DNA from: Microvirga tunisiensis
GTDB lineage: Bacteria > Pseudomonadota > Alphaproteobacteria > Rhizobiales > Beijerinckiaceae
Length of the DNA stretch: 64,000 nt
Direction: 5' to 3'
NCBI RefSeq assembly: GCF_009296175.1
Contig: NZ_VOSK01000001.1
Span: 1 to 64,000, forward strand
Shown here: positions 1-64,000 of the stretch, piece after piece
Position numbering within the stretch: position 1 is the stretch's first letter
How the letters are laid out: every line of letters begins with the position of its first letter
Translations under genes and position numbers: made by a program
The notes under the pieces: model-generated
Seen by the model: the letters and a program-made list of their open reading frames with translations, nothing else
Databases searched by the model: none
What the model was told of the DNA's origin: nothing

Positions 1-120
1 GGCGGCTATCTCGCGCGTGGGCATGATCCGCCGCCAGGCAACACCGTCATGTGGAGAGGACTTTCGCGCCTGATGGACATCGAACTCGGCGCCAGGATCG
101 GAGCGCAAATCTATGGGTAA
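1..120 (+). pseudogene. IS4-type transposase, C-terminal end (cut by window edge)
   Basis: Frame 1 is open from the first base to a TAA at 118-120 and gives 39 residues beginning GGYLARGHDPPPGNTVMWRG. The G-Y-L-x-R ... D-x-P-P-G-x-x-x-x-W-R-G-L pattern is typical of the extreme C-terminus of IS4-family DDE transposases. The rest of the gene lies outside the window, so it cannot be said whether the element is intact. No inverted repeat was identified after the stop. Confidence 0.6.
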
Positions 121-265
121 TTAAAAGTCCGCGAACACTGGGTGGCAGCGTGAGGTGTCGGCGAATGCCTTGAAGGACTAGTGAGCGAGGGCGGTGGGTA
201 AGTTGAAACCGACTGACAGCCTTGCTGGACAGAAAACCAAATTCCGCAATCTGGAGGAAATCACG

Positions 266-1351
266 ATGACCATAAGAGTAACTCGTCGCACTGCTTTGAC
301 TTGGGCTGCTGGCTCTTTGACCTGTTTAGTGATGCCCGGAGTGTCGTTGGGTCAGTCCGCGGCCAAGCGTGCAACGCTTCTAATGGGTGCTCCTGGGCCG
401 CGTCTCAGCTTGGCCCCTAGTTACATCGCCGAGTTGCTTGGCTTCTATAAGGAAGAGGGCCTTGAAGTCAGTCGGATTTTCATGCGTAGCGGTCCTGCAG
501 GGATGACCGCATTGGTTTCTGGAAGCGGCGATGCGTACTACACGGCTCCAGGTGAGATGATCGCCGCTGCGGCACGTGGGCAGAAGTTCAAAATAGTAAT
601 GGCGCAGAGCTCTGCGCATACGCTGTACCTGGTGCTCACCAAAGGCTATGCGGCCAAGTTCGGTCTTACGGAAAACATGCCTTACGAAGAGAAGCGGAAG
701 ATCGCGGCTGCCAACTTCAAGGGGATCCGGTGTGGCGTGACGTCGCCTGGGAGTATCACAGACGGATTTGCACGGCAGGTGATCTCCAGCCTTGGGCTTA
801 ACCCCGCCAAGGATGCGCAAATTGTGCCCACCCAGTCTACGGAGAATGCCGTATCGGCCGCAGCGAACGGCGCTATCGACGCGTTCGTCGCGCTCCCACC
901 AAACGTCGACCAAGCAGTTGCAGAGATCGGAGCCGTGCCGATATTCAGCGTAACCAAGGATGAGGTTCCGGGGTTCAAGTCACTCGGTGGCTTTGTAATC
1001 GAGGCGCGGGCGTCGGACGTGGAGAGCAATCCGGAGCTATTTCAGGCTCTGGTGAACGCCGAGGTTAGAGGCCTGCGCTACATCATCGAGAAATCAGAGG
1101 AAGCTGCGAGTATTATCTACAAGGCGCAATATGCGTCTATGATGAGTCCCGACACTTGGCGCACGATGTGGACAAAGAACTTCCCACAGTTCCAGTCTCC
1201 CTACTTCACAAAGGAGAGCATTGAAGCGTGGATTAGTCTGGGCATGGTACCGAACGTTACCGACCTGAAATCCATCGATGCAGCCTCACTCGTTGACATG
1301 CGTTTCGTCGACAAGGCAGTGCAGCAGATTGGCTGGAAGGTTCCAACCTAG
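266..1351 (+). CDS. ABC transporter substrate-binding protein, NitT/TauT (SsuA/THI5-like) type
   Basis: A 361-residue periplasmic binding protein of the NMT1/THI5-like group, which feeds nitrate-, sulfonate- or aromatic-type ABC importers. The ATG at 266 is preferred over the in-frame start 72 bases upstream. It follows a good ribosome site (CTGGAGGAAATCACG) and opens directly with an export signal: twin arginines (TRRTALTW, residues 6-13), a hydrophobic stretch and a likely cleavage site near SLGQSA, so Tat export is possible. The mature part starts with the usual LLMGAPGPRLSLAPSYIAEL strand-helix and the FYKEEGLEV motif. No permease or ATPase of this class lies next to it, so it is an orphan here. 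The stop codon TAG overlaps the CTAG at the edge of the following insertion sequence. The ligand is unknown. Confidence 0.85.
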   Translation: MTIRVTRRTALTWAAGSLTCLVMPGVSLGQSAAKRATLLMGAPGPRLSLAPSYIAELLGFYKEEGLEVSRIFMRSGPAGMTALVSGSGDAYYTAPGEMIAAAARGQKFKIVMAQSSAHTLYLVLTKGYAAKFGLTENMPYEEKRKIAAANFKGIRCGVTSPGSITDGFARQVISSLGLNPAKDAQIVPTQSTENAVSAAANGAIDAFVALPPNVDQAVAEIGAVPIFSVTKDEVPGFKSLGGFVIEARASDVESNPELFQALVNAEVRGLRYIIEKSEEAASIIYKAQYASMMSPDTWRTMWTKNFPQFQSPYFTKESIEAWISLGMVPNVTDLKSIDAASLVDMRFVDKAVQQIGWKVPT

Positions 1352-1360
1352 AGCAATAGC

Positions 1361-2826
1361 GGTTCTGATAGAGCCGGCGCACCCATGCTATCTCTTCGTG
1401 ATGGGGCTGCTTTCGTCGCCCGTGAAGAATGTTATGCCGGCTTGAGTCATGCGCGCTGAGGCGATGGAGCATATCCGACGAGCATCAGGACAAGGGCGCA
1501 CAAAAGTGCCGCCAGCCATCGCAGCAGGAGTGAGAAGTTGTATCCGGCCGCTGCCAGAACGGCGTTGATGCGGTCGCCTTCTCGGCCTTTCAGATGATTG
1601 CGCCCCATCCGGTGTTCGGCTTTCAGGTGGCCGATCACCGGTTCTATCGCGGCCCGCCGCTTCATCTCGCGCTTGAGAGCCGCTGTGGTCCGGCGTACCT
1701 GGCCCGAGATCCAGACCTGGAAGCGGTTTGGGTGATTGTGCCCGCGATAACCCTTGTCGACATGCGTGCGCTGGACTTCAACCCCGGTCATCGCCGCCAC
1801 ATCGGCCACCGCGGCCGCCAACGTGTGACCGTCATACGGGTTGCCGTGCAACGCCCGGGCATGCAGCACGAACTGACCGCCCTTGGGCTGTGTGACCGGA
1901 GTGGCGATGCTCACCTTGCAGCCGAACTCATACGGTGTGCGGGCTTTGCCCTTGCCGATGCACTCCACTTCGGGCGCATGTAGGGCGTAGACCTTGGGCC
2001 CGCGCTGGCGCTGGGTCTGCTGCCGAACCCTGACCGCCAGGGCGAGCAGCGGTTCAAAGCCTTCCTCCAGGGCCGCATTCCCTTTGATCTTGCGGCGGAC
2101 ATCCCGGATCACTCGGCCGAGCCGGGCGCGCAGAAACCGCAGCTCGCGGTTCGCCCGCTTGAACTGATGGGCATGAAGGTAGCGGCCGATCCGGATCAGA
2201 GCGTGTTGGGCCACCCGGCGATAGCTCTGGCGCAACCGGACACCGCACTTGTGGGCGAGATCCACGAGCTTGATCAGGGCCCGGTGCATCAGGCGGACAT
2301 CGGTGGGATAAGCCACCGCCTTGGGCTGGACGGTGGTGTCGACGGCCACCCGCTCGAGATCCTTCGTGGCGAGAGCCCCGGTCTGGTGCGCCACGGAGAG
2401 GCTTTCCTGCAGCAGGGCGGTCAGATGCTCTTCGCCCAGCCGCTGGCGCCACCGCGTCAGGGACGAACGGTCAAACGGCAGATCATGGCGGAAGCTGACC
2501 TCGCCGCAGAAGAACTGCACGTAGGGGCTGTCGAGAAAGCGGGCGCACAGCACCTCGTCGGACAGGCTCTCCATGTGCTTGAGGATCATCAGGCCAGCCA
2601 TCAGCCGCACCGGCAAGGGCGGGTGGCCGGGTCCGGGCTTGTAGACGCCGCCGAGCCGGCGCTCAAGGAAGGTCCAGTCGATGCGCTGAGCCAGCAGCAC
2701 CAGCGGATGCTTCAGGTCGATGATGCTGTCCAAGGCGGGGCGGAACAGATCCTTCTGGCGCTCGTCTTTCGGCGTCGACATGGCGCACCTCCGGCCGGAT
2801 GGAGTGCTCCTGATTGAATCAGATCC
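1361..2826 (-). mobile_element. IS5-type insertion sequence (approximate limits)
   Basis: The element carries the transposase gene at 1447-2781. Short imperfect terminal repeats can be seen: GGTTCTGAT at 1361-1369 and its near-complement ATCAGATCC at 2818-2826. YTAR-like tetranucleotides, the usual IS5-group target, lie just outside: CTAG at 1348-1351 and CTAA at 2831-2834. They are not identical, so the exact ends and target duplication remain uncertain. The G+C is visibly higher than in the flanking genes. Confidence 0.5.
1447..2781 (-). CDS. IS5-family transposase
   Basis: A 444-residue DDE transposase, apparently intact. The start at 2781 (MSTPKDERQK) follows GGAGGTGCGCC, and an upstream in-frame start at 2928 has no such support. 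The N-terminal part (about residues 20-130) matches the DUF772-type region: ILKHMESLSDEVLCARFLDS, then SLTRWRQRLG. The DDE core includes VAVDTTVQPKAVAYPTD for the first Asp, HVDKGYRGH for the second, and the C-terminal AIEPVIGHLKAEHRMGRNHL block carrying the Glu. The C-terminal tail is hydrophobic. It sits immediately after the binding-protein gene at 266 and shares no operon with it. Several long reading frames on the other strand are by-products of its high G+C. Confidence 0.9.
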   Translation of the reverse strand: MSTPKDERQKDLFRPALDSIIDLKHPLVLLAQRIDWTFLERRLGGVYKPGPGHPPLPVRLMAGLMILKHMESLSDEVLCARFLDSPYVQFFCGEVSFRHDLPFDRSSLTRWRQRLGEEHLTALLQESLSVAHQTGALATKDLERVAVDTTVQPKAVAYPTDVRLMHRALIKLVDLAHKCGVRLRQSYRRVAQHALIRIGRYLHAHQFKRANRELRFLRARLGRVIRDVRRKIKGNAALEEGFEPLLALAVRVRQQTQRQRGPKVYALHAPEVECIGKGKARTPYEFGCKVSIATPVTQPKGGQFVLHARALHGNPYDGHTLAAAVADVAAMTGVEVQRTHVDKGYRGHNHPNRFQVWISGQVRRTTAALKREMKRRAAIEPVIGHLKAEHRMGRNHLKGREGDRINAVLAAAGYNFSLLLRWLAALLCALVLMLVGYAPSPQRA

Positions 2827-3067
2827 CGGGCTAAAGCGGCAACGGAAAACGCAGGAAATCCACCGCTTCCGGCCCGCAACCCTGCAAAATCGACTCCAAT
2901 GATGCGCCCGATATCCCAATCGTCTCAACGAGATCGGAATTCTTCACCGACGACGCTTTCAGAAGGGAACCAGGATCACATGCGGGGCACGATGCTCTAG
3001 GAGCCGGATATTACGTCCACTAAAGGAAATGGTTCGACCACCGTCGACATCATCCAGAAGAAACAGC

Positions 3068-3116
3068 TGAGGATGAACAGTACCGCCAGGCCTTCCGGCG
3101 ATGCTGTTCATCCTCA
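3068..3116. repeat. Inverted repeat, 13-bp perfect arms
   Basis: TGAGGATGAACAG at 3068-3080 is perfectly complemented by CTGTTCATCCTCA at 3104-3116. An inner CGCC/GGCG pairing extends the hairpin. No T-run follows, so it may be an old element end or a structured RNA rather than a simple terminator. Confidence 0.6.
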
Positions 3117-3280
3117 CCGATCCCCCACATTGGCCATCGACCCATCTTCGTGTGCTCTCACCCGCAGCCTTCGATCTGCCGAAATCGGAATTCAGCCCCG
3201 CGAGCTTTAAACGTTAGCTCGATCCCTTTAGCTGACGGGCTCTCCTATCTAGCGTCGATCCAGTTCTCGGACCATGTCAA

Positions 3281-3340
3281 GGACGAGCTTCGACAACTGC
3301 GGCTGTCGAAGCTCGTCCAGTACAATACTTTTTTGTATTG
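3281..3340 (-). terminator. Inverted-repeat pair downstream of the lactonase-like gene
   Basis: GGACGAGCTTCGACA (3281-3295) and TGTCGAAGCTCGTCC (3304-3318) form a perfect 15-bp stem with an 8-nt loop. A second small stem, CAATAC-N6-GTATTG, lies at 3323-3340, just beyond the stop codon of the minus-strand gene at 3351. The position suggests transcription termination for that gene, but the large stem is not followed by a clear T-run. Confidence 0.45.
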
Positions 3341-3350
3341 ATGCTCAAAG

Positions 3351-4154
3351 TTATGAATGGACCCGCGGCGGCTTGTCGAGCCGTACAACGATCCCTTCGA
3401 GGTCCTTGCTCGGTGCCGGATAGAGTTGCATCACGAGCGGATCGTGCCCCGGGATGACGTGGTCCCAAGACCCTCCGGAGAGGTTATACAGAATCCGATA
3501 GCCTTCCATCATTTCATCGACCCGATGGACAGATGGGAATGGCGCGCCATTCTGCATGTTGAAATAGAGATGAGAGGCATCCGAGGCGAGCACTACCCAG
3601 CCCCGTTCGGTCCAAACGCGGACGACCTGCTGCCCTCCCGTATGGCCCCCGGTTCGATGCACGGAGAGACCAGAGGTAATCTCGACACTTTGATCGTGAA
3701 ACGTCACCCGGTCGGCATATACGCATCTGACAAGATGAAGGACGTCATCGATCTCGTATCCACGCCGCATCAGGCGCGAGCACATGCATCGGCCCGTAGC
3801 ATAGGCCATCTCCGAGTCCTGGAGGTGAAACTGCGCCCTGGGATATCGGTGGAGCATGCCGGCATGGTCGTAGTGCATATGTGTCAGAATGACGTCTTCC
3901 AGCTTCTCGGGATCGAGATCCAGCAGCTTGATTGCGTCGGCTGGAGCTCGGAAGAACTGCTCACCCCGGCGCTTGGCGGTTTCCTCGCCCATACCGGTGT
4001 CGATGAGAAAGACCCTATCGGATCGCTTGGCCACCCACACGTAGAAATCCATCGACGAATGCGACTCGTGGGGATCGCCGCCAATCATATTTTGTCCGAG
4101 CGTACGTGGTCCGTTGTGCGCGTACCGGATTGCAAACAGTTCAAAGGGCTGCAT
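3351..4154 (-). CDS. MBL-fold hydrolase, N-acyl-homoserine-lactonase-like
   Basis: A 267-residue metallo-beta-lactamase-fold enzyme. The dinuclear zinc site is complete: HMHYDH at residues 92-97, His171 in GGHTGG, Asp192 in ASDASH and His237 in PGHDP. This spacing and the length match the AHL-lactonase/lactone-hydrolase branch. Lactone hydrolysis is therefore the likely chemistry, though a catabolic lactone is as plausible as a quorum signal. The start is the ATG at 4152-4154, preceded by AAGGAA about 8 bases upstream. It lies 3' of a decayed P450 and an SDR on the same strand, as expected if P450 oxidation, dehydrogenation and lactone opening once formed one short pathway. Confidence 0.85.
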   Translation of the reverse strand: MQPFELFAIRYAHNGPRTLGQNMIGGDPHESHSSMDFYVWVAKRSDRVFLIDTGMGEETAKRRGEQFFRAPADAIKLLDLDPEKLEDVILTHMHYDHAGMLHRYPRAQFHLQDSEMAYATGRCMCSRLMRRGYEIDDVLHLVRCVYADRVTFHDQSVEITSGLSVHRTGGHTGGQQVVRVWTERGWVVLASDASHLYFNMQNGAPFPSVHRVDEMMEGYRILYNLSGGSWDHVIPGHDPLVMQLYPAPSKDLEGIVVRLDKPPRVHS

Positions 4155-4199
4155 AGAATTCTATTCCTTGATGTGGGTGGTTAACGAGGCCGCCGCTGC

Positions 4200-4528
4200 A
4201 CCGGTCGTGTCGCATCTCTAAATAGGGACTACATTGACCACTCGCTCGGCGGCGCCTATGCATTACAGACCTAAGTACCGCGTGACCGGGTGGGTTGGCT
4301 TCTGGTACGTTTCCATCTTTAAAGAAGAGGCTGCCGGTATTGTCGAGGTCGGCCATAGGCACTGCTGTAGGTTTGCCAGTCGCGATTGGTCTCAACCACG
4401 TCCTGGTAGCGTGACAGCGCGTAGAACCCGCGCTGTTCGTTGAAGTATACGGGCTTTTCCTGCCTCATCAGCCGGCAAATCGGAAAGGGATTGTCGATAA
4501 CCGCCTTTTCGAATGGGTCGAACTCCAT
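4200..4528 (-). pseudogene. Cytochrome P450 N-terminal remnant, frameshifted
   Basis: From an ATG at 4526-4528 with a perfect ribosome site (AAGGAGG seven bases upstream) the frame reads DPFEKAVIDNPFPICRLMRQ, then EKPVYFNEQRGFYALSRYQD and RDWQTYSSAYG. This is the standard N-terminal part of bacterial class I P450s. It then stops early. The neighbouring frame takes over (DLDNTGSLFF ... ANPPGHAVLRSVMHR), matching the P450 P-P-x-H-x-x-L-R segment. After that all similarity ends about 45 bases before the lactonase-like gene. The I-helix, ExxR and heme-Cys regions are missing, so the gene is dead: one frameshift plus a large 3' deletion. Confidence 0.75.
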
Positions 4529-4629
4529 AACTGAACCTCCTTACTTTGAAGGCAAAGCTTCTTGATGAAGAGCACTATCTTCTCTGATCATATTATCAGG
4601 GACTGCCTATTCGTACCCGGATTCTGCAG

Positions 4630-5394
4630 CTACTGAGCAGTCCAGCCGCCATCGACAGCCAACGGGTGCCCAATCACGAAACTCGCGCCCGGGCTGCAAA
4701 GCCATAATACGGCTGAAGCGACCTCCTCCGGCCGTCCGAGTCTACCAATCGGTTGGTCGTACTTGGTTATCTGCTCGAGGATAGCAGGATCGCGCCTGAT
4801 TAGCTCAGTCACCATAGGCGTCTCGATCGTCCCGGGACACACCGCGTTGATCCTGATACCGCGTGATGCGTATTCAACAGCCGCAGTGCGGGTAAGCCCG
4901 ATGATCCCATGTTTCGAGGCATGATAGTCTCCCCGTCCCGGTATCCCGACTAGTCCACAAACTGACGAGCAGTTCACGATGGCGCCTTGGCCCTGTTCGC
5001 GCATGTGCTGGAGTTCATACTTCATGCAGTTCCAGACGCCACGAAGGTTAACCGCGATCACGCGGTCAAACTCTTCCCCAATGGCATCAGCCGTTTCTTT
5101 GGCGCCAAACTGGATCCCAGCATTGTTGAAGGCAACGTCCAGACGACCGAACTCCCTCACCGTCCGCGCGACCATGCTTGCGACGCTCGCCTCATCGGCA
5201 ACGTCGCAGGCGACGGCGATTGCCCTGCCGCCGGCCGCAGTGATATCGGTGACCGCTGCCTGAGCGGACCCTTCGTCAACATCAGCAACGGTGACGGCTG
5301 CGCCTGCCTCAGCGAAGGCCTGAGCTGTCGCCAGCCCAAGACCCGAGCCGCCACCTGTCACTAAAGCAACCTTGTTCTCAAACACTAAACTCAT
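4630..5394 (-). CDS. SDR-family NAD(P)-dependent oxidoreductase
   Basis: A 254-residue classical short-chain dehydrogenase. The cofactor motif TGGGSGLG is at residues 13-20, NNAG at 90-93, the catalytic Ser near 143, and YHASK gives Tyr157 and Lys161. Asp38-40 after the second strand (ADVD) favours NAD over NADP. It ends with the usual DGGWTAQ. The C-terminal half resembles glucose-1-dehydrogenase/cyclopentanol-dehydrogenase-type SDRs. It is the first gene of the minus-strand group that continues with the P450 remnant and the lactonase-like enzyme. No copy of the common 17-bp operator was seen upstream. The substrate is probably a secondary alcohol (inference). Confidence 0.85.
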   Translation of the reverse strand: MSLVFENKVALVTGGGSGLGLATAQAFAEAGAAVTVADVDEGSAQAAVTDITAAGGRAIAVACDVADEASVASMVARTVREFGRLDVAFNNAGIQFGAKETADAIGEEFDRVIAVNLRGVWNCMKYELQHMREQGQGAIVNCSSVCGLVGIPGRGDYHASKHGIIGLTRTAAVEYASRGIRINAVCPGTIETPMVTELIRRDPAILEQITKYDQPIGRLGRPEEVASAVLWLCSPGASFVIGHPLAVDGGWTAQ

Positions 5395-5418
5395 AGCATG
5401 CGCCCTTAGTAGAGTTTT

Positions 5419-5580
5419 CTAAGCCCGGCTCGTTAGATGCATGAACGGTGAGTATTGGCGACCGTCACTTACAGTCCCAGCCATGACCTGATGGAAGACT
5501 GCAGGGTCAATCAAGCGCTGTTTCCGCGGGGTCATCACCTTGAAGGTCGGAGGAGGAAATGGTGTATCCCCTCCCCACAC
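5419..5580 (-). CDS. Possible small ORF after the permease (uncertain)
   Basis: Starting at a GTG (5578-5580), 53 codons read VWGGDTPFPPPTFKVMTPRK and so on, ending HLTSRA and a stop at 5419. The residue mix looks protein-like rather than random. The frame is the same as that of the permease and is open from its TAG at 5614, so it would be a C-terminal extension if the stop were read through or mutated. It could be a remnant of another gene. No family is recognised and no clear ribosome site is present. Confidence 0.25.
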   Translation of the reverse strand: MWGGDTPFPPPTFKVMTPRKQRLIDPAVFHQVMAGTVSDGRQYSPFMHLTSRA

Positions 5581-5613
5581 ATTGATCGCGCATAAGCGGC
5601 AACTCCGATCGGC

Positions 5614-6789
5614 CTAGCGATGACGTACTTTGCCATTGAGTGCAGAGTCGGCAGCGATAGCCAGCAACAGAAGAAGCGCCTTGATGATCATCTGTATGAA
5701 GGACGAGATGTTCAGCAGGCTCATGCCGTTATCGATTGTGACAAGCAGTGCGGCCCCGAGGATAGCACCTGGGATAGTGCCAATGCCTCCGCGCAGTGAG
5801 ATACCGCCGATCACAGCCGCGGCAATAGCGTCCAATTCGAGGTATTGCCCCATAGCAGGCGTGGATGCCGACAGGCGCGCGGTCGCAAGGGTTGCGGCGA
5901 TCGCATAGAATACGCCCATAAGAAGGAATCCGAACAGAATATGCTTGCTAACATCGATACCGGCCAAGCGCGCGGCCTCACGATTTGAGCCAATTAGGTA
6001 AGCGTTGCGTCCGTACACGGTACGAGTCATCACGAACCAGAGCACGCCTCCGCAGGCTGCGACCCAGAGAACAGCGTTAGGAATGCCGCGGTACCCGGCA
6101 AAGATCCAAGCCAGCGCTCCAAAGATGATGGCCGCAGTGGCAATCCTGACGGCAATCGATGTTAGATCATGCTGGCCAGTCTCAGGATCTCGCGCCGAGC
6201 GGGCGAGCAAAGCGGCAACAACGAGAAAGGCCACCGCCAACATCAGTAGCGAAACAGGCACCGGCACAAAGCCCTCGCTGAGGGCCGAGTATGACGGGCT
6301 TAGAGGCGCGATTGTAGCGGCGTCCGTCAGATAGTAGGCAAGTCCACGGAAGCCCAGCAAGCCGCCAAGGGTCACTACAAATGACGGGACGCCAAGCGCG
6401 ACCGTGCACAAGCCTTGCCAGAGACCGAGCAGAAGCCCTATGCCCAGAGTGACAAGAATTGTTGGAACCACAGGAAAGCCATAGTGGACTTGGAGCGTAG
6501 CAGCGGCAGTCCCGCAAAGATAGACTGCACTGCCGATCGATAGATCAATCTCACCTTTAATAATCAGAATCGACACCGCCATCGCGACAACGGCAGTGAT
6601 CGCACATTGCCGCATTAAAAGTGTGATATTGCGAGGTGACAGGAAGATGCCATCGGTCGCAACTTGGAACCCGACTGCAACCACGATGAAGAAGGCAACC
6701 ATCGGCAGCCAGCGGGCGTTCCTCGTCAAGACATGCCGGACGAATTGTGCTCTTGCTGTCTTTACAGGACGATCGACGATCTCAGTCAT
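5614..6789 (-). CDS. Sugar-type ABC transporter permease (RbsC/XylH family)
   Basis: A 391-residue inner-membrane permease with about ten hydrophobic segments. It carries the family marks: an N-terminal region leading to NITLLMRQCAITAVVAMAVS, the IKGEIDLSIGSAVYLCG loop, and AAVIGGISLRGGIGTIPGAI near the C-terminus (the EAA-like coupling region). The start at 6789 (MTEIVDRPVK) is chosen because it overlaps the end of the ATPase gene by 8 bases. This is an ATGACTGA arrangement that implies translational coupling. Together with the ATPase it makes the core of a ribose/xylose-class importer. No binding protein is adjacent. The nearest of this class is at 14004, about 5.7 kb upstream on the same strand. 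Confidence 0.9.
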   Translation of the reverse strand: MTEIVDRPVKTARAQFVRHVLTRNARWLPMVAFFIVVAVGFQVATDGIFLSPRNITLLMRQCAITAVVAMAVSILIIKGEIDLSIGSAVYLCGTAAATLQVHYGFPVVPTILVTLGIGLLLGLWQGLCTVALGVPSFVVTLGGLLGFRGLAYYLTDAATIAPLSPSYSALSEGFVPVPVSLLMLAVAFLVVAALLARSARDPETGQHDLTSIAVRIATAAIIFGALAWIFAGYRGIPNAVLWVAACGGVLWFVMTRTVYGRNAYLIGSNREAARLAGIDVSKHILFGFLLMGVFYAIAATLATARLSASTPAMGQYLELDAIAAAVIGGISLRGGIGTIPGAILGAALLVTIDNGMSLLNISSFIQMIIKALLLLLAIAADSALNGKVRHR

Positions 6790-8314
6790 AAGTATGTTCC
6801 GTCCCTTCCAATGATCCAGTTGCCGCGGCCAGAAGAGTGTGCCGGCTGACCCCCGGCTTGAACTCACCCGTTATTTGACCTTTGTACATGACCAAGATGC
6901 GGTCACTTTCGTTTGCGACCTCTTCCATGTCGCTTGAAATCATCAGGATGGCCTTGCCGCTGTCGGCAAGCTCGCGGAGAATCCTGTAGATCTCGAAGCG
7001 CGCGCCAATGTCGACGCCGACGGTCGGCTCATCCACAATCAGCAGGTCGGGTTCTGCTGCCAGCCATCGAGCCAGCATAATCTTCTGCTGGTTGCCACCG
7101 CTAAACGTCTCGACCGACTTCTCGAGGTTGAGCGGACGGAGATGGAAGTTTCGTGCCAATGTCAAGTTCCGGCGTCGTTCCGCACTTCGGCCGATGACTC
7201 CCCATCGACTGAGCCGACTGATGCTTGCGGCGCTCATGTTGTAGAGCGCACTTTGGGTCTCGAAGAGTCCGGATCGCTTCCGGTCCTCTGTCAGCATAGC
7301 GCAGCCCCTACCCAGAGCATCCCTGGGACTTCGGGGTCGACCATTCACGCCATTTATGGTGACGTCTCCATGAACCCGCCCGTTCCACGCGCCGAATATC
7401 GCCATCGCCAGCTCGGTCTGTCCGGCGCCAACCAAGCCGAAGAGGCCAACGATCTCACCGCCTGATACATCGAGACTTGCCCCGTCTACAAAAGCCTTAG
7501 AGTTCGACGCTGAGCCAGAAACGTGCAAGTTAGTGACAGAAAGCCGCTTTTTCGAAAGGGTAACTGTCCGGCTTTCGCGCGATTCAGGCTCGCGACCGAT
7601 CATTGCTCGCACGATCTGGTCGCGGGATCCCTTCAACTGCGATGTCTCAAACACAAGACGGCCGTTGCGCATCACCAACGCGCGGTCACATACGCCTTCG
7701 ATTTCGTCAAGGCGGTGTGTGATGAAGACCGTTGCAACGCCTAGTCGGCTCACTTGCTTTATTTTGTCATAAAGATGCGCCGCCTCACCTGGCGTCAGGG
7801 CTGCCGTCGGTTCGTCAAGGATGAGAACGCGCGGCGTCCCCTTCGTCAGAGCGGACGAGATCATCAGGAGGCGCTGTTCGGATGCTGAAAGGGTGCTCGC
7901 GGGTGCGTTGGGGTCCGCGTCGATCTCGAAGAAATTCAAACAGTCGCGAGTATGCTTTATGACCTTCGCCCAATCGACGACACCATACCGGTTGGGCATG
8001 AATCCCATGCACGCATTTTCCGCGATGCTCAGGTTTGGGGCGATATGCAGCTCTTGCTGAACCAGGAGAATTCCCAGCTCTTCGGCCTGACGGACGTTGC
8101 TCGGCTGGATCTCCTTTCCATCGAGCAGAACCGTGCCGCTCGTTGCCGTGTAGACGCCGGAGATGCACTTCATCAGCGTAGACTTGCCAGCTCCGTTCTC
8201 GCCGAGCAGTGCGATTGTCTTGCCAGGCAGAAGCGAGAGCGAAACATCGTTCACTGCCAGTGCGCCGAAGAAATCTTTCGTCAGATTTTGAACTGTGAGA
8301 ACTGGTTCTGACAT
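6782..8314 (-). CDS. Sugar-type ABC transporter ATP-binding protein (two ATPase domains)
   Basis: A 510-residue protein with two ABC domains in tandem, as in RbsA/MglA/XylG. Domain 1 has Walker A GENGAGKS at about 38-45, a Q-loop VQQE, a signature-like LSASEQRLL and Walker B VLILDEPTAAL. Domain 2 has a degenerate Walker A (GLFGLVGAGQTE) and a good signature, FSGGNQQKIMLARWL, with LLIVDEPTVGVD. This asymmetry is normal in the family. The start at 8314 (MSEPVLTVQN) is taken because homology begins there; an in-frame ATG at 8422 would add 36 unconserved residues. It powers import through the permease that follows with an 8-base overlap. It lies 131 bases after the alcohol dehydrogenase gene, probably in one operon. 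Confidence 0.9.
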   Translation of the reverse strand: MSEPVLTVQNLTKDFFGALAVNDVSLSLLPGKTIALLGENGAGKSTLMKCISGVYTATSGTVLLDGKEIQPSNVRQAEELGILLVQQELHIAPNLSIAENACMGFMPNRYGVVDWAKVIKHTRDCLNFFEIDADPNAPASTLSASEQRLLMISSALTKGTPRVLILDEPTAALTPGEAAHLYDKIKQVSRLGVATVFITHRLDEIEGVCDRALVMRNGRLVFETSQLKGSRDQIVRAMIGREPESRESRTVTLSKKRLSVTNLHVSGSASNSKAFVDGASLDVSGGEIVGLFGLVGAGQTELAMAIFGAWNGRVHGDVTINGVNGRPRSPRDALGRGCAMLTEDRKRSGLFETQSALYNMSAASISRLSRWGVIGRSAERRRNLTLARNFHLRPLNLEKSVETFSGGNQQKIMLARWLAAEPDLLIVDEPTVGVDIGARFEIYRILRELADSGKAILMISSDMEEVANESDRILVMYKGQITGEFKPGVSRHTLLAAATGSLEGTEHTYD

Positions 8315-8445
8315 TGATCCATCTCTGGGCTGTTTGACCAGGTTCAGCGACAAGGCTGAACGGAGCCTCTGTGAAGCCGGCACCGACGTGGCCGCGTCGG
8401 CTACCGTTCCGGTGGACTGCACGCTCGCACTGCGCGGAATCCTGG

Positions 8446-9558
8446 CTATGCAGCAAAGTCGGTAATGACCACGTATCCTGAGGTCCGGTACGCATCCATG
8501 TCGTGGAGCACGGAACCTACATCATGCAATCCTACTTCACGACTTACGAGTCTGCTCGGGCGTAATCGCCCCTGCGAAACCAGCGAGAGCAACTCATCGA
8601 AAGCCCAATGCGGGTTGCCCTGCGAGCCCACAATCCGAAGTTCCTTCATGACGATGAGATCCAGCGGAATGCGGGCAAAGCCTTTCTCCTGTTGGGATGT
8701 AAGACCGATCTGAGCCAGTCGACCACCCTTCTTCAGCGAATACAGCCCGGTATTCACCGTCTGCTCGAGCCCGAGCGCGTCCACAGCTAGATCAACACCG
8801 CGGTCCCCGGGCGTGAGCTTGCGGACCGCGCTGCTAACGGCATCGGGACTGAGACCCTTCGCGTTTACCGTACTAACAGCCCCGAGCGTCTTTGCCTGTT
8901 CGAGCTTCGCGTCGTCGACATCAACGGCAATCACCTCAGCACCAAGACATGCCGCAATCTCCACTGCGGCAAGTCCGACCCCTCCACACCCCACGACTGC
9001 GACGAGCTCGCCGCCTTTCACGGCGCCCTGCTTGTGCACAGCTCGCCAGGCAGTCATGTACCGGCACCCGAGCGCCGCCGCCGTCAGTTCATCAACGTTG
9101 TCTGGTAGGACGACGCAGTTGAGATCTGCATTCGGAACTCGCATGTACTCTGCCCAACCGCCGGAGCCTGGGACGTGATGACTCGAGTCCCCATCGTCGC
9201 ACATGTTCTGGAGGCCGCGCATGCAGGATGAGCATCGCCCGCAGGCAAGATGAACCGGAACGGTGACCCTCTGGCCTGGGGTCAGCCGCTTGACGCGGCT
9301 TCCAACGGATTCAATGATGCCACCGATTTCGTGACCCAGAATTCCGGTTACAGGAAGATGAACACCGTTCCAGACCCAGTCACCGTTCCAGATATGCCAG
9401 TCTGATCTGCATATACCGGACGCGACAATTCGGACGAGCGCATCCTCCTCCCCGATCTCGGGCACTGGCACACTTGCCACCTCAATCGGGGACCGCACGC
9501 CGACGGCTCGCGCCGCGCGCATCTTCTTGTTCGACCACGTCGTGGGCTCAAAGAACAT
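8446..9558 (-). CDS. Zinc-dependent alcohol dehydrogenase (MDR superfamily)
   Basis: A 370-residue medium-chain dehydrogenase. Catalytic zinc ligands are Cys50 and the GHE pair at 74-76. The structural zinc cluster is C106-x2-C109-x2-C112-x7-C120 (CGRCSSC...C). The Rossmann motif VVGCGGVGLAA follows at about 187-197, and IAVDVDD suggests NAD. The start at 9558 (MFFEPTTWSN) has a strong GGGAGGAATTGG ribosome site. An internal Met at residue 13 is less well placed. It is the first gene of the operon with the sugar-type ATPase and permease, so it may oxidise the imported alcohol. A copy of the common 17-bp operator lies 186 bases upstream at 9744-9760. Confidence 0.9.
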   Translation of the reverse strand: MFFEPTTWSNKKMRAARAVGVRSPIEVASVPVPEIGEEDALVRIVASGICRSDWHIWNGDWVWNGVHLPVTGILGHEIGGIIESVGSRVKRLTPGQRVTVPVHLACGRCSSCMRGLQNMCDDGDSSHHVPGSGGWAEYMRVPNADLNCVVLPDNVDELTAAALGCRYMTAWRAVHKQGAVKGGELVAVVGCGGVGLAAVEIAACLGAEVIAVDVDDAKLEQAKTLGAVSTVNAKGLSPDAVSSAVRKLTPGDRGVDLAVDALGLEQTVNTGLYSLKKGGRLAQIGLTSQQEKGFARIPLDLIVMKELRIVGSQGNPHWAFDELLSLVSQGRLRPSRLVSREVGLHDVGSVLHDMDAYRTSGYVVITDFAA

Positions 9559-10141
9559 CCAATTCCTCCCATGTGGCGTGGCGAGATCTCGCGGCTACGC
9601 CAGCGTCCGAAGTAAGTCCGTCGAGAGCAATTAGACGAACTTCACCGTTTTCTTTGACGCTCCGACGATTCTTCAGGCTCAACTCGCGCCATAACGTCTG
9701 GCTCAAGTTCGACTTAAGGAAGTCCAGCGTCGTTTTCTCAGTAATCTCACTTAATGGGATATGTGTCAACTAAGCTGGCGGTCCGGGTTGGCAGGAGATA
9801 CCCGCTTCTGCGACCAAGAGTTTTGTTTCAACCTCGTTAGAGCGAAGGGCAACCTAGGATGCAAAGGCGATCGAATTCAAACGGTGGGAGGTGCCATTTC
9901 GTGCCGCATCATTGCAGTGGGTGTTCATACATGCAGACACGCTCGGTCAGTGAAAGTGGAGCTATCTACGGGGCTCGATTCAAATCACCTGGCAAAGACG
10001 ATAAACAAGGGCCGTCACCTTCGCCGGACACGCAGCACGGTTTGGGCTAACAGGCGCGTATATAGAAATAATCCCGCTTAGTAGGACAGCTTGGGATAGG
10101 CTTGCGCAAACACGATGCTCGGCGCGTGAGCCCGCCGTTCA
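9559..10141. other. Intergenic region with operator copy and possible LysR remnant
   Basis: It holds the operator at 9744-9760. Around 9940-10010 on the plus strand a short stretch reads SVKVELSTGLDSNHLAKTIN. This resembles the effector-binding domain of LysR regulators (...VELSTGLSSDLL...), but it is too short to be certain. Nothing else was recognised. Confidence 0.35.
9744..9769 (-). promoter_or_regulatory. Common 17-bp operator copy 1, with -35 box
   Basis: ATCTCAC-TTA-ATGGGAT at 9744-9760 is an imperfect palindrome (five of seven positions pair). On the minus strand a perfect TTGACA (9769-9764) precedes it, so the palindrome occupies the spacer of a promoter pointing at the alcohol dehydrogenase gene. 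The -10 box is weak (ATTACT or GATTAC). Confidence 0.55.
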
Positions 10142-12262
10142 TCACAGCAGTTTGTCCGGTGTAATGGGCAACTCGCGGATGCGCTTCCCTGTCGCGTGGA
10201 AGATTGCATTCGCGATCGCAGGTGCAACGCCAACAATCGCGATCTCGCCAACACCCTTAACGCCAAGCGGGTTCACATGCGGGTCGTGCTCATCGATAAA
10301 GATGGCTTCCATTTCCGGTGGATTGTCTGCATGCACTGGGATTGCATACTCGGCAAGATTTGCGTTCACGGCGCGGCCATTGCGCCGATCCATGGGTGAA
10401 TGCTCCATTAGCGCCATGCCTATCCCGCCAACCATGCCTCCGATAACTTGGCTACGCGTCGTCTTCGGATTCACAATACGGCCAAGTCCATAGCTGCCCA
10501 CGATACGATTGACCCGCGCTTCGCAGAGGTCCGGGTCGACAGCAACTTCCGCGAAGACAGCGCCGAACGCATGCATCGAGAAGCGTTTCTTGGCGTCGCC
10601 GGGCGTGAAATGGAACAAAGTCTCATAAGGATGCTCAAGCCGGCGGATCGCTTCTGCGATGTCGTTGGTGCTTGCGTTCGCAAGTATGCTGGCGCGCGCC
10701 TTCTGGCATGCTCCCTGAACGGCACTGCCGACGCTGGCGGTCGTCATAGATCCCCCATGTACGGACGCGCGGGGCAGTTTCGTGTCGCCAAGGTTGAACC
10801 TCACCTTTCCCACAGGAAGACGTAGCGTCTCTGCGGCGATTTGGGTCATGGTCGTCCACGTCCCTGGGCCCATGTCGCTAGCGGCGCTCACCACTTCAGC
10901 TGTTCCGTCAGGCAAGAGTCGCACCAGCGCTGAGGCCGCCTGAAGATGTACGGGATATGTGGCGCTGGCCACGCCCCATCCAATCAGCTTGTGGCCGTCG
11001 CGCATTGAGCGCGGTTGTGGATTGCGCTGGCTCCAGCCGAACCGTTCAGCCGCAAGCCTATAGCATTCCTGCATCGAGCGGCTCGAGAACGGACGGTCCT
11101 GTGCCTCGTCCCGGGTGGGTTCGTTGCGCAGTCGCAGTTCGACCGGATCGATACCCAGGGCGAATGCCAGTTCGTCCATCGCGGATTCCATGGCAAAGAT
11201 CCCGCTCGCCTCACCTGGAGCACGCATGTACGTCGGCGTGTGAACGTTCAGAGGTGCCAGACGATGGCGGGTGTACACGTTGGAGCAAGAGTACAGAAAC
11301 TTTGTCGCGTGGGGCAGCGACTCCCGGAATTCCTCATAGGTGGAGGTTTCCTGCCAGCCATCGTGCAAGATCGCCGTAAGCCTTCCGTCCCTCGACGCCC
11401 CCAAGGCGAAACGCTGTACCGTGTATGGCCTGTAACCAACGCCATAATACATCTCGCGTCGCGATAGCATGAGCTTGACGGGCCGTCCGACGACGCGGGC
11501 AGCAAGTGCTGCGAGGGTTACGTGGGGCCAAGTTCGGAGTGCCGCACCGAAAGCGCCGCCGACAAACGGGGATATGACGCGGACGTCCTCCGAAGATATA
11601 TCAAACACGGAGGCGATTTCATCCGCAACGTTGTGGAGCCACTGCGTCTTGTCCCAGAGCGTCAGCTTGTCCCCATCCCAAGCGGCAACCGTCGCGTGCG
11701 TCTCAAGCGGATTGTGATACTGTCGCGGGATGACATAAGTCTGGTCGACCTTGACTTCGGCTGCCGCGAGGCCTGCGTCGGCATCGCCGCGGCGAGTTTC
11801 GGACGGATGTGTGGTGCTGTTTCCTGGGCTTACAGGCTGAGCCTGAGTTGCATCCGTTGAAGCAGTGGCAGATGCGTAGACAACTCTCACTAGGGAAGCT
11901 GCATGGAGGGCCTGCTCCAACCGGTCAGCAACCACAAGCGCAACGGGCTGGCCCTGGTGGTTCACTTCATTGCTCTGAAGCACGTGCAAGCGCTCTCCGA
12001 CGACCGGATCCGGATCGCCTTTGTGGGCACGATACGGCAGCTTCGGCGCGTTCTGATGGGTCAGAATGGCTACGACCCCGGACGCTTGCTCGGCTTCTGA
12101 CAGATCAATTGAGACGATCCGGCCGGCAGCAATCGTGCTCCTGGCAATCGCAGCATAGGCTTGTCCCGGCTGGTCGAACTCCGCTGCGTAGGTCGCGCTG
12201 CCCGTAACCTTCTTGCGGCCGTCAACGCGGCTCAGTGGCATGCCTATGATTGCCGTGCTCAT
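10142..12262 (-). CDS. Molybdenum hydroxylase, molybdopterin-binding large subunit (xanthine dehydrogenase/YagR family)
   Basis: A 706-residue catalytic subunit of a three-component molybdo-flavoprotein. It belongs to the xanthine dehydrogenase/aldehyde oxidase superfamily and would hydroxylate an aldehyde or N-heterocycle with water. The N-terminal a/b-hammerhead domain starts VDGRKKVTGSATYAAE. The molybdopterin part shows FVGGAFGAAL, YMRAPGEASGIFAMESAMDE and, near the C-terminus, GVKGVGEIAIVG, which carries the catalytic Glu. The length matches YagR/PaoC-type short large subunits. Its start overlaps the stop of the FAD subunit by 4 bases (ATGA). The order small-FAD-large matches paoABC. The substrate is unknown. 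No cofactor-insertion chaperone (XdhC/PaoD type) follows in the operon. Confidence 0.9.
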   Translation of the reverse strand: MSTAIIGMPLSRVDGRKKVTGSATYAAEFDQPGQAYAAIARSTIAAGRIVSIDLSEAEQASGVVAILTHQNAPKLPYRAHKGDPDPVVGERLHVLQSNEVNHQGQPVALVVADRLEQALHAASLVRVVYASATASTDATQAQPVSPGNSTTHPSETRRGDADAGLAAAEVKVDQTYVIPRQYHNPLETHATVAAWDGDKLTLWDKTQWLHNVADEIASVFDISSEDVRVISPFVGGAFGAALRTWPHVTLAALAARVVGRPVKLMLSRREMYYGVGYRPYTVQRFALGASRDGRLTAILHDGWQETSTYEEFRESLPHATKFLYSCSNVYTRHRLAPLNVHTPTYMRAPGEASGIFAMESAMDELAFALGIDPVELRLRNEPTRDEAQDRPFSSRSMQECYRLAAERFGWSQRNPQPRSMRDGHKLIGWGVASATYPVHLQAASALVRLLPDGTAEVVSAASDMGPGTWTTMTQIAAETLRLPVGKVRFNLGDTKLPRASVHGGSMTTASVGSAVQGACQKARASILANASTNDIAEAIRRLEHPYETLFHFTPGDAKKRFSMHAFGAVFAEVAVDPDLCEARVNRIVGSYGLGRIVNPKTTRSQVIGGMVGGIGMALMEHSPMDRRNGRAVNANLAEYAIPVHADNPPEMEAIFIDEHDPHVNPLGVKGVGEIAIVGVAPAIANAIFHATGKRIRELPITPDKLL

Positions 12263-13257
12263 GAACGTTCCCTGGCAGTTTCGAGCGCACGCACAATGGC
12301 TCGCTGCATGAGTTCAATCTTAAAGTCATTGTGGCCATGACCGCACGCTCCGTCCGCAGCGAGCGCCGCCGCCGCACGAAGGGCAGGCGCCTCGCCGGAG
12401 GACCCGGTGAGCGCGGCCTCCACATTCCGCAGGCGCCACGGCTTTGTCGCGACCCCGCCAACGGCAACACGCGCTTGGGCTATGCGTCCATTCTCAATTG
12501 CGATGGCCACTGCTACAGAAGTCATCGCGAATTCAAAAGATGCTCTGTCGCGTACCTTGAGATAGTGCGAGTTCCGTGCCATCGGACTTGCGGGCACGAT
12601 GATTGCTGTAACCATTTCACCAGCTTCAAGAACACTTTCAATGTGTGGCGTTGTACCGGGAAGCTGATGGAACTCCTCCATAGAAACTATGCGCTCGCCA
12701 TTGGAATGAGCGATCACGACGCGAGCGTCGAGGGCTGCCAAGGCAACCGCCAGATCCGAGGGGTGGACGGCGATGCAGTCGGGGCTCGCTCCTAGCACCG
12801 CATGCCATCGGTTCTCGCCACCGATCGCGGCACAGCCCGAGCCGGGTGCGCGCTTGTTGCACGCATCGTAGCCGACGTCCCGAAAATAAGGGCAGCGCGT
12901 GCGTTGCAGGATATTGCCGCCGAGGGTGGCTTGGTTGCGCACCTGGGGGCTGGCCGAATTGAGCAATGCTTGGACAATGACAGGATAGCCGTCGGCGACC
13001 CCCGAATGGGCGGCTACGTCTGCCATGGTCGCTCCTGCGCCGAGCCGGAGTACCTCCGAGCTAACCTCAATCCGACTGTCGAGGAGACCCGCCAGACTGA
13101 TCAGCTTGTGCGGATGTCGAACATTCTCCTGTAGGAGTTGAACCATATCCGTCCCACCTGATATGTACTCTACCAATACGTCGTCTTGTCTCGCGCACGC
13201 ATGTATGGCCATCGCCGTTGAAAGGTCGCGCGGACGCGCAAGTTCGAACGGGTGCAT
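12259..13257 (-). CDS. Molybdenum hydroxylase, FAD-binding middle subunit (YagS-like)
   Basis: A 332-residue flavin subunit that passes electrons from the 2Fe-2S subunit. It opens with the family sequence MHPFELARPRDLSTAM. The FAD phosphate-binding loops are YISGGTDMVQLL at about 34-45 and RNQATLGGNILQRTRCPYFR. After these come CPYFRD, then CNKR and GSGCAA. These extra cysteines are typical of the YagS/PaoB branch, which holds an additional 4Fe-4S cluster (family knowledge). The gene starts 3 bases after the stop of the 2Fe-2S gene and overlaps the large subunit by 4 bases, so all three are surely co-translated. Confidence 0.9.
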   Translation of the reverse strand: MHPFELARPRDLSTAMAIHACARQDDVLVEYISGGTDMVQLLQENVRHPHKLISLAGLLDSRIEVSSEVLRLGAGATMADVAAHSGVADGYPVIVQALLNSASPQVRNQATLGGNILQRTRCPYFRDVGYDACNKRAPGSGCAAIGGENRWHAVLGASPDCIAVHPSDLAVALAALDARVVIAHSNGERIVSMEEFHQLPGTTPHIESVLEAGEMVTAIIVPASPMARNSHYLKVRDRASFEFAMTSVAVAIAIENGRIAQARVAVGGVATKPWRLRNVEAALTGSSGEAPALRAAAALAADGACGHGHNDFKIELMQRAIVRALETARERS

Positions 13258-13260
13258 TGC

Positions 13261-13749
13261 CTACAGTCCCTGCCCAACATCGGCAGCCACATCCTGAATA
13301 GCTGCAACAATGTTATCATAGGCGCCGCATCGGCAGAGATTTCCGCTCATCCACTGACGGATCTCCTCGGCAGAACCAGTGTGTCCTTGGCCAATGCAGG
13401 CAAGGCCTGCCATGATCTGGCCCGATGTGCAGTATCCGCATTGCATCGCATCACGCTCGATAAACGCTTGTTGCAACGGGTGAAGAGCTGCCGCCGATGA
13501 AACTCCTTCAATGGTGGTGATAACCCTTCCTTCCGACAGGGCAGCAAGCATCAGACACGACTTCATGGGTTTGCCATCGAGCAAGACCGTACACGCCCCG
13601 CATTGACCCAGCCCACAGCCTTTTTTCGACCCGGTGAGATTCAAATGCTCGCGAAGTGCGTCGAGGAGGGTCGTGCGGGTATCAAGGGACAGAGAGTGCA
13701 TCGTCCCATTGACCACGAGCGTGATGTCCAAATCAGCAATGTCTTTCAC
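13261..13749 (-). CDS. Molybdenum hydroxylase, 2Fe-2S small subunit (YagT-like)
   Basis: A 162-residue ferredoxin-type subunit with two 2Fe-2S clusters. The plant-type cluster is ligated by C45, C50, C53 and C65 (CGLGQCGAC...C). The alpha-helical cluster uses C104, C107, C139 and C141 (CGYC ... CRC). The apparent start is a GTG at 13749 with no strong ribosome site, and no in-frame ATG lies just upstream. Unlike periplasmic PaoA there is no Tat signal peptide, so this enzyme is expected in the cytoplasm. It is the first gene of the three-subunit operon. The binding protein at 14004 lies upstream on the same strand, separated by a strong hairpin. Confidence 0.85.
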   Translation of the reverse strand: MKDIADLDITLVVNGTMHSLSLDTRTTLLDALREHLNLTGSKKGCGLGQCGACTVLLDGKPMKSCLMLAALSEGRVITTIEGVSSAAALHPLQQAFIERDAMQCGYCTSGQIMAGLACIGQGHTGSAEEIRQWMSGNLCRCGAYDNIVAAIQDVAADVGQGL

Positions 13750-13946
13750 GGTTGCATGTCCACAGAATGGCCGTTCGCAACGAGGATGGCTTCCGAGCAG
13801 GCCGTGCCGCGGCTAAGTCCATCTCGCCGAGGCAAGCAGCAGCAATTCGCGGAAACAAACGACCTGCCGCCCGAGGCAAACGAGGTGCGGGAGCCCCGCG
13901 GCCGCCTGATCGGATATGCATCGTCTCCGTCCGCTACAATTTTAGG

Positions 13947-13994
13947 CGGGAAACTCTTCGTCCCAGGTTGTTAAACGGGACGAAGAGTTTCCCG
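13947..13994 (-). terminator. Strong hairpin between binding protein and molybdenum hydroxylase operon
   Basis: CGGGAAACTCTTCGTCCC (13947-13964) and GGGACGAAGAGTTTCCCG (13977-13994) are perfect 18-bp complements around a 12-nt loop. It lies directly after the stop of the minus-strand binding-protein gene and is followed on that strand by CCTAAAATTG. It probably ends or attenuates that transcript, which would lower expression of the hydroxylase genes relative to the binding protein. Confidence 0.7.
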
Positions 13995-14003
13995 TACCCA
14001 GCC

Positions 14004-15044
14004 TTATTTGCACTCGTTCGGACCGCCGAACACCTCATTTGGCGAGGTCCATCCCTTGGCCATCGATTTCACGACATCACACAGGTTGTCCTTAGTGACC
14101 GCAACAATCGGCACAATATGGGTCGGCACTTCGCCGGCACCGTGATCGACCATCTTTTCATGGGGCGGTACTTGCTTGTTGGCCAGAGCAATCGCAGCCT
14201 TGATTGCGGAGCTGCCAAAATCATTAATGTCAGTGTAGACTGACATGGTCTGCGCACCACTCTTGATGAGCTTGAGGGTTGGCGTCTCAGCGTCATTTCC
14301 GCTGACGAACACTTTTCCCTCCAGATTGCGCGACTTCAATGCCTGGACGGTGCCGGTTGCCATGGAATCGTTCATGACCATGAATGCGGCGATATTGTCA
14401 CTGTTGGCCGACAGGGCATTTTCTGCATGAGCCTGCGCGGCGGTCGGGCTCCAGCCCGTTGTATACTGGTCGAACACTACCTTGATTGATTCGTTTCCCT
14501 GCAGCACATCTTTCCACCCCTTCACAAATGCGGGGAGTTCTTGCCATTGGGTATCACCCTTGATCATTGCATAGTTGCCCTTTGGAGCAAACTTCAGCGC
14601 CTCTTTAGCTTGCAGAACCCCGACCTGATAGTTGTCTCGAGTGATGTAGAAGTCGACCTTCGCGGTCGTGACTCCGCCGTCATACGCAATGACCGGAACA
14701 CCGGACTCCTTAGCCGACTTGACGATGGGTCCCGCTGAAGCGCCGTTGACCGGACAAATGATCAGGACATCAGGATCGCGGGCGAGCAGACTCTCAACCT
14801 GCGACGCCTGCTTGATGGGGTCGCCATTCGCATACTCAAATCGAAGCTCGACGTTATGCTTCGCAGCTTCCGCCTCCATTACTGCGCGGTCCACCGCCCA
14901 GCGCTGCTCCTGCTGTCGTTGGAACGAGACGGCAACCAGTAACTTGCCATCCGCCGTCTTTGCGATTGCCGGCAGACTGATTGCCGTGCAGGTCAAGATA
15001 ATCGATGCACCAAAGGTACGTGCAACAACATTTCTCAGCGTCAT
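14004..15044 (-). CDS. Sugar-type ABC transporter substrate-binding protein (RbsB/XylF family)
   Basis: A 346-residue periplasmic binding protein of the type I (PBP1, ribose/xylose) class. The start at 15044 (MTLRNVVART) is preferred: it follows GGAGGAAGCTGACG and begins a Sec signal peptide ending near PAIAKTADG. The mature part shows VAVSFQRQQEQRWAVDRAVM, the hinge-type segment PDVLIICPVNGASAGPIV, IAYDGGV and FVSGNDAETPTL. No permease or ATPase is directly adjacent. The minus-strand permease and ATPase at 5614-8314 are the most likely partners and also carry the common operator. An operator copy lies 130 bases upstream at 15174-15190, and a strong hairpin follows the stop. Confidence 0.9.
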   Translation of the reverse strand: MTLRNVVARTFGASIILTCTAISLPAIAKTADGKLLVAVSFQRQQEQRWAVDRAVMEAEAAKHNVELRFEYANGDPIKQASQVESLLARDPDVLIICPVNGASAGPIVKSAKESGVPVIAYDGGVTTAKVDFYITRDNYQVGVLQAKEALKFAPKGNYAMIKGDTQWQELPAFVKGWKDVLQGNESIKVVFDQYTTGWSPTAAQAHAENALSANSDNIAAFMVMNDSMATGTVQALKSRNLEGKVFVSGNDAETPTLKLIKSGAQTMSVYTDINDFGSSAIKAAIALANKQVPPHEKMVDHGAGEVPTHIVPIVAVTKDNLCDVVKSMAKGWTSPNEVFGGPNECK

Positions 15045-15674
15045 CGTCAGCTTCCTCCACACCTTCGTTCATTCGATTGATTGTCCGCAGGGCACTTGCG
15101 GCCGATGCTTCGGGGTATGCGATTTTTTCGAATGCTATCTCAGCGGACAAAAACCCTCTCACAAACATAAATAATCGTCAATAGTGAGATTTATTATAAA
15201 TAATGGTGCGGTCGGCAAGTTTGCCCGAGCGCGTCGGTTTACATTCCCATAGGAGGGAATGGTCTTCCTCATCGGGCGTGCCGACGCGGAAGACCGGCCG
15301 GAAGGGTCCTGCACTGGCTCTGGCTGACATTTTTGATCGGGCTACTCACAATCGATCAGGGATAACACGTCGCCCTGGTTCGGAGACTTCACAAGTGCCG
15401 ACGATTATAAGACTTTTCGTTCGATATCATTATCGCGCTGGCTTCGCTTGGGCCGTAAGTACATGGTTCGCGCAACTCCTCCGTGCCGATACGCATGCTT
15501 TTCATGGTGTAGAGAGACTACGTACCCATGATGGGACTAGGACAAATGGGCATTGTAACGGCCGTGCTTGACAACTAGGCGCACCTTTATAGATTCGCAT
15601 ACTGCGACATTCTTTATGTGCCAGAACGCAGCCCTGCAGGGTTGTTTTTCCGACAAGCCAAGTGAAGGTCAGTG
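15045..15674. other. Divergent intergenic region with operator copy
   Basis: It separates the minus-strand binding protein from the plus-strand SDR. It contains the operator at 15174-15190 in an AT-rich patch (TTATTATAAATAATGG just after it). No gene was recognised in the remaining 480 bases. Confidence 0.5.
15174..15190. promoter_or_regulatory. Common 17-bp operator copy 2
   Basis: ATCGTCA-ATA-GTGAGAT, with the conserved right half RTGRGAT followed by TTATT as in other copies. It is 130 bases before the binding-protein gene (minus) and 485 bases before the SDR (plus). TTGACG on the minus strand (15181-15176) may be a -35 box, but no good -10 follows. Confidence 0.5.
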
Positions 15675-16484
15675 ATGGTCAATGCACCCAAGCTCCAGGA
15701 CCAAGTGATCGTTGTTACCGGCTCTGCCCGCGGAATTGGCTTTGCGACCGCAGAAATCGCTCTGCAGGAAGGCGCCCGTGTAGTTATCTGTGATCTGGAT
15801 CCCAAAAACGTCGATCAGGCGGTCGGAAAACTATCCCCGCTAGGGGACGTGATGGGTGTGGCAGGCGATGTGGGCAACTTGGCGGATGTAAAGAGAAACG
15901 TTGCTGAGGTGATGGACCGTCATGGTCGCATTAACGTTCTAATCAACAACGCAGCGATTACCTCATACCATCTGCCTGAGATGCTGCCCGAAGATGTATG
16001 GCGACGCGAGCTCGAAGTATGTTTGACCGGATCGTTCTTCTGGTGCCAAAGTGCGGCCAGTGCATCAATGATTCCCGCCGGCAGGGGCTCCATCGTAAAC
16101 GTGAGCTCGGGAGCAGGTCTCGCAGGAATCCCGAAGTGTGCGGGCTATGTTTCGGCCAAGCATGGTCTTGTGGGATTGACGCGGGCGCTCGCTGTTGACT
16201 GGGGTCAGCATAATATTCGCGTCAACTGCATCTGTCCCGGGCATACCTATACCGAGTTATCCAATTTCGTCGCTAGTCAAAACCCCGCTGCGATGGAGCA
16301 GCGTGTGTCGCAGATTCCGCTAGGACGTGGAGCGCAACCGGCGGACGTGGCTAAAGCAATTCTTTTTCTCGCTTCCCCAGATGCCGACTCGATCAGCGGA
16401 GCCGTCCTGGCCGTTGACGGCGGGACAATCGCAATGGAGTCCGGCTTCTTCCCGCCGAGGGATGCGCGCAGTCAAGTCGCATAA
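15675..16484 (+). CDS. SDR-family oxidoreductase (paralogue of the one at 34617)
   Basis: A 269-residue classical SDR: TGSARGIG near residues 15-22, ICDLD after the second strand, INNAA at about 93-97, VNVSSGAGLAG with the catalytic Ser, and YVSAKHG with Tyr and Lys. The start is the ATG at 15675, with AAGG 9 bases upstream; a GTG directly before it is also possible. It is clearly a paralogue of the SDR at 34617. They share VCLTG, AGIPKCA, LAVDWGQ, PLGRGAQP and a C-terminal GFxPPRD tail that is unusual for SDRs. The two probably act on related substrates. It faces away from the binding protein at 14004. Confidence 0.85.
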   Translation: MVNAPKLQDQVIVVTGSARGIGFATAEIALQEGARVVICDLDPKNVDQAVGKLSPLGDVMGVAGDVGNLADVKRNVAEVMDRHGRINVLINNAAITSYHLPEMLPEDVWRRELEVCLTGSFFWCQSAASASMIPAGRGSIVNVSSGAGLAGIPKCAGYVSAKHGLVGLTRALAVDWGQHNIRVNCICPGHTYTELSNFVASQNPAAMEQRVSQIPLGRGAQPADVAKAILFLASPDADSISGAVLAVDGGTIAMESGFFPPRDARSQVA

Positions 16485-17035
16485 ATTGCGGAGTCTCCCT
16501 TCGATTCGCTAACACCATCGCGCTGGCACAAGCATTACGGCATCGCACTGTGTCGGTGCGTTGACGTTCTATCGCGGGATTGATGTCCGTCTTGGCCACT
16601 TGGGCCTGGAAAGAGATGGCAGTGGTATCCTTTGCCAAACAGTCGCGAGGGACTTGCGCGCGGTAGTCCCGCATTGTTGGCCGCAAGGATGGACCCCCTC
16701 CTCCTGAGCAAGGCCTTTGTCTTCGCTGATTCGTTGCCCATTTCCTCGCCTGGACTTTGCGCGGCACCAATACTGACTACGACGGTTTCCCCTTCGGCTG
16801 GCCCACTCCCGCTACCTCAGCGAGCAACATCAGGTGGCCACGTCAGACTAACCAGACCATCCTACGATCCCGCCCGTAGCAGCCCCACGCCTTGGAGAGC
16901 AGGAGCACATAGGCTTGGTCACGTAGCTGGGATTCCTGCTGTACTGGACTGTTATCGCATCCACGACCATAAACTGCGCGCAGGTATGAGAGGTCGGTCA
17001 AACGTGAGGTTGGTTCAGGCCATTGTATCCAAGTC
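16485..17035. other. Intergenic, no gene recognised
   Basis: It lies between the ends of the converging SDR (plus) and MFS (minus) genes. All reading frames here look like chance frames. No clear terminator hairpin was found. Confidence 0.4.
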
Positions 17036-18190
17036 TCACGTGGGAAGAGTTTGTCTGTCGCTCAGTCGAAGCGATAGCAGAACTAGGACCGCCGAACCGA
17101 GCATCGCTGCGCTGGCCCCGGCCAGAGTTAAGAGCGATCCCCCAATTTCAAACAAGCCTCCGCCAACGCCCGCGCCGACGGTGATGGCAAGCTGGATCGA
17201 CGAGATTTGCATGCCGCCTGCAACTTCAATTTCGTCTGGGATCGCTCGAGTCAGCCAGGTGGCCCAAGCGACCGGCATCACACCGAATGCAAAGCCCCAG
17301 AGAATAAAGAGGACGATGCACACGACCGTCGACCCAGCAAATGCAATCATTCCGCAACTGCTCATTGCAAGTAGCAGTGGGACGAAGGCTAGCGTCTGCC
17401 ATAGGCCGCGACGCGTGAGGAAGTTGGCTGTCAATGTGCCCAGTATAGTTGCGAGGCCAAAGCAAAGGAGACTGGCCGAGACACCCTGAATTTCATATCT
17501 AGCGATCTGCTCCAGAAAGGGGCGTGAATAAGTATAGAATGTCCAGTGACCGCCAAAGTATAATATCGTCGCGAGCATCGCGAAGGCAACATTGCGTCTT
17601 CCTAATAGCCTGAAAATCGTGCTGATCGTAATATTCCTGCCGGTGTCCATCGACGGCATGACTGCGAATTGCCACGCAAACGAAGCCACTGATAACAGCA
17701 AGGCCAGGAGAAACACGCCTCTCCATCCGACTAGACTGCCGAAAAAACTTCCGAAGGGCGCAGCGACGACCATCGCGATCGAGATTCCACTCAATATGAT
17801 TGCTAAAGCGCGCGGCACGTCGACTGGCTCGACCAGTCGGGTTGCAGATGCTGGAACCAAGGAGCAGAAGCCGCCCAGGCTGATGCCCAAGAGTGCGCGA
17901 CTGACCAGAAGCATGATATAGTTTGTGGCGAAAGCGGCTAGTGCGTTCGAGCAGATTAAAAGCGCCGCGAAGCCCAGAAACACCGGTCGGCGATCAAACC
18001 GCTTCGTCGCTGGGGCGGCGAAGAGGCTTGAGATCATCGCCGACACCGCTGTGACGGATACAGCCTGCCCCGCCACTCCCTCACTAACGCCAAGATCTGA
18101 CGCCATCGGCGTCAACAGGCTGGTCGGCAGCATTTCGGCAATAATAATGCCCATCTGGGTCACCGAGAGGGCATAGACAACGTTCCACAT
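17036..18190 (-). CDS. MFS transporter, DHA1/AraJ-like
   Basis: A 384-residue protein with about 12 hydrophobic segments. The loop between helices 2 and 3 (AAPATKRFDRRPVFLGFAAL) is the MFS motif A, and ALLGISLGGFCSLVPASATR in helix 4 is motif C-like. Both are typical of DHA1 drug or sugar efflux carriers such as AraJ and YdhP. The start at 18190 follows GAGGGCAAGCGC. It stands alone between the SDR (converging) and the BKACE/MmgE pair upstream on the same strand. Export of a toxic intermediate or an inducer sugar is a reasonable guess; the substrate is not known. Confidence 0.85.
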   Translation of the reverse strand: MWNVVYALSVTQMGIIIAEMLPTSLLTPMASDLGVSEGVAGQAVSVTAVSAMISSLFAAPATKRFDRRPVFLGFAALLICSNALAAFATNYIMLLVSRALLGISLGGFCSLVPASATRLVEPVDVPRALAIILSGISIAMVVAAPFGSFFGSLVGWRGVFLLALLLSVASFAWQFAVMPSMDTGRNITISTIFRLLGRRNVAFAMLATILYFGGHWTFYTYSRPFLEQIARYEIQGVSASLLCFGLATILGTLTANFLTRRGLWQTLAFVPLLLAMSSCGMIAFAGSTVVCIVLFILWGFAFGVMPVAWATWLTRAIPDEIEVAGGMQISSIQLAITVGAGVGGGLFEIGGSLLTLAGASAAMLGSAVLVLLSLRLSDRQTLPT

Positions 18191-18671
18191 GCGCTTGCCC
18201 TCGAATGATTCACGGTTCCCTAAACCATCTTTCAGTAAGAGGTCTTCACCAGATTGTTCGGTTCGTCAGTGGCACCGATCCCACCCCGGAGCGACAGTGT
18301 CGAACAGCCAACCGACAATCCGTCTCAAGTCCAGGGTCGCTCGATGTTTCATACCGCGTGCTAGCTAACTCCACGTGGCTCAACCAATTCGGAGGACAAT
18401 GGAAGCGCGCAACGCGGGGACTACAGTTATGTTCCGCGTTGTCTAGAGACTTTCGAGGGCAAGCGGCTGCAAGTACCAGTATGGAGGCGGGAAAGGCACA
18501 TACCAGCGCGAGTACACTAAAAGGCGCCAGCAGTGCCCAGTAAACCTATCGATAACCAGCGCCATCTCAGGATCCCGCAGGTGGATCTTCGCTCTTGAAT
18601 GGGTCCTTCAATGCAGGTCAGACGAAGCCGTCGATCAACGAGTAGACTTCCGTCACCGGACCAGTCGATAG
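18191..18671. other. Intergenic, nothing recognised
   Basis: 480 bases between the BKACE stop and the MFS start, both on the minus strand. ATCCCAC at 18279-18285 matches one half of the common operator, but the other half is absent. No coding potential was seen. Confidence 0.4.
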
Positions 18672-19595
18672 TTAATTTCGCTCCGGCTCACTCAGCGAGG
18701 AACGTGCAACGTTATTTGCCTTCTCGGGCAGCGCGAGCAAGCTGCGCGCTTCTAGCGGTGTTGCGGGCTCGGCACCGAGGATCGCCATCAGATCAACTGC
18801 ACGTTCGACCAGCGCCGCGTTGCTCGGCGCGAGCGTTCCTTCCGAAATCCATGGCGTGTCCTCGAGACCAACGCGAACATTGCCACCGAGCATGATTGAC
18901 ATTGCGGCGACGGGAAATGCCGTGACACCACGGCCGAAAGCGAGCCAGATCGCGTCCATCGGTAGTAGGCTCTTCATATAGCAAACCGTTTCAGGTGTTG
19001 CTGGGGCGGAGGCTGGCCAGCCAAGGCAAAACTGAATGACCGGCTTCGGGCCAACGAGTCCCCTTTCAATCAATTCGCGCGTGGCCACCAGATGGCCTGG
19101 ATCGCTGACATCGAGCTCCGGCTTCACGCCAGCCGCTTGGAAGCGCTTGAGACTATCAAGAATGAAGCGGTCCGAGTTGAGGTAGATGCCGCCAGCCTTA
19201 TTACATGAGCCCATAGGAAGGCTGCCCATGTCTGGAACTAGCTCCTCGATATGTCCGATCCGCTCGTAGGTTGTTGCTAACGACGAGGCACCTGTGGGAA
19301 CGCGTGGATCGTCATCACTCGGGTAGAACATCGCACCCGCGCCCCCGGTGAGATTGATGATCACATCGCTACCTCTGTCGCGGATGCGCTGTACAGTTTC
19401 GCGGTAAAGCGCGAAATCCATGCAGCCCATGCCGGTGTTCACATCGCGTACATGAAGGTGCACCATCGCAGCGCCGGCTCGTGCCGCGTCGAGTGCGGAT
19501 CGCGCGATCTGCGCCGGTGTGATCGGGATGGCAGGGTTCGCTTTCGGATCAGCGCCACCATTCACGGCACAGGAAATGACGAGCTTACGACCCAT
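18672..19595 (-). CDS. BKACE-family protein (3-keto-5-aminohexanoate cleavage enzyme-like, DUF849)
   Basis: A 307-residue member of the beta-keto acid cleavage enzyme family, which condenses a beta-keto acid with acetyl-CoA to give acetoacetate plus a new acyl-CoA. It has a TIM-barrel length and VHLHVRD at residues 45-51, supplying the two zinc His ligands. It also has INLTGG, the PELDVSDPGH strand and the C-terminal GGNVRVGLEDTPW block. The start at 19595 follows GGGAGGACATT. It lies 24 bases after the MmgE/PrpD gene on the same strand. Acetoacetate made here could be activated by the CoA-transferase at 43157-44571. The true keto acid cannot be inferred. Confidence 0.9.
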   Translation of the reverse strand: MGRKLVISCAVNGGADPKANPAIPITPAQIARSALDAARAGAAMVHLHVRDVNTGMGCMDFALYRETVQRIRDRGSDVIINLTGGAGAMFYPSDDDPRVPTGASSLATTYERIGHIEELVPDMGSLPMGSCNKAGGIYLNSDRFILDSLKRFQAAGVKPELDVSDPGHLVATRELIERGLVGPKPVIQFCLGWPASAPATPETVCYMKSLLPMDAIWLAFGRGVTAFPVAAMSIMLGGNVRVGLEDTPWISEGTLAPSNAALVERAVDLMAILGAEPATPLEARSLLALPEKANNVARSSLSEPERN

Positions 19596-19619
19596 AATGT
19601 CCTCCCGGCTGCTGCGTTG

Positions 19620-21077
19620 TCAAACTCGTGACCTTCCCGTGTTGCGACTACTTTCGTCGTGCATGTCGCCCTGCCACAAGATGGCCAGCTTTGCCACGTC
19701 ACCGATCGTTTCGAGATCCATGATTGCTGTGATCACCTGATCGGAGCGTTCCGGCGAGAGCACACGCGAGGCACAATGACGGAATTTGTCGGCGAGATCA
19801 TTATCAGACATTCTTGTCTCAGGAGTTGCCGGCGAGCCCTTGCGGTACTTGCGCTCCTCGACGAACGTTACGCCGCGTGCGAAAATTTCTACCTTGCCGA
19901 TGCGGCTCTGTGGCTCCTTGGTGAGCAGTTGTTCGAAGTCAGGATGCGGCTCAATCTGCACCTTCTCCATGAACGCGAGGTACTTTTTACTGCGGAGACT
20001 TTCATCGTCGTGCCATTCGGGGCCCGGCCTGAGGCCATGGATCGCCATCGATACTGCGTAGGCTGTGTTCATTTGCGCGTCGCTGGGCGTTTGGATTGTC
20101 TTAGCCGAGTAGAGCGGCAGTTTCGCAGTATGAGAGTCACTGTAGGTGACAATTCTATCGATTTCCTCAGGCGTGATCTCGTGTACTTCGATCAGATTAA
20201 AGATGCAGTCGAGAATGGTGTGCGTGTTGCGGCAATGCGGATATGGCTTGTAGATCGTAACCGCAGGGAACTTCCATTCATCGTAAAGCCGGTCCATCAA
20301 CGCATCAGGATTCCACTTTGTTGAGCCCATGAAACGCCAGAAACCATGTTCGCCTTCAAGTATTTCAGTGTCGCCCGAATAGCCGGCCTCTGCGAGCTGT
20401 ACTGCCGTCAACTCTGCTTGGGCCATCCATCCCGACATCAGATACTTATTGTCAGGCCCGGGGACGGTGCGCCCCCATTTGGACATGCTCTGCGCAGGCG
20501 CCATATGCCCAGCGAGTCCCATAGCATAGCCGGTCTGTCGCGCGTCGAGGCCGCGCAGCAGGGACGATGCCAGGGTGCCTCCGAAAATGGTACTGCTGAA
20601 ACCGCTGATAGATGGCAACGTAAGCTTCTGCCCCGGCGTAACGTCGCGGTAGTATCCCATGGCAAGGCCGAAGCGAGTCGACACTTCGTGCGAAATCGCG
20701 ATCGCGGCAATCAGGTCCTTGCCGGAGCGATGCTGACCTTCCGCCATCGCGAGACTGGCAGGCAGAACATAGGGCGTCACGTGACCCGGGGGGATCGTGA
20801 GCAAATCAAAGTCAATGGCATTGATCAGTTCCCCGTTAGCGAACGCTGCCGCGCCCATCGACAGCTTGTCCCCACTGCCAATCACCATAGATTCCGAGGC
20901 ACCGGACATAGCCCGTGCGGCCTTGAGCGCCTTGTGACCTTTATCCACGGTGAGACCGGCCAGTGCGCAACCAATCGAGTCCAAAAGGATACGTTTCGAT
21001 TCGACGATGACTTCGGTCGGCAGGTTTTCGAACCGCGACCGCTCACCAAATTCAACCAGCTTCGGGATAAGGGCCAT
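19620..21077 (-). CDS. MmgE/PrpD-family protein
   Basis: A 485-residue member of the 2-methylcitrate dehydratase/iminodisuccinate epimerase/cis-aconitate decarboxylase family. It begins with the typical VIVESKRILLDSIGCALAGL helix and contains NAIDFDLLTIPPGHVTPYVL, which carries the family Asp and His. Later come FWRFMGSTKWNPD and YPHCRNTHTILD with conserved His. The start at 21077 follows GGAGAAGTGATTT. It resembles the copy at 32457 more than the one at 58541. Paired with the BKACE gene, it is likely a dehydratase or decarboxylase acting on a hydroxy- or keto-acid. An operator copy is 198 bases upstream. Confidence 0.85.
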   Translation of the reverse strand: MALIPKLVEFGERSRFENLPTEVIVESKRILLDSIGCALAGLTVDKGHKALKAARAMSGASESMVIGSGDKLSMGAAAFANGELINAIDFDLLTIPPGHVTPYVLPASLAMAEGQHRSGKDLIAAIAISHEVSTRFGLAMGYYRDVTPGQKLTLPSISGFSSTIFGGTLASSLLRGLDARQTGYAMGLAGHMAPAQSMSKWGRTVPGPDNKYLMSGWMAQAELTAVQLAEAGYSGDTEILEGEHGFWRFMGSTKWNPDALMDRLYDEWKFPAVTIYKPYPHCRNTHTILDCIFNLIEVHEITPEEIDRIVTYSDSHTAKLPLYSAKTIQTPSDAQMNTAYAVSMAIHGLRPGPEWHDDESLRSKKYLAFMEKVQIEPHPDFEQLLTKEPQSRIGKVEIFARGVTFVEERKYRKGSPATPETRMSDNDLADKFRHCASRVLSPERSDQVITAIMDLETIGDVAKLAILWQGDMHDESSRNTGRSRV

Positions 21078-21274
21078 AAATCACTTCTCCGCAAGGGCGC
21101 CCCCGTCGTCCTCGGAGGAGCGCTGATGTGCGTTTGGTTGGAAGCTCGCGGGAACCTGACAGCCGAGAGCTCGCCACGCTCGGTAACTTCATAATGCCCG
21201 TGCCGTGCATGTCAATAGTAACTCCTGCAAAACGGGACTATGTCATAGACGTACCTCGGCTGAACTATTACGAA

Positions 21275-21291
21275 ATCCTCCAATACAGGAT
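21275..21291. promoter_or_regulatory. Common 17-bp operator copy 3
   Basis: ATCCTCC-AAT-ACAGGAT, extended by one base on each side to a 6-bp arm AATCCT/AGGATT. It lies midway between the divergent MmgE/PrpD gene (198 bases) and the binding-protein gene (182 bases). The right half matches the consensus at five of seven positions, so it is one of the weaker copies. No clear -35/-10 pair was assigned. Confidence 0.4.
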
Positions 21292-21472
21292 TAAACGTGA
21301 CATCACAGAGCGCTCATGCTACCTTTAGGATGCGACGGTGTTTAGAGCAGTGTCCGTACCTGACGCGGCTAATCGTACGCGCTTGAATGTTCCGGCGTTC
21401 GGCGGCTTCGCATAAGTCGGTTCGTGCGACGGATCAACCAATTAGCAAAGGTTTCTAAAAGGGAGGTAGTCT

Positions 21473-22585
21473 ATGGTGTTAGAAGTGTCACGGCGTTCGG
21501 CCATCCTATCAATGGCTGTGTTGGGGGCTCTGGCGCTGCCAGGCGCAAGTTTCGCTCAAAGTGGGACAAAGTCCGGCAAAATCGGCGTCATTGTACAATT
21601 GAGTGGGATCGGAGCGAGCTACGGGGTTGGCGTGCAGCATGCAATTGAAATCGCCAAACAGGAGCTGAAGCAAAAAGGTGTTATCGATCTCGAGGTTTTC
21701 TACGAAGATCATCAGCAGCAGCCGCAGCTTGCGGTCACTGCATTTCAGAAGCTGATCGACGCCCGTAGCGTCGTGGCTGTGCTGGCTAATTCGAGCCCAG
21801 TCAATCAGGCAATGAATCCAATCGCCAAAAGCCGTGGCGTTCAGGTCTACAACTTCAACGCGGTTTCACCAGCGTTGCGTAAGCTTGGCCCGTGGCTCAT
21901 CAACGGAAGTCCCTTGGCCGATGATGATGGCGCCGTCCTAGCCAAACATATGATAGGCCTCGGATTCAAGTCAGCCGCGGTTCTCAGCGAGAACGATGAA
22001 TTCGGCGTGTCGGTGTCCGACGCATTCATATCAGCGTACAAGGCAGCGGGCGGGAACATTGTTGCTCATGAGGTCAACAATGTCGGCAACATCGACATGC
22101 GGACGCAACTCTACAAGATCAAGAGCGCCCGTCCAGACTCGCTCGTCGTTTTCTGCAATATTCCGGAAAATGGCTACGCATTCGTACAGGCGCAGGAAAT
22201 CGGCCTTGAAGCCGCCTACTTCGCAAACCAGTTCATCATCAATCCAGAAAACTTCAAGGTGGGCGGCGCGGCGCTGAACGGCGTTCGCGGGGTTGCTCCC
22301 AAGTTCGACCCCAACGCACCGAACGCACAGGAGTTTTCCGCCAAGTTTACCAAGGCAGCCGGGCGGCCTCCGGCTGCCTCGGACGCGCTTGCCTATGATG
22401 GAGCTCGGCTCGTTGGAGAAGCGATCGCAGCGGTCGGCAACGACTCGAAAGCGGTGGGCCAGTACGTTGTTAAGGTAAAAGACTGGCCGGGCGCCGTTGG
22501 CAATTACAACTTCGACAGCGATGGCGTTGCCAAACTTCCGTTCTCGTTCTTCACCCTTAAGGACGGTAAGGCAATCTACGAGTAA
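21473..22585 (+). CDS. Branched-chain-type ABC transporter substrate-binding protein (LivK-like)
   Basis: A 370-residue periplasmic protein of the Leu/Ile/Val-binding family, a group that often binds aromatic or other organic acids rather than amino acids. The start has a strong AAAAGGGAGGTAGTCT ribosome site. Residues 1-28 are an export signal with twin arginines (SRRSAILSM) ending SFAQSG, so Tat export is possible. The mature part has IGVIVQLSGIGASYGVG, FYEDHQQQPQLAVTAFQKLI (the DxxxxP-type loop region) and SDALAYDGARLVGEAI near the C-terminus. The gene converges with livFGMH, which lies 55 bases beyond its stop, an unusual opposite-strand layout for one transporter. Confidence 0.9.
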   Translation: MVLEVSRRSAILSMAVLGALALPGASFAQSGTKSGKIGVIVQLSGIGASYGVGVQHAIEIAKQELKQKGVIDLEVFYEDHQQQPQLAVTAFQKLIDARSVVAVLANSSPVNQAMNPIAKSRGVQVYNFNAVSPALRKLGPWLINGSPLADDDGAVLAKHMIGLGFKSAAVLSENDEFGVSVSDAFISAYKAAGGNIVAHEVNNVGNIDMRTQLYKIKSARPDSLVVFCNIPENGYAFVQAQEIGLEAAYFANQFIINPENFKVGGAALNGVRGVAPKFDPNAPNAQEFSAKFTKAAGRPPAASDALAYDGARLVGEAIAAVGNDSKAVGQYVVKVKDWPGAVGNYNFDSDGVAKLPFSFFTLKDGKAIYE

Positions 22586-22595
22586 TTGGCCGAGG

Positions 22596-22632
22596 GATGG
22601 GCGTCGGGGTCACCGGCGCCCATCGTATCTTC
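22596..22632. terminator. Terminator between converging livK-like and livF genes
   Basis: GATGGGCG (22596-22603) pairs perfectly with CGCCCATC (22617-22624), followed by GTATCTTCTT. It is placed between two converging stop codons, so it can serve both strands. Confidence 0.55.
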
Positions 22633-22640
22633 TTCGGTAC

Positions 22641-23345
22641 TCAACCGACATAGGCCTGTTCGAGGCGTTCGTCATTGAGCAGCGAGCGCGGATTGTCCTC
22701 TGAGATCGCAAACTCTCCGAGCTTCATCACATACGCCTTAGACGAGATATTCAGAATACAAACATTGTGTTCGACAACTAAAAACGCTGTCTGATAGCGC
22801 TTGTTCAGTAACTCGATGGCATCCATCACGATCTGCATCACTTGCGGTGCCAATCCGAGAAACGGCTCTTCGAGAAGTACGAGCTTTGGGCGCAACATCA
22901 TAGCGCGCGCGATTGCTACCATCTGGCGTTCGCCGCCACTGAGTGTTCCGGCAAGTTGCTTCATTCTTTCACCAACTCGGGGAAAGACCTGGACCGCTTC
23001 GTCGATACGCCTCCGCAACTCGGCCGGATTTTTAACGGTGTAACCGCCGAGCAGCAGGTTTCGCTCGACGGTGAAGTTGCGAAACAGCCGTCCTTTTTCC
23101 GGAACGAGCACGATACCTCGTCGCACAGCGTCGGCGATGGAAGTGCTCGTGATGTCCTCTCCATCGAATGTCACAGATCCGCTCATGACATTCACTTTAC
23201 CGATGAGAGCCCCTAGCAACGTCGACTTACCCGCTCCATTGTGGCCGAGCAAAGTCGCGATGCCGTTCGTCGGCACCGTCATACTCACGCCGTGAACAAT
23301 TTCTCGCTTGCCGTACCCGGCGCGAAGATCTCTGACTTCAAGCAT
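22641..23345 (-). CDS. livF: Branched-chain-type ABC transporter ATP-binding protein
   Basis: A 234-residue single-domain ATPase. Walker A LGHNGAGKS is at about 33-41. The signature LSGGERQMVAIARAM is at about 133-147, Walker B LVLLEEPFLGLAP follows (Glu in place of the usual Asp at the fourth position, common in LivF), and the H-loop is VEHNV. The length and YGKREIVHGVSM opening are those of LivF. The start at 23345 (MLEVRDLRAG) is chosen because it overlaps the end of livG by 8 bases; the longer reading frame upstream has no homology. It energises the importer with LivG, LivM and LivH. Confidence 0.9.
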   Translation of the reverse strand: MLEVRDLRAGYGKREIVHGVSMTVPTNGIATLLGHNGAGKSTLLGALIGKVNVMSGSVTFDGEDITSTSIADAVRRGIVLVPEKGRLFRNFTVERNLLLGGYTVKNPAELRRRIDEAVQVFPRVGERMKQLAGTLSGGERQMVAIARAMMLRPKLVLLEEPFLGLAPQVMQIVMDAIELLNKRYQTAFLVVEHNVCILNISSKAYVMKLGEFAISEDNPRSLLNDERLEQAYVG

Positions 23346-24174
23346 GAATTGCTCCTTCGGCAGTGGTTGCGGGCGGCGGCAATATGTTATGGTCATCGTC
23401 CGGCCGCGAGAGATAGACCCTGAGCACGTCTGGGTGGCGGCGAACATACTCGGGCGCACCCTGTGCCAGCACCGTACCGTGGTGCATGACAATCACGTGC
23501 TCGGCATACTCGAGAACGAGCTCCATATTATGATCGACAAGAACAATCCCTTTGCCGTGCTCGGTGGCGATTCGACGTAGCAGAGCACCCATGTGAGCGA
23601 CTATCGGGCGCGGCAATCCTGAACCGGGTTCATCCAACATGAAGAAGTCGGCGTCGGTCGGTAACATTCGTGCTAGTGCAAGGAGTTTCTGCTGCCCATA
23701 GGACAGGTTCCCAGCGAGTTCATCCGGGCGTTGATCAATGATTCCAATGGTCTTCAGAATTTCGAGCGCCTGAGCGATGAACTGCTGCCGCTGCCGGCGG
23801 ACTTCGCCTGGCGTCAGGATGAGACGCCAAAGCTTTTCGCCGAGTTGATCTTGGAAGCCGAGCAGTACATTCTCTAAGACGGTCAGTGTCGGAAAGATTT
23901 CGACGTCTTGGAACGTACGGGTAATCCCGATCTCAACGCGGCGGTACCCAGGATGACGGGTGATATCTTCACCGTCATAGATGACTTGTCCGCTCGAGGG
24001 ACGCTCGAAGCCCGATAGAATGCTCAGCAACGTGCTTTTGCCTGCTCCATTGGGGCCGATCAGGCCAGTGACCTTGCCAGTGGGAATATCGACGCTGACG
24101 TCGTCCAACGCGACGAGGTCGCCGAAAGTGCGCGTGATATTGCGCGCTTGCAGAAACAGCGGACTGCGGGTCAT
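23338..24174 (-). CDS. livG: Branched-chain-type ABC transporter ATP-binding protein
   Basis: A 278-residue ATPase: Walker A IGPNGAGKS at about 36-44, the long LivG-type insert after the Q-loop (GITRTFQDVEIFPTLTVLEN), signature LSYGQQKLLALARML, Walker B ADFFMLDEPGSGL and the H-loop VDHNMELV. The C-terminal extension (PEYVRRHPDVLRVYLSR) is the usual LivG tail. Its start overlaps the stop of livM by 4 bases and its end overlaps livF by 8, so the operon is tightly translated. Confidence 0.9.
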   Translation of the reverse strand: MTRSPLFLQARNITRTFGDLVALDDVSVDIPTGKVTGLIGPNGAGKSTLLSILSGFERPSSGQVIYDGEDITRHPGYRRVEIGITRTFQDVEIFPTLTVLENVLLGFQDQLGEKLWRLILTPGEVRRQRQQFIAQALEILKTIGIIDQRPDELAGNLSYGQQKLLALARMLPTDADFFMLDEPGSGLPRPIVAHMGALLRRIATEHGKGIVLVDHNMELVLEYAEHVIVMHHGTVLAQGAPEYVRRHPDVLRVYLSRPDDDHNILPPPATTAEGAIHA

Positions 24175-25127
24175 ACGCGCCCTCCTCGGGCTTTGGGTTC
24201 AGTCAGGAATGTAAATCCGGGCTTAGCTTCAAGCGACGAACGGTGCTTGCCGCGGCGGAAAATCGGGCCTTCCGGCAACAGACCCGAAGGTCTCACGATG
24301 ACCACGGTGATCAGCACCAGGCCGTAGAAAATCTGCTGCAGCGGTCCAATCCATGTGGTAGGGAGCCCCGGAATCAGCTTGATCGATTCTTGGATCACAG
24401 TCAGGAGCACGACGGCAACGATCGTGCCCCGTAGGTTCCCACGCCCGCCTGCGATCACAAAGATGATGAAAATCACAGATACATAGACGTAGAAGCTCTG
24501 CGGACTGACACTCTGCAGAAGTCCCGCCAACAGTCCTCCAGCGAAACCCACGGCGGCGCCGCTGAGTGCAAACACCTTCAGTTTCAAGGCAAACGGATTC
24601 TTACCCAGGGTTTCCAGCGCATCTTCGCCGTCACGAAGGCCACGGAGCGCAAGAGCGAATTGGGACCGTTCGAAGTAAAGAAGGTAGCCGATAACGAGAA
24701 GTGATAGGGCTGTAGTCAAGCAGAAGTAGGCAACGATATTGTCGAAAGATATACCAAACAGGTTCGGACGATCGATGCCATAGATTCCGTTGGCACCTCC
24801 TGTGAGGTTCCGCCACGTCATAAACGTTTGCCACAGCGCCATTTGCATGGCGAACGACGTAATTTTGAATGTGAAGAAGTCCATATAGCGGGTCATGATT
24901 TGGAATATGATGCCCATCAGCGCGCAGAAGACTGCGCCGACGATGCAACCCCACAGCAAATCAAGACCAAGAGTCTGCCCAAGCAATGCCGCAGTATAGG
25001 CGCCGATGCCCATAATAGCCGCTTCGTATGCCGAGAAACGGCCCGCCACGCCGAGTAACAGATTCAGTGACAATGCAACAATTGCATAGATTTCCATCAG
25101 CATGATGGTCGTCATCAAGAAATACAT
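24171..25127 (-). CDS. livM: Branched-chain-type ABC transporter permease
   Basis: A 318-residue inner-membrane protein with about nine hydrophobic segments. It starts MYFLMTTIMLMEIYAIVALS, then has LNLLLGVAGRFSAYEAAIMG, the LivM signature block. GRGNLRGTIVAVVLLTVIQE marks the cytoplasmic coupling loop. The start at 25127 follows GGGAGGCTGACG. The longer open frame before it, 111 codons, overlaps livH and is not coding. The C-terminal tail is charged and short. It would form the channel with LivH. Confidence 0.9.
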   Translation of the reverse strand: MYFLMTTIMLMEIYAIVALSLNLLLGVAGRFSAYEAAIMGIGAYTAALLGQTLGLDLLWGCIVGAVFCALMGIIFQIMTRYMDFFTFKITSFAMQMALWQTFMTWRNLTGGANGIYGIDRPNLFGISFDNIVAYFCLTTALSLLVIGYLLYFERSQFALALRGLRDGEDALETLGKNPFALKLKVFALSGAAVGFAGGLLAGLLQSVSPQSFYVYVSVIFIIFVIAGGRGNLRGTIVAVVLLTVIQESIKLIPGLPTTWIGPLQQIFYGLVLITVVIVRPSGLLPEGPIFRRGKHRSSLEAKPGFTFLTEPKARGGRV

Positions 25128-25129
25128 CG

Positions 25130-26053
25130 TCAGCCTCCCTGCTTGGCCGGAGCAACACTCGAACTTAGTTTCGATCGTGCCGGCTTCACACTGATTTTCT
25201 GATAGCGAGCCGAGTAGTCTCGTACCATGAGGTAGGTCACCATGATCGCAAAGACGGCGAGGTCGGTGTAATCGGTCGCGAATTGCCAAGACCAAAGGCT
25301 CCGGGCAACACCGAACAGAACGCTCCAAGCCGCCACCGCACGAAGATTGCCACGGCTGACAATGGTGACGATCAGCGCATAGAGCAGGATAATGAAGCCG
25401 TTGGCTGGCTTCACACCGGTATCGAACAGCATAATGACGCCCGAAGCTGCACCAAGACATGCGCCGGCAGCGTATGCACCGACCCGCATCAAGGATGTAC
25501 GGATGCCCACGAGTTCTGCCATCTCGGGATCTTCGATCGTTGCACTAAGGCCCTGACCCACCCGTGTGCGGTTCAAGAACAGATCCAGCGCGACCGCGAT
25601 GACAGCAAACAGGACCAGGACGCCGAGATCGAGCGCCCGGATGCGCAGACCGCCGATAGAAATGATCTGCGTTATCGAAGGAAAGCGAACGATGCTAACG
25701 TCTGGCGTCGCTATAATTTGGAGCACATTCTCGAGAACGATACCTGTCCCCAATGATGCCATCAGCACCGGCATCACCGACCTGAGCTTTAAATAAAGAA
25801 ACCTATGCAGCGCGACGCTTACAGCGGCAGTTGCTGTCAGCGCTGCGACAATGCCGAGGAATACGCCAAAAGTGCTCTCGGCAAAGGCGGTTACCACCCA
25901 AAAACACACATATGCCCCGAAAACACACAGAGCGCCAAAAGCAAAGTGCATTTCGCGTGTAGTGAAGAAGATAAGGGCAAAGCCAAGTGCAGCAATGCCG
26001 ACCTTTACGCCGGCCACCGTGCCGACCATTAACAACTCAGCCAATAATTGCAT
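25130..26053 (-). CDS. livH: Branched-chain-type ABC transporter permease
   Basis: A 307-residue permease with about eight hydrophobic segments. It opens QLLAELLMVGTVAGVKVGIA and has ALGFALIFFTTREMHFAFGA, the LivH-type segment. GMRTSLMRVGAYAAGACLGA-like sequence marks the coupling loop (seen as IRTSLMRVGAYAAGACLGAA). The start at 26053 follows GGAGGAGACGCGAGATC. It is the first gene of livHMGF, two bases before livM. An operator copy and a TTGACT-N17-TATAGC promoter lie 134-183 bases upstream. Confidence 0.9.
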   Translation of the reverse strand: MQLLAELLMVGTVAGVKVGIAALGFALIFFTTREMHFAFGALCVFGAYVCFWVVTAFAESTFGVFLGIVAALTATAAVSVALHRFLYLKLRSVMPVLMASLGTGIVLENVLQIIATPDVSIVRFPSITQIISIGGLRIRALDLGVLVLFAVIAVALDLFLNRTRVGQGLSATIEDPEMAELVGIRTSLMRVGAYAAGACLGAASGVIMLFDTGVKPANGFIILLYALIVTIVSRGNLRAVAAWSVLFGVARSLWSWQFATDYTDLAVFAIMVTYLMVRDYSARYQKISVKPARSKLSSSVAPAKQGG

Positions 26054-26186
26054 GATCTCGCGTCTCCTCCGGACTTCGATCAATTGTCTTCTTCGCAACT
26101 GCCCACGCCGCGCGGCCTGTCCGTCACCGGAATTTTTCCGGGACACACCTTCTTTGGGTTTCGGAACCGTGACAGGCTGTCAAATA

Positions 26187-26236
26187 GCTATACGCGCTCG
26201 TTCGATGTCAGTCAAGAAAATCCCGCAGTGCGCGAC
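26187..26236 (-). promoter_or_regulatory. Common operator copy 4 with promoter for livHMGF
   Basis: The palindrome reads ATCCCGC-AGT-GCGCGAC at 26220-26236; on the minus strand its right half is GCGGGAT followed by TTTCTT, as in copies 5 and 8. Immediately downstream on that strand are TTGACT (26215-26210), a 17-base spacer and TATAGC (26192-26187). The operator therefore sits just upstream of the -35 box. It could also serve the divergent SDR at 26417. Confidence 0.5.
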
Positions 26237-26416
26237 TATTTACAAAAGCGGCGAGATGTTGTTTGGTTTTAGAGGCCGCAGTGCGATAAGGTAAGAGGTT
26301 CCTGCGGACCCGCCTTATTAGCTCGCGCGGCGAGAAGCACTGCTGCGTAAACGTGGCTCCTCGCCTGCGGCTGCACGGTGAACGTGGAAAATTGGAAAGG
26401 TTTATGGAGGAACCGA

Positions 26417-27256
26417 ATGCTGAACTATGGGCTTTCTGGCCGCGTCGTTGTTGTTAGCGGCGCCACATCGGGCATCGGCCTCTCGACCGCGGTTGCGTTG
26501 GCGCGCGATGGAGCACACGTGGCAGTTCTCGGCACGAACGAGGAACGGATGTCAGCAGCAATGGCGCAGGTGAGAGAGGCAGCTGGCGGTAGGGCGAAGT
26601 CGATCGGCATTATCGCCGACGTGCGCCAACCAGCGATGCTGGTAGACGCGGCGGCTACTGTGGCCAAGGAACTCGGGGACGTCTGGGGAGTCATCGCCGC
26701 CGCCGGCATCGCCAGCGCGGTAAAGCCTGAAGATTTGTCGCTCGAAGAGCTTAACAACGTCTTAGCTATCAACGTGGGCGGTGTTTTATCGACCTGCCAA
26801 GCGTTCGTTCGTGGTATGATAGAGCGTCGCAGCGGCAGCATCGTCTTAATTGGATCCATCAATTCGTTTGGAGGTCAACCTGGGCGAATGCATTACACGG
26901 CCAGCAAACACGCAGTGGTTGGAATGGTGAAAAACCTTGCAATCGACTGGGGTCGGCATGGCGTGCGCGTGAACGGTATAGCGCCAGGCCCGGTGGAAAC
27001 CCCCTTGATCCGCCGCAACATACCGCCGTCATTCATGGCGAATGTCTTCGAAGATCGTATTCCGCTTGGCCGTCTGGCTCGGTCAGAGGAGATTGCGAGT
27101 GCGTCGCTCATGCTTCTGTCTGATGCGTCAAGCTTCGTTAACGGCGCGATGCTGGTGGTCGACGGCGGAATGACTGCTGGTCCTTTCACACGGCGGCAAG
27201 GTGCAGACATGGGATCTCGACGGCTGCTGGAGGCTGGTGCTTACAGCGAAGAATAA
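26417..27256 (+). CDS. SDR-family oxidoreductase
   Basis: A 279-residue SDR. SGATSGIG is near residues 12-19, VIAAAGIA replaces the usual NNAG, IVLIGSINSFGG gives the Ser region, and YTASKHA gives Tyr and Lys. It ends in VDGGMTAGPFTRRQGADMGS with a longer tail than usual. The start at 26417 (MLNYGLSGRV) follows a TGGAGGAACCGA ribosome site. It is the first gene of a plus-strand pair with the GMC oxidoreductase 135 bases later and divergent from livHMGF. The missing Asn-Asn in the NNAG motif is a moderate deviation; the other catalytic residues are present. Confidence 0.85.
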   Translation: MLNYGLSGRVVVVSGATSGIGLSTAVALARDGAHVAVLGTNEERMSAAMAQVREAAGGRAKSIGIIADVRQPAMLVDAAATVAKELGDVWGVIAAAGIASAVKPEDLSLEELNNVLAINVGGVLSTCQAFVRGMIERRSGSIVLIGSINSFGGQPGRMHYTASKHAVVGMVKNLAIDWGRHGVRVNGIAPGPVETPLIRRNIPPSFMANVFEDRIPLGRLARSEEIASASLMLLSDASSFVNGAMLVVDGGMTAGPFTRRQGADMGSRRLLEAGAYSEE

Positions 27257-27391
27257 AGCATCGTGGCAGCGCGCGAGCTCGCCGTGAAAAGGAAGCTCGC
27301 TACCGCTCTCTCGAATTCTCGTCGCGTGAGTCAGAATATATCCACTCTCTCGGTCACCACGTTAGCGAACATAGGCCAAGGTAGTTTTTCG

Positions 27392-29008
27392 ATGCAAGCT
27401 CAAGATTCCGAAACGCAGACTGTTGATTATTGTATCGTGGGGGCTGGATCGGCGGGCTGTGTGCTTGCAAGCAGACTTTCCGAACACGATCGTTACAGCG
27501 TTATGTTGCTCGAAGCGGGCCGGAGTGACTCGCATCCCTTTATTCATATTCCGGCCGCCTTCATCTTCATCTACAACAATAAGCGCTACAACTGGCGATA
27601 CGCAGCCGAGCCGGATCCAAATCTTTACGACCGGAGCTTGGTGATTACACAAGGCAAGGTTCTGGGCGGGTCGAGTTCCATCAACGGCATGCTTCATGTG
27701 CGGGGCCAAAGAGAGGAGTTCGACCAGTGGGCGCAGTCAGGTTGCCGCGGCTGGAGCTATGACGAACTGCTACCCTATTACCGCAAGGCTGAGAGGTACC
27801 GGGGCAGCTCTAGATCCGCCCTCGCGGAGCGCGGGGTTGAAGGTCCGCACGTTGTGTCTGACGCTGCGGACGTCCACACTCTGACGCGAGCATTTGTTGA
27901 TGGCGCGCAGGAAATTGGCATGCCGTTCAACCCGGATATGAATGGTGACAGCCGTGAGGGCGTCGCCTATTTCCAACACAATCGGAACGGCCGCTTTCGC
28001 AGTCAGCCAGCGCAGACTTATCTCAGGACCGCTCGTCGACGGTCGAATTTGCAGATTAAGACTGAGGCGGTCGCAACAAGGATACTCTTCGAAGGCACGC
28101 GGGCGATCGGCGTCAGGTACGTACAAAACGGGCAATCCAAGACCGTAATGGCGCGAAAAGAGGTGATCCTCGCCGCAGGCGTATTCAAGTCGCCGCAGCT
28201 GCTGCAGTTATCCGGTGTAGGTGATCCGGATGTACTGCGTGACATTGGCATCACCCCAGTTGTGGCAAATCGCTCTGTCGGCCGCAACTTGCGTGACCAT
28301 TTTTTGATGACAGTTGTACAACGCGTACAGGGAATCGCCACGCTGAATGAACGATCACGCGGGCTCACCCTGGTAAAGGAGGTGCTCAAGTATGCCTTCC
28401 TCGGAGAGGGTATGTTGACGCTCGGCACAGGTTCCGCTGGCAGCTTTTTCCGCAGCCGTCCAGGTTTGGCGGCGCCGGATGCACAACTTATGTTCATCCC
28501 CGGAAGCTACGGATCGGTTCCCGGGATCCTCGAAAAGGAACCGGGGATGTCGATCGGATTCTGGCCATCACATCCTCAGAGCCATGGCACAGTGTCCGCG
28601 CGCAGCCCCAATCCGCTCGATCAACCCTCAATCCACCTGAACTTCCTCTCCGCAGAGGATGACCAGCGGGTCGTGGTCGAATGCGTGAGAAAGAGTCGCG
28701 CCATCTTCGCAAGTCGGGCGATGGCCCGATGGAGCGTTAAGGAAGTGAGGCCGGGTAAGGATGTCCACACCGATGACGAAGTGATCGACTATGCTCGACA
28801 AAACGGACGATCCGGCATGCACCTGGTAGGAACTTGCCGAATGGGTTCCGATGAAGGAGCGGTGGTCGACCCACAATTGCGGGTCAAAGGTGTAACAGGC
28901 TTGAGAGTTGTCGATGCTTCAGTCATGCCGAACTGTACAGTAGGCAATATTAACGCCACAGTCGTGGTCATTGCGGAGAAGGCCGCCGATCTCATTATGT
29001 CGGTGTGA
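27392..29008 (+). CDS. GMC-family FAD-dependent oxidoreductase (choline/alcohol dehydrogenase-like)
   Basis: A 538-residue glucose-methanol-choline oxidoreductase. The FAD motif VGAGSAGCVLA is at about residues 16-26, GMC signature 1 lies around GKVLGGSSSINGMLHVRG and signature 2 around ILAAGVFKSPQLLQLSGVG. The C-terminal catalytic pair is His in GMHLVGTCRMG and Asn in GNINATVV. Such enzymes oxidise primary or secondary alcohols, including polyols and polyethylene glycol. The start at 27392 (MQAQDSETQT) is taken because similarity begins soon after; an in-frame GTG at 27263 is an alternative. It is followed by a long gene-free stretch. A paralogue is at 54344. Confidence 0.85.
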   Translation: MQAQDSETQTVDYCIVGAGSAGCVLASRLSEHDRYSVMLLEAGRSDSHPFIHIPAAFIFIYNNKRYNWRYAAEPDPNLYDRSLVITQGKVLGGSSSINGMLHVRGQREEFDQWAQSGCRGWSYDELLPYYRKAERYRGSSRSALAERGVEGPHVVSDAADVHTLTRAFVDGAQEIGMPFNPDMNGDSREGVAYFQHNRNGRFRSQPAQTYLRTARRRSNLQIKTEAVATRILFEGTRAIGVRYVQNGQSKTVMARKEVILAAGVFKSPQLLQLSGVGDPDVLRDIGITPVVANRSVGRNLRDHFLMTVVQRVQGIATLNERSRGLTLVKEVLKYAFLGEGMLTLGTGSAGSFFRSRPGLAAPDAQLMFIPGSYGSVPGILEKEPGMSIGFWPSHPQSHGTVSARSPNPLDQPSIHLNFLSAEDDQRVVVECVRKSRAIFASRAMARWSVKEVRPGKDVHTDDEVIDYARQNGRSGMHLVGTCRMGSDEGAVVDPQLRVKGVTGLRVVDASVMPNCTVGNINATVVVIAEKAADLIMSV

Positions 29009-29173
29009 AAGTCCCTGGCGCGGAACAGATACGATTTCCGACGCCATCGGCTCAGCTTCTCCGATCGTCAGGTCGGCCTTTGAGATTGATGCTGACCCCT
29101 GTTGCCGATGTGGAACTGTAGGCAGCGCGAGAACGCTCGGTGTCAAATCAATAGGCGAAGGGCTAGCAAGGCC

Positions 29174-29338
29174 ATGGATCGGACGAAGGCACGTCTCGCG
29201 TGGGTCGAGCTTTACGCTAAGTCCATGGATGCCGGACTGGGTTACCCCCGCCCTGACTTTTCTCGCCGCTCTGTGCAAGGAAGCTCGCCCTTTCAGCGGA
29301 TCCCGATCGGGGGGTCAGCCGGACGCGTCCAAGTTTAG
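29174..29338 (+). pseudogene. IS481/integrase-type N-terminal fragment
   Basis: The frame from ATG 29174 reads KARLAWVELYAKSMDAGLGY, close to the helix-turn-helix start of DDE integrase-type transposases (R-L-x-W-V-E-L-Y ... D-A-G). The expected CxxCGISRxTLRKW continuation is absent or shifted (RPDFSRRSV), and the frame stops after 54 codons. It is a short decayed piece. Confidence 0.4.
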
Positions 29339-29410
29339 GTCGAGTATCTATCGGTGAGCATTATTCGATGATCCCAGCTGCCACACGAGCTCGGGCTCTA
29401 AAGCCGCGCC

Positions 29411-29551
29411 ATGGGCGGTAACGCGCTCGCGATTTGGGAGCAACTCATCGAGGAGATGCTGATTCCGAGCAAGCTCATCGGCACCAATCATGGGTGCGGG
29501 TTCTCTGATGAGTCTGTCCTGCAGCACCTGATGAAGGCCCTGTCAATCTAA
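29411..29551 (+). CDS. Short ORF or gene remnant before a terminator
   Basis: A 46-codon frame from ATG 29411 (GGNALAIWEQLIEEMLIPSK) ends at TAA 29549-29551, 13 bases before a good hairpin. The amphipathic sequence looks protein-like. It could be the 3' end of a lost gene kept with its terminator. No ribosome site or family was recognised. Confidence 0.25.
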   Translation: MGGNALAIWEQLIEEMLIPSKLIGTNHGCGFSDESVLQHLMKALSI

Positions 29552-29564
29552 TTGAAAAGAGGCC

Positions 29565-29608
29565 GCCCGCTGGTATTTTAAACTATTCACCAGCGGGCCG
29601 TTGTTATT
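29565..29608 (+). terminator. Rho-independent-type terminator
   Basis: GCCCGCTGGT (29565-29574) is perfectly complementary to ACCAGCGGGC (29589-29598), with a 14-nt AT-rich loop, followed by CGTTGTTATT. It ends whatever transcript comes from the plus-strand SDR-GMC unit or from the short ORF before it. Confidence 0.7.
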
Positions 29609-29638
29609 GAGAATGCATCGCCCGTTCCGGGGCTAACC

Positions 29639-29976
29639 AGTCGTCCGTGAAGAATTCCCTAGGGGCTGCCTGAAGCCTGAGATGGCAGATTAACGGAGGG
29701 GCAGAGGTCACCAACTCTCCTATTTCCGCTGAGATCAGGAGAGGCTAAAGGCTTGCCCTTCAACCGCAATCAGCCCTTCTCGCATCGGAGGCCGCCACGC
29801 CTCTTTGCGGATCTTCGAAGTCATGCCCCGGCCGCCATGGCCAATCGCAATCACTGGCGCGATCCCCAAAACGCAGGGAAACTGCGCATAGGGGCGTATT
29901 TCTTGCGAAATCGGCCTCACTTTACGGCGTAATTGCCTCGCGAAATCAATGACTTGGGAATTCTTCACGGACGACT
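29639..29976. mobile_element. MITE-like element with 21-bp perfect terminal inverted repeats
   Basis: AGTCGTCCGTGAAGAATTCCC at 29639-29659 is exactly complementary to 29956-29976. The outer flanks repeat AACC directly on both sides, consistent with a 4-bp target duplication. The 338-bp interior has no transposase; one minus-strand frame (29735-29968, starting MKNSQVIDFARQLRR) fills much of it but shows no known domain. The features fit a miniature inverted-repeat element mobilised in trans. A similar end sequence occurs near 2938-2957. Confidence 0.7.
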
Positions 29977-30181
29977 AACCATCAGAAAAAGCACCCAACA
30001 ACGTTGATTGGGCCACAACGCCGATAAGTCTCACTATTGATCCGGCGTGGGTGCAGTTGAAATACCGGCGGTCGTAGATAAGACCGAAATGCCCAGCCAG
30101 GCTCCGGCACAGTTCAAGACCACCCAAGCCGTCTCTATAAGTGAAGGGACGTTACGCCTGGACTAGATGCATGCGGTGATC

Positions 30182-31636
30182 TCAATGCATCAATTCTGGC
30201 AAGCGATGTGCTTCCTCATCGAAACCATAGATAGATTTGATTTCAAGATATTCTTCTAACCCAAATACGCCCATCGAACGCCCGACGCCAGACTGCTTAT
30301 AGCCTCCCATTGGCGTGAGTGAATTGGTATTTGCACCGTTGAAGCAAATGCGCCCTGCGTGAAGTCCTTTGGCGAACTCGTACCCTCGATATCGATCGCC
30401 GCTGAAGACATACCCGCCAAGGCCATAAGGAGAGTCGTTTGCTATCTTAAGTGCCTGCTCTTCGGTGGAGTAAGGCATGACCGCGAGCACGGGGCCAAAT
30501 ATCTCTTCGTTTGCGATCGTCATTTCCGGCGTGACGTCGACGAAAACCGTGGGTCGGGTGAAGTATCCCCGGTTCAGCCCAGCAGGCCGGCCAGGGCCAC
30601 CCGCGACAAGGCGGGCACCTTCATCGATACCGATCCGAATATAGCGCTGCACGCTCTCGAATTGATCCGCGTTCACGAGCGGCCCCATGGTCGTCTCTGG
30701 ATCTCGCGGGTCGCCGATGCGGTACTTGCCCACTTCGTCGATCAGATAGGGAATAACATCATTCAGCTGGCTTTCATGCACGAGCATCCGTGATGGGGCA
30801 TGGCAGGACTGTCCGGCATTGAAGAAGCATCGCTGAACGTTCCACCGTGAGGCCTTTTCGAGATCGGCGTCCTGCAGGACGATGTTGGCCGATTTGCCGC
30901 CAAGTTCCAGTGAAACTCGCTTGACAGTACGCGCAGCCGCCTCCCCAACTTTGATTCCTGCCGCCGTTGAGCCCGTGAACGAGATCATATCGACGTCCGG
31001 ATGATTGGATATCGCCTCACCGACGACCCGCCCTCGACCAATTACGGTGTTCACCACGCCCTTGGGCACGCCCGCCCTCTCGAGCACCTCCGTTAGCAAG
31101 ATCGTGCTGATTGGCGAAGCGTCACTCGGCTTCTGTACAACAGTGCATCCCGCCGCAAGAGCGTAGATCAGCTTAATGACAGGCGTCTGAACCGGCCAGT
31201 TCCATGGCGAAATCAACCCGCAAACTCCAATCGGTTCGCGGCGTATGACGGTATTCGCAAGTTGCGTTTCGAACTTGTAGGTTTTGAGTAGATCGCGGGC
31301 CACCTTCATATGACCTATCGGCCCAGTTGCCTGCGCCTTTACGCTAAGCGGTGCACCAACTTCCTGTGCGACGATATCTGCAAAATCGCCAACGCGAGCC
31401 TCGTAAACGGAGATGATGCTATCAATGAGCTCGACCCGCTCTATGATGGGCGTCTTGGAGTAAGTCTCGAATGCGCTACGCGCTGCGGCTACCGCTTTGT
31501 TCACGTCTTCTGCATCGCCACCGTTTGCTACCGTTGCAAATGCTTCCTCCGTGGACGGGTCGACCATCGTCCGATGCCCTGACGACGACGGCTCTACCCA
31601 AGCGCCATCGATGAAGAGTTTTCCGTAGTGTCTCAT
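30182..31636 (-). CDS. Aldehyde dehydrogenase (NAD-type, ALDH superfamily)
   Basis: A 484-residue aldehyde dehydrogenase. It has the catalytic Asn146 in SPWNWP, Glu244 in SLELGGKSANIV and Cys278 in FFNAGQSCHAPSRM. EIFGPVLAVM and the C-terminal GGYKQSGVGRSMG blocks are also present. The start at 31636 (MRHYGKLFID) is preferred because ALDH similarity begins there; an ATG at 31732 would add 32 residues. It stands alone on the minus strand, opposite the GMC oxidoreductase, whose aldehyde product it could remove. Operator copy 5 lies 262 bases upstream of this start (166 bases from the longer start). A second ALDH is at 56072. Confidence 0.9.
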   Translation of the reverse strand: MRHYGKLFIDGAWVEPSSSGHRTMVDPSTEEAFATVANGGDAEDVNKAVAAARSAFETYSKTPIIERVELIDSIISVYEARVGDFADIVAQEVGAPLSVKAQATGPIGHMKVARDLLKTYKFETQLANTVIRREPIGVCGLISPWNWPVQTPVIKLIYALAAGCTVVQKPSDASPISTILLTEVLERAGVPKGVVNTVIGRGRVVGEAISNHPDVDMISFTGSTAAGIKVGEAAARTVKRVSLELGGKSANIVLQDADLEKASRWNVQRCFFNAGQSCHAPSRMLVHESQLNDVIPYLIDEVGKYRIGDPRDPETTMGPLVNADQFESVQRYIRIGIDEGARLVAGGPGRPAGLNRGYFTRPTVFVDVTPEMTIANEEIFGPVLAVMPYSTEEQALKIANDSPYGLGGYVFSGDRYRGYEFAKGLHAGRICFNGANTNSLTPMGGYKQSGVGRSMGVFGLEEYLEIKSIYGFDEEAHRLPELMH

Positions 31637-32456
31637 TCCCTTATCTCCGTTGCGTTCGCCTGGATCGGACGAAATGCTTGTCGGCTTGACCAGGCTGAAC
31701 GTCTCGGCGGGCGATACATCTGTCGACTTCACATTTCTGCCTTACGCCGGGACTCTCAGCTGTACGCTCGCTGCACGTAATCGGCAGGAGCCGCTCACTA
31801 AGTAAGAGGGATAAATTCAGATCGACAGCGCGCCAGCGATCATTTCAGCCGCCTCCTACTTTGTTGAGATCACTGTATCTATCAATTATTCAACGATATG
31901 TCAATCCGTGGGATTTCTTTTAATGAATATCATCCCTGTGCGCAAAAGGTTAGCGGAGTTGCGTGCCTCGGAGAATATTTCCAGGCTTGGTTGGTGGCGG
32001 GCACGGATCTGTGACGTTAAGTGGGTGCACTAAGAATGGCACTCGGCGCTGCTATTCCGGACCTCTGGGGATGCCGTTAACGTGAAGAGTTGAGACAACT
32101 CTGCCTGTCTTCCCGTTCGATAGGATCCCACGCTCCGTTGGATACCCTCTTCCAATCTAGACAGGCATATGATTTGTTTCGCGATCATCGCCCGAATTAA
32201 TGTCTGCGGAACGTCGGAACTGGTTCGGCAACTGATCATAGCCGAAAAGTAAAAAGGCCGCTGAGTTCATGATGCCGCTTGCGCTTCTGACACAGGGCGA
32301 GAAAACAGGCTGTCGGGTCCGCAGACCACAACAACGGGCGCCCGCTGCTCTCCTCTTGCCCGTCAGTTTCGGATACAGCAGCGGCGCGACCTCGGTCATG
32401 CGGCCATGCGTTCATCTCTCAAATGTTGCGTGTTGCCCGGCAACTCGCAGTCCCGT
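31637..32456. other. Intergenic region with operator copy 5
   Basis: It lies between the aldehyde dehydrogenase start and the stop of the upstream MmgE/PrpD gene. It contains the operator/promoter at 31876-31914. The remaining bases show no convincing gene or element. Confidence 0.45.
31876..31914 (-). promoter_or_regulatory. Common operator copy 5 with promoter for the aldehyde dehydrogenase
   Basis: ATGTCAA-TCC-GTGGGAT at 31898-31914, followed by TTCTTT. The complement of its left part forms TTGACA (31904-31899) on the minus strand, with a 17-base spacer and TAGATA (31881-31876), so the operator overlaps the -35 box. Its sequence is almost identical to copy 8 (shared ATGTCAAT and GTGGGATTTCTT). 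Confidence 0.55.
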
Positions 32457-33890
32457 TCATTGGTCAGTGGCCAGCATCGCAGCCAAGCTTGCGGAGTCTG
32501 GAAGATCCTCGAGATGTAAGATGCAGTCGACCACGGCATCCGCCTGCTTCGCACTTAGTACGCCTGACGCGTTCGCCAGGAACTTGCTCGCCAAGTCTTC
32601 GTCTGTCGCCCGGGATTCCACAGCGTCATTCGTAAGCCACTTCGCGAAATCGACGCTGTGCACGTAGATCTCACCGCGCGCATGCACTTCCACCTGAGCG
32701 GGGCGGTGCTTTAAATTCTTTCGTCCATCAATCACAAGGTCCTTGTAGCGCATCTCCTCGCACCTGTCGTAGACTGCGTGCTCCACTCGCGTCATGAAAT
32801 TGCGAATGTCCTGTCGCGCTAGCGTCTCGCGCGATTGCCATTTCGGCCCCCACGGCACCCGATGCGCAGCAACCGCTATGTTGTATGGAAGACTGGACGC
32901 GGCTTCAACATGGTCTCGGACGTCGGTGCTCATGTACTTCGGCAGGCCAGATAACCCTTCATTCTTAACTACGACTTTCGTGATTTCAGTCGGGGCTATA
33001 TCGTGGGAGTTGATGATCTCCACGAATGCATCCAACGGAGCTTGATGCGACCCACAGCACGGCCAATACTTGTAGCCGATTGCCTCGAATGCCCATTCGT
33101 CCCCGAGCGCTGTGGTGAGCTTTTCCCAATCGCAGGATTGCGAACCGTTCATGGCCCAAAAGCCATACTCGCCATCTAGAACGGTATCATCCCCGCGATA
33201 TCCCATAGCGGCGAGTTGTGCAGTAACTACGCCAGCCTGTGCGGTCCAGCCCGACGGCCCATACTTTGCTAGGCCAACGTGGATAGTGTGATTATATTTC
33301 ACATGAGAAGCGATTGGTGCATGGTATCCGGCAAGGCCGAGCGCGTGCGACATCTTTTCGGCATCAAGCTTGAGAATTCTCGCGGCGCCCGCCGTCGCGC
33401 CGAACTGCGTGCAGCCTACTCCATAGCTGCGAACAGGGAGGCCGCCTGGCGTCGCGCGTAGGTTGCCCAAGGAGTGTGCAATCCTGCAACTCAGTTCATG
33501 TGCGACCGTAAGGGCCGCAATAAGCTCTTTTCCAGAGGCGTGCTCAACTTCAGCCATCGCGAGTACGGACGGAATTACGTAGGGCGTAACGTGGGCTGGC
33601 GGCTGCAATGCACAGTAATCTAATGCGTTCATTAGCTCGCCGTTAACGAATGCCGCCAAGGAGCTTGGCACCTTTCCGGCGCTCCCGAGGATAGTTGCTT
33701 CTGGCTTGCCACCAGCATCGCGGGCGAGTTGAAGTGCCATGCGTCCTTTATCAAGATCCAGCCCACCAAGCCCGCAGCCTATTGTATCAAGCAGCAGCCT
33801 TTTGATTTCGTGACTGACACCGCTGGGAAGATCGCTGAACTGCAATCTAGAACTAAACCTCGCCAACGTTTCGGTAACGCTTCCTTGCAT
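32457..33890 (-). CDS. MmgE/PrpD-family protein (second copy)
   Basis: A 477-residue MmgE/PrpD protein, clearly paralogous to the one at 19620. It shares LLDTIGCGLGGL-DLDKG, MNALDYCALQPPAHVTPYVI, GEYGFWAMNGS and YWPCCGSHQAPLDAF at equivalent places. The Asp and His of the N-terminal active-site block are kept. It starts MQGSVTETLARF at 33890. It probably acts as a dehydratase, decarboxylase or isomerase on a carboxylic acid. It is transcribed away from the SDR at 34617, with operator copy 6 in the shared upstream region, 139 bases from this start. Confidence 0.85.
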   Translation of the reverse strand: MQGSVTETLARFSSRLQFSDLPSGVSHEIKRLLLDTIGCGLGGLDLDKGRMALQLARDAGGKPEATILGSAGKVPSSLAAFVNGELMNALDYCALQPPAHVTPYVIPSVLAMAEVEHASGKELIAALTVAHELSCRIAHSLGNLRATPGGLPVRSYGVGCTQFGATAGAARILKLDAEKMSHALGLAGYHAPIASHVKYNHTIHVGLAKYGPSGWTAQAGVVTAQLAAMGYRGDDTVLDGEYGFWAMNGSQSCDWEKLTTALGDEWAFEAIGYKYWPCCGSHQAPLDAFVEIINSHDIAPTEITKVVVKNEGLSGLPKYMSTDVRDHVEAASSLPYNIAVAAHRVPWGPKWQSRETLARQDIRNFMTRVEHAVYDRCEEMRYKDLVIDGRKNLKHRPAQVEVHARGEIYVHSVDFAKWLTNDAVESRATDEDLASKFLANASGVLSAKQADAVVDCILHLEDLPDSASLAAMLATDQ

Positions 33891-34616
33891 TGCTCTTAGC
33901 CTACATATTGTCGTGTGATCTTCCTGCTGCGCGTAATGACCCGGCCTTCAAGGTTCATTAATAAGCCAGCAGCAATCACGGTTGCAGCATCCAGACGGCA
34001 CACTAACCGGATTTCTCCTACGGAGGAAGTCCCTATATATAAGATTTTTTGATGACATGACGCATTCTCCATGGTAGTGTTTAACCTGTGTCGACGAGCA
34101 GGCTTCAAAATTGAGGCACAACAAACATGCGCGCAGGATTGCACAGCGCCCCAGTTATCTACCGGCCCCAGCCCTTTATCAGTGGAATCTGAGCGTGGTC
34201 TCAGCGCGAAGTTATGTGCCGCGACCGAAGTCCTGCAGGCTAGGGCGCCGCAGTATGGGACGGGTGCTGATTAGCTCAAGACAGTACGTTTTCGCGCTGC
34301 CTCCCTATGGCAGCGAGCAAGCGAAGCCGCGACCGCATCTTCTACAATGATATTACCCTCTGGCTTCGGTTCTAAGGCGCCTCCAGAATTCAGCCGCGCC
34401 GCTATATCTCGTCATGGCCTCGCCCAATTTCGGCGAAGTGGCAGACCCTGTTTCTGTGATTTGGCGCCACTGCACCGTAGTTCCAGATCAATCAGACTTC
34501 TTGCTGGATCAACAGACAGGATGCAGAACATCAAGTGAAAGCAGGTGTCAGGAGAAAAGAGTTGCTCCGACACACGCGCAAGCTCCGCAAACCCTCGAAG
34601 TAACGGATGGATGGTA
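33891..34616. other. Divergent intergenic region
   Basis: It contains operator copy 6. The 550 bases between it and the SDR start hold no recognised gene; open frames here lack family features. Confidence 0.4.
34029..34045. promoter_or_regulatory. Common 17-bp operator copy 6 (weaker)
   Basis: GTCCCTA-TAT-ATAAGAT, with the right half matching RTGRGAT at six of seven positions and followed by TTTTTTG. It lies 139 bases before the minus-strand MmgE/PrpD gene and 572 bases before the plus-strand SDR. TATATA within it could be a -10 box on the minus strand. Confidence 0.35.
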
Positions 34617-35423
34617 ATGTCACTAAGCAGAGACTCAAGGTTCAAGGATCAAGTCGTGGTGATCACTGGTTCAGCACGCGGCATCGGCTTCTCCACGGCG
34701 GAAATTGCTGCAGGCGAGGGGGCAAAAGTCGTCATCTGCGATCTTGATCCCGATAATGTCAGTGCAGCCGTGGCTCGATTGAAGACCGCTGGAGCGGACG
34801 TCATAGGAGTTGCCGGTGATGTAAGCGATCCTTCGCAGGTCGAAAGCAACGTGTCGGAAATTATAACGAGGCTCGGCCGGATCGATGTGCTAATCAACAA
34901 TGCTGCGATCAACTCGTTCTTTGCGCCAGAGGCGCTGCCCATTGAGACTTGGCGCCGTGAACTCGAGGTTTGTCTGACAGGTCAATTTCTGTGGGCACAG
35001 AGCGTCGCAGTAGCCTCCATGATCCCAGCTCGCAACGGATCGATCGTCAATCTCGGATCGGGTGCAGCACTTGCCGGAATACCGAAATGTGCGGCATACG
35101 TCGCGGCCAAGCACGGTGTTGTCGGCCTGACGAAAGCATTGGCCGTAGATTGGGGTCAGTACAATATTCGCGTCAACTGTGTCTGCCCAGGGCTGACATT
35201 CACAGAACTGTCCAAGCAGACCGCAAGCCATGATCCGGAGAGAGCGCGGCAACGCGAACTTCGAATCCCACTTGGACGCGGCGCTCAGCCCGAGGATGTT
35301 GCGAGAACAATCCTGTTTTTCGCCTCCTATGAGGCCTATTCAATCAGCGGTGAGATCGTGAGTGTGGATGGTGGGACATTGGCGATGTCCTCTGGTTTCT
35401 CACCGCCACGAGACGGGATCTAG
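34617..35423 (+). CDS. SDR-family oxidoreductase (paralogue of the one at 15675)
   Basis: A 268-residue SDR. TGSARGIG, ICDLDP, INNAA, NLGSGAALAG (catalytic Ser) and YVAAKHG (Tyr and Lys) are all present, with the rare C-terminal GFSPPRD tail shared with its paralogue at 15675. The start is taken at ATG 34617 (MSLSRDSRFK), with GGATGG upstream; the ATG at 34611 is equally possible. It is divergent from an MmgE/PrpD gene. The 15675 copy likewise lies near an MmgE/PrpD gene (19620), so SDR and MmgE/PrpD may have been duplicated together. Confidence 0.85.
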   Translation: MSLSRDSRFKDQVVVITGSARGIGFSTAEIAAGEGAKVVICDLDPDNVSAAVARLKTAGADVIGVAGDVSDPSQVESNVSEIITRLGRIDVLINNAAINSFFAPEALPIETWRRELEVCLTGQFLWAQSVAVASMIPARNGSIVNLGSGAALAGIPKCAAYVAAKHGVVGLTKALAVDWGQYNIRVNCVCPGLTFTELSKQTASHDPERARQRELRIPLGRGAQPEDVARTILFFASYEAYSISGEIVSVDGGTLAMSSGFSPPRDGI

Positions 35424-37252
35424 GTCGGCCATCGAAGTCTGGTAATGCGAGAGCCGAGGGTTTTTCACGTGGAGCACGCGATGACGTGTTCCATCCCGTG
35501 GGACGCGCCTCGGCGATACAGACCGCAAGTGACTTGCCACAGGGCCCGCTACCGCGGAGGAGGCGCAGGTGTATGCCGCCCCGAAAAGCTGCCGAAGATA
35601 GCCGAGTAACATTCCATGGTCTAGACAAGACGGCGCGGCCGCGTTGACCGCGCGAGTGTGTATCGTTAGCTGGTTAATTAGGGAGAGCATGAGGCCACCG
35701 CGCCCCCAACCGTCTACGTAACCACCGCTCTCGCCTTCACGATGCGCTTTCGCCACTGCGGCTATCGGACCAGGAGCTTGAACCACCGCTCCGGCTCTTG
35801 TCGAGCGCGTCCGCGTGAGATCGCTTATGGTCTGGTGCGCCGCGTGCATTCACGCTGATGCAGCTTGCGTGATCGGAAGGACGCCTTCTCGTGTTTATTG
35901 GAGCGCCCTTAAGAACGCCCGCGAGTAGCAGCGAGAGTTGCTTGGAGATGCTTGCTACTAAGCCCTTCAGCCGGCACGCAATTCTCTTGGAGCAGCGGAC
36001 AAGAAAAGCCGGGCATAAAGCCCGGCTAAAGTTGAGGCCCGACAAGAGTCGGAACCTTTCAGAGGGAGTGGCCGATATGGCAGCGCCAGGAGGAAAAGGC
36101 GAAGCCAAGTAAAGATCAGCCAACGCAAATATCTCTTATATTGAGACTCTTTGCAACTATTCGTACAGCATGATGGGGCTTCGCTGAGCGCATGCCTTGC
36201 TACGCTCGTTCACGGGTTTTGCGGAGCGCGGAGCTGGCGCGCCTTGTATCCAACCGGACGCCTCATCCAATGCCTCCTCGGCTGTCACACGGAAAGCCAT
36301 AGGCTGCGGTGCCAAGGTGATACCTAGAAGCTCGTGTACGCAGCGGTTTCCTCGGCCAGACCCACTTCGCACAAGTTGCAAATGGCCTCGCCAGTGGGAA
36401 ACAGATCATGACTGCCGAGCTCCACTTGGAGCAGTCAGAGTTTCACCAACTCACCCACAGCGGCTGATCCTTCGGCAATCTTCCGGCCTATGACTGTTCT
36501 AGGGGCTTGCAGTCTTAGTCGAAGATTGGCGACAGCGATGCCAGCATATTTTAGCCCAGATACTCGCAATTATAGTTGGATCTGGTTCTTGATGTCCGGT
36601 GTCCCGTGGCCGGGGAAGAGGAACCAAGTAGCTGATGCCTGCCCCATGGATGACGGTATAGCCTTGATCTTTTAGCTTAGCGTCACTCGCTTCGAGTGAG
36701 TTAAGCCAGCCCTCTAGGAATATGCGCATAACTTCCTCATAGAGCTAGAAGTCGAGCGAAAAGAAGCTGCCGCAACACAGCATTACGCCGGCGGAAAACG
36801 ACGTCGCATACTTGTTTCCACCGAGCAAACACGACGACCCCTGATGCAATCGGCAAAGAAGCCTACCGTAAGCAATTTTGTGCGAGGAGAACGCCTCGCC
36901 CAGAGCGGCTCTTGCGTCTCCTGCGGGATTGGCTTGTCGACTTCCTTCTCCGCCATGCCTCTTCGCGTGGCAGGATGGCCCCGCCAAGCATAGGCCGTCA
37001 TGGCCGCAGGAATCCTTATACACGTCAAGGATTTCCTCGACGTGGTGGTGCCCAAAGCCGTGCACCACGCGGGAATACAATGTAGTGAGGCAGTGCGAAT
37101 AATGCTGGTTGCGAACTCTGTCGAGATTGATGGCATTGTAAGTGCCAAGCATTGGATCGACGCAGTTAATCCCGCTCAATTTCATTGCCCGAAAAGGTTC
37201 CGCGCCAAGGGCGCCCCCAGCGTGGAAGGTTTAGCCCAGGAACTCCTATTCT
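35424..37252. other. Decayed region without intact gene
   Basis: About 1.8 kb. Several stretches look like former coding DNA on the minus strand: 36499-36740 (IFLEGWLNSLEASDAKLKDQ and so on), 36157-36381 and 36745-37185 (VVHGFGHHHVEEILDVYKD). None keeps a full domain and no family could be named. A terminator-like hairpin is at 36007-36027 and a possible operator relic, ATCTCTT-ATA-TTGAGAC, is at 36131-36147. Confidence 0.4.
36003..36027 (-). terminator. Terminator-like hairpin (minus strand)
   Basis: AGCCGGGC (36007-36014) and GCCCGGCT (36020-36027) are perfect complements around ATAAA. Read on the minus strand the stem is followed by TTTCTT, which suits a rho-independent terminator. The gene it once served is no longer recognisable. 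Confidence 0.6.
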
Positions 37253-38224
37253 TCACCACTGAGGTGGGCAGGTGTTGGCGTTGTCTTTTGTGATCAATGG
37301 GGGTTTGTACTCGACGAGTCGGGCCTTAGGTGTCTTGGGATCGGTAGCGGCCTCATAAAGTGATTTGGCTCCAAGCTGACCCACATTTATCCACGTTTCG
37401 CACATCGACACGGTAATTTCACCGGATTTGACCAATGGGATGCCGAGTTTCGAGCCACCAGCAGCGGTGAATAGCTTTGCCTTTGATCCTGCGTCTCTGA
37501 TGGCTTTGGCGCAACCAATCGCCATGTCTTCCGCGTGGCTGAAGAACAAATCAATATCGGGATCGGCTACAAGAGCATTCTGACAAACCGCTTCGCCCTT
37601 GGCCGGGGTCCAGTCGGTTGGCTGCGACATAACTATTTTGTACTTGGACCCAGCGGCGTCGAGACTTGCCTTGAATCCCGCCGAGAGCTGATTGACAAGT
37701 GCGTAACCCGGCATGCCTTCGACAATTCCGATCTTGGCGGTACGATCAGTTGGCAACATAGTCGCAGCCGTCTCGCCGAGACGTTGGCCAGACGAGATAT
37801 AGTCCTGCCCAACTAAGGCGGAAAGTCCAGGATAGACCTCCTTAAATTTCCGCTTGTTCGGATCACCCACCTGCACGGCAACAGCAGTGAACGGAATTTT
37901 GGCCTCGTTCGTCTTATCGACCCATGTCTGCGCTACCACGCTGTCAAGGATGATCACAGCGATGCCATCCACCTTCTGCGCGATTAAATCGTCGACAGCA
38001 TTGGACATTTTTTCAACGCTTCCCCTGGCATCAAGGATGAGGACTTTGGCGCCCAGCTTCTCGCCCTCTTCCTTGAAGCCTTTGGTCATCGATACCTCGG
38101 CCGGATTCTGCTGGTTCGTGGTAACGAATGCTATGGTGATGTCTTTTGAATGCGCTGCAGTGCCAGCAAGCATCAATGTCGCGGGAAAGACGAAAGCCCC
38201 GACTCGCATGAACTTTTTTTGCAT
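37253..38224 (-). CDS. Sugar-type ABC transporter substrate-binding protein (RbsB-like), orphan
   Basis: A 323-residue periplasmic PBP1-type protein. The start at 38224 has a strong GGGAGGAAAAT ribosome site and a Sec signal peptide (FVFPATLMLAGTAAHSKD). The mature sequence has ITIAFVTTNQQNPAEVSMTK, the VDGIAVIILDS hinge strand and GETAATMLP. There is also CQNALVADPDIDLFFSHAED near the ligand cleft. No permease or ATPase is nearby. The ATPase and permease at 47956-50777 lack a binding protein and also carry the common operator, so they could be partners. Operator copy 7 and a promoter lie 181-210 bases upstream. Confidence 0.9.
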   Translation of the reverse strand: MQKKFMRVGAFVFPATLMLAGTAAHSKDITIAFVTTNQQNPAEVSMTKGFKEEGEKLGAKVLILDARGSVEKMSNAVDDLIAQKVDGIAVIILDSVVAQTWVDKTNEAKIPFTAVAVQVGDPNKRKFKEVYPGLSALVGQDYISSGQRLGETAATMLPTDRTAKIGIVEGMPGYALVNQLSAGFKASLDAAGSKYKIVMSQPTDWTPAKGEAVCQNALVADPDIDLFFSHAEDMAIGCAKAIRDAGSKAKLFTAAGGSKLGIPLVKSGEITVSMCETWINVGQLGAKSLYEAATDPKTPKARLVEYKPPLITKDNANTCPPQW

Positions 38225-38999
38225 ATTTTCCTCCCATATGCAGACAAGTTGATTGACTACACAACGGCAGCATGTTGTTCGGTTGCCGCTGTCTCGGATG
38301 GGTTCACGCTCCCATCACCATTCCACATAGAAATTCCCCTGACTGACCTTTAAGTGCCAATGCGAGGGCGTCATACGCTGCTTAAAAGCAGTCTCAGTGC
38401 AGAGATGATATCCTACAAAATGAGATTTTGTCAAACGAGAATAAACTGAGTCTGCCGGGTATCTCCGCTTTGCCTGTCCCTGGTCGTCGCATGTGGGAGT
38501 GTTGCCTCTCACGCTTGTGTACATGGGATCTATCGTTTTCAGTTACGGGTGGCGCAATTTTCTTTCCTCCGTGCTCTTTGCGCGGGATGGGTTTGATTAA
38601 GTGCGCGCATTAAGAGCATAATTCGATGTGAATGAGAGGGGCGCGGGCCTAGCCGTAGCAACTCTTCTGTTCGGTTTCTTTGTTTCCTGCTTTTGGCAAT
38701 GCTCACGTTATTGCCTTGCGTGAGCGCCTACTTAGCATTCGTCATTGATGCAATGCGATATGCGTAGACATCATCATCACGAAACGGCAGTCAGCCAGAG
38801 ATCCGAGAGTAGCTCTCCTAATATCGGAGGGCGTCGGATTGAGATGACTGAGTATTCAGTTGCTCTCCTACACCCCAGGTACTGCTAGCCTCGTAGAGAG
38901 CAGTCCCATCTGGTGTAGGAACGATCTCAACCGGTGCCGAGACTGGGAACTTCTTTGGTCCTAGATCAGAAATCCGCTTTGGTTCTCTGGACTTTCTCT
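38225..38999. other. Intergenic region with operator copy 7
   Basis: Apart from the operator/promoter at 38405-38434 there is no recognised gene. A loose inverted repeat (TCCTACACC ... GGTGTAGGA) lies between about 38866 and 38923. Confidence 0.45.
38405..38434 (-). promoter_or_regulatory. Common operator copy 7 inside a promoter
   Basis: ATCCTAC-AAA-ATGAGAT at 38410-38426; a second, perfect palindrome, ACAAAAT-GAG-ATTTTGT, overlaps it. On the minus strand TTGACA (38434-38429), an 18-base spacer and TATCAT (38410-38405) form a good promoter for the binding-protein gene. The operator fills the spacer, where a bound protein would block RNA polymerase. Confidence 0.65.
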
Positions 39000-40430
39000 T
39001 CAGATCGCCTGCACCAGTTGATCGATGCTGGCTTTGGCATCGCCGTAGAACATGCGGGTGTTGTCCTTGTAGAACAGCGGGTTCTCAATGCCAGAATAGC
39101 CGGTTCCCTGCCCGCGCTTGGACACGAACACCTGCTTGGCCTTCCACACCTCCAGCACCGGCATGCCGGCAATCGGGCTGTTCGGATCGTCCTGGGCAGC
39201 CGGGTTGACGATGTCGTTCGAGCCGATCACGATCACCACATCCGTCTCGGCAAAGTCCTCGTTGATCTCGTCCATCTCCAGCACGATGTCGTACGGCACC
39301 TTGGCCTCGGCGAGCAGCACGTTCATGTGCCCCGGCAGGCGACCGGCCACGGGATGGATGGCAAAGCGCACGTCCTTGCCCTTAGCGCGCAGGCGGCGGG
39401 TCAGCTCCGACACCGATTGCTGCGCCTGCGCCACCGCCATGCCGTAGCCCGGCACGATCACGATGCTGTCAGCCTCCTCCAGAGCGGTGGCTACCCCATC
39501 GGCATCGATGGCGATCTGCTCCCCGGCAATCGCCATCACCGGCCCGGTGGTGGTGCCAAAGCCGCCCAGGATCACGGAGATGAAGCTCCGGTTCATCGCC
39601 TTGCACATGATGTAGCTCAGGATCGCACCCGAGGAGCCGACCAGGGCGCCGGTGACGATCAGCAGGTCGTTGCCGAGCGTGAAGCCGATCGCGGCGGCCG
39701 CCCAGCCCGAGTAGGAGTTGAGCATCGAGACCACCACCGGCATGTCGGCCCCGCCGATGCCCATGATGAGGTGGTAGCCGATGAAGAACGCCAGCAGCGT
39801 CATCCCCACCAGGGCCCAGATGCCGGCACCATTGACGTACAGCACCAGCAGGACGAGCGAGGCCAACGCGGCTGCCGCATTGAGCCCATGGCCGCCCGGC
39901 AGCTTCCGGGCCTTGCCATCCACCTTACCGGCGAGCTTGCCAAACGCGATCACCGAGCCGGTGAACGTCACCGCACCGATGAACACGCCCAGGAACACCT
40001 CCACCCGCAGGATCGCGATCTCCACGCCGGTCTTGTGCGCCAGCACCCCGGCAAAGCCGGTCAGCACCTGCCGTGCGGCCTCATCGAGCGCCAGCACCCG
40101 GGTGAGCTCGAGGTCGGCGTTGAAGCCGATGAACACGGCTGCCAAACCGACGAAGGAGTGCAGGGCTGCCACCAGCTGCGGCATCTCGGTCATCTCAACC
40201 TTCTTGGCCACATACCAGCCGATCCCTGAGCCGATCACCAGCATGGCGGCAATGACGGCATAGTTGCCCACACCCGGGCCAAACACGGTGGCGCCGACGG
40301 CGAGCGCCATGCCGGCAATGCCGTACCAGACGGCGCGCTTGGCGCTCTCCTGGCCGGAGAGGCCGCCGAGCGACAGGATGAACAGGACAGCGGCTGCCAC
40401 ATAGGCGGCGGAGACAAGACCAAAGCTCAT
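39000..40430 (-). CDS. pntB: NAD(P) transhydrogenase subunit beta
   Basis: A 476-residue subunit of the proton-translocating transhydrogenase, which reduces NADP with NADH at the cost of proton motive force. The N-terminal half holds about nine membrane segments (domain II), including [20 protein letters not shown]. The C-terminal NADP-binding domain III has [32 protein letters not shown]-like sequence and [12 protein letters not shown]. The length matches E. coli PntB. It begins 10 bases after pntA. The G+C is far higher than in the catabolic genes on either side, suggesting a different origin. It may supply NADPH for oxidative steps. Confidence 0.95.
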
Positions 40431-40440
40431 CGGACGATCC

Positions 40441-42012
40441 TCACGACTTCTGGAACATGGCCAGCATCCGGCGGGTCACCAGGAAGCCGCCGACGATGTT
40501 GATGGTGGCGATCAGGAAGGAGAGTGAGGCGAGTGCCACCACGAGCCAGTGGCTGGAGCCCACCTGCAGCAGGGCCCCCAGCACCACGATGCCCGAGATG
40601 GCATTGGTCACCGCCATCAGCGGCGTGTGCAGGGAGTGGCTGACGCTCCAGATCACCTGGAAGCCGACGAAGCAGGCAAGCGCAAAGACGATGAAATGAG
40701 CCATGAAGCTCGCCGGGGCATAGGCGCCCACCAGCGCAATCAGCAGGCCACCGGCCAGGAGCAGCCCCACTTGGGTGCGGGTCTGAGCCTTGAAGGCAGC
40801 CGCCTCCTGGGCCCGCTTCTCCTCCCGGGTGAGCTCCCTCACCTTCTCCTTGGGCTTGGCGGCGGCGATCGCCTGCACCTTGGGTGGTGGCGGCGGGTAG
40901 GTGACCGCCCCCTGGTGCGTGACCGTGGCGCCGCGGATCACGTCATCGTCCATGTTGTGGTGGATGACCCCGTCCTTGGCCGGGGTCAGGTCGGTGAGGA
41001 AGTGGCGGACGTTGTTGGCGTACAGCGTGGAGGCCTGGGCGGCCATACGGCTGGGGAAGTCGGTATAGCCGACGATGGTGACGCCGTTGTCGGAGACGAC
41101 CTTCTCGTCCGGCACGGTCAGGTCGCAGTTGCCGCCCCGTTCGGCCGCGAGATCGACGATCACCGAGCCCGGCTTCATCGCCGCCACCATGTCGGCCGTC
41201 CACAGCTTCGGCGCCGGCCGCCCGGGGATCAGGGCGGTGGTGATGACGATGTCGATCTCCGGCGCGAGCTCGCGGAACTTGGCAAGCTGCTTGTCGCGGA
41301 ACTCCGGGCTCGACGGGGCAGCATAGCCGCCGGTGGCAGCGCCGTCCTGGGTCTGCTCGAACTCGAGCAAGACGAACTGGGCGCCCATGGACTCGATCTG
41401 CTCGGCCACCTCGGGGCGCACATCGAAGGCATAGGTGATGGCACCAAGACTGGTGGCGGTGCCGATGGCGGCGAGGCCTGCCACCCCTGCCCCCACCACC
41501 AGCATCTTGGCGGGCGGCACCTTGCCGGCGGCGGTGACCTGGCCGGTGAAGAAGCGGCCGAAGTGGTTGCCGGCCTCGATCACGGCGCGGTAACCGGCGA
41601 TGTTGGCCATGGAGGAGAGCGCGTCCATCTTCTGGGCGCGGGAGATGCGCGGCACCATGTCCATGGCGATGACCGTGGCACCCTTGTCGCGACACAGGTC
41701 GAGAAGCTCCGGGTTCTGGGCCGGCCAGAAGAAGGAAATCAGGGTCTGACCCTGGCGCAGGTGGCCAACCTCCCCCTCCGTTGGCGGGCGCACCTTCACC
41801 ACAACGTCGGTGGCAGCGAACAAGGCTGCAGCATCCGGCACGATGTTCACCCCAGCAGCAGTGTAGGCTGCGTCCGAGATCCCAGCACCGGCCCCACCTC
41901 CCGACTCGACAAAGCACATATGCCCCAGCTTCTGCAACTGGAGAGCAGAGTCCGGCGTCATCGCCACCCGCGCCTCGCCCGGAAAGGCTTCCTTCAATGC
42001 TCCGATCTTCAT
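40441..42012 (-). CDS. pntA: NAD(P) transhydrogenase subunit alpha
   Basis: A 523-residue alpha subunit in the single-chain (E. coli) form, not the split PntAA/PntAB form common in alphaproteobacteria. The N-terminal NAD domain has [40 protein letters not shown] and [16 protein letters not shown] charged linker ([20 protein letters not shown]) follows, then four membrane segments ending [13 protein letters not shown]. The start is the ATG at 42012 rather than the adjacent TTG, preceded by AGGGGCG. It is co-transcribed with pntB. The high G+C creates long false frames on the other strand. Confidence 0.95.
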
Positions 42013-42153
42013 CAACTAACGCCCCTGTCGCAGTTCAGTGGTGGAATTTGGCCCATGAGGATCTTCCTTTCGGTTGCGTGGGCGGATCCTGGGGACCTCG
42101 CGATTGTTGGAGTATCCTAGCTTCGCGCCCAGCCTTCATAATGACGACCACCC

Positions 42154-43023
42154 CTATCGTGTCGGAACTGGCTGTTCACCTCGGTAATCGTAGAAGCCGC
42201 GCTTGACCTTGCGGCCGATCCAGCCTGCCTCGACGTATTTTACGAGGAGCGGGCAGGGACGGTACTTGGAATCGGCCAGACCTTCGTGCAACGCCTGCAT
42301 GATTGCCAGGCAGGTATCGAGGCCAATGAAGTCAGCGAGCTGGAGCGGTCCCATCGGATGGTTCGCACCGAGCCGCATGGCTGTATCAATGGCTTCTACG
42401 GAGCCTACGCCTTCATAAAGGGTGTAGATCGCCTCGTTGATCATCGGCAGCAGAATGCGATGGACGATGAAAGCTGGGAAGTCTTCCGCTACGGTGGCAG
42501 TCTTGCCGAGATCAGCAACAAACTTTCGAGCAAACCGAAATGTTCGCTCGTCAGTTGCGATGCCGCGGATCAGTTCGACAAGGTGCATCGCTGGTACCGG
42601 ATTCATGAAGTGAATGCCGATGAAGCGCTCCGGCCGGTCCGTAGAAGCGGCCAGACGTGTAATCGAGATCGAGGAGGTGTTCGTCGCCAGGATCGTGTTA
42701 GGCTTCAGATAGGGGCAGATCTGCTGAAACACGCTGCACTTGATAGCAGCATCCTCAGTTACGGCTTCGACGACGAGGTCGCAGGACGAGAGTTGTTTGA
42801 AGTCGGCGGTCAGCTGAAGTCGCCTAAGTGCGGCCTCACTCTCGCGAATATCAAGAGCTTCCTTTCTGACCCTGCGATCGAGCTCTCCTGCTATTGCAGA
42901 TCTCGCACGTGGCAGTGCCTCAGGGTCCCGATCGACTAGGAGAACACCAAAGTCTGCAAGGGCACAGACTTGGGCAATGCCTGTGCCCATCTGTCCGGCT
43001 CCGATTACTCCGATCTGACGCAT
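42154..43023 (-). CDS. 3-hydroxyacyl-CoA (3-hydroxybutyryl-CoA) dehydrogenase
   Basis: A 289-residue soluble dehydrogenase that oxidises 3-hydroxyacyl-CoA with NAD. The start at 43023 (MRQIGVIGAG) follows GGAGGGGTCGAC. GAGQMGTGIAQ is at residues 8-18, LLVDRDP follows the second strand, the catalytic His is in FIGIHFMNPVPAMHLVE, and the C-terminal dimer domain has GANHPMGPLQLADFIGLDT. The length is that of bacterial PaaH/Hbd monofunctional enzymes. It lies downstream of the CoA-transferase genes on the same strand, so the three could handle acetoacetate and 3-hydroxybutyrate. Confidence 0.9.
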   Translation of the reverse strand: MRQIGVIGAGQMGTGIAQVCALADFGVLLVDRDPEALPRARSAIAGELDRRVRKEALDIRESEAALRRLQLTADFKQLSSCDLVVEAVTEDAAIKCSVFQQICPYLKPNTILATNTSSISITRLAASTDRPERFIGIHFMNPVPAMHLVELIRGIATDERTFRFARKFVADLGKTATVAEDFPAFIVHRILLPMINEAIYTLYEGVGSVEAIDTAMRLGANHPMGPLQLADFIGLDTCLAIMQALHEGLADSKYRPCPLLVKYVEAGWIGRKVKRGFYDYRGEQPVPTR

Positions 43024-43156
43024 GTCGACCCCTCCTGATGTCCAATCCTCAACCGTCACGAGGTTGGATGATATGTCCTCACGTGTTGCCACCTTGGCAG
43101 CGCTCGGATAAATCCATTCCCGGTTGGTCGCAGCGCTTGGCCCGCATCAATGGTAC

Positions 43157-43837
43157 TCAAACCGCGTTGGACTGGCTGCCGTTCAGGGCAACCTTGAAAT
43201 CCGCCGCCGTCTTGGCCTTGATCTCGTCCACTGTCACCCCGGCGGCGAGTTCGATCAGCGTCATGCCGGAGCCGCCCTTCTTGTCGATCGAGAAGACACC
43301 GAGATCGGTGATGACGAGATCCACCACGCCAGTTCCTGTGAGCGGCAGATTGCACTCCTTCAGGAGCTTCGGGTCCTCCGAGCCGTCCTTGGCTTTCGCC
43401 ACATGCTCCATGACCACGACGACGCGCTTGACGCCTGCCACGAGGTCCATGGCGCCGCCCATGCCCTTCACCATCTTGCCAGGGATCATCCAGTTGGCGA
43501 GATCGCCGTTTTCGGCCACCTGCATGGCGCCGAGGATCGACAGGTCGATATGGCCGCCGCGGATCATGCCGAAGGAATCGGCACTGGAGAAATAGCTGGT
43601 GGTCGGCAGCTCGGTGATCGTCTGCTTGCCGGCATTGATCAGGTCCGGATCCTCTTCGCCCTCGAAGGGGAACGGGCCCATGCCGAGCATGCCGTTTTCC
43701 GACTGGAGCTGCACGCGCATGCCCTTGGGGATGAAGTTTGACACGAGCGTCGGAATGCCGATGCCGAGATTCACGTAGAAGCCGTCGCGCAGCTCCTTGG
43801 CCGCGCGGGCGGCCATCTGTTCACGGGTCCAGGCCAT
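43157..43837 (-). CDS. scoB: 3-oxoacid CoA-transferase subunit B
   Basis: A 226-residue beta subunit of a succinyl-CoA:3-ketoacid-type CoA-transferase. The catalytic Glu is in [13 protein letters not shown]. The [20 protein letters not shown] and [20 protein letters not shown] blocks are diagnostic. Its ATG overlaps the TGA of subunit A by one base (TGATG), which implies coupled translation. It would transfer CoA between succinyl-CoA and a 3-oxo acid such as acetoacetate. The G+C is higher than in most of the window. A PcaJ-type role on 3-oxoadipate cannot be excluded by sequence reading alone. Confidence 0.9.
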
Positions 43838-44571
43838 CAGACTTCCTCCCCTGCTCCGGCAGGCGCGGCCTCGGCGCGCTTGCGGGTCGTGCGTTGCTCA
43901 ATGTGTTTGACCGGGTTCGGCACATGCACCATGCGCTTCACGAAGATGCCCGGGGTGTGGATGCAATCCGGATCGATCTCGCCTGCCGGTACGAGATGCT
44001 CGACCTCGGCGATGGTGAGCCGCGAGGCCGTCGCCATCATCGGGTTAAAGTTGCGGGCAGTCTTGCGATAGACGAGGTTGCCCTCCGTATCGCCCTTCCA
44101 GGCGTGAACCACGGAGATGTCGGCGAAGAGGCCCATCTCCATGACGTATTTCTCGCCATTGAATTCGCGCACTTCCTTGCCCTCGGCAATGAGGGTGCCC
44201 ACTCCCGTCTTGGTGTAGAAGGCCGGAATGCCGGCGCCGCCGGCGCGGATACGCTCGGCGAGCGTGCCTTGCGGGTTGAATTCCAGTTCCAGCTCACCGG
44301 AGAGGTATTGCTGGGCGAAAAGCTTGTTCTCGCCCACGTAGGACGAGATCATCTTGCGGATCTGGCGGGTCTCCAGCAAGCGGCCGAGGCCGATGCCATC
44401 TACACCCGCATTGTTGGAGATGAAAGTCAGATCCTTCGCGCCCGAATCACGGATCGCCTCGATCAGCGTCTCCGGAATGCCGCATAGGCCGAAACCGCCG
44501 GCCATGATGGTCATGCCATCCTTGACCGCCCCGGCCAGCGCGGCCCGCGCATCGCTGTACACCTTATCCAT
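43837..44571 (-). CDS. scoA: 3-oxoacid CoA-transferase subunit A
   Basis: A 244-residue alpha subunit. The glycine-rich [18 protein letters not shown] near residues 23-40 is the CoA-transferase signature 1, followed by [17 protein letters not shown] and [31 protein letters not shown] is typical of ScoA. The start at 44571 is preceded by AAAGG. It is first in a group with subunit B and the hydroxyacyl-CoA dehydrogenase. Acetoacetate released by the BKACE enzyme at 18672 would be a natural substrate (inference). Confidence 0.9.
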
Positions 44572-45029
44572 CGATGTAGCCTTTATAATTGTGCATCTAG
44601 CCCGCTCTACCGTGCAGCGGCCATTGCGAATGGGGAAATTCGGTGTGTGTGGCTAACCTGGGGATCCACAGCCCACGAGCAAACTGATTGCTCGTCGGTG
44701 GCTTGCCCGATTGTAGCCAATGATAGACCGTGTCGGCTTCGGCAGCGTTTGCCGCAACACAACAAAGTGCTCTCTGCAGACCTGAACTCATGCAAAAAAT
44801 AAGGCAGGCTGTTTGAGAACTGGGAGATGGTCGACATTTCGATCAGCAACCGTTCCAACTCTCAAGTCTTTCTCACGGCAGAATGGATCAGTACCTCCAG
44901 GGCATAGCCATTTCGGACGAGAGCCAATCAACATCACAGCACCATAGATTTGCTCGAGATAAGCAGCACAAGTCCAAGCACTAGGCTTCGTCATCCGGGC
45001 CTGCCTGTGCGACACTGAACGGCTACCGG
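44572..45029. other. Intergenic, nothing recognised
   Basis: 458 bases between the SMP-30 stop and the scoA start. Neither the common operator nor any coding sequence was found. The G+C steps between the two neighbouring gene groups here. Confidence 0.4.
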
Positions 45030-45875
45030 TTATGACGGACGCGGAACGTCGACTCGAACTGCGTGCAACGCACCATAGGGCTTTTTGGCTAACTGGTCTG
45101 GAACCGATCCTGCATATGTACTGCAGAACAATGTCCGCCCGTCTTCACCGCCTAGCTGACAAGCGATAGCGCTTCCAGGGAATTGGATACGATGGGTGAC
45201 TTCGCCTCCTTCGACGACGCGAAGCACTTCGCCTGTATTGAAAGACGGAACCCAAATGCCGCCTGCCGCATCGGCGCAGATACCATCCGGCTCCCTTCCC
45301 TCTAGGTTCGCGAAATTCCGCTTGTTGGATAGGCTTCCATCCGAGGCAACATCAAATGCGGTAAGATGCCCGCGCCAGGTTTCAGCGACAATCAACGTCC
45401 GGCCACCGTTGATGATCACGGTACCGTTCGGAAATTCAAGCCCAGTAGCGGCGACCCGAATCGCACCGTCTCGCTCGACAAGATGAACGCAAGTTTCCTG
45501 CTTCGGAGCACCTCCGAACAAATCATAGCCGTAGTTGCCGATGTAGACGCGCCCGGTCTGATCAATGGCAAAGTCATTCAGATCACCAGCGGCATCCTGT
45601 GACAAGTCGGCGTAGGTGAGTAGATTTTCATCAACGAGTTTCAGTATCTGACGCTTGACTGACGACACGATCAGGAGCGTTCCATCGGGCAGGAACCCGA
45701 TGCTATTCGGTCTTGGAGGCAGGCTTTCAACAACGACCGTTTTCGCGCCGCTTTGATCAAGCTTATATAACTTTTGGCCGAAGACGTCAGGCACCCATAG
45801 ATGCCCTTGGTGCCACCGAGGTGCTTCTAAGAAGATGAAGCCGTCGGCAAAAAGCTGCGATTGTAAATCGGTCAT
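45030..45875 (-). CDS. SMP-30/gluconolactonase-family protein
   Basis: A 281-residue six-bladed beta-propeller lactonase. Metal ligands of the family can be seen: Glu in FLEAPRWHQGHLWVPD at about residue 18, Asn in LEFPNGTVI, and Asp in EPDGICADAAGGIWVPSF. It would hydrolyse a sugar lactone or similar ester made by the dehydrogenases. The start at 45875 comes one base after the stop of the small ORF (TGATATG), so it is likely translated by coupling. It is the last gene of a three-gene minus-strand unit (SDR, small ORF, lactonase). Confidence 0.85.
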   Translation of the reverse strand: MTDLQSQLFADGFIFLEAPRWHQGHLWVPDVFGQKLYKLDQSGAKTVVVESLPPRPNSIGFLPDGTLLIVSSVKRQILKLVDENLLTYADLSQDAAGDLNDFAIDQTGRVYIGNYGYDLFGGAPKQETCVHLVERDGAIRVAATGLEFPNGTVIINGGRTLIVAETWRGHLTAFDVASDGSLSNKRNFANLEGREPDGICADAAGGIWVPSFNTGEVLRVVEGGEVTHRIQFPGSAIACQLGGEDGRTLFCSTYAGSVPDQLAKKPYGALHAVRVDVPRPS

Positions 45876-45876
45876 A

Positions 45877-46125
45877 TCAAGATTCCCTCGCTAACTCGCC
45901 GCATCTCCCGAACACTTCGTCTGGGATGCCGGTAAGTGCCGTGACCTCTAGGTAGTCCCCAAAACCGAGCAGTCTCGTCTCAAGCCCGGTACCAGATTGT
46001 ACGTACCTGGACATCGGTGCTGCTGAAATTCCGAACATACCATGCAACAAGGCCGAATTAACGCGAATGTTCTGGCACTGCACTGTTCCCGACGCCACCG
46101 TTACAGACGCCTTGCTACGTCGCAT
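45877..46125 (-). CDS. Small conserved-looking protein of unknown function
   Basis: An 82-residue ORF starting MRRSKASVTVASGTVQCQNI at ATG 46123-46125, with AAAGAG upstream, and ending GRCGELARES. Its stop is separated by one base from the SMP-30 start, and 44 bases separate it from the SDR stop. It contains two Cys and a Gly-rich centre, with no membrane segment or signal peptide. The family was not recognised. The tight placement argues that it is real, but it could also be the 3' remnant of a longer gene. Confidence 0.5.
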   Translation of the reverse strand: MRRSKASVTVASGTVQCQNIRVNSALLHGMFGISAAPMSRYVQSGTGLETRLLGFGDYLEVTALTGIPDEVFGRCGELARES

Positions 46126-46169
46126 CGATTTTCTCTTTCCGTTCTCTCGAACCACAGTTGCCCGTAGCG

Positions 46170-46994
46170 TCAATTGCTGTGGGTGTAGCCACCGTCGCAA
46201 GCAATCGTCTGCCCTGTTATGAAGGACGCTGCTGGCGTCGTGAGGAACATCATAAGTCCCACCAAATCCGTTGGCATCATGCCGCGAGGAATGCACTGGA
46301 GATCTGCATTACGTTTGCGCACCTCGGCCGTCGGATTTACCGTGCGCTCGACCTCGGTAGCAACACTGCCCGGTCGAATACAATTTACCGTAATGCCGAA
46401 GGGTCCGAGTTCACGAGCAAGAGAGTTGGTCATGCCAATTACGGCAGATTTGGATGTTACGTAGTGAAGATAATTGACTGTTCCGCGTGGCACGGAGTCG
46501 GACGAAATGTTGATGATGCGGCCCCAGCCTGCCTTACGCATCGATGGCGCAACAGCACAAGCACCAAGGAATGTCCCCGTAATATTGACCTTCATCACTC
46601 GCTCCCATTCGGCAAGTGGAATCTGGTCGAACGGTCGCTTTTCAAGCGTAGCGAAAATAGAGGCATTGTTCACCAAGGCATCCACTCTGCCGAACTCTTT
46701 CAGCACTGCGGCTACCATCTCATCAACGGAACCCTTGTCCGCGACATCGACCTCTAAAGCCAAAGATGAGCCACCGGCAGCAGCAATCTCTGACGAAACC
46801 GATTCTGCATTTTTTTGATTGAGATCAGCGATGACCGGTATTGCGCCGGCTGCTGCGAACTGTCGGGCAAGTTCACGGCCGATCCCCTGACCGGCTCCAG
46901 TAATAATGACGACGCGATCTTGCACACCGAAGTCGCGCGCGAAGGCCGGAACACCGGAGTCCTTTGGAGCATGTGTGGCGAGAGCTTCACTCAT
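46170..46994 (-). CDS. SDR-family oxidoreductase
   Basis: A 274-residue SDR with a 27-residue N-terminal extension before the Rossmann fold. TGAGQGIG is at about residues 32-39, IADLNQ after the second strand, VNNASIF in place of NNAG, INISSDSVPRG gives the Ser, and YVTSKSA-type sequence (HYVTSKSAVIG) gives Tyr and Lys. It ends CDGGYTHSN. It is the first gene of the unit with the small ORF and SMP-30 lactonase. An alcohol-to-lactone oxidation followed by hydrolysis is plausible. Operator copy 8 and a promoter are 195-233 bases upstream. Confidence 0.85.
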   Translation of the reverse strand: MSEALATHAPKDSGVPAFARDFGVQDRVVIITGAGQGIGRELARQFAAAGAIPVIADLNQKNAESVSSEIAAAGGSSLALEVDVADKGSVDEMVAAVLKEFGRVDALVNNASIFATLEKRPFDQIPLAEWERVMKVNITGTFLGACAVAPSMRKAGWGRIINISSDSVPRGTVNYLHYVTSKSAVIGMTNSLARELGPFGITVNCIRPGSVATEVERTVNPTAEVRKRNADLQCIPRGMMPTDLVGLMMFLTTPAASFITGQTIACDGGYTHSN

Positions 46995-47188
46995 TTATCG
47001 TCCTTCGCATGAACATCGTTGAGAGTTCCTCCAAGAAGCTGCGCGGTTTAGCTGGACGGGCGTCAGCATTCGTAGGCCATCCAGCATAAAGCCGATCGGA
47101 GTGTTGGTTGCCTCCTCTTTCGGCCGGATCATCTGAATGACATGTCATTCCTGCCCACTGCCCTCCGTGCAGCTCGAAAAGCGACGAA

Positions 47189-47227
47189 GGAATAGCAATG
47201 GCGTCGAGTTATGTCAATAGGTGGGAT
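47189..47227 (-). promoter_or_regulatory. Common operator copy 8 with promoter for the SDR/SMP-30 unit
   Basis: ATGTCAA-TAG-GTGGGAT at 47211-47227, followed by TTCTTG. On the minus strand TTGACA (47217-47212), a 17-base spacer and TATTCC (47194-47189) follow, so the operator overlaps the -35 box. This is the same layout as copy 5, which it nearly duplicates. Confidence 0.55.
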
Positions 47228-47452
47228 TTCTTGATATCCACTCACTGCAAGCTGTGCCCGAAATCGGAATGGGGCTGGCTTGCCATATCGACGCTGCTGG
47301 TGCGTCGGCGGTTTGGTAAAGTGGGCTGAGCCCCACAAAAATCGGGCTGTAACGGGGAAAGCGCGACATTCGCGATGGAATCTTAGCAATTTGCTGATGA
47401 CCTTCGAATGGGCCTAATAGAAGATCCCATGTAAAAACCATTCAATGTCGTG

Positions 47453-47480
47453 TTGACATAATCCCACATTAAGAGATAAT
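47453..47480 (+). promoter_or_regulatory. Common operator copy 9 inside a promoter for the ABC operon
   Basis: TTGACA (47453-47458), a 16-base spacer and GATAAT (47475-47480) form a near-consensus promoter. The operator ATCCCAC-ATT-AAGAGAT (47461-47477) fills the spacer. Its complement reads ATCTCTT-AAT-GTGGGAT. Layout and sequence resemble copies 1 and 7. It points toward the small ORF at 47766 and the ATPase gene at 47956. Confidence 0.65.
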
Positions 47481-47765
47481 ATCGGTAAGGCGACGACAGC
47501 GGGAAGGAACGATTGTCGTCCGGGCGGAGAGTGGCACGGGTGCCGGAACAGTCAAGGTGTAACGGTCGTAAATGACTTTGTCGCTGATGTTGGGCCCTTC
47601 CAAGATTGAGATTAGCCCCTGCGCGGCTTTTTGTAACGCGTACTATCAATCCTTTCAGCCAGTGGGCGATAGACGCATCAGTTTTTCGATCACGCGCTAA
47701 AAGTATCTACCAAAATAAATGTAAATATGAATTTGAGGATAGTTTGCGCTTATAGGGAGGAGCAC

Positions 47766-47912
47766 ATGTTGGATATTACTGTCGATCTTAAGATGGTTCC
47801 GATCGACCTTATCGGATCCTTGGTAGGTTGTGCATCATTATTGCGGCAGACCATCCCTTCTGGGCGCAGCGCCCACAATCACCCACGAATGATTCCCAGT
47901 TCGTTCGCTTGA
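47766..47912 (+). CDS. Small ORF with strong ribosome site, leader or remnant
   Basis: A 48-codon ORF (MLDITVDLKMVPIDLIGSLV and so on) from ATG 47766. It is preceded by TAGGGAGGAGCAC, one of the best ribosome sites in the window, and ends 43 bases before the ATPase gene. It could be a leader peptide coupling translation, or the frameshifted start of a binding-protein gene that normally occupies this position. No family was recognised. Confidence 0.35.
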   Translation: MLDITVDLKMVPIDLIGSLVGCASLLRQTIPSGRSAHNHPRMIPSSFA

Positions 47913-47955
47913 ACGGTGAACTTCAACAGGAATTCGAAGTCACGGGAGAGTTGGA

Positions 47956-49524
47956 ATGCCGTCAACGGATAACGCTCCGCTTATGCGTCTCGAAGGTGTA
48001 ACCAAGACATTCGGGAACACAGTGATAGCCCTCCGCGGTGTCGATTTGGAGATCGAGCGCGGCAAGGTTCATGGACTGCTGGGGGCAAATGGAGCCGGCA
48101 AATCAACTCTGATTAAAATCCTTTCAGGCACGTTCCGAGCATCAGGTGGCACAATCGCGTGGAAAGGCTCGACCGTAAATTGGTCGAGCCCCAAAGAGGC
48201 AAATGCGACGGGTGTTGCGACTATCCACCAGCACATCCCTCTCGTACCTACGCTCTCGGTGCTCGAGAATGTCTTTCTAGGTGAAGAGGGCCGCTGGCGG
48301 CGCTCAAAGTCGCTACGGCAAAAGTTCGAGGACATATGCGCACGCGTCGGCTACTGGATCGATCCTGATCGACTCGTTGGGGATTTGCCCATCGGGCAGC
48401 GCCAGATGACGGCGATCTTTCAAGCGCTGGGAACCGGTGCGGAACTGATCGTTATGGACGAACCGACTGCGTCCCTCGCCACCGAAGAGCGCGAATTGGT
48501 GTATCGTATCGTCCATCGGCTTTCTCGTGTGGAGAACAGGGCGATCCTGTTCGTGTCGCACTTCCTCGACGAAGTTATGGCATTGACCGACTCTGTTACG
48601 GTCCTCCGTGATGGACAGGTGGCCATGCGTGCCGACACGAGGGATCTCGATGAAGGCCGCCTCGCCGAAGCGATTGTCGGACGGCAGATCATTGCCCTTG
48701 AGAAAGCGGCACATGACCCAAACGCTCTCCGGCACCATACCGGAGCCCCGATCATATTGGAGTTACGTGGCCTCGCCTCCCCGGACAAGTTCGCGCCTGT
48801 CGACCTGAAACTCGCGGCTGGAGATGTCGTGGGGATCGCGGGATTGCTCGGTTCGGGGCGGAGCGAACTACTCCACGCGATATTTGGGGCAGACTCCCAT
48901 GCCACCGGTGACGTTCAGGTGGATGGCCAATCAATTCGGCGGTCAACACAGGCTGCAGTGGCTGCGGGCCTCGGTCTTGTCCCTGAAGACAGGATGCAAC
49001 AAGGGCTGGTTCCGGAGTTTGAGCTGTGGCGGAACACCACCTTGCCCGCCTTGGCGGGCGTGTCCTTCGGTGGGATTCTTCCCGTTCGGGATCGCGAAAG
49101 AGAGAGAGGACGAGAGGCAATCGCGCGACTGAAAATCAAAGCACACTCGCCCGATGCGCTCATGAGGGAGTTAAGCGGAGGCAATGCCCAGAAGGTGACC
49201 ATCGCGAAATGGTTATTCAGCGACGTGAAAGTCTTCCTCCTCGACGAGCCAACAGCAGGCATCGACATCGGAGCGAAAGCCGACATTCTGAAACTGATCC
49301 GCGACCTCTCGGCCTCGGGGAAAGCGGTTATCATCGTGTCGTCGGAGTTCGAAGAATTGCTGGCTGTAAGCGATCGGATCCTCGTCATGCGCGACGGACG
49401 CATGGTTGCTGAGCGTGCCACGAGTGAAACAAACGAACACGAACTGATCCTACTTGCAGGCGGCAAAAGCGCGGAGCCGGCACCACCATCGCGAAGCGGC
49501 GCAACTTCTAAACAGAGCGAGTGA
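47956..49524 (+). CDS. Sugar-type ABC transporter ATP-binding protein (two ATPase domains)
   Basis: A 522-residue RbsA/MglA-type ATPase. Domain 1 has Walker A GANGAGKS at about residues 43-50, Q-loop IHQH, LPIGQRQMTAIFQAL as signature and LIVMDEPTASL as Walker B. Domain 2 has GLLGSGRSELLHAIFG, RELSGGNAQKVTIAKW and VFLLDEPTAGIDIG. The start follows GGGAGAGTTGGA. Its stop overlaps a possible GTG start of the permease gene. It belongs to a long plus-strand unit running at least to the MHS transporter. No binding protein is adjacent; the orphan at 37253 is a candidate partner. Confidence 0.9.
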   Translation: MPSTDNAPLMRLEGVTKTFGNTVIALRGVDLEIERGKVHGLLGANGAGKSTLIKILSGTFRASGGTIAWKGSTVNWSSPKEANATGVATIHQHIPLVPTLSVLENVFLGEEGRWRRSKSLRQKFEDICARVGYWIDPDRLVGDLPIGQRQMTAIFQALGTGAELIVMDEPTASLATEERELVYRIVHRLSRVENRAILFVSHFLDEVMALTDSVTVLRDGQVAMRADTRDLDEGRLAEAIVGRQIIALEKAAHDPNALRHHTGAPIILELRGLASPDKFAPVDLKLAAGDVVGIAGLLGSGRSELLHAIFGADSHATGDVQVDGQSIRRSTQAAVAAGLGLVPEDRMQQGLVPEFELWRNTTLPALAGVSFGGILPVRDRERERGREAIARLKIKAHSPDALMRELSGGNAQKVTIAKWLFSDVKVFLLDEPTAGIDIGAKADILKLIRDLSASGKAVIIVSSEFEELLAVSDRILVMRDGRMVAERATSETNEHELILLAGGKSAEPAPPSRSGATSKQSE

Positions 49525-49526
49525 TC

Positions 49527-50777
49527 ATGAAAGCTATGGTAACGCAAGCCCAACCCGGCCATTCGCGCGATTCTTCAACGGAACTCCACCCATCTAATAT
49601 CATGGATGGGTCGAAACCACTCACAAGCCAAACCTCGACGGACTGGCGACGCGTATTCAGCCTGCGTGAAATGGGTGTGTTCTACGCCCTGATCCTGGTG
49701 GTTCTCATCCTCTCGCTTACGGCAACCTACCTCGGGCGACCCAATTTCTTGAGCGTAACGAACCTCTCCAACGTCCTGTATCAATCGTCGCTCGTCGGGA
49801 TCATCGCGGTGGCGATGACTGTCATTCTTATCACGGGTAACTTCGACCTTTCGGTTGCATCAGTTGCGGCTCTAGCAGGTGCGGTTCTGATCGGAACCGC
49901 GGATTCGGTAGGGTTTTGGCCAGCATTTGGTCTCGCGATGCTTGTAGCAGTCGGAGCGGGGTTACTGAATGGCGTGATCGTCCAACTTGTGGGCATCAAC
50001 GCCTTCATCGTCACTCTTGGTACCCTCACTGCGATACGAGGCCTAGTGCTGGTGTATACCGACGGGAGATCGCTCGCTGTTAGCGATGACAATGTTCTTG
50101 CATCGATGCGGGCGTTCGAATCCGGACGCCTCAACGTAGGGATCTTGATGTTGCTGGCTGCGTCTGCCCTCATTCTGATCGGAATATATCAAACCATTAA
50201 GGTTCGACGAGAGCGTAAAGCGCTTTCGCCGGCATCAGTCGGCATGCTTCTTGGTGGCATAGTTCTTGCGGTCTTTTCCTGGCTGAGCAACTTCCAGCTG
50301 ACACTGCCCAATCCTGTCATTTACTTGCTGACTTTCACAGGTGCGCTATGGTTCGTTCTGAACTTCACGACCATTGGAAGACGGGTATACGCGGTCGGAG
50401 GCAATCCTGAGGCTGCGCGGCTGTCCGGCATCAACGTCCTGCGCTACAAAATGGCAGCCTTCGTTCTTTGCAGCGCGGCGGCGGGCTTTGCCGGCATCCT
50501 TTTCGCCAGTAGGCTTCGTTCAATCAACCCGGCCGCGCTGACCGGCGCGGAACTTACCGTCATTGCGTCGGCCATTTTGGGAGGGACGTCCCTTTTCGGC
50601 GGCGCGGGAAGCGTGATCAAGACACTCGTCGGAGCATTCCTGCTATTCACTCTGACGAATGGCTTTAACATCCTGAACCTCGGCGCGAATTACCAAGGCA
50701 TGATCGAAGGTGTGGTCGTGGTTACCGCGGCGGCAATCTATACTGTCGGAGGGAACCGCCGAGCGCCCAAGCGCTAA
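49527..50777 (+). CDS. Sugar-type ABC transporter permease (RbsC family)
   Basis: A 416-residue permease with about ten hydrophobic segments and a hydrophilic N-terminal region of about 50 residues. NLSNVLYQSSLVGIIAVAMT, LITGNFDLSVASVAALAGAV and ASAILGGTSLFGGAGSVIKT are the family blocks. The ATG at 49527 lies 2 bases after the ATPase stop; a GTG at 49521 and an ATG at 49602 are alternatives. The central insert (IKVRRERKALSPASVGMLLG) is longer than in RbsC and is shared with XylH-like permeases. It forms the channel for the ATPase at 47956. Confidence 0.9.
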   Translation: MKAMVTQAQPGHSRDSSTELHPSNIMDGSKPLTSQTSTDWRRVFSLREMGVFYALILVVLILSLTATYLGRPNFLSVTNLSNVLYQSSLVGIIAVAMTVILITGNFDLSVASVAALAGAVLIGTADSVGFWPAFGLAMLVAVGAGLLNGVIVQLVGINAFIVTLGTLTAIRGLVLVYTDGRSLAVSDDNVLASMRAFESGRLNVGILMLLAASALILIGIYQTIKVRRERKALSPASVGMLLGGIVLAVFSWLSNFQLTLPNPVIYLLTFTGALWFVLNFTTIGRRVYAVGGNPEAARLSGINVLRYKMAAFVLCSAAAGFAGILFASRLRSINPAALTGAELTVIASAILGGTSLFGGAGSVIKTLVGAFLLFTLTNGFNILNLGANYQGMIEGVVVVTAAAIYTVGGNRRAPKR

Positions 50778-50874
50778 GGCATACCGATGCAACTTAGCGA
50801 ACCGAGTTTTCCGTTCTTGGCGGTGGCGCGGATCGTCAGCCGATACTTGATCTTCAACTTGAAAGGAATGGAAA

Positions 50875-51648
50875 ATGACCGATGTTAACCGGCGATATGA
50901 CGGCAAAGTTGCCTTTGTCACTGGGGCTGCTGGAGGAATCGGACACGAAACGTCTGTTGCCTTCGCACGCGAAGGTGCCAAGGTCGCGATCGTCGACCTA
51001 GCGGATGAAGGTCTCCGAGAGACGGCTGCGGCGATAGAGGCTGTAGGAGGCAAAGCTCTTTCGATTAAGGCTAATGTGGCGAGCGCCGAGGAGGTCAAGT
51101 CGGCGATCGCTAGGACTGTCGACGAGTTCGGCAGCCTTGATGTTGCCTTCAACAATGCCGGGATTGAGCAGCCCGGAACCCGTGCCGGCGATATCGCCGA
51201 AGACATGTGGGATCGGATCATCGACATTAACCTTCGCGGTGTCTACCTTTGTATGAAGTATCAAATTCAGCAGATGCTAAAGCAGGGCAAGGGCGCGATA
51301 GTGAACACGTCGTCGGGAGCCGGCGTCATTGGATTTCGCAACCAGGCAGCCTACGCCGCTTCCAAGTTCGGTGTAACCGGACTGACAAAGTGTGCGGCAC
51401 TTGATTACGCGGCCTCTAACATCCGTATCAACGCAATTTGCCCCGGAATCATCGATACCGCGATGATCGAGCGTTACACGAAGAACGACCCGGAACTGCG
51501 CGCAAAGGCTATCGCCCAGGAGCCGATCGGCCGCTTAGGCAAGACTGAAGAGATTGCAGCAGCAGTACTTTGGCTTTGCTCCGAAGAGGCTGGCTTCGTT
51601 GTAGGCCATGCAATGGTCGTGGATGGCGCGCAAACTGTCGGGCTTTGA
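50875..51648 (+). CDS. SDR-family oxidoreductase (glucose-1-dehydrogenase-like)
   Basis: A 257-residue [11 protein letters not shown] is at residues 17-24, IVDLAD follows the second strand, [10 protein letters not shown] carries [15 protein letters not shown] the Ser and YAASKFG the Tyr and Lys. The start follows GAAAGGAATGGAAA. It is most like the SDR at 4630 (shared [17 protein letters not shown]-type helix, [14 protein letters not shown] and [11 protein letters not shown]). It lies 97 bases after the permease and 109 before the MHS transporter, all on the plus strand. It probably oxidises a ring or chain hydroxyl of an imported substrate. Confidence 0.85.
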
Positions 51649-51757
51649 CGCTGACGTCATCCGGGAGGGAAGGCCACGCCAACACTATTCGGAAGTCGAG
51701 CCGGGCGCCCGGTCTTCCACAACTCGCCAAGGGTGATCGACTCTGGAGGACTACAAC

Positions 51758-53083
51758 ATGAGCCACGACTCTGGCCGAAAGCTGAGCGCTGCTTCGATTG
51801 GTAATTTCGGGGAAATCTACGACTTTGCCGTCTTCGCGTTTTCAATCCCGATTATCGCGCATCTCTTTTTTCCGGGGAGTGATCCCACGGCAGCGATTCT
51901 GAGTACCTTTGCGGTTTATGCAGTTGCCTTTTTCGCCCGTCCGGTTGGTGGGCTCGTGTTTGGCTATATGCTCGATCGAGTCGGCCGGGTGAAAGTTCTA
52001 GCGCTCACGATTTGGCTAATGGCCGGTGCTACAGCCCTCATTGGCGTGCTTCCCACCTACGAGACAATCGGAATCGGTGCTCCGGCGCTGCTCGTCCTTT
52101 GCCGTCTCGCTCAAGGCTTTGCGATGGGAGGGGAAACTACAGGCAGTACGAGTTACATTCTCGAATCTGCTCCGGATCAAGGTCGGGGAAGATGGGTCGG
52201 TATCATCTGGTTCTTTGCGAACATCCCGAACGCTTTCGTGGCTGTCATGTTATTGCTCATCCAGCTCGTCGCCGGTAAGGAAGCCTACACCGACTGGGTA
52301 TGGCGTGTTCCCTTCTTGGCCGGTGGACTCATTGGCATCATCGGCTTCTGGCTCCGTCGCAACCTAGAGGACCCAGAGGAGTTCAAGCTAGCCATAAGTA
52401 AGGCAAAAAATGAAAACCCCCTCGCGGCTGCGACCAGCGCGGGTTGGAAGTCAATGCTTCACGTATTGATGATCCTTCCGGTCCAGACCGTTGGATCCTA
52501 TCTCCTTGTCGGATTCATGTACACATTTCTGGTGCGCCAGATGCACATGGAACCAAGTGCCGCGTTGCTCACCAATGCGGCTGCCATCGCTGTAATGGCT
52601 CTTTTCTACCCCATTGGTGGAGCGCTGAGTGACAAGCTTGGCAGGAAGCGAGTAATGACCATTGGGGCGCTTTGGATCGGGCTTGCGGCTTATCCTGTGC
52701 TTCAGCTGGTAGCAACTGGGGTGCTGAGCTATGCTCTACTCGGCCAAGCTCTTCTAGCAATCGGAATTGGAATGTACTCCGGATCGGCATTTACCGCGGC
52801 CGCCGAATTCTTTCCGACTGCCTATCGTGCCACAGGTCACGCCATAGCCTATCAAGGAAGTGTCGCATTGCTCGGTGGAACCACGCCGTTTGTCAGCGCG
52901 TGGCTTGTCGAGATATTCGGGACGCCGATGGCTCCTGGGTACTACGTGATTACCGCAGCAATTGTTTGCTTGATTACCGTGCAGTTCGTACCCGAGACAA
53001 AAGATGTAAGGCTGCGTACGGGTGATAGCCAGGGTGGCCGACCACAGGCAGCCAGTTCCCAGGTCGAACTTCGAACAACGTAA
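51758..53083 (+). CDS. MFS transporter, metabolite:H+ symporter (MHS) family
   Basis: A 441-residue carrier with about 12 hydrophobic segments. FGEIYDFAVFAFSIPIIAHL at the start is typical of the MHS family (ShiA, ProP, KgtP). The helix 2-3 loop GYMLDRVGRVKVL is MFS motif A, and RLAQGFAMGGETTGSTSYIL is the helix 4 motif that distinguishes MHS proteins. The start has a CTGGAGGACTACAAC ribosome site. Known members import small carboxylates, shikimate or osmolytes, so this is a likely uptake route for an acid. It ends an operon, with a terminator at 53092-53149. Confidence 0.85.
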   Translation: MSHDSGRKLSAASIGNFGEIYDFAVFAFSIPIIAHLFFPGSDPTAAILSTFAVYAVAFFARPVGGLVFGYMLDRVGRVKVLALTIWLMAGATALIGVLPTYETIGIGAPALLVLCRLAQGFAMGGETTGSTSYILESAPDQGRGRWVGIIWFFANIPNAFVAVMLLLIQLVAGKEAYTDWVWRVPFLAGGLIGIIGFWLRRNLEDPEEFKLAISKAKNENPLAAATSAGWKSMLHVLMILPVQTVGSYLLVGFMYTFLVRQMHMEPSAALLTNAAAIAVMALFYPIGGALSDKLGRKRVMTIGALWIGLAAYPVLQLVATGVLSYALLGQALLAIGIGMYSGSAFTAAAEFFPTAYRATGHAIAYQGSVALLGGTTPFVSAWLVEIFGTPMAPGYYVITAAIVCLITVQFVPETKDVRLRTGDSQGGRPQAASSQVELRTT

Positions 53084-53091
53084 TCCTCGAG

Positions 53092-53149
53092 GAGCGACCG
53101 CGCTCGAGTCCGTCAGGCGGTCTGCCTAGCGACGGCCGCTCTGTTTTTA
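53092..53149 (+). terminator. Terminator after the MHS transporter
   Basis: GAGCGACCG (53092-53100) pairs with CGGCCGCTC (53133-53141) with one mismatch, an inner AGGC/GCCT stem lies between them, and TGTTTTTAT follows. It starts 9 bases after the stop codon. Confidence 0.6.
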
Positions 53150-53201
53150 TAGCCCAAAGAGGGAAGACATGAGCAACCAGCCCACGAGCGGGCAATAAAA
53201 A

Positions 53202-53231
53202 CTTGCATAATGTGGGATTTATTTGTAGAAG
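53202..53231 (+). promoter_or_regulatory. Common operator copy 10 inside a promoter
   Basis: CTTGCAT-AAT-GTGGGAT at 53202-53218, followed by TTATTTG. TTGCAT (53203-53208), a 17-base spacer and TAGAAG (53226-53231) form a promoter aimed at the beta-hydroxyacid dehydrogenase gene 138 bases after the operator. The left half is poor, but the right half is a perfect RTGRGAT. Confidence 0.5.
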
Positions 53232-53355
53232 TTGTATGGCAGGTATGGTGACTTGGCTTCGCTGGTAATCAGTCCCAGGAACAGGTTGGCTGGGTCTGGA
53301 TCCCTTGCGCAGTGTGCCTAACGTGGCAGTCCGCTTCGCGGAGAAGGCTATAGGA

Positions 53356-54267
53356 ATGTCTCAGGATCGGATTGGTTTTATTGGCTTAAGCAGCATGGGA
53401 GCTGCGATCGCAGAACGCTTCGCGGATGCCGAGGTGACCTTGACAGTATGCGATCTCAATCCAGCAAACCTCGAGCCCTTCAAAGCGGCGGGCGTATCCA
53501 TTGCCGCGTCGCCAAGGGAAGTGGCCGATGTTTGTGATATTGTGTTCTCCTGCCTTCCCTCTACCTCTGCAAGTATTGACGTCGCCTTAGGTGAAGATGG
53601 TGTGGTGCACGGTCAGGCCGTGAAGATCTACGTCGACACGGCCACGATCGGCATGAAAACGGCAACAAAGATTGCCGAGGGACTGCCAAAATCTATCGGG
53701 TTTGTTGATGCGCCAGTCAGTGGCGGACCGCCGGGTGCGCGCGCCGGCACACTTTCAACGATGGCGTCGGGCCCTCGCGAGCACTTCGATCGAGTGCAGC
53801 CCTGGCTTTCGGTGATGGCAAAGAACGTTTTTTACATGGGCGAGAAGCCCGGCGTCGCGCAGATTGCCAAGCTCATCAATAACAACCTATCGGCGGCTGG
53901 TCGTCTCGCTGCGTTCGAAGGTTTTGTTCTTGCCTTGAAGGCAGGCCTCGATCCTCATGCGCTCCTTGAAGTGATCAATGTTAGTTCCGGCCGTAACTAC
54001 ACGACCACCGACAAAATGAAGGCAGCGATCCTCTCAGGAAGTTTCAAATTCAACGGCCATCTTGGAAATAGCATCAAGGATGAAGCGCTTCTTATCGACG
54101 AGGCAAGCGATCTCGGCGTCCCACTCTGGGTCGCTCCGAGACTCCTGGAGACCCTGAAGGCGGCCGCCGAAAGCGGATATTTGGACAAGGATAGCATGTT
54201 CGTCATCCAATTCATGGGCGAACAAGCGGGGCTAGATGTCCAGGCGAGGATGAAGGGCGCGAAGTGA
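53356..54267 (+). CDS. Beta-hydroxyacid dehydrogenase (3-hydroxyisobutyrate/L-threonate dehydrogenase family)
   Basis: A 303-residue NAD(P)-dependent enzyme. The nucleotide motif GFIGLSSMGAAIAERF is at residues 6-21, the substrate loop is DAPVSGGPPGARAGTLS at about 127-143, and the catalytic Lys is in IAKLINNNLSAAG. The C-terminal helix has HLGNSIKDEALLIDEASDLG, similar to LtnD-type enzymes. The start at 53356 (MSQDRIGFIG) follows GAGAAGG; an in-frame ATG-like start at 53305 is less likely. It is the first gene of a plus-strand operon with GMC oxidoreductase, ALDH, an isomerase and MmgE/PrpD. The hydroxypyruvate-isomerase-like gene downstream suggests tetronate-like chemistry, but the kinase and aldolase of that route are absent. 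Confidence 0.85.
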   Translation: MSQDRIGFIGLSSMGAAIAERFADAEVTLTVCDLNPANLEPFKAAGVSIAASPREVADVCDIVFSCLPSTSASIDVALGEDGVVHGQAVKIYVDTATIGMKTATKIAEGLPKSIGFVDAPVSGGPPGARAGTLSTMASGPREHFDRVQPWLSVMAKNVFYMGEKPGVAQIAKLINNNLSAAGRLAAFEGFVLALKAGLDPHALLEVINVSSGRNYTTTDKMKAAILSGSFKFNGHLGNSIKDEALLIDEASDLGVPLWVAPRLLETLKAAAESGYLDKDSMFVIQFMGEQAGLDVQARMKGAK

Positions 54268-54343
54268 TACCAAGCCGTCAGCGGGACGATCCTTCAGGCT
54301 ATCACGTGCTCGGTGGCCCTTCGAATTGAGAGGCGTATACGCA

Positions 54344-56026
54344 ATGGAAGCGTACGACTACATTATTATCGGTGCGGGTTCAGCTGGCTGTGTCCTCGCC
54401 GGCAGCCTCACAGAGAATCCGGCCAACAAAGTCCTGCTGATCGAGGCTGGGCCACCATCGGATCGATTTTGGGTAAACACGCCCGCCGGCATGGCAAAGC
54501 TCTACTTTAATAAGCGCTTGAATTGGAACTACTACACTGAGCCCATGGAACTGCTGCGCGGCAGAAGGATGTACTGGCCAAGGGGCAAAGGTCTCGGTGG
54601 ATCAAGTTCGATCAATGGCATGGTGTATATACGTGGCCATCGGAACGATTTTGATAGCTGGCGCGATTTGGGTAACCCAGGTTGGGGTTATGACGATGTT
54701 TTGCCTTACTTCAAAAAGTTGGAGCATTACGAGGGCGGCGCAGACGAGTACCGGGGGACAGGTGGTCCGCTCTGGATCAGTGATCCCGTCGCTAAGATGC
54801 CAAGCTCCTATGACTTCATTGAATCAGCGACCAGAGTCGGCATCCCCAAAACAAAAGACATGAACGGAGCTCTGCACGACGGCGTAGGATTCATCCAACA
54901 TAACATCAAGAACGGTAAGCGACAGTCAGCTTACGTCGCGTTCGTCAAACCGGCTCTCGGGCGGTCCAATCTCACGATCAAGACAGAACTACGCGTTCAG
55001 AAGATCCTTTTTGAAGGTAAGGAAGCGACGGGCATCGAAGTTCTCGTCAACGGCGTGAGCCAGCAGATCAAGGCTAATCGCGAAGTCATTTTGTCGGCTG
55101 GCTCGCTCAACTCACCGCAGTTGATGATGCTGTCGGGTATCGGTCCGGCTTCAGAATTGCAGCGACACGGAATTCGCGTGCTTCTCAACGTGCCGGGCGT
55201 GGGCGAAAACTTGCAGGACCATTTCTACGTTCACACGGCTTTCAAAGCCACGCCGTCCAGTTCTTACAACACGAGCATCAGCGGTCTACGGAAGTATCTC
55301 GAGGGCTTCCGATATTTGACGACCGGGAAGGGCTATCTCGCGCTGGGCTCCTCCCAGGCAGCGGCCTTCGTCAAGAGTGGGCCGGAAGAAGAGATGGCCG
55401 ATCTCCAAATCAGCTTCCGTCCGATGACGTTCACCTACCATCAGAGCGGCAAGGTCCATGTGGATCCGTTCCCAGGCCTGGGCGTCTCTGTTTTCATTCT
55501 TCGCCCAAGGACGACCGGGGCGGTCACTCTCCAGTCCGCCGACCCTTCTGTAGATGCTTTGTTCACCCCTAACTTCCTGTCGAACGAAGAAGACAATAGG
55601 GCGATGATGAGCGGCATCAGACAGATCAGGCAGATCATGGGGACTAAGCCCATCGCATCGCGTGTGGTCGAAGAACTGGTGCCGGGTCCTCGCGTCCAGA
55701 GCGACGCAGAGCTTATGAATTACATGGCTGAGCACGGGAACTCCGCCGCGCACCAGGTCGGAACCTGCAAGATGGGCAACGATCCGATGGCCGTCGTCGA
55801 TGAGCGACTGAGAGTTCGCGGAATCGGACGATTGCGTGTCGTTGATGCCTCCATCATGCCTCACATGACCTCAGGTAACACGAACGCGCCGACAATGATG
55901 CTCGCTCTGAAGGCTGCCGACCTTATCAAGGAAGACGCTGCACGCGGCCAACCCGTAACGATAAACGCTGCATTCTCAAGCAAGGCGGCGGCAGTCAAGC
56001 GCGCCGCCGCTCATGCAACAAAGTAA
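54344..56026 (+). CDS. GMC-family FAD-dependent oxidoreductase
   Basis: A 560-residue GMC alcohol dehydrogenase/oxidase. IIGAGSAGCVLAG is at about residues 7-19, the first signature around GKGLGGSSSINGMVYIRGH and the second around ILSAGSLNSPQLMMLSGIGP. The C-terminal His is in AAHQVGTCKMG and the partner Asn in GNTNAPTMM. The start at 54344 (MEAYDYIIIG) follows GAGAGGCGTATACGCA. It is a paralogue of the enzyme at 27392, with a longer C-terminal tail (AAFSSKAAAVKRAAAHATK). It would make an aldehyde or ketone for the ALDH that starts 45 bases later. Confidence 0.85.
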   Translation: MEAYDYIIIGAGSAGCVLAGSLTENPANKVLLIEAGPPSDRFWVNTPAGMAKLYFNKRLNWNYYTEPMELLRGRRMYWPRGKGLGGSSSINGMVYIRGHRNDFDSWRDLGNPGWGYDDVLPYFKKLEHYEGGADEYRGTGGPLWISDPVAKMPSSYDFIESATRVGIPKTKDMNGALHDGVGFIQHNIKNGKRQSAYVAFVKPALGRSNLTIKTELRVQKILFEGKEATGIEVLVNGVSQQIKANREVILSAGSLNSPQLMMLSGIGPASELQRHGIRVLLNVPGVGENLQDHFYVHTAFKATPSSSYNTSISGLRKYLEGFRYLTTGKGYLALGSSQAAAFVKSGPEEEMADLQISFRPMTFTYHQSGKVHVDPFPGLGVSVFILRPRTTGAVTLQSADPSVDALFTPNFLSNEEDNRAMMSGIRQIRQIMGTKPIASRVVEELVPGPRVQSDAELMNYMAEHGNSAAHQVGTCKMGNDPMAVVDERLRVRGIGRLRVVDASIMPHMTSGNTNAPTMMLALKAADLIKEDAARGQPVTINAAFSSKAAAVKRAAAHATK

Positions 56027-56071
56027 GCGCTGGCGATAAGGGCCGCTAGCACGCACAATGTGGAGATGAAA

Positions 56072-57550
56072 ATGAACGAAGTCAGCTTGCGCACGTTGGA
56101 AGATCGCGAGCGGTCTCTATATCCCAAGATTGGCCTCTTCATTGACGGCCAGTGGATCTGTGATCGTGACCCGTGGATTGAAGTCAAAAATCCAAGTACC
56201 GAGAATATTCTGGCGCCGGTTCCGAAGGCGACAGATGAGGATCTCGCTCGGGCGCTAAACGCCGCAGACCGAGGTTTCCGCGTGTGGCGCGATACGCCGC
56301 CGCAGGAACGCGTCAAGATCATCCTCAAGGGGGTGGCGCTTCTCCGCGAGAGAACAGATGATATCGCGAAAATCCTCACTCTTGAGAACGGCAAGCATCT
56401 CGCCGACGCTCAAGCCGAGATCGAACGCTGCGCCAACTTCTACGAATGGGATGCAGCGCAATCGTTGCGTACGTTCGGGCTGATCGTTCCCGGTGAGCCG
56501 CAGATGCAGAAACTCATCCTGCGCCAACCTATTGGTCCAGTTGTCGCTTTCACGCCCTGGAATGTTCCTATGAGCTCGGCAGCTCGTAAAACCAGTGCGG
56601 CATTGGCGTCTGGCTGTTCGGTGATACTGAAAGCAGCAGAAGAAACACCGGGTACGGCCTGCGCACTCGTCAAATGTTTCGAAGATGCAGGCTTGCCCGC
56701 TGGCGTACTAAATCTTGTTTTCGGCGATCCCGCCCAAATTTCGGCGACTTTGATCGCATCGCCGATATCCCGCCTGGTTACATTCACGGGCTCCACAGGT
56801 GTCGGCAAGCACCTGACCGAACTGGCGGCGAGAGCCATGAAGCCAGTCCTTATGGAGCTCGGCGGCAACGCCCCCGTGCTCGTCGGAGACGGCGTGAACG
56901 CCGCAGAGATCGGCCGATTGGCCGCCGTCGGGAAGGCACGCGCCTCGGGACAGATCTGCGCGTCTCCCTCGCGATTCATCATCCATGAGGCCTCCTACGA
57001 TGATTTCGTTGGCTCCTTCGCGGAAGTCTTCAACTCGCTCAAGGTCGGCGATGGTTTTGCGCCGGATGTACAGATGGGGCCGGTCGCGAATGCGCGCAGG
57101 CTTGCCGCTGCCCAGTCAATGGTAGACGACGCCAAGCAACGTGGCGCTCGCGTCGCGGCGGGAGGCCAACGCATCGGGAATCGAGGTTACTTCTTCGCGC
57201 CGACCGTTCTGGCGGAAGTTCCTCTTGACGCCGACGCGATGACAGTGGAGCCGTTCGGCCCGATTGCGGCTTGCGTCTCGGTGCCCGACCTCGATGCGGC
57301 GCTGTCGGTTGCCAACAGTCTCTCAGTAGGTCTCGCGGCATATGCCTTTACGAACTCGCTTCACGATGCAGAGCGGATTTCACGCAATCTGGAGTGTGGA
57401 GTTCTGGCGATTAATCACTTCGGTACTCCGGATGCGGATACCCCCTTCGGTGGAGTCAAGGACAGTGGAATCGGAAGAGAAGGAGGCCCTAGCAGCCTCG
57501 ACGCGTACTTTGTTACGAGAACCGTTTTGCAAAGTACAGCGCGCGTCTGA
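56072..57550 (+). CDS. Aldehyde dehydrogenase, succinate-semialdehyde-dehydrogenase-like
   Basis: A 492-residue ALDH. Catalytic residues: Asn164 in TPWNVPMSS, Glu262 in VLMELGGNAPVL and Cys296 in ASGQICASPSRF. GGVKDSGIGREGG is the C-terminal signature. The overall pattern (FIDGQWICDRDPWIEVKNPS, VTFTGSTGVGKHLTE) is closest to the GabD branch. The ATG at 56072 is preferred because GGAG lies 6 bases before it; ATG 56066 is possible. It is the third gene of the operon, following the GMC oxidoreductase. It differs from the ALDH at 30182 in length and in Asn replacing Lys in the ELGGK motif. Confidence 0.9.
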   Translation: MNEVSLRTLEDRERSLYPKIGLFIDGQWICDRDPWIEVKNPSTENILAPVPKATDEDLARALNAADRGFRVWRDTPPQERVKIILKGVALLRERTDDIAKILTLENGKHLADAQAEIERCANFYEWDAAQSLRTFGLIVPGEPQMQKLILRQPIGPVVAFTPWNVPMSSAARKTSAALASGCSVILKAAEETPGTACALVKCFEDAGLPAGVLNLVFGDPAQISATLIASPISRLVTFTGSTGVGKHLTELAARAMKPVLMELGGNAPVLVGDGVNAAEIGRLAAVGKARASGQICASPSRFIIHEASYDDFVGSFAEVFNSLKVGDGFAPDVQMGPVANARRLAAAQSMVDDAKQRGARVAAGGQRIGNRGYFFAPTVLAEVPLDADAMTVEPFGPIAACVSVPDLDAALSVANSLSVGLAAYAFTNSLHDAERISRNLECGVLAINHFGTPDADTPFGGVKDSGIGREGGPSSLDAYFVTRTVLQSTARV

Positions 57551-57637
57551 GGCGGTGATAAGAGCATTGCCACTGTAGTCAAAGGCCAGTATTTCCGCAC
57601 CCTGGCGTGCGGGCCCGAGTAGCTTTATGGATCCATC

Positions 57638-58423
57638 ATGCTCACATCCGTTCACCTCAGCTATATTTTGGGAACGCTTCCGCTTGAAGAGCGGTTCAGC
57701 GCCGCACGCAAGCTCGGCTTCAATGCGGTTGAGTTCCCCTTCCCATATGAGCTAGACGCCAAGAAGTACGCTCGCTTGCTCAATGATAATGGCTTGCGGC
57801 AGATTTCCATTGGTGCTCCCGCCTGCGACTACAAGAACGGTGAGCCTGGCTTCTCACTGACTCCGGCCTTGAAATCACAATTCGACCGCTCCATCGACAC
57901 TGTGATCGAGTACGCGAAGGCGATTGATTGCCACCAAGTCCACGTGTTCGCCGGGCCAAGAGCTCCTGGGGTGTCTGAAGAGCTCGCATTCGAGACCTAT
58001 TGCGAGAGGGTCGCAGATGCACATGACCGCTTGCAGGCTGAAGGTCTAAGCGTCGTGATCGAAGCAGTGAACTCAAAGGACTTTAGCGGATACTTCATCG
58101 ACCATCTCGGGCTTGTCATTCGGGCGATGGAGAAGATCAACAGACATCATGTGGGAATTATATTAGACGTGTACCATGCCCATGTGAACAACGAGGACCC
58201 CATCGCGTTCCTTGTCGAGCACGCAGACAAGATTGCCCATATACAGCTGGCAGACTATCCAGGCCGTCATGAGCCGGGTACCGCCTCGATTGACTTTGAC
58301 CTTCTGTTCAAAACGCTGCATGCGATCAGCTACTCAGGCTCGATCGGATTGGAGTATGTCCCAACCCGATCCATCTTCGATGGAATTCCACTTGCAGCCG
58401 AGTTGAATCTCAGCGGCCGCTGA
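57638..58423 (+). CDS. Hydroxypyruvate isomerase-like sugar isomerase (AP-endonuclease-2 TIM barrel)
   Basis: A 261-residue protein of the Hyi/OtnI branch. The metal-binding residues are visible in order: Glu in VVIEAVNSKD, Asp in IILDVYHAHVN, Gln in HIQLADYPGRHEPGT and Glu in IGLEYVPT. The strings ADYPGRHEPGT and SIDFDLLFKTL are hallmarks of hydroxypyruvate and 2-oxo-tetronate isomerases. It lies between ALDH and MmgE/PrpD in the plus-strand operon. It probably interconverts an aldose/ketose-like acid; the actual substrate is unknown. Confidence 0.85.
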   Translation: MLTSVHLSYILGTLPLEERFSAARKLGFNAVEFPFPYELDAKKYARLLNDNGLRQISIGAPACDYKNGEPGFSLTPALKSQFDRSIDTVIEYAKAIDCHQVHVFAGPRAPGVSEELAFETYCERVADAHDRLQAEGLSVVIEAVNSKDFSGYFIDHLGLVIRAMEKINRHHVGIILDVYHAHVNNEDPIAFLVEHADKIAHIQLADYPGRHEPGTASIDFDLLFKTLHAISYSGSIGLEYVPTRSIFDGIPLAAELNLSGR

Positions 58424-58540
58424 ACGTTAGCATTCCTGCTCTTATGGAGCATCGACGCGATCCTCGGGCTTAAACGAGAGTTGCGCTGCGAATGAGTGCA
58501 TCACCGTTCGGTTAACATGCATTCTATATGAGGGGTGGTT

Positions 58541-59929
58541 ATGCCCGCGGATCAAGACTTATGCTACGTGTTCGCTGACTTTGCCGCGAATGCTTCCTAC
58601 AAGAAACTCCCAGAAGACGCGATTGAGGGAGCAAAGCGCAGCATCCTTGACACTCTCGGTGTAATCCTGGCCGCAAGCGGTATGGAACCTGCCTCTCGTG
58701 TTGCGGTTGACCTTGCGCGAGAAAGCGGAGGACGGCCAGAAAGCACCATTCTGGCGTTTGGTGGGAAGGTGCCCGCCGTTATGGCTGCGTTTGCAAATGG
58801 GGCGATGGCCCATAGCCTGGACTACGACGACCAAACCCCGTGGGGTCAACATGCATCCAGCACCTTGATTCCAGCAGTCTTCGCCGTGTCCGAGCGAAAG
58901 GGGCAGGTATCCGGGAAGGAAATGATCACGGCGGTTGCCATCGGCCAGGATCTTTTCAATCGGCTTCGGCGGCACATAGATTGGAAGAAAGACTGGTTCT
59001 TCACAACAGTTATGGGCGTGTTTTCGGCGACAGCTGCAGCAGGAAGGGTTCTCAACCTTCCGGCGAACCAAATTGCGAACGCTCTGGGTATCGCTAGTTT
59101 ACAATCGAGCGGGACCACAGAGATGATTAATGCGACCGGAAGTGATCTGAGAGCTATCTATGCAGGCTTTCCAGCTAAGGGTGCGGTACTAGCGACATTG
59201 CTGGCAGAAAGGGGCTTGAGCGGTATACCAACACTTTTCGAAGGAAGATACGGAATCTTGTCATTGTACTTCGGTGGCCGATATGATCGGGAGAGGATCA
59301 TTTCAGGCCTCGGTGAAGAGTTCACCGGCGGTCTAACACTTTATAAACGTTGGCCGGCAGTTGGAACTGCTCACAGTCATATTCATGCCACCATGGCTCT
59401 CGTGAAAGAAAATAACCTGAGTCCGGACGACATTGACGAAATTCGAGTCTTCGTCGGCGATTATCATCAACTCATGAGCGAGCCGCTCGAAGTGCGGCGT
59501 GCCCCGAAGACACTGGTGGACGCGAAGTTCAGCCTGCCATTCCTCGTTGCCGTGGCGGCTGTAAGGGGCGATATGAGGCTGGCGGACTTCACGGATGAGG
59601 CGCTCGGATCACCAGAAGTTTTGGCGGCGGCACAAAAGGTCGTGCCAATCGAAGACCGGTCCCTGGATTGGAAGCTCGAGCTCCCGCCGGGGCGGGTTGA
59701 GATTGTCATGCGTGATGGTCGGAGGTTCGAGCGTGTGGGAACCGGGATCCCGGGCAGTGTCGAGGCACCTATGTCTTGGCAAGATATCGTCGACAAGTTC
59801 GATGATTGTGTCGCGACTGCTGCTACGCCGTTTCCGGCAGCGAAGGTCAGACGAATCCGGCAACTTGTGCAAAGCCTTGAAGAGGCTGAAGATGCTACTG
59901 AGTTGCTCCGCCTCGCTGCCGGCGGTTGA
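58541..59929 (+). CDS. MmgE/PrpD-family protein (third copy, more divergent)
   Basis: A 462-residue MmgE/PrpD protein. KRSILDTLGVILAASGMEPA is the N-terminal helix, and MAHSLDYDDQTPWGQHASST carries the catalytic Asp, His region. SLQSSGTTEMINATGSDLRA and YKRWPAVGTAHSHIHATMAL provide further family blocks. The start at ATG 58541 has GAGGGGTGGTT before it. It is less like the two copies at 19620 and 32457 than they are like each other, so it probably has a different substrate. It is the last gene of the operon starting at 53356. No clear terminator was seen after it. Confidence 0.85.
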   Translation: MPADQDLCYVFADFAANASYKKLPEDAIEGAKRSILDTLGVILAASGMEPASRVAVDLARESGGRPESTILAFGGKVPAVMAAFANGAMAHSLDYDDQTPWGQHASSTLIPAVFAVSERKGQVSGKEMITAVAIGQDLFNRLRRHIDWKKDWFFTTVMGVFSATAAAGRVLNLPANQIANALGIASLQSSGTTEMINATGSDLRAIYAGFPAKGAVLATLLAERGLSGIPTLFEGRYGILSLYFGGRYDRERIISGLGEEFTGGLTLYKRWPAVGTAHSHIHATMALVKENNLSPDDIDEIRVFVGDYHQLMSEPLEVRRAPKTLVDAKFSLPFLVAVAAVRGDMRLADFTDEALGSPEVLAAAQKVVPIEDRSLDWKLELPPGRVEIVMRDGRRFERVGTGIPGSVEAPMSWQDIVDKFDDCVATAATPFPAAKVRRIRQLVQSLEEAEDATELLRLAAGG

Positions 59930-60187
59930 GATGCTCGGGCGCTGACCGAAGGTGGCATTGTCGCCGGCCCCATTATGACGACAGGTGAAACCTGGGAGAA
60001 CCGAGCGCGATTCCTACCTGCGGCTTTGACCGAGTGGACAGGGCAACGCTCCCTGGCGCGTCGAATAGGGAAAGCTACGTGCTGATCATCGTCACGTAGG
60101 TGGCGCAACATAGTCCAGAAGAGGCCACGACCTTCTAAAGCCGCTAGAGGGTGTCTGGGAAACCGGGTTGAGCCCATCTGAAGGGGC

Positions 60188-60450
60188 ATGACAGCCCTCG
60201 GCGACCTGAGCGAGGCGGAGTGGGCGATCCTGGCGCCTCTCCTGGCGGCCCCCACAACCCGCCGCGGGCACCCGCGCAACACGATCTGCGGCTGGTGCTG
60301 AACGCCATCCTCTACATCCCGGGCGGTGGCGAGCCCTGGCGTCTGCTGCCGCACGAGCTTCCGCCTTTGCAGAGCCTAAACGATCATTTCCGCCGATGGC
60401 GCCAGAAGGGCACATGGCGGTCTATCAATGATGCTCTCCGCCCGCGCACC
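60188..60450 (+). pseudogene. IS5-type transposase, 5' half with frameshift
   Basis: ATG 60188 starts TALGDLSEAEWAILAPLLAA, the standard opening of IS427-group transposases. The frame shifts near 60285, after which NAILYIPGGGEPWRLLPHEL and RRWRQKGTWRSINDALR follow in the next frame. It ends where the opposite-strand copy begins. Confidence 0.7.
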
Positions 60451-60830
60451 AGCGAGGCCGACGGTGGGCGAGGCCTCCCGCCTGACCCGTTCGCGATCCG
60501 CCATGACCAGCAGGTGGGTGATGGTCTCGACCAGGCCGGTGTCGCGCCACAGGCTGAGCCGCCGGAAGACGGTGCTGTTGGGCGGCAGATCAGAGGGCAA
60601 CAGCCGCCAGCCAGACAATGCTGCCACGCAGCACTTAGAAGATCGCGTTCAGGATTTCCCGGGTGGACCAGCGCCAGGGGCGTCCTCGAGCGGGGGCTCG
60701 GGCAGGAGCGGCGCGATCAGCGCCCATTCGGCATCGGTCACATCGGTTTCGTATCACAAGCCGTCGCGGCTATACTGCCGCCGGGTGGTCGGGGTCCACA
60801 TTGCGGTTCCAGGTCAGGCTTCAGCACCTC
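60450..60830 (-). pseudogene. IS5-type transposase, 5' half (opposite strand)
   Basis: Read on the minus strand, DAEWALIAPLLPEPPLEDAP is followed after a gap or shift by GWRLLPSDLPPNSTVFRRLS and WRDTGLVETITHLLVMADRE. This is another IS5-type transposase N-terminal half, from a different subtype than its neighbour. It stops matching at ASPTVG, where it joins the facing copy. Confidence 0.7.
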
Positions 60831-60945
60831 CTGGAATCATAGGGATCTCGGCCACTCAACCCTTTTCGGGACGGGCTCCTAGACATCAGCTCGCAGATCG
60901 GGTGTAGACTTACGTGGTTGATGGAACGCAAGTGGAGGGACGCGT

Positions 60946-62441
60946 TCACAACTTCGCAAATGCCTCATCAAGTTCTTTCGACGCGGCATCAAGTTTCGAG
61001 CGAGCCTTGCTCAACCATGCCTTATCGTCCTCGACAGATTTTGCGTTCTCTTCAATCATGGCTGTGACGGAGCTTGGCTGGGGCCCCCCAAGTCCGACTG
61101 CAGACTCAACCATGTTGGATGGTGTTAGTGCGCGCTTGAATTGTTGTTCGGTCAGACCTGACCTCTTTTGTTGCATATGGTGTTGCTCCGCAACTTCCTC
61201 AAACACTTTCTCAAAATCAGAGAACTGAATTTCACTTGCGCGCAGTCCTTTAGTGCGTCCAAATTGGACAACACCGGCAGCCACGTGATGAGCGTCTCGA
61301 AACGGAATGTTTCCTACACGCTGCAGAGTATTCGCAAGCTCCGTTGCGGTAGCGTAGTCGTTCAGCACCAATTCCATCGCACGATCTTTGTGAAACTCGA
61401 AAGTGCTAAACATAGCCGCGATCTGCCGGAGGCTCTTGGCTGCAAGGCGCAAAGCATTATCAACGGATTCGCCGCCATCACCGCCACCTCCGCCTCCGAA
61501 GTATCCGCTTTCGAAATTGTGCGCCTCGAACATGTAAGCGGCTGCTGAACCAAAGATAGCCGTAACATCGTTACGAGTATCATTGACACCGTTCGGATTC
61601 AGCTTCTGGGGCATGATTGTGCTGCCGCCAGTCAGATTCGGCGGAATAGTCAGCCACGGTCGAGTCAAGTAGTATTGATTGCCAAGATCTTCGACGAGCT
61701 GGTTAGTCGTGATCGCAATACCAGCCATCGCCCCGGTGAGACGCATATTTATTTCAGGGGCTGACAACAGAACAGCGTCGTACGAGTTATGAATTGGCCG
61801 ATCAAAGCCGAGGAGATCGGAAAGGCGTTGGCGATTGATAGGATAGCTGGAGGTCCCCAATGCGGCAGCACCGAAAGGAGACAGATTTAAGCTTCCATAG
61901 GCCTCCTCTAGCGCATTGGCATGGCGTCCATAAACTTCGGCATAGGCAGTCAGAAAGTGACCTAAAGAAGTTGGCTGAGCCTGGACACCACCAGTATAGG
62001 CGGGAATAATATCGTTCGGATATTTTTGTGCGAAGTCCAGCAGAGACTGCCTGGCTTCAGTCAACGCGCTATATACGTCCGCCACGGACTCACGCTGCAG
62101 CATACGCCGATTGACGGAGCCAACATCCCAAGTGCTTCGGCCAGTATGAAGCCTCGATACTTCTGGACCACCAACTCTGATGAGAAACGGCTCAACCGAG
62201 GAATAGCTTGTTGTGCGCTTGAACCCGGGTTTTTGCCTTCTTCGTAGAGCTGATCAAGCGCCTTTGCGATGTTGTTTGTCTGTTCTCCAGACAGGATTTT
62301 TTGCTCGCTCAGCATTACAAGCGATGCCCTATTAAGCCGATCCAGCCAATAAAACCCGTCCCTAACCTCCTGCCCGAATGCTTGGGTAAAAGTGCTAAGG
62401 GAAATCCCAGCGACTAATCCGGCCATGAGCGATGTCTTCAT
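60946..62441 (-). pseudogene. Exported argininosuccinate-lyase-like protein, frameshifted
   Basis: The gene begins at ATG 62441 (GGGAGGAGATA ribosome site) with a Sec signal peptide (MKTSLMAGLVAGISLSTFTQ, cleavage near AFGQ). It continues FYWLDRLNRASLVMLSEQKI and ELVVQKYRGFILAEALG. At the CCC run 62127-62129 (GGG on the coding strand) the frame breaks. One base restored there joins it to DVGSVNRRMLQRESVADVYS and the rest of the lyase, to 60946. The body has the fumarase/aspartase/ASL-superfamily loop GGSTIMPQKLNPNGVND and a run FGGGGGGDGGES. The joined protein would be about 498 residues. It may be a true pseudogene, a sequencing error or programmed frameshifting. A secreted enzyme of this superfamily is unusual; the substrate is unknown. 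Confidence 0.75.
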
Positions 62442-62571
62442 TATCTCCTCCCTAGCGTGATAGGTGTGCTTGATGGGCGCTGCTTGAGCCCCTCGTCCCC
62501 CGCAGCCATCCAGCGGGACGGCGGCAGACCAATCCGTTACGGCGCATCGTCGATACCGTAACCGTGCACTG

Positions 62572-63876
62572 TCAGCTGCTCTTGAGCAGCCGTGTTCGAC
62601 TTGACTGCACATCGGCAGTCGCATGGTTTTTGCGGATTCGACGCATTGTAATCCAAACGAGAAGCACGGCGATCGGCACAAAAAGGCCAATCATTATTGA
62701 TGCGTCAATCGGCGGATCGTGGCCAATCGCCTTGATCAAATAACTGAATAAGCCGACGAGGTAATAGCTTATCGCTATGACCGAAAGGCCTTCAACAGTT
62801 TGCTGGAGCCGGAGCTGTAGTTCAGCACGGCGATTCATCGCCGCGAGCAAGGCAGCATTCTGCCGCTCTAACTCAACATCGATCCAGCTCCGAACCAGGG
62901 CATTGGCACGGGTAAGCTTTCGTGACAACTTCGCTTGGCGCTCCTCAACTGCCTGGCAGGTCCGCATGGCAGGAGCGAGGCGTCGCTCAAGGAACATTCC
63001 AAGCGTTTCAAAACTGGTCACAGCAACCTCGCCGAGTGCTTTGATGCGCTCCTGAACGATCTCATAATAGGCGCGCGACGCCCCAAAACGATAAAGAGAT
63101 AGGACAGCATTCGCCTCGAGATCGGCCGCCAACTGTGTAATCTCAGAGAGGACGTCATCAGCATCATTGCGCGTCTCTTCTTTCATTCGCTGAGTAATGC
63201 GGGTCAGTCCATCCTCGATACGGCGTATTTCCGGTGATAGTGTTTGAGCCAGTGGCAAGCCGAGCATCGCAAGCGTCCGGTAGGTCTCAATATCGAGGAG
63301 ACGCTGGACCAGCGCACCAGTCCCGGTCCGAGTCATTCCCCGATCAACCACCAAGATTTGGGTAAGCCCATCGCCATTCTGGCGGAAGTCAGTATAAATT
63401 TCTGCTTGGCCATTCATGACTTTGCTATGGCAGAGGCTTGTTGGATCGAAGAGTCCAATTGCGCTTTCCGTGCTCGGCCCATCTGGTCGTATCTCGAGGC
63501 GGACGCCCGAGATCAATGGTCCGGGCGGCTGAAAGCCATTGCCAAATGGATGCGCGGTCACTTCACCGTTGAACTTCTCTGGCAGTGGCCCATCCCAAAA
63601 CCATGTGGAGAATTCTGTATGCTGTTCCCAACGGAGCGTGCCAGGACCCCACGGCAACGCATGATGATGAGCATCACGGCCTGGCGGTGAAATCCCGAGC
63701 TGCTGAGACAGCTTTGCCATGACTGCGTGGTCGACACCTGAGCCACCGTCAAGCATAAAAGCCAGTTGGAAGATCACGCGGGGCGAAGGCACGAGTACAT
63801 ATGGGCGTGCATGGATTTCACCGAGTGCACGGGCACGATTTTGGGCATGCGGGAACGAAAACGCGCCAGCACTCAT
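62572..63876 (-). CDS. DUF3422 family membrane protein
   Basis: A 434-residue protein beginning MSAGAFSFPHAQNRARALGE and IHARPYVLVPSPRVIFQLAF. The N-terminal NExHARP-type motif (GEIHARPY) and HALPWGPGTLRWEQHTEFST identify DUF3422. After a coiled-coil-like middle (RIEDGLTRITQRMKEETRND onward) there are two membrane segments near the C-terminus (VIAISYYLVGLFSYLIKAIG and ASIMIGLFVPIAVLLVWITM). The function is unknown. It lies 130 bases before the exported lyase gene on the same strand. It looks like host-type DNA rather than part of the catabolic set. Confidence 0.9.
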   Translation of the reverse strand: MSAGAFSFPHAQNRARALGEIHARPYVLVPSPRVIFQLAFMLDGGSGVDHAVMAKLSQQLGISPPGRDAHHHALPWGPGTLRWEQHTEFSTWFWDGPLPEKFNGEVTAHPFGNGFQPPGPLISGVRLEIRPDGPSTESAIGLFDPTSLCHSKVMNGQAEIYTDFRQNGDGLTQILVVDRGMTRTGTGALVQRLLDIETYRTLAMLGLPLAQTLSPEIRRIEDGLTRITQRMKEETRNDADDVLSEITQLAADLEANAVLSLYRFGASRAYYEIVQERIKALGEVAVTSFETLGMFLERRLAPAMRTCQAVEERQAKLSRKLTRANALVRSWIDVELERQNAALLAAMNRRAELQLRLQQTVEGLSVIAISYYLVGLFSYLIKAIGHDPPIDASIMIGLFVPIAVLLVWITMRRIRKNHATADVQSSRTRLLKSS

Positions 63877-63918
63877 TCCGGTTCTCGCAATGCTATCCCG
63901 GAGGTCATAGGGAATACC

Positions 63919-64000
63919 TCAAGCGACTTTCTCAAGCGTGTAGAGGACGCTGTGCTCGATCCAGCCATCAGTCTGCTTTAGGTACGCTTCAACATGACGT
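63919..64000 (-). CDS. C-terminal end of an unidentified gene (cut by window edge)
   Basis: Read from the right edge the frame gives RHVEAYLKQTDGWIEHSVLY and TLEKVA before a TGA at 63919-63921. The sequence looks coding and amphipathic. The stop lies 42 bases before the DUF3422 start, suggesting one transcript. Too little is present to name a family. Confidence 0.45.
   Translation of the reverse strand, partial: RHVEAYLKQTDGWIEHSVLYTLEKVA

Follow-up and report, generated by a model that had tools for sequence, protein, structure and literature searches.

A probable 17-bp operator repeated ahead of catabolic and uptake genes on a Microvirga-like plasmid, and a candidate IclR-family regulator

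The first 64,000 nucleotides of contig NZ_VOSK01000001.1 of Microvirga tunisiensis (hereafter the window), part of a Microvirga-like repABC plasmid, raise the question of whether a short palindrome recurring in front of dispersed catabolic and transport genes is a genuine operator, and which protein would read it. The original prediction named ten such sites and proposed that one regulator controls a catabolic regulon of about ten units through them. The motif can be written as the 17-bp palindrome WTCYCAY-W3-RTGRGAW. A repeated operator of this kind ahead of many catabolic and uptake genes on the plasmid appears to be real, and comparison of sequences across plasmids favours the proposal of a single regulator with a dispersed regulon of that size.

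Probable operator sites on the plasmid

All ten predicted strings were recovered at their stated coordinates, and all ten are intergenic under our own simple gene caller, from which the gene calls derive. Sites were ranked among 281,624 contig positions with a matrix made from 33 intergenic sites on other plasmids (described below), which is not fully independent because those sites were collected with the window matrix. Nine of the ten hold by this ranking; the weak site at 26220..26236 (no strand assigned) is unsupported, at 6.6 bits and rank 112.

The highest-ranking position on the contig is 9744..9760 on the minus strand (ATCCCATTAAGTGAGAT, read towards the gene), where TTGACA stands at offset -9; the operator is 185 bp upstream of a gene for a zinc-type alcohol dehydrogenase (8446-9558), behind which genes for an ABC ATPase, a permease and a short-chain dehydrogenase/reductase (SDR) continue on that strand. 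Also on the minus strand are 38410..38426 (ATCTCATTTTGTAGGAT, rank 2), 185 bp before a sugar-type binding-protein gene (37253-38224); 47211..47227 (ATCCCACCTATTGACAT, rank 7), 216 bp before an SDR gene (46170-46994); 15174..15190 (rank 8), 129 bp upstream of a gene for a xylF-like binding protein (14004-15044); 34029..34045 (15.0 bits, rank 9), 183 bp before an MmgE/PrpD-like gene (32457-33845); and 31898..31914 (ATCCCACGGATTGACAT, rank 20), before an aldehyde dehydrogenase gene (Aldedh, 30182-31567/31732). Two sites are on the plus strand: 47461..47477 (ATCCCACATTAAGAGAT, rank 3) sits between a -35 and a -10 box facing an ABC ATPase gene (47956-49524) that starts 478 bp away, and 53202..53218 (CTTGCATAATGTGGGAT, rank 14) precedes a dehydrogenase gene (53356-54267) by 137 bp. 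The site at 21275..21291 (12.8 bits, rank 17), with no strand assigned, falls between divergent genes for an MmgE/PrpD-like protein (19620-21077) and a binding protein of branched-chain amino acid type (21473-22585). Outside the predicted list, and likewise without assigned strand, are 36131..36147 (ATCTCTTATATTGAGAC, 17.5 bits, rank 6), in a stretch without a called gene, and a possible further site in intergenic DNA at 10071..10087 (ATCCCGCTTAGTAGGAC, 12.7 bits). Beyond the window the other-plasmid matrix finds sites at 68543, 70274, 73953, 76086/76298 and 130454/130581.

The predicted spacing of 130-290 bases from a gene start fails for 47461, which is 466 and 478 bp from the two nearest starts, and for 31898 with our start codon (330 bp; about 165 from the longest open reading frame). 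The predicted absence of sites upstream of pntA, the CoA-transferase genes and the insertion sequence at 1447-2781 was borne out, their best scores being -1.0, 3.8 and 1.3.

It takes a weight matrix to reveal the signal, plain pattern counting in the window being uninformative: the degenerate string with up to three mismatches has 26 matches there against 20.6 ± 3.9 in shuffled sequence, and 10 of 100 shuffles reach 26. A matrix of the seven strong sites finds 11 intergenic positions and one coding position on the contig at 13 bits or more, seven of the 11 being its own training sites, whose leave-one-out scores run from 10.6 to 21.4. Unbiased dyad enumeration in the intergenic DNA of the window places ATCTCA-N5-TGAGAT first (6 occurrences against 0.41 expected); its p of 4e-6 under a single-letter null is uncorrected and, with some 41,000 words in play, does not reach significance by itself. 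On the IclR-bearing plasmids introduced below, this dyad family takes the first two ranks. With the other-plasmid matrix at 12 bits or more, the contig holds 18 intergenic and 2 coding positions between 1 and 165 kb, and none of either kind in the backbone.

Among the places listed in the assembly with at most one mismatch, 4 of 17 are on the plasmid contig, which makes up 3.2% of the assembly (binomial p 0.002). Six of the 13 elsewhere were read out and every one overlaps an open reading frame of at least 80 amino acids; a chromosomal part of the regulon may lie among the other seven. Two of the 13 agree in every letter, perhaps as copies of one another. A genome-wide count of 202 for the pattern against 34 for its reverse was set aside because the reversed pattern contains CTA/TAG words, which are rare in genomes of this sort. 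A stricter exact pattern has a match in 8 of 61 genomes.

A candidate regulator and its relatives

Some 5 kb beyond the window, on the minus strand at 69367-70233, lies a gene for an IclR-family regulator (288 amino acids if translation starts at the ATG at 70233), with a site about 40 bp ahead of its own likely start codon. The evidence from this contig and from related plasmids makes it highly probable that this protein binds the operator. Its IclR_C domain (PF01614) scores 71.2 bits against a cut-off of 24; the 255-amino-acid form has no match to HTH_IclR (PF09339) at 1e-5, the N-terminal region aligns with the other members of its clade, and matches to NCBIfam IclR models start at residue 2. 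The recognition-helix residues R28, T30, Y32, R33 and Y34 are invariant across eight clade members. The best NCBIfam match is TIGR02431 (PcaR/PcaU/PobR, 3.8e-18); membership of that family was rejected, the 65.7 bits being far under the curated 284.75. It is the only clade member in the genome, where the next IclR match stands at 1.7e-13.

Five named plasmids were chosen because they carry relatives of this gene (43-66%). The original prediction would have failed had the matrix found as many matches in coding or shuffled DNA as in upstream regions. On these plasmids the seven-site matrix has 33 intergenic matches in 95,348 bp against 6 coding matches in 430,260 bp; no shuffle among 100 (highest 7) and no permuted matrix among 1000 (mean 2.4, highest 31) comes to 33. 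Paracoccus pBEN contributes 18 of the 33, in 141 kb. At six of them no gene start is called closer than about 450 bp (L177:6867, L178:549, L182:31049, L187:328, L187:40423 and L188:23516).

Conservation ahead of individual genes is partial. Among 18 informative orthologous pairs with a site on the contig gene, 7 have one on the other plasmid too and 11 have none there within 350 bp, partly because the genes there sit inside longer runs. On pBEN the orthologue of the gene behind 38410 has a site at 187 bp, and that of the ABC ATPase gene a 19.9-bit site at 204 bp. The site at 47211 shares 16 of 17 letters with pAK76 site 12437 (locus L175), and the same-strand run behind the latter contains the orthologue of the SDR at 46170-46994. 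In Sinorhizobium meliloti AK76 the regulator's orthologue is JFX10_RS25380; at locus L175 an MmgE-KCE-nitrilase-cupin run lies behind site 19430, and an ABC-SDR-aldehyde dehydrogenase run behind site 12437. The dehydrogenase at 53356-54267 has an orthologue on pAK76 with CTTGCAATATTTGGGAT at 78 bp, and one on pNK81 with no site.

Clade IclR genes of several unrelated genomes likewise have the motif in front of them. We scored 32 clade loci (L108-L119, L152-L171) and 16 non-clade loci (L120-L129, L131-L136), leaving out L130, L172, L173 and L174. A site of at least 15 bits within 500 bp upstream was present at 6 of 32 clade and 0 of 16 non-clade genes; at 10 bits the numbers were 10 and 2, so that 22 clade genes have no 10-bit site in that interval. 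A rank test between the two groups gave p 0.036. Applied to 15 stretches surrounding clade members, an eight-site matrix had 12 intergenic matches (40 kb) against 9 coding (211 kb) at 10 bits, and 3 against 2 at 15 bits.

Plasmids with more distant IclR relatives, of Aminobacter (pBAM2, 31%) and Salipiger (40%), have no intergenic match at 13 bits, nor do genome G059 and two host contigs, which are controls free of the clade IclR. Phylogenetic footprinting in G059 and G027, based on the transporter and SDR genes, gave no result; their best IclR matches are only 5.9e-10 and 7.0e-13, and both genomes therefore serve as negative controls. A search of the genome contigs with the binding protein found no relative.

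Promoter register and alternative readings

The position of the operator relative to TTGACA was examined at 51 sites, namely 18 on the contig (including nine of the ten predicted, without 26220) and the 33 on other plasmids. TTGACA occurs at offset -8 or -9 in nine, at +10 in five, and elsewhere in eight matches. It is the likely -35 box of the 9744 promoter (9764..9769, minus strand; -10 weak), of that at 38410 (38429..38434, minus strand, with TATCAT 18 bp further as -10) and of that at 47461 (47453..47458, plus strand, with the -10 box GATAAT 16 bp further at 47475-47480); clear -10 boxes, with five of six letters, are found at 38410 and 47461 only. At 31898 and 47211 it lies within the right half of the operator (31899-31904, register +10, and 47212-47217). 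We dropped a reading in three boxes, in which TTGACAT would be the third IclR box: in the -8 register either T or A follows TTGACA, which is accordingly read as a -35 box only.

We propose that the IclR protein, as a dimer or tetramer, would occupy sigma-70-type promoters in front of scattered catabolic and transport operons, between the -35 and -10 boxes or over the -35 box, and that the bound protein would keep RNA polymerase off until a compound of the pathway releases it. A single such protein would govern nine or ten of the window's units, with about five others elsewhere on this plasmid. It most likely acts as a repressor. That it binds the same operator as an activator is unlikely: activators and dual regulators both occur in the family (PMC8222616) and the +10 operator extends upstream of the -35 box, but nine of the 14 register sites place the operator in the spacer immediately behind TTGACA, where a bound protein is expected to block RNA polymerase.

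We consider it improbable that the operator belongs to another regulator, whether a LysR (104344-105237 or 111262-112155), the LacI (84069-85088) or the second IclR (161135-161935) of this plasmid, or a chromosomal protein. All these plasmid genes encode regulators by Pfam, and orthologues of the LysR genes (67-69%) occur on pBEN and pAK76, both of which carry the motif. Yet stretches around orthologues of the rivals yielded no intergenic match in 44,234 bp: none in 22,251 bp from stretches of Rhizobium pRL1 and pRlX2, where a 75% orthologue of LysR 104344 stands among comparable catabolic genes with no clade IclR, none in 12,864 bp of two LacI neighbourhoods, and none in 9,119 bp around two second-IclR orthologues. 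These controls covered LysR 104344, LacI and the second IclR. The presence of the motif ahead of clade IclR genes in unrelated genomes also speaks against another owner. Finally, that the resemblance amounts to no more than promoter similarity (-35 boxes in AT-rich intergenic DNA) picked by eye is very hard to credit, for although the right halves of 31898 and 47211 read TTGACAT, a perfect -35, and neither the plain string nor the window dyad is significant alone, TTGACA at -8/-9 falls outside the 17-mer, and the 33 intergenic sites on IclR plasmids stand against none in 124 kb of control intergenic DNA that lacks the clade IclR yet has promoters too.

Relation to known systems and wider meaning

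The reading of an IclR-bound operator can be set beside described systems. The original prediction held that the motif matches no nameable operator. Its architecture is that of IclR group 1, with consensus GKTYCRY-W3-4-RYGRAMC (Suvorova and Gelfand 2021, PMC8222616): half-sites of 7 bp surround a W3 centre, with Y at place 4, C at 5 and A (R) at 6, and both catabolic operons and the regulator's own gene are preceded by sites. In the 33 sites the frequencies are 0.88 for C/T at place 4, 0.79 for C at 5, 0.90 for A/G at 6 and about 0.94 for A/T at 8 and 9. The prediction stands for the outer letters, WTC...GAW with C at place 3 (C 0.83, T 0.05), which fit none of the four subgroups listed in that paper (TGT, GTT, WTT and NGT). 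No description of this operator was found among the titles and abstracts listed in searches of open-access papers.

In general, an IclR protein controls its own gene along with one or two neighbouring operons (PMC8222616). PlaR/YiaJ of Escherichia coli, an IclR protein with 18 high-affinity targets (PMC6958661), likewise joins a single regulator to many dispersed catabolic targets, but it is chromosomal and differs in targets and sequence. PheR of Sphingobium sp. SHPJ-2 (PMC13273656), an IclR repressor of a degradation cluster that its substrate releases, resembles the role proposed here, whereas its 44-bp, GC-rich operator has the core GCAACG and serves one promoter.

We lean, by a little, towards a mobile and self-contained plasmid regulon in which one IclR clade uses a so far undescribed WTC-11-GAW operator at many separate promoters per plasmid, in fixed register to the -35 box, and which spreads with catabolic islands among Hyphomicrobiales, Sphingomonadales, Rhodobacterales and Burkholderiales. 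The analysis provides a candidate regulator, together with its operator code, for the catabolic islands that rhizobia, sphingomonads, Paracoccus and Caballeronia carry on plasmids. Its matrix allows prediction of which scattered genes share one pathway, which is not visible from gene order, and so can direct the search for substrate and effector. A plasmid-wide regulon, if true, would show how a single operator becomes distributed among many promoters as a catabolic island is put together.

A 17-bp palindrome on a probable plasmid

The window belongs to a contig of 281,640 bp (C135), in an assembly that carries a mark of 8.8% contamination. A 2.4-kb rep region at 168943-171314 (L016 4943-7314) matches plasmids of Microvirga lotononidis (97% identity) and Microvirga sp. 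VF16 (96%), in which the corresponding stretch bears the annotation repA/repB. The contig, window included, is thus very probably a repABC plasmid from a Microvirga-like host.

The original prediction placed ten ATCYCAY-N3-RTGRGAT-like palindromes in the window as operators of one dispersed regulon, and a read-out of the sequence confirmed every string at its coordinates. The degenerate string by itself is not significantly more frequent in the window than in shuffled sequence. A symmetric weight matrix built from the seven strong sites (9744, 15174, 31898, 38410, 47211, 47461 and 53202) returned leave-one-out scores of 10.6-21.4 bits, and its top match on the contig beyond the window (19.6 bits) is 130581 (ATCCCAATGAGTGGGAT), upstream of a gene run opening with a periplasmic-binding-type gene at 130792. 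Among approximately 41,000 words (6-bp dyads, gaps 0-9), ATCTCA-N5-TGAGAT was the top dyad in intergenic DNA of the window, at a p value (4e-6) insufficient alone over that many words.

A candidate regulator and its relatives

Contig genes chosen by eye and then tested with Pfam yielded two IclR-type, one LacI-type, two LysR-type and two MarR-type regulators, with a Crp-type HTH fragment. Sequence comparison points to the IclR-family protein adjoining the window (69367-70233, minus strand) as the best candidate. A site lies 139 bp upstream of the first-called start of its gene and about 40 bp upstream of ATG 70233; this ATG, before which no clear ribosome site was found, gives a protein of 288 aa (homologues, 285-293 aa). 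Relatives are encoded on Sinorhizobium meliloti pAK76 (66% identity), Sphingobium pEP1 (55%), Paracoccus versutus pBEN (53%), Caballeronia pNK81 (49%) and Allorhizobium ampelinum pAtS4e (43% over 76% of the length, 36% over the whole). The second IclR-family gene (161135-161935; L015 17135-17935) has no upstream site among the contig's 40 best positions.

We scanned all of pAK76, 141 kb each of pEP1 and pBEN, 41 kb of pNK81 and 31 kb of pAtS4e with the seven-site matrix at 13 bits. Matches were concentrated between genes: 33 in 95,348 bp of intergenic DNA against 6 in 430,260 bp of coding DNA (intergenic/coding: pAK76 4/0, pEP1 7/2, pBEN 18/1, pNK81 2/2, pAtS4e 2/1). Dinucleotide shuffles (n = 100) gave a mean of 2.2 and a maximum of 7 against the 33 observed, and permuted symmetric matrices (n = 1000) a mean of 2.4 and a maximum of 31. 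The top two dyads in intergenic DNA of the compared stretches L175-L179 were AATCTC-N7-GAGATT and ATCTCA-N5-TGAGAT. More than half of the 33 matches come from pBEN; with that plasmid set aside the count is 15, still to be compared with 0 in DNA free of the IclR (Fisher p = 4e-7). The stretch of pBEN concerned (86640-227398; L177, L185, L186), whose record lacks gene annotation there, holds the densest set seen, 18 intergenic matches and one coding match in 141 kb.

Controls for other regulators covered LysR 104344, the LacI gene and the second IclR. For LysR 104344, the plasmids pRL1 (R. leguminosarum) and pRlX2 (R. ruizarguesonis) offer stretches in which 75% orthologues occur together with comparable genes for a binding protein, a zinc dehydrogenase, an SDR and SMP-30 but no IclR match at 1e-5; these gave 0 intergenic matches in 22,251 bp. 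Neighbourhoods of the LacI gene (Azospirillum oryzae, Agrobacterium rubi) gave 0 in 12,864 bp, with one coding match, and those of the second IclR (Variovorax paradoxus, Roseomonas marmotae) 0 in 9,119 bp. Intergenic matches were likewise absent at 13 bits from stretches of G059, a genome without a close IclR relative (41 kb intergenic), and two further host contigs (39 kb), and from around the distant IclR relatives found on Aminobacter pBAM2 (31%) and in Salipiger (40%).

Upstream of the IclR genes themselves, sites within 500 bp reached at least 10 bits in 10 of 32 clade members and at least 15 bits in 6 (three of these, L164, L165 and L170, being from one genus), against 2 and 0 of 16 non-clade genes (rank test p = 0.036). 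Some lower-scoring members have diverged palindromes at similar distance, for example TTCGCACTATTTGCGAA at 103 bp (L171). Around 15 clade members, a matrix of the seven sites plus 130581 found 12 intergenic matches in 40 kb and 9 coding in 211 kb at 10 bits, and 3 and 2 respectively at 15 bits; given these coding matches, single matches stay uncertain.

Sites, orthologues and promoters

When a second matrix, made from the 33 other-plasmid sites, was applied back to the contig, nine of the ten predicted operators ranked in the top 20 and 26220 fell to rank 112. At 12 bits or more it found 11 intergenic and 0 coding matches in the window, 7 and 2 in 64-165 kb, and none of either kind in the backbone (165-282 kb). 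Additional sites are 10071, 36131, 68543, 70274, 73953, 76086, 76298, 130454 and 130581. Site 36131, which is strong, has no target gene; it sits in a stretch without called genes (35424-37252). Portions of this stretch align with several Microvirga plasmids (7 records) at 67-82% identity, and it may be what is left of a mobile or repeated element. Close pairs, 127-250 bp apart within one intergenic region, occur at 130454/130581, 76086/76298 and 47211/47461, and elsewhere at L177 21627/21791 and L186 746/927 and 9462/9624. IclR proteins can form tetramers, so looping of DNA between paired sites would be possible.

Conservation was assessed over 48 reciprocal best pairs (identity at least 45%), counting sites of 10 bits within 350 bp. 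Where the contig gene has a site, 7 of 18 pairs have one on both sides and the other plasmid lacks it in the rest. The MmgE/PrpD-like gene 72517 keeps its site in pAK76, pEP1 and pBEN; dehydrogenase 53356 retains in pAK76 a site with the odd half CTTGCA and has no site in pNK81; and binding protein 37253 has its site at 185 bp, against 187 bp in pBEN. The IclR gene's own site scores 14.8 bits in pNK81, 10.0 in pBEN and below 8 within 350 bp in pAK76 and pEP1. A separate site precedes each of the pBEN orthologues of the SMP-30 gene, the GMC oxidoreductase, an SDR and the ABC ATPase; in the window the first three are downstream members of same-strand runs and the ATPase has site 47461 at 478 bp, and operon membership of some genes thus differs between the two. 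No site directly precedes the SDR and aldehyde dehydrogenase orthologues in pAK76 or pNK81; those of pAK76 belong to a same-strand run that follows site 12437, a site identical to 47211 at 16 of 17 letters. On pAK76, the conjugative plasmid of a nodule isolate, the IclR gene is surrounded by numerous orthologues of catabolic genes from the window (L175, 114940-155689).

Among 51 sites (18 of C135, 33 other-plasmid), TTGACA begins 8 or 9 bases ahead of the operator in 9 (4 among the 33) and at +10, within it, in 5 (3 among the 33), with one further match within -12 to +14 and 7 over 125 offsets outside. Offsets -8/-9 fall outside the 17-mer, so this register does not come from the matrix itself; the +10 register partly does. 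All 14 register sites face a gene, 5 having a gene start near on the opposite strand also, and clear -10 boxes (5 of 6 letters) accompany only 38410 and 47461. A repressor bound between -35 and -10 would fit the -8/-9 register.

Relation to known IclR operators

Nine of the ten predicted sites are upheld, and the results support a single regulator acting on one dispersed regulon. The operator has the architecture of the IclR group-1 consensus, GKTYCRY-W3-4-RYGRAMC, but its outer letters, WTC...GAW, are absent from the four subgroups of that group (PMC8222616). There are precedents for an IclR protein serving many dispersed targets, PlaR having 18 in the account of PMC6958661; the predicted regulon would therefore be a further case of a known type, with a variant operator.
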